Source: Blautia sp. (lineage in GTDB: Bacteria > Bacillota > Clostridia > Lachnospirales > Lachnospiraceae). From it: a DNA stretch of 37,681 nt. The stretch lies in assembly GCA_017475035.1 (NCBI GenBank), contig JAFVGK010000051.1, forward strand, positions 1 through 37,681, read 5' to 3'. Positions 1-37,681 of the stretch are shown here, piece by piece (positions within the stretch are counted from its first letter, which is position 1; every line of letters begins with the position of its first letter). The position numbers and the translations under genes are program-made. The notes under the pieces were generated by a model. That model was not told the DNA's origin. It saw only the letters and a program-made list of their open reading frames with translations, and ran no database searches.

Positions 1-145
1 CCGCTCATTTTGCACAGAAAGATTTGCAAAGTCAAGTATAAATAGTGCAAAATGGCTACTTCCTCGTGTCTGTGGGCGACCCAATCTCATGCAAAAATGA
101 GCGAGCTCATTTTTGCATGACCTTTTGTCGCCTGAATCATATCAT
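1..145. repeat. Family A repeat, right half (cut by window edge)
   Basis: This is the right half of a long dispersed repeat whose full copy is at 4618-4921. Shared blocks include CATTTTGCACAGAA, AGTGCAAAATGGCT, CCTCGTGTCTGTGGGCG and CATGCAAAAATGAGCGAGCT. The copy contains a perfect 15-bp hairpin at 88-119 (CATGCAAAAATGAGC, loop GA, then its complement). The hairpin is followed by CCTTTTG, so it may double as a weak terminator. The left half of the same repeat ends the window at 37681. No ORF lies inside. Confidence 0.85.
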
Positions 146-226
146 CTATCAAGAACAGAGTCTGTATAAATGAAATTTTATTCTGCTCATTCACGGCTTC
201 AGGATCTGTTTATTATAACTCGGTTT

Positions 227-1510
227 TCAGCCTGCGTTCTCAGCAAGGTACTCATCCATGGCAGCCTGCTGCTCTTCGGCGATTTCCGTCGGGGTAGCGG
301 AGCAGTCAAAGCACTTCTGGCTGGCGGATTTATGTACATCGGCAACAGAAGACGGCAGATACTGATCCCACCACAGCTGTACACCTGAAGCCTCGTTCAG
401 GATCGCGATGACATCCTGCCACGGAAGCTCGTCAGAGTAAGCAGCTTTGAGCGGAGGAAGGTTGCCCCACTCGATGGAAAGATTCATGAAATCCTCTGTC
501 GAATAGTAAGAAGCCATCTTAAAGGCAGCAGCCAGTTTGTCGCCTTCGCAGTTAAAGGAAATGAAGTTGTCGCCCATGGTGCCGACGACGACGTTCTGAT
601 CGGCTTCGGAGCCTTCGAGTGACGGGAATGCGAAGCAGCCGAGGTTCTCATAGAATTCCGGGAATTCATCCTTGATGGAGCCGATCTGCCAGGTTCCGTG
701 AAGCATCATGCCTGCACCCTGATACAGAAGGGCGCGGTCATCACCGTTATCCGGAGACAGAGAGTTCACGCCATCCGGGAAATAGCCCTTTTCAACCCAC
801 TCTTCGATCTTGGCGCCTGCATATTCGGTGGACTCGTTGACGAGAGAACCGGTTCCGTCATAAGCAGCGGAAATGATCTCCGGACCGCCGTGGCGTGCTA
901 CAAGATACATGTAGTACATGGAGCCTGTCCACTGTGCCTGGTTGGCCAGGGCGAACGGGGTGATGCCGTCAGCTACCATCTTATCGCAGAGAGCTTCCAG
1001 CTCATCGATGGTTTTCGGAACCTCATAGCCTTTCTCTGCCCACATAGCTTTGTCATAGAAAAATACGGCAACGGAGTCATTCTTTACAGGAAGAGCGTAA
1101 ATCCGGTCATTATAGGTACACTGAGCCAGAGAAGCCTCTGTGTAAAGGTCCCTTAATCCATATTCATCTACAAGATCCGTGATGTCCTGTGCATAGCCGG
1201 ATTTGATATACTCTACCATAGGACCGCCTGTCCAGTGGATGTACATATCCGGACACTGGCCGGAGGACATCGCGACGGCAAGCTTCTGCTTGTACTGGTC
1301 ATTGACTGTCGCGACCATATCGATGGAATAGCCGGACTCTTCGGAATCTTCCGCATTGTACTTGTCTACCGCATAGGACCAGACAGTCTTGTCAGGATCA
1401 GCAGTAGCCAGATTCCAGAAGGAGATCGTTTCGGCTGCATGGACGCAAGGAGCTGCCAAAAGACTTGCGGTCAGTGCTGCACACAGGATAGCTGTCAGTT
1501 TTTTCTTCAT
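227..1510 (-). CDS. ABC transporter sugar-binding protein (family 1 SBP)
   Basis: This is an extracellular solute-binding protein of the carbohydrate uptake (CUT1) type, 427 aa. It would capture a sugar or oligosaccharide outside the cell and hand it to a permease pair. It starts with MKKKLTAILCAALTASLL, a typical signal peptide with likely cleavage after VHA. The Cys at about residue 22 follows Ala-Pro, so it is not a good lipobox. The mature part opens with ISFWNLATADPD, as in family 1 SBPs. I chose the ATG at 1510 because GGGAGG lies just upstream on the minus strand; a start at 1525 would place that site inside the gene. No permease or ATPase is adjacent: repeat A and the window edge lie downstream, and an AraC regulator is divergent upstream. 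The substrate cannot be told from sequence. Confidence 0.9.
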   Translation of the reverse strand: MKKKLTAILCAALTASLLAAPCVHAAETISFWNLATADPDKTVWSYAVDKYNAEDSEESGYSIDMVATVNDQYKQKLAVAMSSGQCPDMYIHWTGGPMVEYIKSGYAQDITDLVDEYGLRDLYTEASLAQCTYNDRIYALPVKNDSVAVFFYDKAMWAEKGYEVPKTIDELEALCDKMVADGITPFALANQAQWTGSMYYMYLVARHGGPEIISAAYDGTGSLVNESTEYAGAKIEEWVEKGYFPDGVNSLSPDNGDDRALLYQGAGMMLHGTWQIGSIKDEFPEFYENLGCFAFPSLEGSEADQNVVVGTMGDNFISFNCEGDKLAAAFKMASYYSTEDFMNLSIEWGNLPPLKAAYSDELPWQDVIAILNEASGVQLWWDQYLPSSVADVHKSASQKCFDCSATPTEIAEEQQAAMDEYLAENAG

Positions 1511-1861
1511 AGCAAAACCTCCCATTTTGAAATGAATGAATGTAGGGCAACTGCGGCATGAAAAAAATGCCAGAGCCGGGGTACCGTCCTCCCGATACCG
1601 GAGAACGAATCATGAATTTTCCGCCCGCGGTTTGTGCAAAATAAATGAAAAAACAAAGAAAGATGTTGCCTGTTTCATGAACATGCAGATAACCTGCTTC
1701 GGAAAATCCCTGATTAATATGCAAATATGATAAGGAAAAATCACAGATTTTTATATCAAAAATCTATTGCATTTATCATAAATCTTTGTTATTCTGTTTT
1801 TATCAGTGCTGTTCGTTTCTTAGGTGAACAGCCTTTCTCAGGGACGGAAGGGAAAAAAGTC
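1511..1861. other. Divergent SBP/AraC intergenic region
   Basis: This is 351 bp between two divergent genes, with no credible ORF. It is AT-rich between about 1620 and 1800. It should carry the promoters of both genes and the AraC binding site. I found a candidate promoter only for the AraC gene (1767-1795) and no convincing minus-strand promoter for the SBP. Confidence 0.6.
1767..1795 (+). promoter_or_regulatory. Candidate promoter of the AraC-type gene
   Basis: TTGCAT (1767-1772), a 17-nt spacer, then TATTCT (1790-1795). The -35 and the spacing are good; the -10 has two mismatches to TATAAT. Transcription would begin near 1802, about 60 nt before the chosen ATG at 1862. This also argues against starting translation at 1727. 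Confidence 0.4.
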
Positions 1862-2665
1862 ATGGCAGATCCTTATGACCGTGTTTGGTCGATATACAAT
1901 CAAATGCTTCTGGAAAACATGGAAAATCGAGTGATTCATAATCCGTTAAATGAGGAATTACGCCGATACAGAGCAATTGAGAATGGAGATGTTCAGGAGC
2001 TTGAGCGGATCCTGCAGGAAGAAAATTATGATGACAGAAGAGGGCTTTTGTCTCCTGATTCCGTCAGGCAGGAAATTGATATCGGTATCGTCGTTACGAC
2101 CTACAGCCGTTTTGCGGCGGCAAAAGGAGGAGTGGCGCCGGAGGCATGTTATTGTCTGAGCGACGCCACGATCCAGGAGATGGAAAAGTGCAGGGATGTT
2201 GAAACCATCCGTCATATTTACCGCTCCACCGAACTGAGATATTGCATGATGGTAAAGGAAGCAAGACATGGGAAAAGAAAAGAGCCGGAAGGAGTCGGCA
2301 GCCAGGCGGTTCTGCATATCAGCCATTGCAAGGATTATGTTTTTTCCCATCTGACAAGCCGGCTCACGATCGGGCAGATCGCGGATGCCATCGGACTGGA
2401 GCAGAATTATCTGTCCGCATTGTTTCGCAGACAGGAGGGGATTACCCTCAAGCAATATATTCTTCAGGAAAAAGTGACCCTGGCGAAAAACATGCTTGCG
2501 TATTCGGATTATTCTTATATTGAGATTGCAAATTTCCTGTGCTTCTCTTCCCAAAGCCATTTAGGGGAGCAGTTCCGCCGCATCACCGGCATGACCATGA
2601 GACAATACCGGAACAGCCACGGAAGGGAAGACTTCTTAAAAAACGTTGTGGATGATGAAGAATAA
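1862..2665 (+). CDS. AraC family transcriptional regulator
   Basis: A DNA-binding regulator of 267 aa. The last ~100 residues form the two helix-turn-helix motifs of AraC proteins: LTIGQIADAIGLEQNYLSAL for the first and the YSYIEIANFLCFSSQSHLG region for the second. They are followed by the signature FRRITGMTMRQYR. The N-terminal ~150 residues are an uncharacterised sensor region of the kind common in AraC proteins of gut Clostridia. It has no recognisable ligand pocket motif. ATG 1862 was chosen because AAGGGA lies 10 nt upstream; the frame is open back to 1727, but that stretch overlaps the candidate promoter. The gene is divergent from the SBP gene at 227-1510, so it probably controls that gene. 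A strong hairpin terminator follows at once. Confidence 0.9.
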   Translation: MADPYDRVWSIYNQMLLENMENRVIHNPLNEELRRYRAIENGDVQELERILQEENYDDRRGLLSPDSVRQEIDIGIVVTTYSRFAAAKGGVAPEACYCLSDATIQEMEKCRDVETIRHIYRSTELRYCMMVKEARHGKRKEPEGVGSQAVLHISHCKDYVFSHLTSRLTIGQIADAIGLEQNYLSALFRRQEGITLKQYILQEKVTLAKNMLAYSDYSYIEIANFLCFSSQSHLGEQFRRITGMTMRQYRNSHGREDFLKNVVDDEE

Positions 2666-2666
2666 G

Positions 2667-2711
2667 AAAAGGCCGTGTAAAATGAACGAGTTCATTTTAC
2701 ACGGCCTTTTT
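2667..2711. terminator. Bidirectional terminator between convergent genes
   Basis: A long perfect stem, AAAAGGCCGTGTAAAATGAAC, with loop GA and its complement, ending in a T run on the plus strand and (read in reverse) on the minus strand. It serves the AraC gene (+) and the DUF624 gene (-). Confidence 0.9.
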
Positions 2712-2726
2712 GATTACGGGATCCTT

Positions 2727-3347
2727 CTATTCGCTTTCGAGTTCCCGAAAGACCGGTTCATAAAGTCTGGCGCACACATAGCCCGGCAAAGAAATTCCCA
2801 GCATGAGAACAACCGGAAAAAGAAAGAGGATATGCAGTAAAATCCATCCCGGCAGGACCCAGACAAACGTCATGACAAAAGCTCTGGGAAATTTCGCGGC
2901 TCCAAGCCGGAAGGAATTTGCCAACGTATGGCTGAGAGTATTGTAAAAATGTGACTGCAGCGGGAATGTGAAAGCCAGAAGCATCATCACGATAAAACCG
3001 GTGATGACAACCACATAGGAAACGGCCTTTGGCATGGTTTCCGGCGCATTTTCTATCAGAAGAAGATCCGCGGCCATCGGAATCAGAAAACATAGCTTAA
3101 TCAGCCACAGACAGGATGCCTGCCTGAAATTCTCCCGAAATGAGTGAAAAAAATCTTTGGTCAGGTAGCTTTCCTCTTTGCGGATCAGACGGAGCAGACA
3201 ATAATTCATGGAAGTGACAGCCGCTCCGATGGTAAATACCGGCAGGCAGCAGAAAAGCGTCAGGAGGTTCAGGAGGATCAGCTGGTACAGGGTGCCAAGG
3301 ACGCGGGCAGCACGCCCTTCACTGTTCAGAAACTCCAATTTAGCCAT
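2727..3347 (-). CDS. DUF624 (YesL-like) integral membrane protein
   Basis: A 206-aa membrane protein with about five hydrophobic segments. It matches DUF624 by its N-terminal pattern: a first helix ending CCLPVFTIGAAVTSMNYCL, then a charged stretch RKEESYLTKDFFHSFRENFR. This is the layout of Bacillus YesL, a protein of unknown function often found near carbohydrate ABC transporters and glycan lyases. The ATG at 3347 is preceded by an AGAGGAATGAG-type site that overlaps the end of the upstream gene. The stop of the AAA-CYTH gene is only 6 nt away, so the two are almost surely co-transcribed. The function is unknown; assistance to sugar transport is only a guess from the family's neighbours. 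Confidence 0.85.
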   Translation of the reverse strand: MAKLEFLNSEGRAARVLGTLYQLILLNLLTLFCCLPVFTIGAAVTSMNYCLLRLIRKEESYLTKDFFHSFRENFRQASCLWLIKLCFLIPMAADLLLIENAPETMPKAVSYVVVITGFIVMMLLAFTFPLQSHFYNTLSHTLANSFRLGAAKFPRAFVMTFVWVLPGWILLHILFLFPVVLMLGISLPGYVCARLYEPVFRELESE

Positions 3348-3353
3348 GGATAC

Positions 3354-4463
3354 TCATTCCTCTTTATCTTCACTGATCATTTCGTGCGCCAGCGCATAAT
3401 TCTTATAATGCTTGTCTCCTGATACCTCCCGGATTATCGTAATGTCTTCAGGAAAACGGATTTCCTTCTGGTCTTCCGGTACCTCGATTTCCAGAATGGC
3501 CTGCTTTTTCCATTCAGGATAGACGTCAATTTCATAATACTGATCATGGTCAACGAGGCAATAACGGGTTTTTTTGATGGGATGGGCAGTCGGATCCGCT
3601 TCCATCAGCTGAGACATGTACTCCTCCTGGGTAAGCCTGCGCTCTACATCCACGCGGCGCAAGGGGGTAAGCTGGCGTTTTTCGGAGCGGGTGAAAATAT
3701 AATGTCCGTTGGTGCCCCTTTGCCGGATACGTATCTGTGTGTCGTCCCTGCTGATCAGATAGGTCTGGAAAATTTCCACCTTTGTACAATTCGGGAGCTG
3801 TTCCAGCCTTGCCAGGTCAGGATACCTGATCAGGAATTTTCTTTCGGTTTTATAGGGATCCGGCTCGCCTAAAAAAGAGAGGATTTCCGCAACCAGGTTA
3901 CGCAGCTTACCTGAAAAGTCGCCGGAATTATCTATGATCCGAAAATGAGGGTGGCCTGTCCAGGCGGCAATCAGTTTATCGTCTATTTGCGAAGCCTGCT
4001 CGATTGTTTCAATGCGGGCTGCATTGTTTGACAGGGTGTAAGCCTCGACAGCGCCTTTTGCGGCGGTTACGAGATGAAAGACGGCATCATAACCATCGCG
4101 CAGATCGATCTCGTTTGTATGAAGAGAGGAGAGAACGGCTGCCCATTCCTCGTCATTCATATAAGCACGATTATCCATAACTCCCCGGTCACAGATCAGA
4201 AGAACCTTATCGACAGGCATGGTTCGTACTCCCTGCTCAAAAATACGTTCTTTTTGAAGCTGAAGCTCTACCTGGCATTTCTGATACTCGAGATTGGAGG
4301 AGCATGTCCAGGGGGCAACACCGCCGGATATCAATTCCGTTGCGGTTTCCGGTATAAAAATGACTCTGTAACCGCGTCGGATGAGAGCGTTCTGGATCCA
4401 GCTCATGGCAGTGGTTTTGCCGGCACAAGGGCCGCCGGTGATAACAATCTTTCGCAGAAACAT
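3354..4463 (-). CDS. AAA-type ATP-binding / CYTH domain protein
   Basis: A 369-aa two-domain protein. Residues 1-200 form a small P-loop NTPase of the AAA_28 type: Walker A GGPCAGKT at 10-17 with Lys16, and VLLICDRG at 87-94 as the likely Mg-binding strand. Residues ~203-360 form a CYTH (triphosphate tunnel) domain with alternating charged strands such as RIRQRG, YEIDVYP and ILEIEVP. CYTH enzymes act on triphosphates or nucleotides and usually start with ExExK. Here the N-terminal strand reads KTERKFLIR, so the first Glu of that motif is missing. ATG 4463 follows GGAAAGGATTG; the open frame upstream to 4862 runs into repeat A and has no ribosome site. It forms a two-gene operon with DUF624. 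The substrate is unknown. Confidence 0.85.
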   Translation of the reverse strand: MFLRKIVITGGPCAGKTTAMSWIQNALIRRGYRVIFIPETATELISGGVAPWTCSSNLEYQKCQVELQLQKERIFEQGVRTMPVDKVLLICDRGVMDNRAYMNDEEWAAVLSSLHTNEIDLRDGYDAVFHLVTAAKGAVEAYTLSNNAARIETIEQASQIDDKLIAAWTGHPHFRIIDNSGDFSGKLRNLVAEILSFLGEPDPYKTERKFLIRYPDLARLEQLPNCTKVEIFQTYLISRDDTQIRIRQRGTNGHYIFTRSEKRQLTPLRRVDVERRLTQEEYMSQLMEADPTAHPIKKTRYCLVDHDQYYEIDVYPEWKKQAILEIEVPEDQKEIRFPEDITIIREVSGDKHYKNYALAHEMISEDKEE

Positions 4464-4617
4464 AGTGAACAATCCTTTCCTTTGTATACGGTACCGGGTG
4501 GATATCAAAAACCGACATATAAAAATCGGAAGAAGAATGCTGGAACTATAGTAGCACAACTGAGGAAGATTTGCTATAATCTTCAAGAGGAAAAATTTGA
4601 AAATGAGATTCGCAGAA

Positions 4618-4921
4618 TCGGAATCATATGATTGCATCGACAATAGCCTGATTCTACGGATCGTTTTGCAGCGGAGCTGCTCTCGCGTCTCGTCTCCCGA
4701 CTCGGTCGTTGCTAAACATATCCTGAAGGACGCCTTCGGTGTGCCGCTGGCGTGCAGCAGCCTGCAGCCACTCGGAATCCGTTCATTTTGCACAGAACAA
4801 TTTGCAGAAACAAGTGTGAGCCAGTGCAAAATGGCTGCTCCCTCGTGTCTGTGGGCGCCCAAATCTCATGCAAAAATGAGCGAGCTCTTTTTTCATGACC
4901 TTTTGCCGCGTGAATCATCAT
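4618..4921. repeat. Family A repeat, full copy
   Basis: The only complete copy in the window, ~300 bp. Its left part (ATTGCATCGACAA, CTGATTCTACGGATCG, CAGCGGAGCTGCTCTCGCGT, CTCGGTCGTTGCTAAAC) matches 37549-37681. Its right part matches 1-145. Relative to 37630 it carries about 20-30 extra bases around 4721-4755. The terminal hairpin near 4868-4898 is less perfect than in the copy at 88-119. It separates the AAA-CYTH gene (-) from the GH39 gene (+), so it sits where both promoters would be expected. Confidence 0.85.
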
Positions 4922-4940
4922 ATAAGAGGAGAGTTTTCAA

Positions 4941-6407
4941 ATGAATAGGAAAAGAATTGAGATATCTGCTTATGACAAGGTTCCGTTCCGTAACCTGACT
5001 GCGTATTGCATAGGGACAGGGAGGATGGATCTGGCTTTGCATCAGGAGTATCAGGAACAGCTTAAAATGGTTCAGGAAGCGTGCCATTTTTCCCATATCC
5101 GAGGACATGGGATTTTCAGTGATCAGATGGGGATTTATCAGGGAGAAGGAAAATATTGTTTTACCTATCTGGACAGGGTGATGGACAGTTATCTGAAAAA
5201 CGGTCTGAGGCCTTTCCTTGAACTGGGATTTATGCCTGAAAAACTTGCTTCCGGGACACAGACTGTCTTTTATTGGAAAGGACACGTGACGCCGCCGAAG
5301 AATATGGAAGACTGGACTTCGCTGGTGAAAGCGACTTTACGCCATTTAAGCAGCCGTTACGGAGAACAGGAGGTTGCCTGCTGGCCTTGTGAGATCTGGA
5401 ATGAGCCGAATCTCACGGTTTTCTGGGAAAACGCGGATAAAGATAAATATCTGGATCTTTATGAAGCCACAGCTTTAGCCGTAAAAGAAGCCGTGCCGGA
5501 GATGAAGGTCGGCGGACCGGCAATCTGCGGCGGAGAGCATTCCCTGGATTGGATCAGGGATTTTCTTTCCTTTTGTGAGAGACGGAATCTGCCGGTGGAT
5601 TTTGTGACGCGACATGCGTATTTAGGATTGGAAACCACAAAGAAGGGACGCTATACCTACCATGATATGGCAGATCCTTCGGCAATGATAGAGGAGCTGC
5701 GCCAGACAAGGCTGATCATGCAGGAGTTTCCGTCCTATCAGGGACTTCCCCTTTATGTGACTGAGTTTAATACCAGCTACAACCCCTTCTGTCCGATTCA
5801 TGATACAAATCTGAATGCTGTGATCTGCGCGTCTCTTTTGTCCCGGCTTTCTGATGTTGCGGACGGATACAGCTATTGGACTTTCGGAGATGTTTTTGAG
5901 GAACAGGGGATTCCTTTCCGACCCTTCCACGGTGGTTTTGGTCTGACGGCAAATGGCAGGATTCCCAAACCGACATTCTGGACTTTTGCCTTTTTTGCCG
6001 GTTTAGAGGGTCAGGCGGTTTATCGGGACGGGAACTGTCTTGTGTTTAAGGGAAAGGAGGGAGGATATGAAGGAATTCTCTGGAATCCTGACCGGGAAGA
6101 AACACAGATCGAGCTTATTTTTCCTTTGGAAGGAGAATGTGTGGAGCTTGTGGAGCTTGTCGATGAGACCAGCGGAAATCCCTTGAAAGCCTGGCACGAG
6201 CTTGGAGAACCTGCAGATCTTACAGAACAGGATCTTGCCTTTTTAAGATCAGCCGCAAAGCCGCATTGCGGCACCCTTCCCTTAAAGGCGGAAAATGGAT
6301 TCGTCACGGTGAGCCATGTGCTTTCCTCCCATGCAGTATTGCATTTTAAGGCTCGACGTGTGAACAGAACTTTGGAAGAAGGATATGATTATAACTTTTA
6401 CAGGTGA
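4941..6407 (+). CDS. GH39 beta-xylosidase-type glycoside hydrolase
   Basis: A 488-aa enzyme of glycoside hydrolase family 39, mostly retaining beta-xylosidases that trim xylose from xylo-oligosaccharides. The acid/base Glu is E155 in EIWNEPNLTVFW. The nucleophile is E275 in YVTEFNTSY. The spacing and motifs fit the clostridial/Geobacillus XynB type (about 500 aa). The (beta/alpha)8 barrel covers roughly 15-360; the remaining ~125 residues form the C-terminal beta-sandwich. There is no signal peptide, so it acts inside the cell on imported oligosaccharides. AAGAGGAGAG lies upstream of the ATG. The gene stands alone between repeat A and a promoter for the next gene. GH39 members with other specificities exist, so xylosidase activity is likely but not proven. 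Confidence 0.9.
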   Translation: MNRKRIEISAYDKVPFRNLTAYCIGTGRMDLALHQEYQEQLKMVQEACHFSHIRGHGIFSDQMGIYQGEGKYCFTYLDRVMDSYLKNGLRPFLELGFMPEKLASGTQTVFYWKGHVTPPKNMEDWTSLVKATLRHLSSRYGEQEVACWPCEIWNEPNLTVFWENADKDKYLDLYEATALAVKEAVPEMKVGGPAICGGEHSLDWIRDFLSFCERRNLPVDFVTRHAYLGLETTKKGRYTYHDMADPSAMIEELRQTRLIMQEFPSYQGLPLYVTEFNTSYNPFCPIHDTNLNAVICASLLSRLSDVADGYSYWTFGDVFEEQGIPFRPFHGGFGLTANGRIPKPTFWTFAFFAGLEGQAVYRDGNCLVFKGKEGGYEGILWNPDREETQIELIFPLEGECVELVELVDETSGNPLKAWHELGEPADLTEQDLAFLRSAAKPHCGTLPLKAENGFVTVSHVLSSHAVLHFKARRVNRTLEEGYDYNFYR

Positions 6408-6463
6408 TGAGTATTACCTTGAACCATTATCTCAAAACTGTCACATTTCGACAAGATCCGTCA

Positions 6464-6492
6464 TAGACACTTGCCTTATTTTGTGCTATAGT
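6464..6492 (+). promoter_or_regulatory. Candidate promoter upstream of the CpaF-like gene
   Basis: TAGACA (6464-6469), 17-nt spacer, TATAGT (6487-6492); one mismatch in each box. Transcription would start near 6499, giving a ~200-nt leader that contains hairpin element C before the ribosome binding site. Confidence 0.6.
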
Positions 6493-6596
6493 CACAAATA
6501 ATGATGCATGATGATTTTGATATCGATATTGCAGACGGCGCTGCCAAAAATGTCATTCGTAAACCAGGAGTCAGCATACAAAGCATGGTTATGGGA

Positions 6597-6690
6597 GGAG
6601 ACTGGTTTTGCTGTCTCGACGGTCCGGCTGCCGAAGCAATAAATCGTCATCCGAAGACATAGAGCCAACGTACAGAACCTTGTTATGTGA
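6597..6690 (+). repeat. Family C hairpin element, copy 1 (5' leader)
   Basis: Shares with the other copies a block GACTGGTTTTGCTG, a loop region, GCTGCCGAAGCA, then TCGTCATCCGAAGACAT and CAACGTACAGAAC, ending in TTGTTATGTGAGGAGG, which is the ribosome binding site of the next gene. The stem is imperfect in this copy. A second GGTTATGGGAGGAG lies just before the element, so GTTATGnGAGGAG flanks it as a direct repeat. Confidence 0.7.
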
Positions 6691-6702
6691 GGAGGGACAG
6701 GA

Positions 6703-7902
6703 TTGAGGGGAGACCGGAGAGAATTGTTTCGTTCGATGCGTCAGGAGCTGATGCTAAAGCTAAACGTATCCAAGGAGATTTCCGACCAGGAGATTTACGC
6801 AACCATTGATGAAATTGTCCTTAACAGGACAAGAGAAGGAGGCGCTTCGCTGAAAGACAGGGTTTCCCTTCGCCGGGATCTGTTTTTTTCTGTGAGAAAG
6901 CTGGATGTACTGCAGGAACTGATCGAGGATGAGTCAGTTACCGAGATTATGGTGAACGGCCCGGATACGATTTTTGTGGAAAAAGCAGGCAGGCTTTTTC
7001 GCTATGAGAAGAGCTTTTCTTCCAGGGAAAAGCTTGAAGACGTGATTCAACAGATTGTTGGCCGGTGCAACAGGGTCGTGAATGAGTCCATGCCTATCGT
7101 AGACGCCAGACTGGAAAACGGAGCCCGTGTGAATGTGGTAGTCGCTCCGGTTGCCTTAAACGGCCCGATCCTTACGATACGCCGGTTTCCGGATAAGCCA
7201 ATCACGATGGAAAAATTACTTTCACTGGGATCAATTACAAAGGAATGCGCAGATTTTCTGGAAAAACTGGTGCGGGCGAGGTATTCGATTGTGATCGGCG
7301 GTGGGACAGGCTCCGGAAAAACAACTTTTCTTGGCGCGTTGGCCGAATATATTCCAAAGGACGAAAGGATCATTACAATAGAGGATAATGCGGAACTGAA
7401 GCTCACCGGGATAGAAAATCTTGTACGGTTGGAAGCAAAGATGGGAAATATGAATCAGTCACAGGCAGTGACAATCCGGGATCTTATTAAATCAGCCCTT
7501 CGTATGCGCCCGGACCGGATTGTCGTCGGGGAATGCCGGGGCGGGGAGGCGGTGGATATGCTGCAGGCACTGAATACCGGCCATGACGGTTCCTTAAGCA
7601 CGGCCCATGCTAATTCCAGCCGTGATATGCTTTCGCGTCTGGAAACCATGGTTTTAATGGGAGTGGAGCTGCCTCTGGAAGCGATCCGGCGCCAGATTGC
7701 CTCTGGTGTGGATATTCTCATTCATTTGGGCAGAATGCGGGACAAATCCAGAAAACTGTTGGAGATATCTGAGATTGCCGGCTTTGAGGACGGGGAAGTC
7801 AGGATCCATCCTCTGTATTGCTGGGAAGAAGGAGAAGGCCTGTTGAAGAAGGGTGAACTATGGCATACGGAAAAGCTGATCAGGGCAGGATTGGCAAAGT
7901 AA
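6703..7902 (+). CDS. CpaF/TadA-family secretion ATPase (orphan)
   Basis: A 399-aa ATPase of the type II/IV secretion superfamily, CpaF branch, which powers assembly of Flp/Tad pili. Walker A is GGTGSGKT (200-207, Lys206). The Asp box IITIEDNAEL is at 223-232, Walker B RIVVGE at 272-277, and the His box TGHDGSLSTAHAN around 292-304. All key residues are present. The N-terminal domain (60-160) has the usual VTEIMVNGPD and IVDARLENGARVN motifs. The likely start is TTG 6703 with GAGGAGGG 8 nt upstream; ATG at 6736 is the alternative. No TadB, TadC, pilin, prepilin peptidase or RcpC gene is nearby; both neighbours are glycoside hydrolases. It therefore looks displaced from a tad locus or works with genes elsewhere. 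Confidence 0.9.
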   Translation: MRGDRRELFRSMRQELMLKLNVSKEISDQEIYATIDEIVLNRTREGGASLKDRVSLRRDLFFSVRKLDVLQELIEDESVTEIMVNGPDTIFVEKAGRLFRYEKSFSSREKLEDVIQQIVGRCNRVVNESMPIVDARLENGARVNVVVAPVALNGPILTIRRFPDKPITMEKLLSLGSITKECADFLEKLVRARYSIVIGGGTGSGKTTFLGALAEYIPKDERIITIEDNAELKLTGIENLVRLEAKMGNMNQSQAVTIRDLIKSALRMRPDRIVVGECRGGEAVDMLQALNTGHDGSLSTAHANSSRDMLSRLETMVLMGVELPLEAIRRQIASGVDILIHLGRMRDKSRKLLEISEIAGFEDGEVRIHPLYCWEEGEGLLKKGELWHTEKLIRAGLAK

Positions 7903-7940
7903 GATTCTGTATGGATGCCCAATCGAAGAGAGCCTCAGGA

Positions 7941-8030
7941 GAGACTGATTTTGCTGCTTCGGCATTTCATTTACCGAAGAAGCGGAAATTAAAATATTAA
8001 GTCAAAGCACAAAACTTCGTTATGCGAGGA
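7941..8030 (+). repeat. Family C hairpin element, copy 2 (5' leader)
   Basis: AGACTGATTTTGCTGCTTCGG, an AT-rich loop, then CCGAAGAAGCGGAAATT form the stem. The tail AAGTCAAAGCACAAAACTTCGTTATGCGAGGAGG (written here only to show the match: blocks AAGTCAA, ACTTCGTTATG) ends in the ribosome site of the GH67 gene. It fills most of the 136-bp gap between the CpaF-like and GH67 genes. No terminator is seen in this gap, so read-through is plausible. Confidence 0.7.
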
Positions 8031-8038
8031 GGAAAAAT

Positions 8039-9889
8039 ATGAGTACCTGGAAGGATAGGCGAGTCTGGCTTCGGGCGCTTACCTGGGATATTTCACAGGA
8101 GCCTGATACACCGCTGGAGACCGCCGAAGAAGAACTGAAGCGATTTATGGCTGTATACCAGGACGGCAGACCGGTTGTTCTGGAGACCATAGAGGAAATG
8201 GGGGAAAGCTACCGCCTGAGTCAGGAAGATAAAGAATATCATATCACAGGCGGCAGGACCGGGATCTTATATGGAGCGTATGCGCTGATCCAGGCATTGC
8301 TGTTGAAAAAATCGTTGCCGGAGGGGGTACAGGCCCCCTGTTATCCCCTGCGTATGCTCAACAGCTGGGACAATATGTCCGGAGAAATCGAGCGGGGATA
8401 TGCCGGCAGATCGCTCTGGTTTGAAGGTGATGCTTTTTCCTATGATCCGGCCCGAATTCGTCAGCTTGGACGGATGCTGGCCAGCGTCGGCGTGAATGTA
8501 ATAAGTCTGAATAATGTCAATGTCCATGCGCCTGCCCAGGGACTGACCGATCGATTACTGCCCGAGACGGCAAAGCTTGCAGCCCTTCTTCGCCCCTTTG
8601 GCATCCGTATCATGCTGTCTGTGGATTTTTCGCTTCCGCTCCAAAGAGGACTGGATACGGCGGATCCTCTGGATCCCAGGGTGGAGGAATGGTGGAAACA
8701 GCTGGCGGACGGTATCTGGGAGAAGATACCCGATCTGGCAGGCTTTCTGGTTAAAGCCGACAGCGAACACAGACCCGGACCGAATGCCTATGGACGTACC
8801 CATGCAGAAGGCGCGAATATGCTTGCCAGGGCAGTCGCGCCGCATGGGGGCGTATTGGTCTGGAGAGCCTTTGTATATAACTGCATGCAGGACTGGCGGG
8901 ATTCTTCGACAGACAGGCCTTGTGCCGCATATCATATCTATCACCCGTTGGACGGAACCTTCGAAGAAAATGTGATTCTGCAGGTGAAATATGGTCCGTT
9001 TGATTTTCAGGTGAGGGAGCCTCTGTCGCCTCTCTTTTTCGGCATGCCAAATACCCGTCTTGCTATGGAGCTCCAGCTTGCACAGGAATATACCGGGCAG
9101 CAGATCGATATTTTTGCCATGCCTCCGATGTGGAGGGAGCTGTTCGACGACCTGGGGAAAGAACGCATTCGCGCGGTGGCTGCGGTAAGCAACCTTGGCA
9201 GAGACGATTGCTGGACCGGACATCCGTTCGCGGCGCTGAATCTGTACGCGTTTGGCCGCTTTGGCTGGGATCCGGATACGGAAGTGGACGCATTGATCCG
9301 CGATTGGATCAGGCTGACCTATGATTTTTCCCAAATTGAAGATGAAGACGCACTTGCCCGCGTGCTTCAGGAAAGCCGCAAAACATACGAAAAGTACACG
9401 GCACCTCTGGGGCTGTGCTGGATGGTAAATCCGAACAACCATTATGGCCCAAGTCCTTATGGATATGAATTTCAGGCCTGGGGTACTTACAACCGGGCAG
9501 ACCGCAATGCTGTAGGGATAGACAGGACAGGAAACGGCACCGGTTATACAGATCAATATCCCGCCCCTCTTGCCGGGAAATACGCGGACACAGATACGTG
9601 TCCGGAAGAATTGCTGCTCTATTTTCACAGACTCCCATATGACTATCGCATGAAAGACGGCAGAACCCTGATACAAAGGATCTATGACGATCATTTTGAA
9701 GGCTGTGAGGAAGCGGAAAGAATGCAGGATATCCTGGAAAAACTGCCTTTAGGTGAAGATACCACGGAAGTCATCGAACGTATTCATCGTCAGACGGACA
9801 ACGCCAGGGAGTGGAGAGATGTGATCAATACCTTCTTCCACAGACTCAGCGGAGCAGAAGACGAGAAGAATCGAAAGATTTACGATTGA
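8039..9889 (+). CDS. aguA: GH67 alpha-glucuronidase
   Basis: A 616-aa intracellular enzyme that removes (4-O-methyl-)glucuronic acid from the end of xylo-oligosaccharides. The catalytic acid is E243 in GFLVKADSEHRPGP. The base pair is D322 (GPFDFQVREP) and E350 (ELQLAQEYTGQ). The distances D322-E243 (79) and E350-D322 (28) equal those recalled for the Geobacillus enzyme (E285, D364, E392). The motif NNHYGPSPYGYEFQAWGTYNRAD is also typical. There is no signal peptide. It is somewhat shorter than the ~680-residue family norm, with an abbreviated N-terminal domain. GAGGAGG precedes the ATG. It pairs logically with the GH39 enzyme upstream: side-chain removal, then xylose release. Confidence 0.93.
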   Translation: MSTWKDRRVWLRALTWDISQEPDTPLETAEEELKRFMAVYQDGRPVVLETIEEMGESYRLSQEDKEYHITGGRTGILYGAYALIQALLLKKSLPEGVQAPCYPLRMLNSWDNMSGEIERGYAGRSLWFEGDAFSYDPARIRQLGRMLASVGVNVISLNNVNVHAPAQGLTDRLLPETAKLAALLRPFGIRIMLSVDFSLPLQRGLDTADPLDPRVEEWWKQLADGIWEKIPDLAGFLVKADSEHRPGPNAYGRTHAEGANMLARAVAPHGGVLVWRAFVYNCMQDWRDSSTDRPCAAYHIYHPLDGTFEENVILQVKYGPFDFQVREPLSPLFFGMPNTRLAMELQLAQEYTGQQIDIFAMPPMWRELFDDLGKERIRAVAAVSNLGRDDCWTGHPFAALNLYAFGRFGWDPDTEVDALIRDWIRLTYDFSQIEDEDALARVLQESRKTYEKYTAPLGLCWMVNPNNHYGPSPYGYEFQAWGTYNRADRNAVGIDRTGNGTGYTDQYPAPLAGKYADTDTCPEELLLYFHRLPYDYRMKDGRTLIQRIYDDHFEGCEEAERMQDILEKLPLGEDTTEVIERIHRQTDNAREWRDVINTFFHRLSGAEDEKNRKIYD

Positions 9890-9934
9890 ATGAATGATTT
9901 ATACTCGATAACGGAAATGTCTGCCGATATGCTC

Positions 9935-10004
9935 AACGTATAACGAGTGAACGCGCTTCCCTTCCAATCCGAAAGGTTCAGTTAAATGCGTTCACGAGTA
10001 TAAA
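9935..10004. repeat. Family D inverted repeat, copy 1
   Basis: TATAACGAGTGAACGCG and TGCGTTCACGAGTATAA form the two arms, with about 28 nt between. The reverse complement of 33452-33515 has the same arms and a similar interior (CCGnnnnGAAAnGG). The arms pair through GTGAACGC/GCGTTCAC plus a TATA end. No ORF. Function unknown; it looks like a MITE- or REP-type element. Confidence 0.65.
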
Positions 10005-10080
10005 TGATTGATTTCTCCGGATTGTTTCATGCGAAGCGTTCTGACAATCTGCCGGAATTATGGGTATGATTCCGGCAGCA

Positions 10081-10124
10081 AAAGGCCAGGCAGAAATGAA
10101 CCTGATCATTTCTGCCTGGCCTTT
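10081..10124. terminator. Bidirectional terminator between convergent genes
   Basis: AAAGGCCAGGCAGAAATGA pairs with TCATTTCTGCCTGGCCTTT around a 6-nt loop. It ends both the GH67 gene (+) and the fumarylacetoacetase-family gene (-). The A and T tails are short. Confidence 0.8.
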
Positions 10125-10130
10125 ATTATG

Positions 10131-10292
10131 GCAGGGGCGCCAAAAGGAATTTTGTCACCTGAAGGTGACCGGCGCCCCGCCGGGGGCAGAGGGTACGGCT
10201 TCGCCTTCCTCTACCCTATTCCCGGAACCGCCTGAAGGAAGATGTCAGCTGTCGGTGACGGACAGCTCGGGAGAGCAGAAGCCTCTGCCCAT
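10131..10292. repeat. Family F double-hairpin elements, two tandem copies
   Basis: Copy 1 (10134-10215): GGGGCGCC ... TGTCACCTGAAGGTGACC ... GGCGCCCC is a nested hairpin, followed by a second one (GGCAGAGG, GGCTTCGCC, CCTCTACC). Copy 2 (10222-10290) repeats the order with changes: AACCGCCTGAAGGAAGATGT, CGGTGACGG, then GCAGAAGCCTCTGC. The block AAGGAAGATGTCACCTGTCG links it to 13972-13992. There is no ORF. It lies downstream of the bidirectional terminator, against the end of the minus-strand gene. Confidence 0.6.
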
Positions 10293-10322
10293 GTCGGGTA
10301 CGAATCCTGGAAAACAGTCATT

Positions 10323-11210
10323 TCAATTCCCGACCGTATTTTCCAGTCTGCCGATCCCTTCAATCTCGCAAGTGACCACATCCCCGCTTTTCAGAAAGCA
10401 AGGGGGGTTCATCCCCATACCTACTCCCGCAGGCGTTCCCGTAGCGATGATCGTCCCGGACATCAATGTCATTCCGGCAGAAAGCTCACAGATCGCGCCG
10501 GTGACAGTCTGGATCATGTATCTGGTATTGCTGTTCTGACGCGGCTGCCCATTCACGAAACAGCGGATCCCGAGATTTTCAGCATCCCCCAGTTCCTCCG
10601 GGGTGACGATGCACGGTCCGATCGGAGTAAAACCGTCCAGACTTTTCCCAAGATACCATTGTTTGTGCCTTGTCTGAAGATTTCTTGCGCTGACGTCATT
10701 GACAATCGTATAACCGAAAATACTGTCCCTTGCTGTCTGCTCATCAGCCCGGAACACATCCCTGCCCAATATTACGCCCAACTCGCACTCATAATCCAGA
10801 CTGTCCACCAGACCGGGATAGGAAGGAATGATGCCATCCGGATCCAAAGCACGGCTGACACGCTTGGAAAAATAAATCGTATATGGTCTCTCCCCGCCGA
10901 AAGCCTCTTCCGAAAAAGAACCGGCTTCCTTTGCATGTTCATTGTAATTGATCCCGAGGCAGATCATATCCTGTTTTGGCCGGGGAATCGGAGCGCATAG
11001 CTTTGCCGTTTCCAAAGAAAAAGACAATGCCTCGTTTTTTCTGCCCCGATCTGCCAGATCATTCTTCCAATCCTCCGACGCCATTTCGATGACCACATTC
11101 ATATCAGGCGCATCGATCCCCAGATCACATAGAAATAATCCGGTTCTGCCGCCGTCGAAAGAAACCGCCGGAAGCTCCCGATTGTCTTGCATGCATGTAT
11201 AAAATCTCAT
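10323..11210 (-). CDS. Fumarylacetoacetate hydrolase (FAH) family protein
   Basis: A 295-aa enzyme of the FAH family, which handles 2-keto acids by C-C cleavage, decarboxylation or dehydration with a divalent metal. The metal ligands are visible: E141 and E143 in DYECELGVILGR and D172 in VNDVSARN. The glycine-rich end GTIIATGTPAGVGMG is characteristic. The start at ATG 11210 follows GAAAGAAGGGCAG. It lies downstream of the beta-mannosidase gene (same strand), next to GH67 and a GH39. I infer a possible role as a sugar-acid (2-keto-3-deoxy acid) dehydratase or aldolase-like enzyme, because GH67 releases uronic acids. The family is too diverse to name the reaction, and aromatic-acid breakdown genes are absent. 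Confidence 0.85.
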   Translation of the reverse strand: MRFYTCMQDNRELPAVSFDGGRTGLFLCDLGIDAPDMNVVIEMASEDWKNDLADRGRKNEALSFSLETAKLCAPIPRPKQDMICLGINYNEHAKEAGSFSEEAFGGERPYTIYFSKRVSRALDPDGIIPSYPGLVDSLDYECELGVILGRDVFRADEQTARDSIFGYTIVNDVSARNLQTRHKQWYLGKSLDGFTPIGPCIVTPEELGDAENLGIRCFVNGQPRQNSNTRYMIQTVTGAICELSAGMTLMSGTIIATGTPAGVGMGMNPPCFLKSGDVVTCEIEGIGRLENTVGN

Positions 11211-11252
11211 GAATCTGCCCTTCTTTCCGGTTCATAAACTGTGACAGTAATA

Positions 11253-11348
11253 GTATGCACACGAATTATCTGCGGAATCATGCCGCTTGCAGCGGCGTAA
11301 ATTCGGCGCAGTAAACGAATCAAATGCAAGCATTTTATTCGTTTACCA
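11253..11348 (-). repeat. Family B element, copy 1 (upstream of FAH gene)
   Basis: Plus strand reads TATGCACACGAATT, TGCGGAATCATGCCGCTTG, then GCGGCGTAAATTCGGCGCAG, then TAAACGAATCAAATGC with the complementary ATTTTATTCGTTTA. Read on the minus strand this is a GTAAACGAAT hairpin followed by a second, GC-rich hairpin. It ends about 40 nt before the FAH start. A D-like fragment (ACTCGTGAACGC, 11362-11373) lies just outside. Confidence 0.7.
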
Positions 11349-11418
11349 TACTTGTTTTAAACTCGTGAACGCAATAAACTGCCTTCTCACATATCAACCT
11401 TTTCAGACAGCCCGGCTG

Positions 11419-13938
11419 TTATTTTCCGTTCAGCTGCCTGCCTAGATCATATACGCTTCTGACTTTCAATTCCGTCTCTGTCCTTCTCAGAATCCGTATT
11501 TTCCTGGATCCGGGCTCCATATCAAAGAAATTGTCCTCCAGCAGCAGATTTCCGTCTTCGGTATAGATCTCCACAGATCTGGCATATGCATCCGCATATA
11601 TTGTGACCAGCTCTTCCTCCGGGTTTTCGACAAGCCGTAAATGAGGATCCGCAAAGCGATAATGTTTCAGCGGCACAAAAAGGACAGAACCATCTGATCG
11701 TCCGCTTTGCAATTCATAATAAAGATGAGCAGATCTGGGATCTATTTCATCAAAACTTATTTTTTCCAGCCAGCAGACGTCAAAGGGTGAAACCTTTATC
11801 TTGTTTTTTCCGGACCGGAGAACCTGTCCTTCCGGATCCCGCAGCTCCCAGATGACCGTATCGGAAACTTCATCCCAGCTTTCATTCGAAACACAAAGTC
11901 TTGCAGAGAAATGACGTTCTCCGGGCTCGGTGATACAGGTATAGCCTTTTGACTGCAGATTTTCTTCCTCACAGCTGAGCAGAACCGGAGCGAAGAAACG
12001 TCTGGCGGCATACTGGAGGGCTTTCCAGCGTCCGAAATAATCAATGGAAGCCCAGGATGCTACAGGCCAGATATCGTTGAGCTGCCAGTAAATCGCTCCC
12101 ATACAACGGTTATCTGCCCGGTTGCGGCGGAAATGCTCGACACCGTAGCGGATCGCGTCAGCCTGCAGAAGCTGAGAGGCATAGACAAAATCCTCGAGCC
12201 GTGAAGGAAAAAGGTAGGTCTGTGAAAGATAAGCCAGTATCTTTCCATTTGCCCCGCTGTTTCTCTGATGCATTTCCATCACATAAGAGAAGATGTTGCG
12301 GTCCTCAGGAAGGGTAAAGGAACGAATGGTTTCCATACAGGGGAAGGATTGAAAACCGAATTCAGACAGATAACGGAAATAAAAATCACGATATGCCGTG
12401 AATGGCTGGTTCCCATGCCAGACTTCCCAATAATGAACGTCGCCCCGGTTCTCATCCCTTGGATTGTCAAAATTGCCTCCGGATGAGGGAGAAGACGGCC
12501 AATAGAAAGTATCGGGATCTTCTTTGCGAAGAATTTCAGGGATAATGTACTGATTCTGGATCAGATAATCCGCAGCCGTTTCGTCCGTGCCCTCATACTC
12601 CCGCTCCAGCGCGAATTGTTCCATCTCGTTATTTCCGCACCAGAGTCCAAGACAGGCATGGTGACGGATCCTTCGTACATTCTGAGTGATCTCCGTCTGA
12701 ATACTTTTTACGAAATCCGGCGTAAGTCTGTAATTGGCGCAGGCAAACATCAGATCCTGCCAGACAAGGAGACCGGCCTCGTCGCACAGATCGTAAAAGC
12801 TGTCATCCGGGTAATAACCTCCGCCCCAGACTCGGATGGCATTAAAATGCGAGTCTTTGCATACCTGGATTAATTGAGCAGTACGCTCACGGCTGCAGCG
12901 GGAAAGGATATTATCCTCCGGTATGTAATCCGCGCCCATGGAAAAGAAGGTTCGTCCGTTTACCATGGCGGCAAAGCTTTCTCCCCATTTGTCTTTTTCC
13001 TGGAATATGGCCGCAGTGCGCAGACCGATGCGGAGCTTCTTTGTTTCCTGATCAGTCTGACCATTGGGAAGATGAGCGGTTAGGGATACCGTTGCGGTAT
13101 ATAGCGGCTGATTTCCCAATCCATTAGGCCACCAAAGCTTTGGCTGAGGGACTTCAAAGGGAATGCCTGGAATTACTTCCATTTCTTCCCCGTCAGGACC
13201 GGATAGAAGCACCGACACGTCTGCAGGGACAGCCTGGGTGGTTTCGGATAACTGAACATCAATGGTCAGGAAAACCTGTAAATCACCTTTCCTTGCCGCA
13301 GCACCCCCGTCAGGAGCCGTCAGAATATTCCTGCCGTCCGGAAGCAGATGCCGCTGTCTGACATGGATATCCGTGATGCGGACTTCATTCCATCCGCACA
13401 GAGAGACGTTCCGCCAGATTCCCTGGTCAGGAAGCCTGGGACCCCAGTCCCAGCCAAACATGCAATGTGCTTTACGCAGATGAGGAAAGCCCCTCATACT
13501 ATCATATGAGCCTCCAATATGATAAAGTGCATCCTGCTCACGGATATATCCGGTGGGTGAGTGCAGGCAGACAGTCAGTCTGTTATCGCAAGGCTGCAGC
13601 CATTTCCCGACCTCAAATTCCCAGGTAATATGCATATTATTCACATGGGCAATGAAATGACCGTTTAAGTACAGATCACCGAGGGTATCGATCCCTTCAA
13701 AACGAAGAATCCTGTGAGAACAGGCGAGAATATCCGGCGGGACGTCAAACTGACAATGAAAGGTATAATCCCGGTTCATGAGCTCCAGGGCAGAAAGCTC
13801 ATGGTCGCGGAAATACGGATCCTCCATCTCCCCGGATTTCAGCAGAAAAGAATACACAGAGCCTGGAATGCGTCCTGAGATCATATGTCCGTCCGGACAT
13901 TCCATTACCCAGGAATCGTTGAGAAAAACAGATTTCAT
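11419..13938 (-). CDS. GH2 beta-mannosidase
   Basis: An 839-aa enzyme of glycoside hydrolase family 2, beta-mannosidase branch, removing mannose from beta-manno-oligosaccharides. The acid/base is E438 in LWCGNNEMEQF and the nucleophile is E526 in YLSEFGFQSFP. The sugar-binding domain begins near residue 5 (WVMECPDG). HCMFGWDWGPRLPDQGIWRNV (158-178) is the beta-mannosidase signature, as are WWPNGLGNQPLY and NAIRVWGGGYYPDD. The length matches the ~820-850 norm, with a C-terminal Ig-like domain. No signal peptide is present, so it is cytoplasmic. AGGGGG lies before the ATG. The leader contains an F element. With the GH94 enzyme it suggests use of glucomannan fragments. Confidence 0.93.
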   Translation of the reverse strand: MKSVFLNDSWVMECPDGHMISGRIPGSVYSFLLKSGEMEDPYFRDHELSALELMNRDYTFHCQFDVPPDILACSHRILRFEGIDTLGDLYLNGHFIAHVNNMHITWEFEVGKWLQPCDNRLTVCLHSPTGYIREQDALYHIGGSYDSMRGFPHLRKAHCMFGWDWGPRLPDQGIWRNVSLCGWNEVRITDIHVRQRHLLPDGRNILTAPDGGAAARKGDLQVFLTIDVQLSETTQAVPADVSVLLSGPDGEEMEVIPGIPFEVPQPKLWWPNGLGNQPLYTATVSLTAHLPNGQTDQETKKLRIGLRTAAIFQEKDKWGESFAAMVNGRTFFSMGADYIPEDNILSRCSRERTAQLIQVCKDSHFNAIRVWGGGYYPDDSFYDLCDEAGLLVWQDLMFACANYRLTPDFVKSIQTEITQNVRRIRHHACLGLWCGNNEMEQFALEREYEGTDETAADYLIQNQYIIPEILRKEDPDTFYWPSSPSSGGNFDNPRDENRGDVHYWEVWHGNQPFTAYRDFYFRYLSEFGFQSFPCMETIRSFTLPEDRNIFSYVMEMHQRNSGANGKILAYLSQTYLFPSRLEDFVYASQLLQADAIRYGVEHFRRNRADNRCMGAIYWQLNDIWPVASWASIDYFGRWKALQYAARRFFAPVLLSCEEENLQSKGYTCITEPGERHFSARLCVSNESWDEVSDTVIWELRDPEGQVLRSGKNKIKVSPFDVCWLEKISFDEIDPRSAHLYYELQSGRSDGSVLFVPLKHYRFADPHLRLVENPEEELVTIYADAYARSVEIYTEDGNLLLEDNFFDMEPGSRKIRILRRTETELKVRSVYDLGRQLNGK

Positions 13939-13962
13939 GGGAACCCCCTATCATTTATCCCA

Positions 13963-14055
13963 GAGCCGCCCAAAGGAAGATGTCACCTGTCGGTGACGGG
14001 CGGCTCGGGGGGAGGGCAGGGTGGAGGCTTCACCTCCCTCTGCCCTGTTTTTGTG
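13963..14055. repeat. Family F double-hairpin element, third copy
   Basis: First hairpin: GAGCCGCCC (13963-13971) pairs with GGGCGGCTC (13998-14006), with an inner GTCACC/GGTGAC stem. The second hairpin: GGGCAG ... GGAGGCTTCACCTCC ... CTGCCC. The outer arms differ from the copy at 10134 (GGGGCGCC/GGCGCCCC) but stay paired. On the minus strand it lies 25 nt before the beta-mannosidase start. Confidence 0.6.
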
Positions 14056-14078
14056 TTCATTGCTGAAGGCAGAACTGA

Positions 14079-14113
14079 CAAATGCCCTTCCATGAAAGAT
14101 GGAGGGGCATTTG
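14079..14113 (-). terminator. Possible terminator of the SH3b protein gene
   Basis: AAATGCCC and GGGCATTT, with inner TTCCAT/ATGGAG, form a 14-bp stem around GAAAG. Read on the minus strand it ends in TTTGTC, a poor T run, so termination would be weak. It lies ~95 nt past the stop at 14208. Confidence 0.4.
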
Positions 14114-14207
14114 CTGTATTCTATATGACTCCGCCGCAAAAACTGTTCCTGCCTGGAATCATATTATAGCGTGCTCAATAATTCTGTTCGGTCTGAGAAC
14201 CTGTTGC

Positions 14208-15668
14208 TTACGGAATGATATCGCCGTCATCATAGTCATCGATGATATCATCATCATAGTCGTCATAGTCATCATAGTCATCAATGATATCGTCGTCATC
14301 ATAGTAATCATCGATGACATCGTCATCATCATTCGTGTCATCAATAATGTCATCATCATCTGTGTCATCGATGATGTCGTCATCATCATCCGTATCGTCG
14401 ATAATATCGTCTTCATCAGAGATGTTGTCTATGAAACGATCATAATCAAGGTCATCGGCAGAATGAGATGCCCAATATTCTGGATTTCCACACCAATAGG
14501 TATCAGTATCCGGCTCATAGTACATAGAACCGGCCATCGGAAGTAAGATCACGCCGTGTCTGTCTTCCCATTCATCACCCTTGTTGGCATAATGGAAAAT
14601 GGTTTTCCAGTCGCCTGCCTCATTATATACGGTACAGGAATAATCGATGGCTCCGTCATCACTGCTTCCGGCGTCATTGATATTCTGGGCAAACTCATCA
14701 TAATCAAAGTCATCAGCATCGTGCGTCTTCCAGAAATCCGGATCAATGTTCCAATAGGTATCATTTACAGGCTCATAAAGCAGGGCGCCTGCCATCGGCA
14801 GATACACAAGACCATGGCTGTCTGTATAAGTGTTTGTTCTGCTGTCAAAGAAGATGTTCATCCAGCTGCCGTCTTCCGCGTAAACGGTGACGGTATCATT
14901 GCCGTCAACAGGGATGGCATCCCTTGAGTTATCTGTTGTATTATTGGGCTTGGAAGCGTTGCCGGCCGGTGCTGCCGCCGGTGCCGCCGGCGCTGCCGAA
15001 GCTGTCTGGCCGCCAGGTCTGGACGTCGAAAGGAATGTGGAAGAAACATAAGCGTTCGTTCCGCCATATTGAATCTGGAACCAGCCATAATCGGCACCGT
15101 TTTTCAAAACACTGCCGGTAACCATGACTTGGTCGCCATAGTTCAGAGAACCGAGCAGAGCAGTGTCCGTAGAACAGCCGGCGCGTACATTCAGCTCATC
15201 GGCTACGACGTAATAGGTACCGCTCATCTCCTTAATGCCGAACTCAGAAACCTGAGGAGCAGCGTTTTTCTGAATTGCGGTTTTTGTGTCATACTTCAAA
15301 ACCTTGAGAGTCTGGATGGTTTCCATAAGAGACTGAAGGGTCTCCTTATTTGCTGCCAGTCCTTTTACGATGAAAACTTCATTCTGGGTGGAGACAAAGG
15401 CCTGACACACAGCCTGATAAGCGCTGTCTGCTACCTGTATTACGGGAAGGCTTTCGCCATTGCTGATATGGTCGACGGTAATGACATTCGTACCATCTGA
15501 AATCGCGAACCAATAATTCGGGTCAGCCATCTGGTGCCATGCATCACTGGGTGTCTCGATTGAGAGAACACCGTCATTTGTAGTAAGCGTTGCTGCGTTG
15601 ACAGCACAGGAAGCTGCAAGAATCATTGATCCGACAGCCAAACCACATAATAAAGATTTTAACTTCAT
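14208..15668 (-). CDS. Secreted SH3b-domain protein with duplicated module and Asp-rich tail
   Basis: A 486-aa exported protein of unknown function. Signal peptide 1-26 (cleavage near VNA-A); a Cys at 21 follows ILAAS, so a lipoprotein cannot be excluded. A bacterial SH3 (SH3_3) domain covers ~152-214, with LNVRAGCSTD and WFQIQYGG. An Ala/Pro linker (222-238) follows. Two copies of a ~74-residue module follow at 258-331 and 343-418. They share YxExGxW, HGxxxLPMAG, YEPxxDTYW and DxFWxxHxADDxDYDxF. The tail 419-486 is almost only Asp, Ile and Tyr (DDDIIDD repeats). ATG 15668 follows AAGAAGGAAG. It may bind cell wall or cations. Confidence 0.8.
   Translation of the reverse strand: MKLKSLLCGLAVGSMILAASCAVNAATLTTNDGVLSIETPSDAWHQMADPNYWFAISDGTNVITVDHISNGESLPVIQVADSAYQAVCQAFVSTQNEVFIVKGLAANKETLQSLMETIQTLKVLKYDTKTAIQKNAAPQVSEFGIKEMSGTYYVVADELNVRAGCSTDTALLGSLNYGDQVMVTGSVLKNGADYGWFQIQYGGTNAYVSSTFLSTSRPGGQTASAAPAAPAAAPAGNASKPNNTTDNSRDAIPVDGNDTVTVYAEDGSWMNIFFDSRTNTYTDSHGLVYLPMAGALLYEPVNDTYWNIDPDFWKTHDADDFDYDEFAQNINDAGSSDDGAIDYSCTVYNEAGDWKTIFHYANKGDEWEDRHGVILLPMAGSMYYEPDTDTYWCGNPEYWASHSADDLDYDRFIDNISDEDDIIDDTDDDDDIIDDTDDDDIIDDTNDDDDVIDDYYDDDDIIDDYDDYDDYDDDIIDDYDDGDIIP
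14215..14416. repeat. ATC/GTC microsatellite-like stretch coding the Asp-rich tail
   Basis: The end of the SH3b gene is built from short TCATCA/TCGTCA units (reading GAT, GAC and ATT/ATC codons in the gene). The units vary, so this is a degenerate low-complexity array rather than a clean microsatellite. Such DNA is prone to length change in frame, so tail length may differ between strains. Confidence 0.75.
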
Positions 15669-15759
15669 ACTTCCTTCTTTCTGATGCGCTGCGCACATCG
15701 TCTTATTTTGTTTTTTTGTTTCATCACAAAGAGTTATACGTTTCAAAGGAAAAACATCC

Positions 15760-15852
15760 ACGCGGAATCAGATTTCTGCAGAAAAAAAGCAGCTTACGCG
15801 GCATAAATCCGGCGCGGTAAACGAATCAGAATGCAGGCATTCTGCCCGTATG
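15760..15852 (-). repeat. Family B element, copy 2 (upstream of SH3b gene)
   Basis: Plus strand CACGCGGAATCAGATTTCTG, then GCTTACGCGGCATAAATCCG, GGCGCGGTAAACGAATCAG, AATGCAGGCATTC. The GCCGCGTAAGC hairpin and the GTAAACGAAT arm are kept; the far arm is degraded to GCCCGTATG. It lies ~90 nt upstream of the SH3b gene start, same orientation as copies 1, 3 and 5. Confidence 0.65.
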
Positions 15853-15935
15853 TTTTTTAAAGCTTTGAAACAGCATATAGTATACCGCTGTAAATTCAGG
15901 GAGCGGTAATTTCCGTTTTTTATGATGGTTTGGAT

Positions 15936-18371
15936 TCATCCCATATGAACGACAACCTGATACTCTTTTTTCCCTTCCACAGGAGAAATGACATTTCCTT
16001 CGACCCGGTTTCCGTCGACATCGAGATATTTAACACCCTTTTGCACATGGGAGGGATTCTCCACCCGGATATGATAAACGGCGCCGCGGTAGGTACGATC
16101 AAGAGTAAAGCTTCCGAAATCCTCCGGTGTACATGGATCTACACGAAGTCCGTCGAGTGTGGGCTGAATTCCTAAAATTGCCTGAGACAGATTGACAAAG
16201 GTCCAGGCGGCTGTTCCTGTCAGCCAGCTGTTTTTAGCCTCCCCATGGCGAGGAGCATCGGCGCCGGCAATCATCTGGGAGTAGCAGTAAGGCTCGGTAC
16301 GATGAATCTCACTGATATCCTCGATGTAAGACGGGCAGGTTCTGCGATAGATCTCAAAAGCCCGGTTTCCGCGTCCGATCACGGTTTCGGCAATGGAGAC
16401 CCAGGGATTATTGTGGCAGAAAATGCCTGCATTTTCCTTATATCCCGGAGGATAGGAGGATATTTCGCCAAGATTCAGGTAATACTTCGTGTAGGCCGGC
16501 TGCAGTATCATGATGCCGTATTTTGTATCAAGCTTTTCCTTTACGGAATCCAGGGCCTGTTCGGCGAGACCTTCCTCGACACCGATACCCGCAATGACAC
16601 AAAAGCCCTGCGGCTCGATGTAGATCTGGCCTTCCTCACATTCATGGGAGCCGACTTTCTTTGATTCCGCATCATAAGCGCGGAGGAACCATTTTCCGTC
16701 CCAACCTGCCGTGACAACGGCATGATACATATCGGCGACAGCCTGTCTGGCCTCGGCGGCCTGCGCTTCCCGGCCTGTATGCGCGCAAAGATCCGCATAC
16801 TCCTGCCCGTACCGGACGAACATGCCGGCAATAAAAACAGATTCGGCAATGGGTCCTTCGGATGGCCCGGTAGTCTGGAAGGGCTCTCCCGGTTCCTTTG
16901 AGAAGCAATTGAGATTCAGACAGTCATTCCAGTCGGCTCTGCCGATCTGAGGAAGCTTATGAGGACCTAAATGTTCCCTGATATAAAGGAAGGAACGGGT
17001 CAGGTGTTCAAATAAGGGCTGTGCCTTGCTTTCGTCATTATCAAAAGGAACGGATTCTTCCAGAATGGAAAAGTCGCCGGTTTCGCGGATATAAGCGCTG
17101 ACAGCGGCAATCAGCCATAACGGATCGTCGTTAAAGCCGCTTCCGATGTCGAGATTCCCTTTTTTGGTAAGAGGCTGATACTGATGATAGGCGCTGCCGT
17201 CTTCAAACTGGGTAGCCGCGATATCCAGGATCCTTTCTCTGGCTCTTTCCGGAATCAGATGGACGAAGCCAAGCAGATCCTGACAGGAATCACGAAAGCC
17301 CATGCCGCGTCCGGTACCGCTTTCATAATAGGAAGCGGATCTGGAAAGATTGAAGGTAACCATGCACTGATACTGGTTCCAGATATTCGCCATACGGTTG
17401 ACGTGCTCGTCCCTGCTTTCCACATGATATCTGCAAAGAAGCTGTTTCCAGTAATCTGCTAATTTTTCAAATGCGGCATCCACCTGTTCTGTCGTGGAAA
17501 ACGCTTCCTGTATACGAAGGGCAGGAGCTTTGTTGATGACATCGAGAGCTTCCCATTTTTGATCCTCAGGATTTTCGCAATAACCAAGGATAAAAATGTA
17601 ATCTTTGCTTTCACCCGGCTTGAGCGCAACGTCAAGCTGATGGCTGGCAATAGGATACCAGCCGCTTGCGACAGAGTTATGTGCTTTGCCGTTTATGACA
17701 ACGGCGGGAGCGTTGTTTCCGTTACCCTGTCCGAGGAATTCATCACGGCTGGTATCGAAGCCGGAGATCGGGGCGTTAACCGTAAAGAAGCTGTAGTGAT
17801 TTCTTCTTTCGCGATACTCTGTCTTGTGATAGATCGTGCTGCCGATGATCTCAACCTCTCCGATACTTAAGTTCCGTTGGAAATTCTGGCCGTCGTCCAC
17901 GGCATTCCACAGGCAGAACTCTACATAGGAAAACAGGGAAAACGTTTTCGCTGTTTCTGAGATATTTGTAAGGGTCAGGCGGTTGATCTCACAGGGTGTA
18001 CCGACAGGAACAAAATTACACAATTCTGCCTTCAGCCCGTTTTTGATCCCGGTAAAATGACTGTAACCCAGGCCGTGACGGCACTCGTAATAGTCCAGAG
18101 GGGTTCTGGCCGGCATGAAGCCGGGGTTCCAGATATCATCACCGTCTTTAATATAGTAGTATTTTCCGTTGGAATCTGCGGGAATATTATTATAACGGTA
18201 GCGGGTGATCCGGCGAAGCTTCGCGTCTTTATAAAAACTATACCCTCCACAGGTGTTGGAAATTAAAGTAAAAAAATCCTGAGAACCAAGATAATTGATC
18301 CACGGCAGGGGCGTATCCGGCGTGGTAATGACATATTCCTGGCGCTCGTCATCGAAATGTCCGAATTTCAT
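15936..18371 (-). CDS. GH94 cellobiose phosphorylase
   Basis: An 811-aa glycoside phosphorylase, the same length recalled for clostridial and ruminococcal cellobiose phosphorylases. It splits cellobiose with phosphate into glucose 1-phosphate and glucose, saving ATP. The N-terminal beta-sandwich starts [20 protein letters not shown], very typical of the family. [12 protein letters not shown] (358-369) and [14 protein letters not shown] (475-488) mark the catalytic (alpha/alpha)6 domain; the catalytic acid is an Asp of the DWND motif. [17 protein letters not shown] is also characteristic. No signal peptide, hence cytoplasmic. GGAGG lies upstream of ATG 18371. Its promoter is at 18535-18563, divergent from the LacI gene. 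A different beta-disaccharide (for example diacetylchitobiose) is possible but less likely by length and motifs. Confidence 0.93.
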
Positions 18372-18410
18372 GAAAACCTCCGTTGATTATGATTTTGGAA
18401 TGCGTTCTGG

Positions 18411-18522
18411 TATGCGCACAGATCCTTACTGCGAATAGATGCCGCTTGCCGGCTTAAATCCGGCGCGGGAACGAATCAGAACACAGACGTTATTGTACGG
18501 GGTGTATCTTAATTCGTTCGCG
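18411..18522 (-). repeat. Family B element, copy 3 (inside GH94 5' leader)
   Basis: Plus strand TATGCGCACAG, GATGCCGCTTGCCGG, TTAAATCCGGCGCGGGAACG, AATCAGAACACAGACG, ending TTAATTCGTTCGCGG. Minus-strand arms GAACGAAT and ATTCGTTC are kept, with a longer 34-nt loop. It begins right at the predicted transcription start (~18528), so it would form the very 5' end of the GH94 mRNA. Confidence 0.65.
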
Positions 18523-18534
18523 GCTGTCCTAAAA

Positions 18535-18563
18535 AGTATAAAAGAGAATTCTGTAAAATGCAA
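18535..18563 (-). promoter_or_regulatory. Promoter of the GH94 gene
   Basis: On the minus strand: TTGCAT (18563-18558), 17-nt spacer, TATACT (18540-18535). Good match and spacing. The leader to ATG 18371 is about 157 nt and contains element B. Confidence 0.65.
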
Positions 18564-18606
18564 TAGAGGAATCTTTATCACCTTATAGAAAAAAACACCT
18601 CGGTTT

Positions 18607-18690
18607 CGAAAAAATTACGAAACATGGAAAACGAAACAGGGGATATTAAGAATTGCTGATGACTGCAAACGAAAAAGTTTCGTTTTTTAT
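18607..18690. promoter_or_regulatory. Candidate operator cluster between GH94 and LacI genes
   Basis: A cluster of CGAAA/TTTCG motifs: TTTCGAAAAAATTACGAAA near 18603, GGAAAACGAAAC near 18627, and a perfect inverted repeat AAACGAAA-AAG-TTTCGTTT (18667-18685). All lie between the two divergent promoters. Family LacI operators are often A/T-flanked palindromes around CG, so these may be binding sites. The last one is also followed by T6, so a terminator hairpin is an alternative reading. Confidence 0.4.
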
Positions 18691-18794
18691 CAGGGATTCA
18701 AACAAATCGGACAGAAACATGCCCAAAATAATGGGGGAAAATTTGTAAGAATCGCAGAAAAAGAAATATAGCATCAAAATTCGCAAAAAACTAC

Positions 18795-18823
18795 TTGCAA
18801 ACTTGTGCAAAAAATACTATGAT
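18795..18823 (+). promoter_or_regulatory. Promoter of the LacI-family gene
   Basis: TTGCAA (18795-18800), 17-nt spacer, TATGAT (18818-18823). Start of transcription near 18830, which excludes the upstream ATG at 18803 as the protein start. A CG-centred motif, CGAAAACGATTAAG (18831-18844), sits on the start point and could be an autoregulatory LacI operator or a degenerate catabolite (cre) site. Confidence 0.65.
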
Positions 18824-18907
18824 ACAGACACGAAAACGATTAAGAAAAAGAAGAGCTGCGAAACACAGTTTCGAAGTAGAACAGCAGGCAAAAGGCAGGT
18901 GAGCGAG

Positions 18908-19933
18908 ATGGTGTCAATGAAGGACATCGCCAAGGCATGTAACGTTTCGGTTGCCACTGTGAGTAAAGCGCTGAATGGTTACGCTGACATCGGAGAACCC
19001 ACCCGCAGGCTGATTTTACAGACAGCATCAGAGCTTGGTTACCTGCCGAATTCCTCCGCCAGAGCGCTTAAGACAAAGCGCACGTATAATCTGGGCGTTC
19101 TTTTTATTGATGAGGGCGCCAGCGGTCTGACACATGATTATTTTAATCATGTGCTGGACAGCTTTAAGATTACGGCGGAGAAAAAAGGTTATGATCTCAC
19201 CTTTGCTTCCTCAAAGATTTCCGGAAAACATATGAGTTATTACGAACACTTTCGTTACCGTGGTGTGGACGGAGTTGTGATGGCCTGTATGGATTTCCAG
19301 TCGGAGGAAGCCAGAGAGCTGGTAGCTTCGGAGATTCCGATTGTCACGATTGATCATGTGTTTGACGGCAGGATCAGTGTGGTTTCCAATAACTTTCAGG
19401 GTATGGAATCCTTGGTCAATTATGTCTGTGACTGTGGTCATCAGCGGATCGCCTATATTCACGGAGAAAATACATCTGTAACGAAAGCCAGACTGGCAAG
19501 CTTTCACAGAAATCTGCAGCACAGAGGAATTACGGTTCCGGATGAGTATGTCCTGGCGGCTTCTTATCGCGATGCGGATCTGGCAGCAGAGAAGACCCGG
19601 AGGCTTCTGGAGCTCAGAGAGGTTCCGACCTGTATTTTTTATTCCGATGATATTGCGGCTATGGGTGGGATTAATGAAATCCGTGACCGGGGTTTGCGGA
19701 TTCCGGATGACATTTCTATCGTGGGATATGACGGCATTTCCTTTGCGCAGATCCTGGAGCCTAAACTGACAACTTTGTGTCAGGATACAAGGGCCATCGG
19801 CAGGATTGCGGCCGAGAAGCTGATTGATCTGATCGAAAATCCGAAAACCGCTTTGGTGGACAAGTTTCTGGTAGATGGTACCCTCTATAAGGGGGCGTCG
19901 GTCAAAAAATTGCGGAAGGCAAATATCGCATAG
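18908..19933 (+). CDS. LacI family transcriptional regulator
   Basis: A 341-aa repressor-type regulator. The N-terminal helix-turn-helix is MKDIAKACNVSVATVSKALNG with the following hinge GYLPNSSARALKT. The rest (residues ~60-335) is a periplasmic-binding-protein-like sugar sensor: YNLGVLF, GVDGVVMACMD, PIVTIDHV and ISIVGYDGISFA are typical. Start ATG 18908 follows AGGTGAG; the frame is open to 18803, but that lies before the transcription start. An internal ATG at 18917 is the alternative. It is divergent from GH94 and directly precedes a sugar-binding protein gene, so it most likely controls cellobiose/cello-oligosaccharide uptake and phosphorolysis. The ligand is unproven. Confidence 0.93.
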   Translation: MVSMKDIAKACNVSVATVSKALNGYADIGEPTRRLILQTASELGYLPNSSARALKTKRTYNLGVLFIDEGASGLTHDYFNHVLDSFKITAEKKGYDLTFASSKISGKHMSYYEHFRYRGVDGVVMACMDFQSEEARELVASEIPIVTIDHVFDGRISVVSNNFQGMESLVNYVCDCGHQRIAYIHGENTSVTKARLASFHRNLQHRGITVPDEYVLAASYRDADLAAEKTRRLLELREVPTCIFYSDDIAAMGGINEIRDRGLRIPDDISIVGYDGISFAQILEPKLTTLCQDTRAIGRIAAEKLIDLIENPKTALVDKFLVDGTLYKGASVKKLRKANIA

Positions 19934-19962
19934 AGTTTTGCCGGAATGTAATGCTTTCTCTT

Positions 19963-19991
19963 TTGTTTTCTATAACCTTCAGGATTATAGC
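19963..19991 (+). promoter_or_regulatory. Candidate promoter of the sugar-binding protein gene
   Basis: TTGTTT (19963-19968), 17-nt spacer, TATAGC (19986-19991). Moderate match. It would allow the binding protein at 20043 to be expressed separately from the LacI gene. Confidence 0.45.
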
Positions 19992-20042
19992 CTGATCGTT
20001 TGGAAATAGAGCTTTCAACACTTTTCAAGGAGGGTTAAAAAG

Positions 20043-21347
20043 ATGAAGAAATCAATGAGCATCCTGCTTACAGCAGCTTTGGCAGCCAGCATGACCGTGT
20101 GCGCCGCTGCACCGGCGATGGCATCAGAAGAGGGCGACACCCTGAATATCTACTGCTGGAATGAAGAATTCAAATCCCGTATTACAGATCACTATCCGGG
20201 ATATGAAGAGATCGATGCAACAACCGGCAAGATCGGCGATGTCACCGTACAGTGGAACATCACCCCGAATCAGGACAATGCTTATCAGAACAACCTCGAC
20301 GAGGCTCTGCTGAACGGCGCCGGCGTCGACCTGTTCCTGGTAGAAGCGGACTATGCGCTTAAGTATGTCGGCACAGAGTTTGCAATGCCGGTTGCGGATC
20401 TTGGCATTACCGAGGATGAGCTCGCAAATCAGTATCAGTATACAAAGGATATCGTAACAGACGCTGACGGTAACCTGAAAGGTGTTTCATGGCAGGGCTG
20501 TCCGGGCGTTCTGATCTATAACCGTGAAGCCGCAAAGGAAGTTTTCGGCACAGATGATTATGAAGCTGTTCAGGCTAAGGTCGCCGACTGGGATACTTTC
20601 GTTGCGACAGCTGCTGAGCTGAAGGAAGCCGGCTATAAGGTTATCGCATCCGTGAATGATTCTTATCGTGTATATTCCGATAATGTTACCACTCCGTGGG
20701 TAGTAGACGGAAAGATCAATATTGATGACAACATCGTAAAATGGGTTGAGGATTCCAAGGCTCTGGTAGACGCAGGCGAGACCGAAACCTTCGAGCTGTG
20801 GAGTGATGACTGGAACAAAGGCTTCTATCCGGACGGCAAGGTATTTGCATATTTCGGACCGGCCTGGCTGATTGACTTCTGTATGGCTGCTGATACCGAA
20901 GGCTCCATCGCAAACGCAGGCGGCTGGGGCGCTGTGGAAGGACCGCAGGGCTTCTCCTGGGGCGGAACCTGGATCTGCGGCGCAGCTGGAACAGACAATC
21001 CGACACTGGTGGCAGACATTATGCGTCAGATGACCACCAATCCTGAGGTTATGAAAGACATCGTTGTTGCTGACAACGATTTCGTAAACAATAAGCCGGT
21101 TATGGAAGAGCTTGCAGCAGATGAGTCCTACGGCGATGCTGTTCTTGGCGGACAGAATGCCCTGGCTATGTTCTGCGCAGGCGCAGAGAAGATCGACAAG
21201 AGCTTTATTTCTCCGTATGATCAGGCCTGCACCGAGGAATTCCAGCGTGCCATGAAGAACTACTTCGATGGCAATGCTACTTATGAAGAGGCACTTGACC
21301 TGTTCTATAAGGGCGTTGTTGAGAAGCATCCGGAACTGACCTACTAA
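20043..21347 (+). CDS. ABC transporter sugar-binding protein (CUT1)
   Basis: A 434-aa exported solute-binding protein. Signal peptide MKKSMSILLTAALAASMTVC..., probable cleavage after APAMA. The Cys at 20 follows Thr-Val, so no lipobox is evident. The mature chain opens LNIYCWNEEFKSRI and has long acidic stretches and aromatic clusters (SWQGCPGVLIYN, GGWGAVEGPQGFSWGG) as in oligosaccharide binders. AAGGAGGG precedes the ATG. It is the first gene of an importer set: a terminator at 21382 and then two permeases follow. Linkage to LacI and GH94 makes cellobiose or cello-oligosaccharides the best guess for substrate; the sequence alone does not show it. Confidence 0.9.
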   Translation: MKKSMSILLTAALAASMTVCAAAPAMASEEGDTLNIYCWNEEFKSRITDHYPGYEEIDATTGKIGDVTVQWNITPNQDNAYQNNLDEALLNGAGVDLFLVEADYALKYVGTEFAMPVADLGITEDELANQYQYTKDIVTDADGNLKGVSWQGCPGVLIYNREAAKEVFGTDDYEAVQAKVADWDTFVATAAELKEAGYKVIASVNDSYRVYSDNVTTPWVVDGKINIDDNIVKWVEDSKALVDAGETETFELWSDDWNKGFYPDGKVFAYFGPAWLIDFCMAADTEGSIANAGGWGAVEGPQGFSWGGTWICGAAGTDNPTLVADIMRQMTTNPEVMKDIVVADNDFVNNKPVMEELAADESYGDAVLGGQNALAMFCAGAEKIDKSFISPYDQACTEEFQRAMKNYFDGNATYEEALDLFYKGVVEKHPELTY

Positions 21348-21381
21348 TTGTTGTCTGTCTTCGTAATGTTATAAGTTTTGA

Positions 21382-21417
21382 CAAGCCTGCCTGTCATACA
21401 ACAGGCAGGCTTGTTTT
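21382..21417 (+). terminator. Terminator between binding protein and permease genes
   Basis: CAAGCCTGCCTGT and ACAGGCAGGCTTG form a perfect 13-bp stem with a 6-nt loop, then TTTTA. Its place inside an importer operon fits a partial terminator that makes binding protein more abundant than permeases. Confidence 0.85.
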
Positions 21418-21490
21418 ACGCGGAGGATATACCGAGGTTCTTGCGCCTCCGCTTTACCAGTTATGAGATTGTGTGATTTTGGAGGTAGCA

Positions 21491-22405
21491 ATGAAAAAAT
21501 CCGGGAAAGGTAAAGTCGTACGCTACAATAAATGGGGTTACATATTTCTGATTCCGTTTATTGTCGTATATGTGGTTTTCCAGCTGATACCGCTGTTCAA
21601 TACGGTTTATAACAGCTTATTTGAAAATTATCGTTCCGGCTTGACGCAAATCGGTCCAAACTTTGTAGGCTTGAATAATTTCCGCAAAATTTTTTCCAAC
21701 GGCGATCTTTTGTTTTACACAAGAAATACTCTGATCATGTGGATCATGGGATTTGTTCCTCAGATCATCGTATCTCTGCTGCTTGGCGCATGGTTTTCGG
21801 ATCCAAGCCTTCGTCTGAAAGGACAGAGATTCTTCAAGACGGTTATTTATCTTCCAAACCTGATTATGGCTTCCGCGTTTGCCATGCTCTTCTTTACATT
21901 GTTCTCTGATTCAGGCCCGATCAACTCCATTTTAGTCAATGCCGGGCTTCTTTCTCAGCCATATAAGTTTATGTCCCATATCTGGAGTACAAGATGGCTG
22001 GTTGCGTTTATGAACTTTGTCATGTGGTTCGGGAATACGACGATTCTGCTGATGGCTGGTATGATGGGAATTGATACATCATTATATGAGGCGGCGCAGG
22101 TAGACGGCGCGACATCGACACAGATCTTCTTCAGGATTACTCTGCCGCTGCTTCGGCCGATTCTGCTCTATGTCATGATTACCTCCCTGATCGGTGGTCT
22201 GCAGATGTTCGATGTACCGCAGATTCTGACAAACGGCACCGGCGATCCTGCACGTAATTCCATGACTCTGATCATGTACCTCAATAAACATCTGTTCAGC
22301 AAGAATTACGGTATGGGCGGCGCGCTGTCCGTTTACCTCTTCGTAATCACGGGCATACTTTCCCTGATCGTATTCCGTATCAACCGGATTGGAAATAAGA
22401 ACTAA
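21491..22405 (+). CDS. ABC sugar permease, MalF/UgpA type
   Basis: A 304-aa inner-membrane permease with six predicted hydrophobic helices; the first is YIFLIPFIVVYVVFQLIPLF. The cytoplasmic EAA loop, which docks the ATPase, is EAAQVDGATSTQIFFRITLP followed by LLRP. Together with the next gene it forms the channel for the sugar caught by the binding protein at 20043. ATG 21491 was chosen because GGAGG lies 5 nt upstream; a GTG at 21473 would start ahead of that site. The gene is 15 nt from the next permease. No ATPase gene is near, as is common in Gram-positive CUT1 systems that share one MsmX-like ATPase. Confidence 0.92.
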   Translation: MKKSGKGKVVRYNKWGYIFLIPFIVVYVVFQLIPLFNTVYNSLFENYRSGLTQIGPNFVGLNNFRKIFSNGDLLFYTRNTLIMWIMGFVPQIIVSLLLGAWFSDPSLRLKGQRFFKTVIYLPNLIMASAFAMLFFTLFSDSGPINSILVNAGLLSQPYKFMSHIWSTRWLVAFMNFVMWFGNTTILLMAGMMGIDTSLYEAAQVDGATSTQIFFRITLPLLRPILLYVMITSLIGGLQMFDVPQILTNGTGDPARNSMTLIMYLNKHLFSKNYGMGGALSVYLFVITGILSLIVFRINRIGNKN

Positions 22406-22420
22406 AAGGAGGAGATATCG

Positions 22421-23287
22421 ATGCCAAACGATAGTGTGAAAGATAAAAGCAAAGGTATGGGCATCCACGGAAGGCGCGCGATCGCTTACATCGTGCTGGT
22501 CCTGATCTCTTTCCTGTGCCTGTTCTGGTTCTATGTATTGTTTATCAACGCGACACGTTCCCATGCGGAACTGACAAAGGGCTTTACGCCGGTTCCCAGT
22601 ACTTTCCTGCAGAAAAACCTCAACGGCATCATGCATGGCACGCTTCCTGTCGTGCGGAGCATGATCAACAGTATCATCATCGCGGTCAGCAGCGCGGTGC
22701 TGTGCACTTACTTCTCTACGATGACGGCTTATGCGATTCACGCATATGACTTCAGATTAAAGAAATTTATGTCAACCTTTATTCTGGCTGTCATGATGAT
22801 CCCGGCACAGGTTACCGCTCTTGGTTTCCTTCAGTTGATCGGAAAGATGGGGCTTGACGACAGCTTCATTCCGCTGATTATTCCGTCGATTGCGGCACCT
22901 GTTACGTATTTTTATATGAAACAGTATATGGAAAGCGCCCTGCCGCTTTCTCTGATTGAAGCGGCCAGAATTGACGGCTCCGGAGAGTTCCGCACCTTCA
23001 ACAATATCGTGCTTCCTTTGATGAAGCCTGCGATTGCGGTTCAGGCAATTTTTACCTTCGTATCCAGCTGGAATAATTACTTTACTCCGGCTCTCGTTCT
23101 CCATACAGATACGAAGAAAACCCTGCCGATCATTATCGCTCAGTTAAGAAGCGCAGACTTCCTGAAATTTGATATGGGCCAGGTATATGCCATGATCGCT
23201 TTCTCTATTTTCCCGGTCATTGTAGTATATCTGATTTTGTCTAAGTTTATTGTCGGCGGCGTGGCAGTCGGTGCCGTAAAGGGCTGA
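22421..23287 (+). CDS. ABC sugar permease, MalG type
   Basis: A 288-aa permease, partner of the gene just upstream. Helices include AIAYIVLVLISFLCLFWFYV and FMSTFILAVMMIPAQVTALG. The EAA loop is EAARIDGSGEFRTFNNIVLP, then LMKP. The C-terminus ends GVAVGAVKG, the usual MalG/AraQ ending. AAGGAGGAG precedes the ATG, 15 nt after the previous stop. It closes the importer operon; a terminator follows at 23313-23357. Confidence 0.92.
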   Translation: MPNDSVKDKSKGMGIHGRRAIAYIVLVLISFLCLFWFYVLFINATRSHAELTKGFTPVPSTFLQKNLNGIMHGTLPVVRSMINSIIIAVSSAVLCTYFSTMTAYAIHAYDFRLKKFMSTFILAVMMIPAQVTALGFLQLIGKMGLDDSFIPLIIPSIAAPVTYFYMKQYMESALPLSLIEAARIDGSGEFRTFNNIVLPLMKPAIAVQAIFTFVSSWNNYFTPALVLHTDTKKTLPIIIAQLRSADFLKFDMGQVYAMIAFSIFPVIVVYLILSKFIVGGVAVGAVKG

Positions 23288-23312
23288 TTCTTTCCAAAGG
23301 TGAAACACCAGG

Positions 23313-23357
23313 AGGCAGCTGAGTCAGGAGTTCCATCTCCGGATTCAGCTGCCTTTT
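23313..23357 (+). terminator. Terminator after the first importer operon
   Basis: AGGCAGCTGAGTC pairs with GATTCAGCTGCCT (one G-T pair), with a 16-nt loop, followed by TTTTG. Ends the 21491-23287 permease operon. Confidence 0.75.
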
Positions 23358-23375
23358 GCCGCCGGAATCATAATC

Positions 23376-23404
23376 TTGTATTTCCAGACGAAATGAATTA
23401 TAAT
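23376..23404 (+). promoter_or_regulatory. Promoter of the flavin reductase-rubredoxin gene
   Basis: TTGTAT (23376-23381), 17-nt spacer, TATAAT (23399-23404). A perfect -10 with a half-matching -35. Transcription near 23411 gives a ~195-nt leader. The leader has a GGTTCAT/ATGAACC hairpin (23413-23440) and then element C (23505-23590). Confidence 0.65.
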
Positions 23405-23504
23405 CTTACAAAGGTTCATTTAGCTACGGATGGATGAACCTGAGTATAAATGAGGACAATGACAACCCCTGTTTTAGGAAACAACAGATACTTTTGTTGC
23501 CAAT

Positions 23505-23590
23505 GAGACTGGTTCTGCCTTCGACAGTCCGACTGCCGAAGGCAGAACCGTCATCCGAAAACATTGAGTCAACATACAATACTTCGTTAT
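23505..23590 (+). repeat. Family C hairpin element, copy 3 (5' leader)
   Basis: The clearest copy. GGTTCTGCCTTCG-a-CAG, loop TCCGA, CTG-c-CGAAGGCAGAACC (23511-23549): a 16-bp stem with one mismatch. Tail CGTCATCCGAAAACATTGAG, TCAACATACAATACTTCG, TTATG leads straight into the ribosome site AGGAGG of the next gene. The GCC/GGC in the stem replaces GCT/AGC of other copies while staying paired. Confidence 0.75.
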
Positions 23591-23606
23591 GGTAGGAGGT
23601 GTCAAT

Positions 23607-24224
23607 GTGGATAAAAAAGCAATGTACAGACTGACATATGGTCTTTATGTTCTTACCTCTGGTTTAGATGGAAAGGACAACGGATGCATCATTAACACGG
23701 CGGTTCAGGTAAGCTCTGATCCTAACAGAATCAGTATAGCGGTTAATAAGGCAAATTATACGCATGATCTGATTGCTCAGAACCGGAAGTTTACGATTTC
23801 TTCGATCAGCCAGGAAGCAACCTTCGATCTGTTCAGGCGTTTTGGATTTCAATCCGGCAGAAACGTCGATAAATTTGCCGGGTTTTCATCTTATGAAAGA
23901 GGCGCAAATGGCTGCCTGTATATTACGGAAGGCACAAATGCCTATATAGCCGGCTGGGTGGAACAGGCGATCGATCTTGGCAGTCACACATTATTTATTT
24001 CGCCTGTGACGGATATGGAAGTGCTTTCTTCTTCGCCTTCTATTTCTTATGATTATTATCAGAACAATATCAAACCGAAGCCTCAGCCGGTTGGCCAGAC
24101 GCCGGAAGGAAAAGTCATCTGGAGGTGCCGGATCTGCGGGTATGAGTATGTGGGAGAACAGATCCCGGAGGATTTCATCTGTCCGATCTGCAAACACCCG
24201 GCAGCTGATTTTGAGAAAGTCTGA
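23607..24224 (+). CDS. Flavin reductase-rubredoxin fusion protein
   Basis: A 205-aa redox protein. The N-terminal ~155 residues match the flavin reductase-like FMN-binding split barrel (YRLTYGLYVLTSG, CIINTAVQVSSDPNRISIAVN, FTISSISQEATFDLFRRFGF). The last ~38 residues are a rubredoxin: WRCRICGYEY ... FICPICKHP gives two CxxC pairs for one Fe. This arrangement matches high-molecular-weight rubredoxin (Hrb) of anaerobes, which passes electrons from NAD(P)H via FMN to oxygen- or NO-reducing flavodiiron proteins. GTG 23607 was chosen as start because AGGAGG lies 7 nt upstream; the ATG at 23589 would place that site in the coding region. No partner flavodiiron gene is nearby. Confidence 0.88.
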   Translation: MDKKAMYRLTYGLYVLTSGLDGKDNGCIINTAVQVSSDPNRISIAVNKANYTHDLIAQNRKFTISSISQEATFDLFRRFGFQSGRNVDKFAGFSSYERGANGCLYITEGTNAYIAGWVEQAIDLGSHTLFISPVTDMEVLSSSPSISYDYYQNNIKPKPQPVGQTPEGKVIWRCRICGYEYVGEQIPEDFICPICKHPAADFEKV

Positions 24225-24253
24225 AAGACAGGGTCTTTTATAGTATGGCAGGA

Positions 24254-24337
24254 ATATACTGCGCCATCATGCTGCGTGCAGCGGCATAAATCCGGCGCAG
24301 CAAACGAATCAAAATGAAAGCATTTTATTCGTTATTA
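24254..24337 (-). repeat. Family B element, copy 4
   Basis: Plus strand ATACTGCGCCATCATGCTGC, GTGCAGCGGCATAAATCCG, GCGCAGCAAACGAATC, AAAATGAAAGCATTTTATTCG. Same orientation as the other copies, but here it lies after a plus-strand gene (ends 24224) rather than upstream of a minus-strand gene. Confidence 0.65.
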
Positions 24338-24359
24338 CTGGTCTTCTGTCCGGCTGCAT

Positions 24360-24439
24360 CTGTCAAAAAGGTCACATAGCCCGCTATGTCTGCTTTTTTG
24401 ACAGGGACATCGGAACAAAAATCCTCAGCGGCTTGTTCC
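24360..24439. other. Two adjacent hairpins upstream of the DUF362 gene
   Basis: Hairpin 1 (24360-24404): CTGTCAAAAA with TTTTTTGACAG, and an inner ACATAGC/GCTATGT stem. Hairpin 2 (24412-24439): GGAACAA with TTGTTCC. The rest of the 24225-24507 gap holds element B copy 4 and a possible promoter. Neither hairpin has a clear T tail outside the stem, so the role is unknown. Confidence 0.5.
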
Positions 24440-24470
24440 AATATTTTTATCCGGCTCCTGAAAAGCAGGA

Positions 24471-24498
24471 TTGACAAGATGTATTATATTTTTATAAG
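24471..24498 (+). promoter_or_regulatory. Possible promoter very close to the DUF362 start
   Basis: TTGACA (24471-24476), 16-nt spacer, TATAAG (24493-24498). The boxes are good, but the -10 overlaps the AAGGAG ribosome site (24496-24501). Transcription would start near 24505 and give an almost leaderless mRNA. Either this promoter is not used or the gene is leaderless. Confidence 0.3.
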
Positions 24499-24507
24499 GA
24501 GTCAAAC

Positions 24508-25629
24508 GTGGAAAAATCAAAAGTATATTTTACTGATTTCAGGACAAAAATTGATGTTCCCATTACGGAAAAACTAAAAAAACTCTGTAAAAAAGCCGGC
24601 ATCGGCGAGATTGATATGGAAAACAAATTTGTTGCCATAAAAATGCATTTTGGGGAATTGGGAAATCTTGCGTATCTGCGGCCAAATTATGCCAGAGCTG
24701 TGGTTGATCTGGTGAAGGAAAAAGGAGGCCTTCCTTTTCTGACTGACTGCAATACCCTTTATCCGGGCAGCAGGAAAAATGCCCTGGAGCATCTGGACTG
24801 CGCGAATATCAATGGCTTCAATCCCATCACCACCGGCTGCCAGGTGATTATTGCTGATGGTCTTCGCGGCACGGATGACGTTGCGGTGCCTGTTCCCGGC
24901 GCGGAATATTGCCCGGAAGCCCTGATCGGTAGAGCAATCATGGATGCGGATGTGTTTATTTCTCTCTCTCATTTCAAAGGACATGAAGCGACCGGTTTTG
25001 GAGGAGCGCTGAAGAATATCGGAATGGGTTGTGGAAGCCGAACGGGAAAGATGCAGCAGCATAAAGACGGAAAGCCGGAGGTCAATCCGGATCTTTGTGT
25101 CTGTTGTAAGCGTTGTGCAAAAGAGTGCGGATCTGACGCCATTACGTATGAAACGGGGAAGGCCGTAATTCATCAGGATATCTGTAAAGGGTGCGGCAGA
25201 TGTATCGGAGCCTGTACCTTCGACGCGATTTCGAACGAAAACGAAGACGCTAATGAAATGCTGGGACGCAAGATCGCTGAGTATTCCATGGCTGTATGTC
25301 ATAACAGACCGTGTTTCCATATCACGTTGGTGATGGATATTTCTCCGAATTGCGACTGTCATGGAGAGAATGACGCGCCGATCCTTCCGGATGTCGGTAT
25401 GTTTGCATCCTTTGATCCGGTTGCCCTTGATCAGGCCTGCGTGGATGCCTGCCTCAGATCAGATCCCATGCCGAACAGCCAGCTTTCCGATAACCTGAGC
25501 CGTCCGGGATGGCATCACCACCATGACCATTTTCTTGACAGCAATCCGAATATCCGCTGGAAAGAGACGCTGGAGCATGCCGAAAAGCTGGGACTTGGCA
25601 GCAGGGAATATGAACTGATCGTAATGTAA
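24508..25629 (+). CDS. DUF362 / double [4Fe-4S] ferredoxin protein
   Basis: A 373-aa iron-sulfur protein. DUF362 motifs run from the N-terminus (FVAIKMHFGELGNLAYLRP, DADVFISLSHFKGHEATGFG, ALKNIGMGCGSRTGK). Two ferredoxin clusters follow near residues 195-240: CVCCKRCAKEC and CKGCGRCIGAC, each CxxCxxCxxxC for one [4Fe-4S]. The C-terminal part (CFHITLVMDISPNCDCHGEND, FASFDPVALDQACVD) continues DUF362. No signal peptide or membrane segment. GTG 24508 with AAGGAG upstream. The biochemical role of this common anaerobe protein is unknown. It sits beside a rubredoxin fusion, which hints at a shared redox role. Confidence 0.9.
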   Translation: MEKSKVYFTDFRTKIDVPITEKLKKLCKKAGIGEIDMENKFVAIKMHFGELGNLAYLRPNYARAVVDLVKEKGGLPFLTDCNTLYPGSRKNALEHLDCANINGFNPITTGCQVIIADGLRGTDDVAVPVPGAEYCPEALIGRAIMDADVFISLSHFKGHEATGFGGALKNIGMGCGSRTGKMQQHKDGKPEVNPDLCVCCKRCAKECGSDAITYETGKAVIHQDICKGCGRCIGACTFDAISNENEDANEMLGRKIAEYSMAVCHNRPCFHITLVMDISPNCDCHGENDAPILPDVGMFASFDPVALDQACVDACLRSDPMPNSQLSDNLSRPGWHHHHDHFLDSNPNIRWKETLEHAEKLGLGSREYELIVM

Positions 25630-25773
25630 AGAATGATGTCGTGCATTTTGCAACAGTCAGGATACCTGCCGTTTTATTACAATCCGGCTGTTATTTTTCG
25701 TCAGGGCAAATGAGACATTGATCAGGGAGAATTACAAGCTGTGGAGCCGGACGGAATGTTTTTTTGAAACTAT

Positions 25774-25823
25774 AAAAAGGCCGTTTTCCTTAGTTGCCGT
25801 ACAACAAGGAAAACGGCCTTTTT
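25774..25823. terminator. Bidirectional terminator between DUF362 and Ig-like genes
   Basis: AAAAAGGCCGTTTTCCTT pairs with AAGGAAAACGGCCTTTTT around a 14-nt loop; A5 and T5 tails serve both strands. A TATGGCAGGGGCG block follows, as also seen after the terminator at 10081. Confidence 0.9.
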
Positions 25824-25915
25824 ATGGCAGGGGCGACGCAATGTAATGTTATACGCCTACCGGTGAATGCCGCTCCGCAGGAGGGGCAGAGGCTGCAAGG
25901 GCTTCCCTCTGAATT
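25824..25915. repeat. Degenerate family F element
   Basis: TATGGCAGGGGCG after a terminator, then CTACCGGTGAATGCCGCTCC and GGGGCAGAGG ... CCCTCTG. The order matches copy 1 at 10128-10215, but the GTCACC/GGTGAC stem is lost. The stretch 25630-25773 before the terminator shows nothing recognisable. Confidence 0.4.
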
Positions 25916-25953
25916 TTTCCCGAGCAGCTAAAAAGGAAAGCCGGTGAAACGGA

Positions 25954-27078
25954 TTATGAGGCTTCAACGATAGGCGCCATTCCTTTTGCCCCGAAGCTGA
26001 ACCAGAGGAAGATGGGATTCTCTTCGATAGAAAAGCTGAACACATCGCCTTTGCTAATTTTTGCCTTCACGTATTTTCCCTCGGACCATATCATAGGATA
26101 AAGATAGATTTTCTTGGAACCGATTGTCATTTTTACGGTTACATAAGGAGAAGTAGTCCAGTTATTTGACTCTTTCGCTTTGCGTATCGGGAATTTTATT
26201 TCTTTTAACGTGATCGTCTTATCGGAATCGGTCAGTTTTGCGCTGGTGTCAAAAGCATAAGCCCATTTGACGGTAGATTTCTGAATTGCCTTATCCAGCT
26301 CCAGAATAATATAATTGTTGGCGGCGGAAGCCGTGATCCCTACTGTCTGATAGCGTTCACGGAATGAATTGGTGGAAGCGGATGCACTGCCGACAACGCC
26401 TGTGAACGGATAATACTCCATGAGATAATACCCGATCCGGGCTGCCATAGGAACAGGATAAAGATTATTTACGGGATATTCTCTAAGACATCCTGTCATT
26501 TGTATAGAATCTTTATATTTATTGAACAGCTTCAAATAAGAACGAATGTTAGCCTGTCTTTTTTCGGCGTTTGCTACGGTTAATTTTGCTGCCGCCGTAT
26601 TCAAAGCCTTATAGGTTGTAGTGGATCCTAATGCGCCGGCTTCGACAACGGAAAGGTGAATCTGAACATCGCCGTTATAACGTGTTTTGTAAGTGATGAC
26701 ACAATTTCCGGGTGTCTTTGTGGTCACAAATCCCGTGTATGGATTGACAGAAGCTACTTTGTATTTTGATGTTGAAAAGATCGCGGTCTGACCTTCCTTG
26801 TTCCTGCTGACAGCATATCTGGAAAATGTGACTGCGGACGGAGTACTTAAGAGGGAATAATTCATGCCTTTTCTTGAACTGATAAAGTCTCCTGCGTAGA
26901 ATTTCTGATTTACTTCTACAGTGAGAGGCTTGCTGCTCGGAAAAACACAGATGCCGCTTCCTTCTCCGCTAAAAACATAAGCGTTTGCTTCGCTTTGAGG
27001 CATGAAAGTCACAAATATAGGCAAAAGGAATAAAAGTGTAAGAAAAACAGCAAGGTTCCCGTTTCTGAGCTTTCTCAT
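25954..27078 (-). CDS. Secreted protein with bacterial Ig-like (Big2) region
   Basis: A 374-aa exported protein of unknown role. The signal peptide is MRKLRNGNLAVFLTLLFLLP..., cleavage likely after SEANA. Residues ~45-150 have the flow of a Big2-type Ig-like repeat: KYKVASVNPYTGFVTTKTPG then NCVITYKTRYNGDVQIHLSVVE. The remainder (~150-374) is rich in Tyr, Ser, Thr and Lys and matches no family I recognise. ATG 27078 follows AAAGGAGTG; a GTG at 27087 overlaps that site. It is a single gene with a bidirectional terminator downstream. It could be a cell-surface or adhesion protein. Confidence 0.75.
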   Translation of the reverse strand: MRKLRNGNLAVFLTLLFLLPIFVTFMPQSEANAYVFSGEGSGICVFPSSKPLTVEVNQKFYAGDFISSRKGMNYSLLSTPSAVTFSRYAVSRNKEGQTAIFSTSKYKVASVNPYTGFVTTKTPGNCVITYKTRYNGDVQIHLSVVEAGALGSTTTYKALNTAAAKLTVANAEKRQANIRSYLKLFNKYKDSIQMTGCLREYPVNNLYPVPMAARIGYYLMEYYPFTGVVGSASASTNSFRERYQTVGITASAANNYIILELDKAIQKSTVKWAYAFDTSAKLTDSDKTITLKEIKFPIRKAKESNNWTTSPYVTVKMTIGSKKIYLYPMIWSEGKYVKAKISKGDVFSFSIEENPIFLWFSFGAKGMAPIVEAS

Positions 27079-27141
27079 GGAAGTCACTCCTTTCTATACT
27101 GGTATCTCTTGTCTTCAGCGTCAGATCATCATAACACATAT

Positions 27142-27170
27142 ATTATATGGATACTGTCATGATCATAAAC
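27142..27170 (-). promoter_or_regulatory. Candidate promoter of the Ig-like protein gene
   Basis: On the minus strand: GTTTAT (27170-27165), 17-nt spacer, TATAAT (27147-27142). The -10 is perfect; the -35 is weak. Leader ~57 nt. Confidence 0.4.
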
Positions 27171-27253
27171 AGTATACCATAAACAGGGGCGATACGCCAG
27201 ATATATCTGAAAAAGGTCAGGGACAGATCGGGTTTTCCTTTGAAAGACTCAGT

Positions 27254-27293
27254 AAAAAAGGAGAGGCGCTTCCAAAAGAAACGCTTCTCCTCC
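27254..27293 (-). terminator. Terminator of the second importer operon
   Basis: Minus strand: GGAGAAGCGTTTC, loop TTTTG, GAAGCGCCTCTCC, then T6 (27259-27254). Two G-T type pairs. It ends transcription from the 30547-27453 operon. Confidence 0.8.
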
Positions 27294-27309
27294 TTAAACG
27301 CAGTTTTGC

Positions 27310-27392
27310 AGTCTGACGCTATGTCTTCGGATGACGATTTTGGTGCTTCGGCAGTTGAACTGACGAAGCACCAAAATCATTCTGCCATAGGA
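27310..27392 (-). repeat. Family C hairpin element, copy 4 (3' region of operon)
   Basis: Stem GATTTTGGTGCTTCG and CGAAGCACCAAAATC (27336-27378), with an inner CAGTT/AACTG; only one mismatch. On the minus strand the tail is CGTCATCCGAAGACATAGCG then TCAGACTGCAAAACTG, cut short before the ribosome-site part. The GGTG/CACC in the stem replaces GCTG/CAGC of other copies, again paired. Here it lies between the SBP stop and the terminator, not before a gene. Confidence 0.75.
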
Positions 27393-27452
27393 AGCATAGA
27401 GCAAAAAAAGAAAAAACCGAACGAATCATTTCCCAGGCAGATCTGCCGCCGG

Positions 27453-28706
27453 TCAGGCTGCTCCGTCTATTGCGGCCCAGTTCTCTTCGATTGCGGCGCA
27501 AGTGGCATCCTTATCAGCCGTGCCTGCAATGTAATCCTGCATCAGTTCACCGAATTTCTGCCACCAGCTGTCGGTAGAATAGCATACGCCAAGCGGGGCG
27601 CTGCCTTTTTCTTCTTCCAGAGCGCTGCCCTGCCTGATTACCTCAAAATTGCTCTCCGCATCAGTGGCAACCGGAGGAACGACGCCGGCTACATCCGTGA
27701 ACCAGGCAATGCCGTAATCGGATGTATACCACCAGTTGACAAAATCAAGGGTCGCATCCAGCACAGCGGAATCAGCCGCGACATGAAGCGCCTGATCGGA
27801 ACCGGAGATAATCCGGCACTGAGCCGGGTCATTAGTGACAGGATATCCGCTGAAGCCTACCTGAAGGTCCGGATCGATGGCAAGAGCGTCTGCCTCAATC
27901 CAGGCGCCTTGACCGAGTACCATTGCGGCAGTGCCGCCGCCATAAGCAGCGAGCTCACCGGAGAGGTCGGTCTCGAGAGGCTTGTCATCACCATATTTTA
28001 CGCCAAGGTCGATCATGTCGAAGAAATTATTATAAATCTCGGGAAGATCGGCGATCTTGACTTCGCCCTTTTCAAACTGGCCAACCAACTCGGCAACCGT
28101 TGTGCCGGCGCCGTCAGCGGCGGCTGCAAGATAATGCTGGAAAATATGTTTGAATACCCACCATTCCGCATAACCTGTTGTGAACGGCTTGTAACCCGCT
28201 TCGGAAATCGCCTCGCAAGCGGCGGTAAGCTCGTCTACAGTTTCCGGGACGGTAAGGCCAAGCTCATCGAAGATACCCTTGTTATATACAAGACCAAAAT
28301 AATTGCCCTTGATGGCGATGCCATAAAGGCCGCCGCCTTCTTCCGTGGAAGCCATCGCGGATGCGACGGAAGGAAGCATGGTCTCTTCCAGCGGCTGTCC
28401 GGTGAGGTCATAGGAATATTCGCGGTAGACATCGATTTCTTTGCCGGAAGTGGAAGAAAAGATATCCGGAACCTCTCCCGAATTCAGCTTCGCCTTCAGC
28501 AAAGTGGGATAATCGTTCTGAGTGGTCTCATAGTTGATCGTGACATCCGGGGCGACTTCCGCATACGCATCAATCAGCTCGGAGATGGCATCGGCGTATT
28601 CAGGCTGGCTGATGAACATATAGATCTCCTCAGCGGCTGCCGGAACGGCGATCAGGCTTGCCGTCATGGCTGCACTCAAGATGATGCCAAGAATCTTTTT
28701 CTTCAT
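27453..28706 (-). CDS. ABC transporter sugar-binding protein (family 1 SBP)
   Basis: A 417-aa exported binding protein. Signal peptide MKKKILGIILSAAMTASLIA, likely cleavage at PAAA-EE; there is no Cys in the signal region, so it is not a lipoprotein. The mature part (EIYMFISQPEYADAISELID, YEVAPDVTINYET-like region, LLKAKLNSGEVPDIFSS) fits CUT1 binding proteins. AAAGGAGGAA precedes the ATG. It is last in its operon: permease, permease, SBP, the reverse of the order at 20043-23287. A 103-nt gap separates it from the permease. Substrate unknown. Confidence 0.9.
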   Translation of the reverse strand: MKKKILGIILSAAMTASLIAVPAAAEEIYMFISQPEYADAISELIDAYAEVAPDVTINYETTQNDYPTLLKAKLNSGEVPDIFSSTSGKEIDVYREYSYDLTGQPLEETMLPSVASAMASTEEGGGLYGIAIKGNYFGLVYNKGIFDELGLTVPETVDELTAACEAISEAGYKPFTTGYAEWWVFKHIFQHYLAAAADGAGTTVAELVGQFEKGEVKIADLPEIYNNFFDMIDLGVKYGDDKPLETDLSGELAAYGGGTAAMVLGQGAWIEADALAIDPDLQVGFSGYPVTNDPAQCRIISGSDQALHVAADSAVLDATLDFVNWWYTSDYGIAWFTDVAGVVPPVATDAESNFEVIRQGSALEEEKGSAPLGVCYSTDSWWQKFGELMQDYIAGTADKDATCAAIEENWAAIDGAA

Positions 28707-28809
28707 GTTGGTTCCTCCTTTGATGAAAAAATGGTTTTTGGGTATTAAAAGAATTCAGGCGATAAAACTGTCTGAATCATAAAAAATGAAATCAGCGGTC
28801 AGGATCCGG

Positions 28810-29643
28810 CTATCCTTTTACGGCTCCGGCTACGACCCCTTCCACAATATATTTCTGGAGCAGGATAAAGATGATAATGGAAGGAGTAACCGCAAGGACC
28901 ATCGCAGCCATGGCATAATGCCATTTTGTATTCATCTGTCCGACAAAGGTATAAGCTGCCAGAACCAGAGTTTTTGTCTCATTGCTGGAATTTACCATCA
29001 AGAGCGGAAGAAGGAAATCGTTCCAGATCCACATGACATCAAGAACGATAACGGTAACGGTCACGGATTTCAGCAGAGGAAAGATCACCTGGAAAAAAAT
29101 CGTGTGGGTACTTGCTCCGTCGATCATGGCGCTTTCATCCAATTCTCTGGGGATCGTTTTCATAAAGTTATAAAAAATAAAGGTGGCCATGGGGATGCCG
29201 AAACCCCAGTACTGGATGCCAAGGCCGAGCTTGCTGCCGGATAAGTGGATGACATTCATGGCTTTGAGCAAGGTGATCATGATGGTCTGGAAGGGGATCA
29301 GCATAGGCGTTGTGATCAGCAGGTGGGCAAATCTGGTGTAGCGTGTTTTTCTCCGATCCATCATATATGCCGCCATCGAGCTGAAGAGGATTATGCCTGC
29401 AATACCGGTGACCGTGATGATAACGTTGTTTAAAAAGAGCTTAAAATACCTGATCTTTTTAATGACATATGTATAGTTCTCCAGCTCAAGGCGGGAAGGG
29501 AGAGCAATGGCGTTCTTTACGATCTCACCAAAGGGCTTGAAGGAATTCATATACATCAAAAAGACAGGGTAAATATAAATCAGCGCAAGCAAAAATAAAA
29601 GAATAATCAGAATCCATTTGCGCAGAGCTTTTTTTCTTTGCAT
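28810..29643 (-). CDS. ABC sugar permease, MalG type
   Basis: A 277-aa membrane permease. The first helix is WILIILLFLLALIYIYPVFLMYMNSFK, and the docking loop reads ESAMIDGASTHTIFFQVIFP (Ser in place of the first Ala). The end EGVVAGAVKG is typical of this family. ATG 29643 was chosen because AAAGGAGGAAACC lies just before it; the frame is open for 11 more codons upstream, but that would embed the site. Only 16 nt separate it from the partner permease gene. Confidence 0.92.
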   Translation of the reverse strand: MQRKKALRKWILIILLFLLALIYIYPVFLMYMNSFKPFGEIVKNAIALPSRLELENYTYVIKKIRYFKLFLNNVIITVTGIAGIILFSSMAAYMMDRRKTRYTRFAHLLITTPMLIPFQTIMITLLKAMNVIHLSGSKLGLGIQYWGFGIPMATFIFYNFMKTIPRELDESAMIDGASTHTIFFQVIFPLLKSVTVTVIVLDVMWIWNDFLLPLLMVNSSNETKTLVLAAYTFVGQMNTKWHYAMAAMVLAVTPSIIIFILLQKYIVEGVVAGAVKG

Positions 29644-29659
29644 GGGGTTTCCTCCTTTC

Positions 29660-30547
29660 TCACAGCTCGACTTCACGGCTGGAGAAGAATCTCAGCACGA
29701 TCTGGGTCAGAATGAGGACAACGAGGAAATAAATGATGGACTCGGCGGATCCCAATCCGTAATTGTTATTCTGGAAAGCTTCCTTATAAATCTGCAAAGT
29801 GACGCTGTAGGTCGAAGATCCGGGACCGCCTTTTGTCAAAGCAAGGATAATATCAAAAACCTTCAGGCCGTTCGTCAGGGACATAAAAATACAGGTAGTA
29901 ATGGAAGGCCCCAACAGCGGAAGAGTGACCCGGAAAAAAGCCTGTCGTCCTGTCGCCCCGTCTACGGTGGCCGCTTCCAGGACATCCTTAGGGACAGCTT
30001 GAAGACCGGCGATGTAAAGAACGATATAAAAGCCCAGAGACTGCCAGACGCCAACCAGGAGAACGGCATAGAAAGCCAGTTTCGGATTGCCGAGCCAGGA
30101 AAGGTTCCAGACGCCCCATCCGGTCATATCCGAAAGACGGGCGAAACCCTGGGTAAAGATGAACTTCCAGATAAATCCGACGATGGTCATGCTCATGATA
30201 TAAGGAATGAAGAAGATTCCTCTCATGAAATTGGCTAATTTAAATTTCTTTGTCAGGCAGACTGCCAGAAACAGAGCGATCACGTTGGAAAAGACGATAA
30301 AGCCAAAGGTGTAACGGATCGTAAACCATAAAGAACTGGCAAAGTCGCCGCTGGAAGCAAAAATCGTACGGAAATTACGTAAACCGACAAAGACAGCGTT
30401 TTTGGCAATGCCATTCCATTCGGTCAGGGAATAATATCCGCTCATGACAAAGGGAATGTACATCATGACCGTTACCAGCAAAATCGCCGGTATCGTGTAA
30501 AGCAGGGTGTCGAAAAACTCCTTTCGTTTTCGGTTCGAACCAGACAT
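29660..30547 (-). CDS. ABC sugar permease, MalF/UgpA type
   Basis: A 295-aa membrane permease, first gene of the second importer operon. Helices include LLYTIPAILLVTVMMYIPFVM and FMRGIFFIPYIMSMTIVGFIW; the docking loop is EAATVDGATGRQAFFRVTLP then LLGP. ATG 30547 follows AGGAGG closely; upstream open frame to 30832 is the leader with element C and the promoter, not protein. The same strand carries promoter 30729-30756 and element C copy 5 ahead of it. Confidence 0.92.
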   Translation of the reverse strand: MSGSNRKRKEFFDTLLYTIPAILLVTVMMYIPFVMSGYYSLTEWNGIAKNAVFVGLRNFRTIFASSGDFASSLWFTIRYTFGFIVFSNVIALFLAVCLTKKFKLANFMRGIFFIPYIMSMTIVGFIWKFIFTQGFARLSDMTGWGVWNLSWLGNPKLAFYAVLLVGVWQSLGFYIVLYIAGLQAVPKDVLEAATVDGATGRQAFFRVTLPLLGPSITTCIFMSLTNGLKVFDIILALTKGGPGSSTYSVTLQIYKEAFQNNNYGLGSAESIIYFLVVLILTQIVLRFFSSREVEL

Positions 30548-30572
30548 AAAAAACCTCCTGCCAAAATGAAAT

Positions 30573-30656
30573 TCTGTACGTTGACTCAATGTCTTCGGAA
30601 GACGATTTTGTTGTTTCGGCAACTTTAGATGCTTAAGCAGCAAAACCAGCCTCCTT
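30573..30656 (-). repeat. Family C hairpin element, copy 5 (5' leader)
   Basis: Minus-strand sense: GGCTGGTTTTGCTGCTTAAG, loop, GTTGCCGAAACAACAAAATC (stem 30604-30647, imperfect), then GTCTTCCGAAGACATTGAG and TCAACGTACAGAATTTCATT, ending at the AGGAGG of the permease gene. Same order and position as copies 1-3. Confidence 0.7.
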
Positions 30657-30728
30657 TCGGGAATGATGCGCAAAAGAACAGAGAAGTAAAAGAAAGGATT
30701 TGGTGATGTTGATTTGTTTTCTTTTGGT

Positions 30729-30756
30729 ATTATATCATATCCTGTACATATTGCAA
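30729..30756 (-). promoter_or_regulatory. Promoter of the second importer operon
   Basis: Minus strand: TTGCAA (30756-30751), 16-nt spacer, TATAAT (30734-30729). Transcription starts near 30721, giving a ~174-nt leader that includes element C copy 5. Confidence 0.7.
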
Positions 30757-30829
30757 CAAAAAGTTGACGAACCGGATCTGTGCAGATAGTCATAGAAACG
30801 GAAGCTTTGCGGTATGTCCGTGACGGATG

Positions 30830-30890
30830 CATGAAAAAAGACTCTTTCCCGCTGCTGTTTGTCTACAGCGGGAAAGAGTCTTTTTTCATG
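30830..30890. terminator. Bidirectional terminator downstream of the repeat protein gene
   Basis: CATGAAAAAAGACTCTTTCC and GGAAAGAGTCTTTTTTCATG, with further CGCTG/CAGCG pairs, form a 25-bp stem with an 11-nt loop. It ends the minus-strand gene at 30935-33040; A6/T6 runs lie inside the stem. Confidence 0.85.
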
Positions 30891-30934
30891 TTGGCATCAC
30901 AGATTATGCCGAAAGCAATCACGGAAACCAGATT

Positions 30935-33040
30935 TTATTCCAGTTTCAGCATATGCGTCGAAACGGTAGGACCGTCGTTACCGGAGACATCAGCCTGCAT
31001 CGTAACATTGGAGCGGTCTGCCAAAGAAAAGGCCCGGCAGACTGTAATGGTCTCCTGCGGGTTGACCTGTGCATAGAAATTATCCAATGCGGCGTCCTTG
31101 CCGTTTGGAATGGCGTCGCTTAAAGATTTGCCATTCTGGAAAGCTTTCAGGCGAATATCTTTCATCGGGCTGGAAGGCTCTGAAGAACGATTGGTGTAGG
31201 TGAAATAATACAAAAGACAATCGCTGCCCGCATAATCCTTTCCTAACGCATATTTATTATAACGGATTGAGAAATCTGCGGTGTCAATCGAAAGAGCCTG
31301 GGCAGTGTCTATATTGACAAGTGGATTCGAAGCTGCGTCAGAAACGGCATCGCCCATCACGATGATATCTTCACCGCTTTCAGCCAAAGGAGTTTCCTCC
31401 TGGGTATTCTCTGCGGTTGTTGAGGTATCTTCTTCGGCTTCGCTTTCTTCACTCTGGCCAATGGACTTCCGGATCTCATCCTCTATGCTGTAGAAATTCG
31501 CGGTAATGATACGTATCGTCTGCTCATCAAGTGAAGTGATTTTCCATTCGTTCTCGATTTTTTCCAGCGGGTACCTGACCTGCGTCTCCGCAAAGCATCC
31601 GTCCAGCTGATCTTTTCTGGCCATTAACATCTCAGCCAGAGTATCGGATGTATCTTCTTCATTAAGTGCTACACCGGAAAATGCGGAATCAACGATGGTC
31701 CGCATAAAATCACTGACCACATTCTGGTAAATCGAAGTGCCGTCGATATAGCGGATATGTGCGATTACTTCGGCGGTACCGCTGCTGAAATGAAAATCCG
31801 TCCGACGGATATCATAGGTCATCCTGGAGTTGACCATCTGATAAAAATCCCTGTAAGAGGTGCTTCGCACGTCAGCTCGATCGAGTGAAGAAAGATCATT
31901 GTTTTTAACCAGCTGCTCCATCCGATCAAAATCCAGATCCTGGATACTGGCCAGGAAGGCTTCGGCCACCGCAATCGGCTTGCTCTTTTCGTGGGAATAT
32001 AACCCGAAAACGGCAAGCAGGCAAATAAAGACTACACTGCATAAAATCAGGATAGAAGATGTTGTCTTGGGAAGGGACTTTAACTTATTATAAGCACGGT
32101 CAAGTGGTGAATCCCCGGAAGCAGCTGTGCTCTTCTTCTCTTCACCGCCGGCATCCTCTGACTTGTCATCAGCCTCCCAGGTACTGTAATCCTCACCGGT
32201 ATCCGTATCTTCTGCAGAAGAGCTTTCATCATCCGTGTCCATGACGGAGCTGTCTTCGGTATCGGAAACCGGGGATGCATCTGATGCTTCCGCAGCGGAA
32301 TCGTCCTGAGAATCTGATACGGAAGAGTATTCCTCGGCGTCCATGACGGAGTCGTCCCGGGAATCCGAAACGGAAGAGTATTCCTCGGCGTCCATGACGG
32401 AATCATCCCGGGAATCCGAAACGGAAGAGTATTCCTCGGCGTCCATGACGGAATCACCCCGGGAATCCGAAACGGAGGAGTATTCCTCAACGTCCATGAC
32501 GGAATCATCCCGGGAATCTGATACGGAAGAGTATTCCTCAGCGTCCATGACGGAATCATCCGGGAAATCCGAAACGGAAGAGTATTCCTCAGCGTCCATG
32601 ACGGAATCATCCGGGGAATCCGAAACGGAAGAGTATTCCTCGGCGTCCATGACGGAATCATCCCGGGAATCTGAAACAGATGAGTATTCCTCAGTGTCCA
32701 TGCCGGAATCATCCTCCTCACCGGAATGCTCATCATCTTCTTCCGAAGAAGCAAGCTCCCCGGTGTCTTCGGCTGCCTTCCATGCGGGAGAATCAGCAGA
32801 ATCTTCGTCACCGGAAATATCATCTGAATATCCGGAAGAAGAGTCCTCTTCTCCTTCCAGGACTGATGCGTCTTCCGTATCATCTTCAGGGAAATCTTCA
32901 CTGATCGCATCGTCGACAGGGATCGGTCCTCCTTCATTCAGGAAACTTCCCTCGGTAAGCTCATCCATTCTGCTGTCCATATCATAACCTGCCGTGTTAT
33001 TTTTCATCCCGCCAGGCTTTCTGCGCCTGCGCTTACTCAT
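30935..33040 (-). CDS. Single-pass membrane protein with acidic 17-aa repeats and DUF5067-like end
   Basis: A 701-aa protein. The start MSKRRRRKPGG is basic. Residues ~25-310 are very acidic and Ser-rich, with eight tandem 17-residue units (112-247) of the form MDAEEYSSVSDSRDDSV. One membrane helix lies at 329-348 (SILILCSVVFICLLAVFGLY). By charge, the acidic part is inside and the rest outside. Outside is an NTF2-like region (~355-510: AVAEAFLASIQDLDFDRMEQLV, AEVIAHIRYIDG, WKITSLDEQTIR), then an acidic linker, then a DUF5067-like end (FSIRYNKYALGKDYAGSDCL, YYFTYTNRSSEP). AAAGAGGTG precedes the ATG. Function unknown; the repeat region may be a charged spacer or phosphorylation target. Confidence 0.8.
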   Translation of the reverse strand: MSKRRRRKPGGMKNNTAGYDMDSRMDELTEGSFLNEGGPIPVDDAISEDFPEDDTEDASVLEGEEDSSSGYSDDISGDEDSADSPAWKAAEDTGELASSEEDDEHSGEEDDSGMDTEEYSSVSDSRDDSVMDAEEYSSVSDSPDDSVMDAEEYSSVSDFPDDSVMDAEEYSSVSDSRDDSVMDVEEYSSVSDSRGDSVMDAEEYSSVSDSRDDSVMDAEEYSSVSDSRDDSVMDAEEYSSVSDSQDDSAAEASDASPVSDTEDSSVMDTDDESSSAEDTDTGEDYSTWEADDKSEDAGGEEKKSTAASGDSPLDRAYNKLKSLPKTTSSILILCSVVFICLLAVFGLYSHEKSKPIAVAEAFLASIQDLDFDRMEQLVKNNDLSSLDRADVRSTSYRDFYQMVNSRMTYDIRRTDFHFSSGTAEVIAHIRYIDGTSIYQNVVSDFMRTIVDSAFSGVALNEEDTSDTLAEMLMARKDQLDGCFAETQVRYPLEKIENEWKITSLDEQTIRIITANFYSIEDEIRKSIGQSEESEAEEDTSTTAENTQEETPLAESGEDIIVMGDAVSDAASNPLVNIDTAQALSIDTADFSIRYNKYALGKDYAGSDCLLYYFTYTNRSSEPSSPMKDIRLKAFQNGKSLSDAIPNGKDAALDNFYAQVNPQETITVCRAFSLADRSNVTMQADVSGNDGPTVSTHMLKLE
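32311..32718. repeat. Eight tandem 51-bp units within the membrane protein gene
   Basis: GGAAGAGTAT recurs at 32321, 32372, 32423 and onward every 51 bp to 32678 (last unit GATGAGTAT). Units differ by a few bases, mostly silent or conservative (Ala/Val/Thr, Ser/Phe, Arg/Pro/Gln). Period 51 keeps the reading frame, so copy number can vary without breaking the protein. Confidence 0.9.
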
Positions 33041-33082
33041 TTAATCACCTCTTTCTAAAATTGTTGCCCCTTATTATTTATA

Positions 33083-33180
33083 GCATGCGCACGAATTCAT
33101 TGCGGAAAGATGCCGCTTACGCGGCTTAAATTCGGCGCAGTAAACAAATCAAAATGCAGGCATTTTGTTCGTTTACCATA
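33083..33180 (-). repeat. Family B element, copy 5 (upstream of repeat protein gene)
   Basis: Plus strand GCATGCGCACGAATTC, TGCGGAAAGATGCCGCTTAC, GCGGCTTAAATTCGGCGCAG, TAAACAAATCAAAATGC, then GCATTTTGTTCGTTTACC. Minus-strand hairpins GTAAACGAA/TTTGTTTAC and GCCGC-GTAA-GCGGC are both kept. It ends ~45 nt before ATG 33040. TATGGTAAACGAA occurs at the outer end, as in copy 1. Confidence 0.7.
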
Positions 33181-33349
33181 TTTTATGTAAGGATTCCTGA
33201 ATACAGTGCCACTGTATATTTCGCGGCTGATGCTTAAGAATGTAAAGCCTGATGAACGCGAATATAAATCCCTACAGGATTATGTGGTTATACTCCGTAA
33301 TTGCAGTCAAAACCACACTTGCTTTTTATTTTATCATAATCATCCTCCG

Positions 33350-33378
33350 TTGACAACTTACAAACGCAATCTTATAAT
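33350..33378 (+). promoter_or_regulatory. Perfect consensus promoter
   Basis: TTGACA (33350-33355), exactly 17 nt, TATAAT (33373-33378): a full match to the housekeeping consensus, the best in the window. Transcription near 33385. The next plus-strand gene begins only at 33667, so the leader would be ~280 nt unless the transcript ends at 33524. Confidence 0.8.
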
Positions 33379-33384
33379 ACAAAG

Positions 33385-33524
33385 AGGGTGAAGACAGTAA
33401 CATTTCAGTGTTTCAGATTACACCTCAACTATTACGATATGGCTCTGCTGTTATACTCGTGAACGCGATGGAATGCCTTTTCAGACCGGAAGATGAACGC
33501 GTTCACTCGTTATACGTGTTTTTT
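33385..33524 (+). ncRNA. Candidate small RNA of about 140 nt
   Basis: It lies between the perfect promoter (33350-33378) and a hairpin made of family D arms, GTGAACGCG (33459-33467) and CGCGTTCAC (33498-33506), followed by T6 at 33519-33524. No good start codon with a ribosome site and a sensible ORF lies inside. The T run is ~12 nt past the stem, and TATA/TATA pairing could extend it. The alternative is that this is simply a long leader of the 33667 gene. Confidence 0.35.
33452..33515. repeat. Family D inverted repeat, copy 2
   Basis: TATACTCGTGAACGCG and CGCGTTCACTCGTTATA, 30 nt between. Inverted relative to copy 1 at 9935-10004. The right arm itself contains the 12-bp palindrome TGAACGCGTTCA. 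Confidence 0.65.
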
Positions 33525-33666
33525 CGGCAGATAATTACGTTTACGGGCATATTTCCCGGCTGAGTGAAAGCGACATCGATCATGGAGCGGATGAGGGCCA
33601 TGAACCCAGGCGTCTGGTTATCGTCAGAAACAGGGACCGTTTCTGTAAACACAGAAAGGAAATCAT

Positions 33667-34146
33667 ATGGAAGATAAGGAAAAAATTGAAATGACACAAA
33701 AAACCGAAGATCTGCAAAAAGAGACGGAGGAAATGGTACAAGATGACAAAGAAGCGTCTCCTGCTCCGGGCCCTTCCCGTACGGCTATCTTTTGGGTTCT
33801 GGGCGGAGGTTATCTGATTTACACCGGATATCAGCTTGCCAGAGGTTTTATTAAGGGAGATGAATCTTCCTCTTTGCTTTTCCTTGTGATTGGGATTGTT
33901 TTCATTATAACAGGAGCTGTTCTGGCTTACTTCGGGGGAAAAGACCTGATGAGTCAGGAGAAAGAGAAGAAAGAAAGACAGGAACGCGGCGAAGCGGAGC
34001 CCGTCCCTCCTATGCTGCAGGGATTTTTTGGAAAGAAAGAGACAGAACGGGCGAAAGCAGCTCCTGCAAAAACGATATCAGAACGGGCGAGAATGGTTGA
34101 ACAGTTACAGGAAGAAGCAGATTCTTCCGATGAGGATTCAGAATGA
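33667..34146 (+). CDS. Small membrane protein, unknown function
   Basis: A 159-aa protein I do not recognise. A charged N-terminus (1-37) is followed by two hydrophobic helices: AIFWVLGGGYLIYTGYQLA (~40-58) and LLFLVIGIVFIITGAVLAYF (~70-89). A Lys/Glu-rich C-terminal half of ~70 residues ends in EEADSSDEDSE. Both ends are probably in the cytoplasm. ATG 33667 follows AAAGGAAATC. It is a separate plus-strand gene; the 131-152 bp on to the next gene show no clear terminator, so it may be co-transcribed with the GDPD gene. Confidence 0.75.
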   Translation: MEDKEKIEMTQKTEDLQKETEEMVQDDKEASPAPGPSRTAIFWVLGGGYLIYTGYQLARGFIKGDESSSLLFLVIGIVFIITGAVLAYFGGKDLMSQEKEKKERQERGEAEPVPPMLQGFFGKKETERAKAAPAKTISERARMVEQLQEEADSSDEDSE

Positions 34147-34298
34147 TATGATACAAATGACAAAAAGTCATGAAAATGCCCGTTGATTTTTTATAATTGA
34201 TGAGATTAAGCCATGCAGAACAGGCTTTTTGGGATGTAATCAAAATGTGAAAACCAGGTAAAGGGCTCTATGAATATTTGGCGGGAGGGAGCTGTGCT

Positions 34299-35153
34299 AT
34301 GAAAATTCTGGGTATGGTTTTTTTGGTAATTCTGATCCTTGCCTGTCTTTACCTGCTTTCTTTGAACGGAAGGCGAAATGCGCCGGGCGTGAGGGATTTT
34401 GACGGTTGGAGCTATGCGCATCGTGGTTATCATGATGATAAGGAGATTCCGGAGAACAGCCTGGCAGCGTTCAGGCTTGCTGTAGAAAACGGATTTGGAG
34501 CTGAGCTGGATGTTCATTTATTAAAGGATGGTTCTCTGGCGGTATTTCATGATTGGAATCTTAAACGAATGACCGGAGAAGACCTGATCCTGGAGAACCT
34601 GACGGCGGATCAGGTCAGAAACCACAGATTGCTGAAAACAACGGAGCATATTCCTCTTCTTGATGAGGTACTGGAGATTTTTGCTGGTAAAACGCCCTTG
34701 ATTGTGGAACTCAAGACGTATCGTGGAAATTATGCAAAGCTCTGTGAAGCCGCATGCCGGAAATTAGATGCTTATACCGCTTTATACGGAGGCAGGTATG
34801 TAGTAGAAAGCTTTGATCCGAGAGTTGTCTGCTGGCTGCGCCGGCACAGACCGGATATTATCAGAGGTCAGTTATCGACGAACCTGATCAAAGAAGACAA
34901 TGATCTTTCCTTGCCTGCTGCTTTTTGCGGTACTTATCTTTTCGCTAATTTTCTGACCCGGCCGGATTTTATCGCATATTGCTTCGGCGAAAGAAAGAAT
35001 CTTTCCAACAGGCTCTGCCGTTCCCTGTGGAGGCTTTCCGGAGCCAGCTGGACGATCAAAAATGAAAATGACTTCAGGATTGCGAAAAAGGAGGGACTTT
35101 GGCCGATCTTTGAAGCTTTTGATCCGAGAAAGCAGGAGAAAAAAAGAAGATAA
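34299..35153 (+). CDS. Glycerophosphodiester phosphodiesterase (GDPD family), membrane-anchored
   Basis: A 284-aa enzyme that would hydrolyse glycerophosphodiesters to glycerol 3-phosphate and an alcohol. The helix ILGMVFLVILILACLYLLSL at the N-terminus is an anchor. Active-site motifs: YAHRGYHDDKEIPENSLAAF (His, Arg, Glu-Asn), GAELDVHLLKDG (Glu and Asp metal ligands), VFHDWNLKRMTG (second His), and LIVELKT (Glu). Later motifs YVVESFDP fit the family. ATG 34299 follows GGGAGGGAG; a TTG at 34278 is before that site. The next gene begins 19 nt after the stop, so they form an operon. It could act on phospholipid head groups or teichoic-acid-type polymers. Confidence 0.9.
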   Translation: MKILGMVFLVILILACLYLLSLNGRRNAPGVRDFDGWSYAHRGYHDDKEIPENSLAAFRLAVENGFGAELDVHLLKDGSLAVFHDWNLKRMTGEDLILENLTADQVRNHRLLKTTEHIPLLDEVLEIFAGKTPLIVELKTYRGNYAKLCEAACRKLDAYTALYGGRYVVESFDPRVVCWLRRHRPDIIRGQLSTNLIKEDNDLSLPAAFCGTYLFANFLTRPDFIAYCFGERKNLSNRLCRSLWRLSGASWTIKNENDFRIAKKEGLWPIFEAFDPRKQEKKRR

Positions 35154-35172
35154 TGAGAGATTATGGAGGTAA

Positions 35173-36525
35173 ATGATGAAAAAAAGGGGTATTATCTTTT
35201 TATCTGTATTAATGAGTTCTATGCTTTGCTGTGTGGGGAGTTATGCAAACGAGAATATCGATGGTAATGCAGAATATGATATAGAGGAAGAAACTGTTTC
35301 GGCTGGCGAAACGGAAGAAGAAATATCTCAGGAAGGAAAAGATATCGCAGAGGAACCGGAGAAGACGCAGGAAGAGGAGGCACAAGAGGAGAAAGCTGCG
35401 AAAACAGAGGAGATCGAGAGAAGCCTTGGCCTGACTTCGGTATGGAATGCCCGTGAACTGGGAGGGTATGAAGGCGCCGATGGACTGATCATTGGCGGCG
35501 GAAGGCTTTGGAGGAGCGGGGAGCTTTCAGAGATTTCCGCAGAAGATAAAGAACTCCTGCAAAAGAAAGGCTTAGCGACGATCATTGATCTTCGTACAAC
35601 CTGGGAAGCAATGGCTGAGCCGGATGGAAAGCTGGGCGGGGTCAGGAACCGTCTGGTAGAAAGATATCTGTCAAAGCATATGGAGTCAGACTTTGAGAAT
35701 TATTATCCTTTTTCCCCGGGAATGAAATACAAAACCCACTCGCTGAATCTGCTGGCGGCTATGGGGGAGGATGCAGCAGGTTTCTTCGAGCGGAAATATA
35801 CGGATGATTATCTGTTCAGCGATACTGCTCTTGCCGGATACCGTCGTGTGTTTAATCTTCTGCTTTCTTCAAAATACCCGATTTTGATTCATTCCGGAAT
35901 GGGAAAGGACCGCACGGGCATTGTATGCGCCTTGATTTTGTCTGTGTTGGGTGTAGAACGGGAAACCGTGATCGAAGATTATATGCTGTCCAATGACTAT
36001 CTGCTGGAGTATATAGAGCAGGAGCTTATAGAAGCACAGGAAGAAACGGGAAATACGGACAGCCTGGGAGATATTTTTACTTTATGTACGGTAGACCGCT
36101 CGTGGATAGAAAATGCTTTTGATGCGATTGATACTGACTATGGTTCTATGGAAAACTTTTTCCATCAGGCCATGAACCTTACGGATGAAGAGATAGACGA
36201 ATTACGGGCGAGATTTCTGAAAGATCCAAATGCTCCTGACGTTACCCCTGTGCCGACGGAGACGGTTACGCCGACTCCGGCAGAGGAAGACGAATCTGAT
36301 GACGGGGATGAAGAAGATGTCGATTACGGAGATACGGTAAGTGATCTGTATGAAGAGAGTTATGAACCGGAATACTATGAGGCACCGGTGTATAATGACT
36401 ATTCGGGCGGCAGCCAGGAAAGTGTGTCTTCTAATAATAATGATAATAGTAATGATGATTATTCATATGGGGATCTGGGCGGGTATTCGGAGGTAGCTCC
36501 GCCTGATGAATCGACACCGTGGTAA
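35173..36525 (+). CDS. Secreted tyrosine-phosphatase-fold protein with Cys-to-Ser active site
   Basis: A 450-aa exported protein of the Y_phosphatase3 (protein tyrosine/serine phosphatase) family. Signal peptide MMKKRGIIFLSVLMSSMLCC, cleavage near SYA. An acidic linker (31-84) follows. The core (85-340) has the family start TSVWNARELGGY, RLWRSGELSEIS and TIIDLRTTWE. The P-loop should read HCxxGKDRTG but reads HSGMGKDRTG: the nucleophile Cys is Ser241 (codon TCC at 35893), while H240 and R247 remain. It is therefore predicted inactive as a Cys phosphatase. The tail (350-450) is Pro/Thr then Asp/Tyr/Ser/Asn-rich. GGAGG precedes ATGATG. It lies between GDPD and patatin genes. Confidence 0.85.
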   Translation: MMKKRGIIFLSVLMSSMLCCVGSYANENIDGNAEYDIEEETVSAGETEEEISQEGKDIAEEPEKTQEEEAQEEKAAKTEEIERSLGLTSVWNARELGGYEGADGLIIGGGRLWRSGELSEISAEDKELLQKKGLATIIDLRTTWEAMAEPDGKLGGVRNRLVERYLSKHMESDFENYYPFSPGMKYKTHSLNLLAAMGEDAAGFFERKYTDDYLFSDTALAGYRRVFNLLLSSKYPILIHSGMGKDRTGIVCALILSVLGVERETVIEDYMLSNDYLLEYIEQELIEAQEETGNTDSLGDIFTLCTVDRSWIENAFDAIDTDYGSMENFFHQAMNLTDEEIDELRARFLKDPNAPDVTPVPTETVTPTPAEEDESDDGDEEDVDYGDTVSDLYEESYEPEYYEAPVYNDYSGGSQESVSSNNNDNSNDDYSYGDLGGYSEVAPPDESTPW

Positions 36526-36598
36526 AGGACCGGTTGGTATGGCATTGTGCCGGAGCAGAAGAACATTCATAAGATATGGTACTGAAAGGAAGAGATGC

Positions 36599-37465
36599 AT
36601 GATAGGAGTTGTTGATGTCGGAGGGGGGATGCGCGGTGTCTATGGTGCCGGTATCTTTGACTGGTGCATGGATCATGGGATCAGCTTTGATTATCTTGCC
36701 GGAGTATCTGCCGGCAGTGCGAATTGTGCTGCGTATGCTTCAGGGCAAAGAGGCAGGAATTATCTGTTTTATCATGAATACAGCTTCCGCAGGGAATACA
36801 TGAGCATGGATTTGTTTTTACGCACGGGAAGCTATCTGGATCTGGAGTATATTTACGGAAGCGGACTGACCAATTCAGACGGAGAAAACCCTCTTGACTT
36901 TGAAGCCATGCTCGCAAGCGGGAAAAAAATGAAGATTGTCGCAACGGATGCAAAGACCGGGGAACCCGTATACTATGACATGACGGATATGTCCCAGGAT
37001 GATTACGGCGCGATTAAGGGTTCTTCGTGTGTGCCGGTTGCTTCAAAGCCTTATGAGTGGAAAGGCCGGCTGCTGTTTGACGGCGGGATTTCTGACCCGA
37101 TTCCTTATGATCTTGCATTGGCGGCAGGCTGTGAGAAGGTTGTGGTAATTCTGACCCGGCCAAAATCTTTTCGTCGAAACGCCAGAAAGGACGAACTGAT
37201 GTCCGGACTGCTTGCCAGAAAATACCCGGAAGCTGCCAGGAGACTGAAAGAACGCGCCTATGTGTATAATCATGAGCTTAACCGGGCACTTGAATTGGAG
37301 AAAGAAGGAAAACTGCTGATATTGGCGCCGTATTCGATCGGAAATATGAGTACGTTGACGAAGGATAAAGAACAGATCGATCATATGTACAGGCTCGGTA
37401 TGGAAGATGCACAAAAGATAGAGGGTTTTTTTGCGGAAGGAGCCGCAGCGGGCTGCGGCGGCTGA
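36599..37465 (+). CDS. Patatin-like phospholipase
   Basis: A 288-aa lipid acyl hydrolase of the bacterial patatin family. The oxyanion loop is VGGGMRGVYGAG (7-18). The nucleophile is Ser37 in AGVSAGSAN (GxSxG). The partner Asp161 lies in LLFDGGISDPIP (DGG/A motif). The dyad is intact. No signal peptide or membrane helix, so probably cytoplasmic. ATG 36599 was chosen because AAAGGAAGAG is just upstream; the open frame to 36506 overlaps the preceding gene's end. The gap to that gene is 73 nt with no terminator, so it may belong to the GDPD operon. It could deacylate phospholipids to feed GDPD, but substrate is unproven. Confidence 0.9.
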   Translation: MIGVVDVGGGMRGVYGAGIFDWCMDHGISFDYLAGVSAGSANCAAYASGQRGRNYLFYHEYSFRREYMSMDLFLRTGSYLDLEYIYGSGLTNSDGENPLDFEAMLASGKKMKIVATDAKTGEPVYYDMTDMSQDDYGAIKGSSCVPVASKPYEWKGRLLFDGGISDPIPYDLALAAGCEKVVVILTRPKSFRRNARKDELMSGLLARKYPEAARRLKERAYVYNHELNRALELEKEGKLLILAPYSIGNMSTLTKDKEQIDHMYRLGMEDAQKIEGFFAEGAAAGCGG

Positions 37466-37542
37466 CAACAACCCAGCATGGGCGGATTCAGACTCTCCGG
37501 ATGTAAAGGTTATTTCCTGCACAGATCCTGAGCCGGAACTAT

Positions 37543-37681
37543 GTTATGATTGCATCGACAAAAGCCTGATTCTACGGATCGCTTCGCAGCGGAGCTGCTC
37601 TCGCGTCTCGCCTCCCGGCTCGGTCGTTGCTAAACGCATGCCACTGGCATGCAGCAACCTACAGCCACTCGGAATCCGCTC
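37543..37681. repeat. Family A repeat, left half (cut by window edge)
   Basis: Matches 4621-4783: ATTGCATCGACAAAAGCCTG, ATTCTACGGATCG, CAGCGGAGCTGCTCTCGCGT, CTCGGTCGTTGCTAAACG, then GCAGCAACCTACAGCCACTC. The last bases CCGCTC are the first six of the window. No gene lies in 37466-37681. Confidence 0.85.

Follow-up and report, generated by a model that had tools for sequence, protein, structure and literature searches.

We describe a non-coding DNA hairpin element of ~97 nt that occupies at least 234 distinct places on 58 contigs of its own, Blautia-like genome, as counted from the union of two model searches (best candidates only) and local hits. With a probability of roughly two in three, it is a small, non-coding, non-autonomous mobile element that inserts into existing Shine–Dalgarno sequences (SDs) and restores one with its own 3′ end. 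The preferred landing site would be an SD, read as GGAG on the coding strand, and '..A/GGAG/G..' would become '..A/GGAG-AC..hairpin..tail hairpin..GA-GGAG/G..'. The upstream GGAG would then be buried in the first stem (GGAGAC with GTC-A-TCC). The new SD would be the downstream GGAG, whose distance to the start codon suits an SD, so that the gene would still be translatable and the insertion tolerated.

The window, that is, the whole stretch of 37,681 nt that was analysed, contains five copies (Table 1), all present where the initial annotation had placed them. Four of them (copies 1, 2, 3 and 5) end with GGAGG, 6–7 nt from a start codon, and lie in the leaders of unrelated genes as had been claimed; copy 4 has no such codon, and the next long same-strand frame starts ~200 nt beyond it. 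In the list of open reading frames, the start of the flavin reductase had been placed at an in-frame ATG within copy 3, and the sugar permease had been extended upstream through copy 5 to 30832. Paired base changes had also been reported for three copies. Those of copies 3 and 4 are real, albeit atypical of the family. Copy 2, from which the CGTCATCCGAAGACAT block is absent, has no paired change, since its stem is mismatched (GCTGCTTCG against CGAAGAAGC).

Table 1. Copies of the element in the window and the genes behind them.
Feature	Position	Strand	Remarks
Older copy, 5′-truncated, tail only	6545..6600	+	Matches query 44–99; immediately 5′ of copy 1, with which it shares a GGAG at the junction
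Copy 1, family i	6597..6695	+	Terminal SD GGAGG 6691–6695; start codon TTG 6703
T2SSE-type secretion ATPase gene, 3′ of copy 1	6703..7902	+	Pfam PF00437, E 3.5e-58
Copy 2, degenerate, middle block lost	7940..8032	+	SD 8028–8032; ATG 8039
GH67 alpha-glucuronidase gene, 3′ of copy 2	8039..9889	+	Pfam PF07488, PF07477
Copy 3	23504..23599	+	SD 23595–23599; start GTG 23607
Flavin reductase gene, 3′ of copy 3	23607..24224	+	Pfam PF01613
Copy 4	27286..27385	-	No start codon behind; then terminator-like hairpin and T-run (read from sequence)
Copy 5	30554..30654	-	SD 30554–30558; ATG 30547
ABC sugar permease gene, 3′ of copy 5	29660..30547	-	Pfam PF00528

The family far exceeds what chance would give: a first look yielded 2807 candidates in the own genome, of which the best 150 were scored, and every one of these passed with E ≤ 1.1e-10. 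Carriers number at least 7 of 64 genomes in the genus, own included (model R1 search), and at least 4 of 397 in a wider scan; both are lower bounds, since scoring was limited to the best candidates, 150 of them for the own genome and, per genome of the wider scans, 99, 63 and 10. The element also occurs in other Clostridia/Lachnospiraceae MAGs, several of which bear names that point to the gut of goats, sheep or cattle, and its distribution is patchy. RGIG2469, RGIG5706 and SRR873601 bin.66 are examples of carriers rich in it. An exact pattern search gave no matches in viral contigs, and blastn with one family-i copy gave none in plasmids and phages. For the comparisons below, 313 elements were assembled after dropping those identical in loop and tail, as well as 5 of 225 rows (225 to 220); they carry 17 genome labels, a mix of G-handles and accession prefixes in which one assembly may occur under two names.

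The preference for leaders suspected from the five copies extends to this set. A start codon lies 6–25 nt past the SD in 206/313 elements (ATG in 179), with a peak at 11–17 nt counted from the first G of the SD, as compared with 1203 of 3812 GGAGG sites taken from the same sequences as controls (ATG behind 723). An SD with no start behind was found in 43 elements, and 13 have no SD. Where a gene is present behind, the element is in the sense orientation. Each end lies on a GGAG, outside which the flanking sequence is similar to one or the other half of an ordinary SD. At position -1 of the left flank, A and T have frequencies of 0.70 and 0.05 in 247 copies classed as isolated, a class not free of nested copies (L057 and L064, by eye), and of 0.62 and 0.13 in 84 native SDs; 296 of the 313 elements entered this comparison. 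The base after the terminal GGAG (G 0.54, A 0.31 in 238 elements) is close to that at 194 native sites (0.47 and 0.26), and conservation therefore stops at GGAG.

Alternatively, the element may be an ordinary MITE- or REP-like hairpin that inserts near-randomly between genes, brings its own SD and is kept where that SD serves a gene, with no targeting of SDs. High copy number, patchy distribution, decaying copies and the copies without a gene behind would all be in keeping with this. It would not, however, lead one to expect a left flank that also looks like the left half of an SD, nor that nested copies join at GGAG, even across subfamilies. Indeed, 46/313 elements run into another element at a common GGAG, and among 20 tandem pairs of the own genome 12 join different subfamilies, 4 the same and 4 are unclear; the 12 mixed pairs are not expected from simple duplication. 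Likewise, in 188 of the 206 elements with a start, the stretch from the element to that start is free of other SD-like 4-mers (18 have one). We thus regard near-random insertion as unlikely, while taking it seriously. Selection following random insertion could likewise yield the SD position.

In relatives, most of the orthologous leaders read have an ordinary SD. The element is absent from 29/29 purE leaders read in other genomes, and many orthologs of purE, folD, feoB and tpiA elsewhere have a plain SD; feoB and an obg-like gene are each occupied in two genomes, by different subfamilies. No exact empty site was found in the genus, where the best full-length orthologs (FolD 78%, PurE 81% identical) are too diverged, and in the genus of G214, where one full copy is present in G214, the search gave G214 itself as the only hit. 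An all-against-all comparison of flanks yielded element-free orthologs (feoB, tpiA) with no base-exact breakpoint; owing to this, the breakpoints rest on flank composition. Movement by insertion into pre-existing SDs is inferred.

The element folds into a conserved bulged stem in which GGAGAC pairs with GTC-A-TCC. Of 35 predicted folds, 27 have both GGA and GAC paired about the bulged A, and 22 have a 2-nt 3′ bulge. GAG is invariant and the first G is present in 31 of 34 representatives, which were picked with anchors containing GGAGAC; most of the outer stem lies within the collecting anchors, so that part of its conservation here follows from how the sample was drawn. At the 3′ end, 131/300 elements have a hairpin of 5 or more WC pairs, versus 22±5 after shuffling. 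Between families the stem covaries, with 64 double-changed cells versus 21.2±4.4 in shuffles (0/500). Within the genome, where 144 of 170 hits were used (bits ≥60 and a recognisable 3′ arm), compensated double changes are near chance in the inner stem (6 observed, 6.7 expected) and last hairpin (14 and 10.8), with a modest excess in the outer stem (31 and 19.9). The earlier claim that stem changes are compensatory accordingly holds between families and fails for most of the stem within the genome. The near-chance compensation within the genome fits a mobile element with a fold needed for copying better than a regulatory RNA selected gene by gene.

The latter possibility, a host cis-regulatory RNA, with one structured leader common to unrelated genes that governs their translation and is selected in each of them, would agree with the position of the hairpin just 5′ of the SD and with the excess in the outer stem. 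It could also draw on b/b′, an alternative pairing of the 5′ arm with the tail, which scores 6.14 with its own partner versus 5.21±0.15 with swapped ones (0/5000; 73 cluster representatives, 312 of the 313 elements used) and shows 21 double-changed cells versus 11.0 (0/500). Two b/b′ measures nevertheless show no excess over shuffles, the pairing is absent from one family (CAMOXU), and its compensated double changes within the genome (3 observed, 6.5 expected) show no more excess than those of the inner stem. Moreover, unpaired changes in the outer stem exceed wobble-type ones (242 versus 127), and the genes behind the elements are unrelated housekeeping genes. Assignment to a cis-regulatory RNA class was rejected, as neither conservation before orthologs nor a selected fold was found in the orthologous leaders and the within-genome compensation. 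Such a regulator appears very unlikely. Of the two readings first offered, the mobile hairpin carrying its own SD is supported and sharpened, whereas the shared post-transcriptional regulator is not supported, because the element stands before unrelated genes, is missing from most of the orthologous leaders read and does not keep its stem from copy to copy.

If the element moves by insertion into SDs, the mechanism we would favour is transposition as a single strand, driven in trans by an HUH/Y1 (IS200/IS605-like) enzyme; the invariant ATCC next to the stem would act as the guide by pairing with the GGAG target. We offer this tentatively, as on balance doubtful. The own genome (a MAG of 200 contigs) gave a single Y1 hit, a fragment lying at the edge of a contig, with no element-like ends by eye. 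A Y1 match was found in 5/7 carrier genomes versus 35/57 non-carriers, and long Y1 ORFs at four loci (L252, L253, L254, L256) have no paired element ends; two of them adjoin other short repeats. A Y1 transposase as mobiliser thus showed no association in the loci and genomes compared, and is retained as an analogy only. Mutual comparison of the 400-nt flanks of 170 copies revealed no longer, gene-bearing version in the 45 best non-element pairs, inspected by eye; it did show other repeats.

Spread at the RNA level, by reverse transcription of mRNA and insertion at SDs in the manner of a tiny retroelement or intron relic, would account for the sense orientation where a gene is behind, for the strong fold and for a target that is an mRNA feature. 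We consider it highly improbable, as the window has no Rfam match and the wobble bias that would mark selection on the RNA strand was not seen (247 versus 216 in paired positions, 328 versus 153 in unpaired ones). Rfam gave 0 matches at gathering score in the window, nor did any appear at the copies with E up to 5, and a group II intron relic was discarded for lack of any intron RNA family match within these limits. Sub-threshold Clostridiales-1 matches lie elsewhere, away from the copies. The initial view that no family of this form has been described is borne out by Rfam, for the window, and by the literature searched.

Several known systems are nonetheless reminiscent of the element. Like REP/REPIN sequences with their RAYTs (HUH/Y1), it is a short palindrome that has a bulge and, at the foot, an unvarying tetranucleotide, and it is intergenic, non-autonomous and present in hundreds of copies. 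REPs have a bulge in their palindrome, and the imperfect palindrome with conserved bulge and the high copy number recur here. The element is, however, ~97 nt long with a second hairpin, as against 20–40 for REPs, and no RAYT was found linked to it as RAYTs are to REPs. The REP tag is GTAG, and REPs are reported to lie mostly downstream of coding regions (PMC3733652); the element instead has GGAG and lies at SDs upstream of genes.

With IS200/IS605 and their non-autonomous derivatives the element shares subterminal hairpins near both ends without terminal inverted repeats; it would also share a short fixed sequence directly 5′ if the constant GGAG with its SD-like flanks is the target. It differs in having GGAG at both ends and no transposase gene. 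The putative guide of the element lies at the 3′ foot of the stem, a position unlike that of the guide in IS608. IS608 selects its tetranucleotide target by base pairing (PMC5934647). CGTC-tagged palindromic repeats are also without a dedicated transposase (PMC3733652), and CGTC follows the hairpin in family i; unlike them, the element has an inconstant CGTC (AGTC or GGC in other families), is longer and is located at SDs. ERIC/RU-1, RU-2 and the Neisseria 155-bp repeat are small non-autonomous mobile repeats affecting mRNAs (PMC2229807); in contrast to these MITEs, the element has no terminal inverted repeats and a fixed SD location. A classical MITE was rejected, as the ends are direct GGAG copies; as for target-site duplication, one of GGAG is indistinguishable from a GGAG carried by the element.

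The element may represent a class of mobile elements that target the SD as single-stranded GGAG through pairing with an element-borne ATCC guide, and that restore a functional SD with their 3′ end; we see this as a real possibility, short of probable. If insertion into SDs is correct, more than 100 SDs of one genome would be the ends of a mobile element, which would help to explain why orthologous leaders differ so strongly in these Lachnospiraceae. In that case it would also provide a natural system with which to steer insertions to gene starts. The data further warn that within-genome covariation has to be told apart from between-species covariation before one calls a repeat a regulatory RNA. 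Insertion would be nearly neutral, and the leaders of hundreds of genes could be filled, nesting in the element's own SDs included. The element would spare its host by choosing a landing site that it can rebuild, and it could spread without silencing genes because such a site precedes very many of them.

All five copies of the hairpin element that the initial annotation had claimed for the window are present, and they belong to a larger population. In the source genome (5.08 Mb, 200 contigs), a 100-nt query recovered at least 40 strong full-length places, the best 40 of 287 candidates being scored. The 150 best candidates all passed with R1, a covariance model built from 33 copies (worst E 1.1e-10), and likewise with R2, a second, cross-family model. 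The union of R1, R2 and local matches comprises at least 234 distinct places on 58 contigs, and the true number is probably higher. Rfam families gave no match in the window.

The elements are located at Shine-Dalgarno (SD) sequences of genes that are unrelated to each other and many of which lie directly past an upstream stop codon; naming them by reading the sequences, we take them to include folD, pyrH, argH, cmk, purE, dxs, hisH and galK. Among 313 distinct elements from 17 assembly labels, gathered with sequence anchors, 206 are followed 6-25 nt past their SD by the start of an open frame (ATG 179, GTG 18, TTG 9), as compared with 1203 of 3812 ordinary GGAGG sites of the same DNA for any start and 723 of 3812 for ATG. 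The remainder directly abut the next element (46), have an SD and no start (43), lack an SD (13) or reach a contig end (5); for the 169 elements of the source genome, the figures are 108 with a start, 27 in tandem, 25 with none and 9 with no SD. Counted from the first G of the SD, start codons are most frequent at 11-17 nt, and an additional SD-like 4-mer intervenes in 18 of the 206 elements. Copy 4 is an exception to the start-codon rule.

Elements and other repeats located in the window
Feature	Position	Strand	Remark
Element copy 1	6597-6695	+	
Older element tail	6545-6600		nested with copy 1; query match
Element copy 4	27286-27385	-	
Terminator-like hairpin and T-run	27250-27285	-	directly 3' of copy 4
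..CGGCG(T)AAATTCGGCGCAGTAAACGAATCAAAATGCAGGCATTTT.. repeat family	11260-11360, 15766-15849, 24249-24350, 33106-33190		also adjoins elements elsewhere in the genome
Sub-threshold Rfam Clostridiales-1 matches and long repeats, overlapping or near	1-139, 4753-4917, 4627-4717/37545-37635		matches of 34.1 and 28.7 bits; gathering threshold 48
51-nt tandem repeat	32194-32805		nine registers, within a DUF5067 protein gene
GATGAT/CATCAT low-complexity repeats	14214-14403		overlapping open frames

To the left of the initial GGAGAC, 247 copies classed as isolated, some of which are nested by eye (e.g. loci L057 and L064), show A/T frequencies of 0.70/0.05 at -1 and 0.49/0.07 at -2 (49 tandem copies were kept apart and 17 of the 313 elements unused); the values for 84 native SDs are 0.62/0.13 and 0.54/0.08. 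At the other end, conservation stops at the terminal GGAG, and the G/A frequencies of the base after it are 0.54/0.31 in 238 elements and 0.47/0.26 in 194 native sites. Since both flank compositions are SD-like, the element is bounded at each end by a GGAG whose outer flank looks like half of an SD. Moreover, the partners belong to different subfamilies in 12 of 20 tandem pairs in the source genome, to one subfamily in 4 and are unclear in 4; thus, the SD of one element seems to have served another as a landing site.

Orthologs of folD and purE occur in 48 and 62 of the 63 other genomes of the genus. Thirty loci per gene, the source genome included, were fetched; by eye, the 230-nt purE leaders of the 29 other genomes all lack the element, and a plain SD is carried by the three folD leaders placed correctly (L169-L171) and by two more (L172, L192). 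For genes named by reading, the feoB leader holds family i, that of the source genome, in that genome; in G053 it holds a different family, and in assembly CADBTC no element. The tpiA leader holds an element in the source genome and none in OMVU. Different subfamilies precede an obg-like gene, likewise named by reading, in G053 (L073) and CAMOSC (L314), which suggests that this leader may have been hit by repeated independent insertions. Base-exact breakpoints were prevented by ortholog divergence.

The element is predicted to fold into a single long bulged hairpin, the 5' arm reading GGA-GAC, one unpaired base and (T/G)ATTTTG, and the 3' arm, past a variable inner hairpin, a 2-nt bulge, CAAAAT(A/C), GTC, a bulged A and TCC. 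In predicted folds of 35 representatives, GGA and GAC are both so paired in 27, GAC/GTC in 32, and the 2-nt bulge appears in 22. Folded as single-stranded DNA, five of five sequences gave z-scores of -4.4 to -5.2. A second hairpin just 5' of the SD has at least five Watson-Crick pairs in 131 of 300 elements (22±5 when shuffled), its arms varying by genome (CAAAAC/GTTTTG, TAGAAC/GTTCTA, TTATAAC/GTTATAG, GTGAAC/GTTCAC). In genome G319, loci L428, L430, L431 and L439 hold variants with an additional tail hairpin, and L433, L436 and L437 apparently tail-only copies that retain the SD before ATG at their end.

Paired stem changes, the argument of the initial annotation, hold between families. In the main stem of 34 representatives, 94.3% of cells are paired and 64 are double-changed, as compared with 21.2±4.4 in shuffles that leave relatedness among the representatives in place (0/500) and at most 10 in slid structures. 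The outer stem is largely determined by the sampling anchors, but most pairs that change occupy anchor-free positions (the inner stem and columns 8-61 and 15-54). A count of pairs showing any double change stands out less (7 versus 5.5; 60/500 shuffles). Distant relatives from two other genera (L393, L394) pair GGAGCC with GGC-A-TCC, another paired change in which the bulged A is preserved. Support is weaker for a pairing of the 5' arm with the tail (72.0% of cells paired): with one stray pair included, 21 cells are double-changed versus 11.0 (0/500), pairs with a double change (3 versus 3.1) and further pair types (6 versus 10.0) do not exceed shuffles, and the own partner outscores swapped ones (0/5000), with exceptions such as CAMOXU.

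Within the source genome, the same claim mostly fails. Among 144 family-i copies, with expectations from independent columns, compensated double changes are near chance in the inner stem (6 versus 6.7), arm-tail pairing (3 versus 6.5) and last hairpin (14 versus 10.8), and in the outer stem unpaired changes outnumber wobble-type ones (242 versus 127). The 33-copy alignment shows a small excess (paired 90.8% versus 89.5%; double-changed cells 12 versus 6.3, 14/500). Among the 123 family-i copies whose arm could be recognised, 21 have 3 nt where 90 have 1 nt; this minority form, a fuller stem like those of copies 2, 4 and 5, fills the bulge of other families. Stem changes are thus in step between spreading lineages and mostly unmended in residents, the pattern expected of a mobile element. 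Hairpin-templated correction can yield paired changes without selection. The one result leaning against this pattern is the outer stem, with 31 compensated changes versus 19.9 expected, an excess that may be caused by subfamilies inside the sample. Accordingly, of the two readings offered initially, a mobile hairpin bringing its own ribosome site is retained, and a shared post-transcriptional regulator of unrelated genes is disfavoured by the scant covariation within the genome.

Within the genus, R1 detected the element in at least 7 of 64 genomes; in a mixed set it did so in 2 of 41, and R2 found it in at least 4 of 397 across the family (best 10 candidates per genome scored), the source genome included each time. 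The initial family-i pattern had no match in the species genomes; an exact pattern matched at least 94 stretches there. The 80 matches listed are metagenome-assembled genomes whose titles read Clostridia, Clostridiales, Lachnospiraceae or Blautia sp., several of them naming goat, sheep or cattle gut; the RUG series is from rumen. Of four carriers identified through identical flanks, G052 (RGIG5706), G067 (RUG12824), G050 (RGIG513) and G053 (RGIG5651), three are titled Blautia sp. No element was found in viral contigs with an exact pattern, or in plasmids or phages with blastn of one family-i copy.

It is tempting to speculate that movement occurs by single-strand transposition, which would fit an element that has hairpins close to both ends, lacks inverted repeats and occupies a putatively fixed 4-nt site. 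IS608 chooses its tetranucleotide through base pairing (PMC5934647); enzymes of the IS200 type recognise structures close to the element ends (PMC6006769). Against this count the Y1 transposase matches, found in 5 of the 7 carrier genomes and in 35 of the 57 non-carriers, and four inspected long Y1 loci with no element ends. Long Y1/RAYT-like frames adjoin short repeats at L256 (G067) and L254 (G068) (GGTGCCTGACACCGTTA; GGTTCCCTGGTTCA), loci that look like REP-type systems unrelated to the element. Full-text literature searches, outside which most subscription papers lie, yielded no account of an element of this kind, passages of PMC3733652 and PMC2229807 included. The element would insert into a pre-existing SD, a new SD being rebuilt out of its own end. 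Confidence was lowered slightly, as nested copies occur among the 'isolated' flanks and the anchors dictate part of the stem; we put at about two in three the probability that this is a mobile element with ribosome-binding sites as its preferred target, which it would rebuild.
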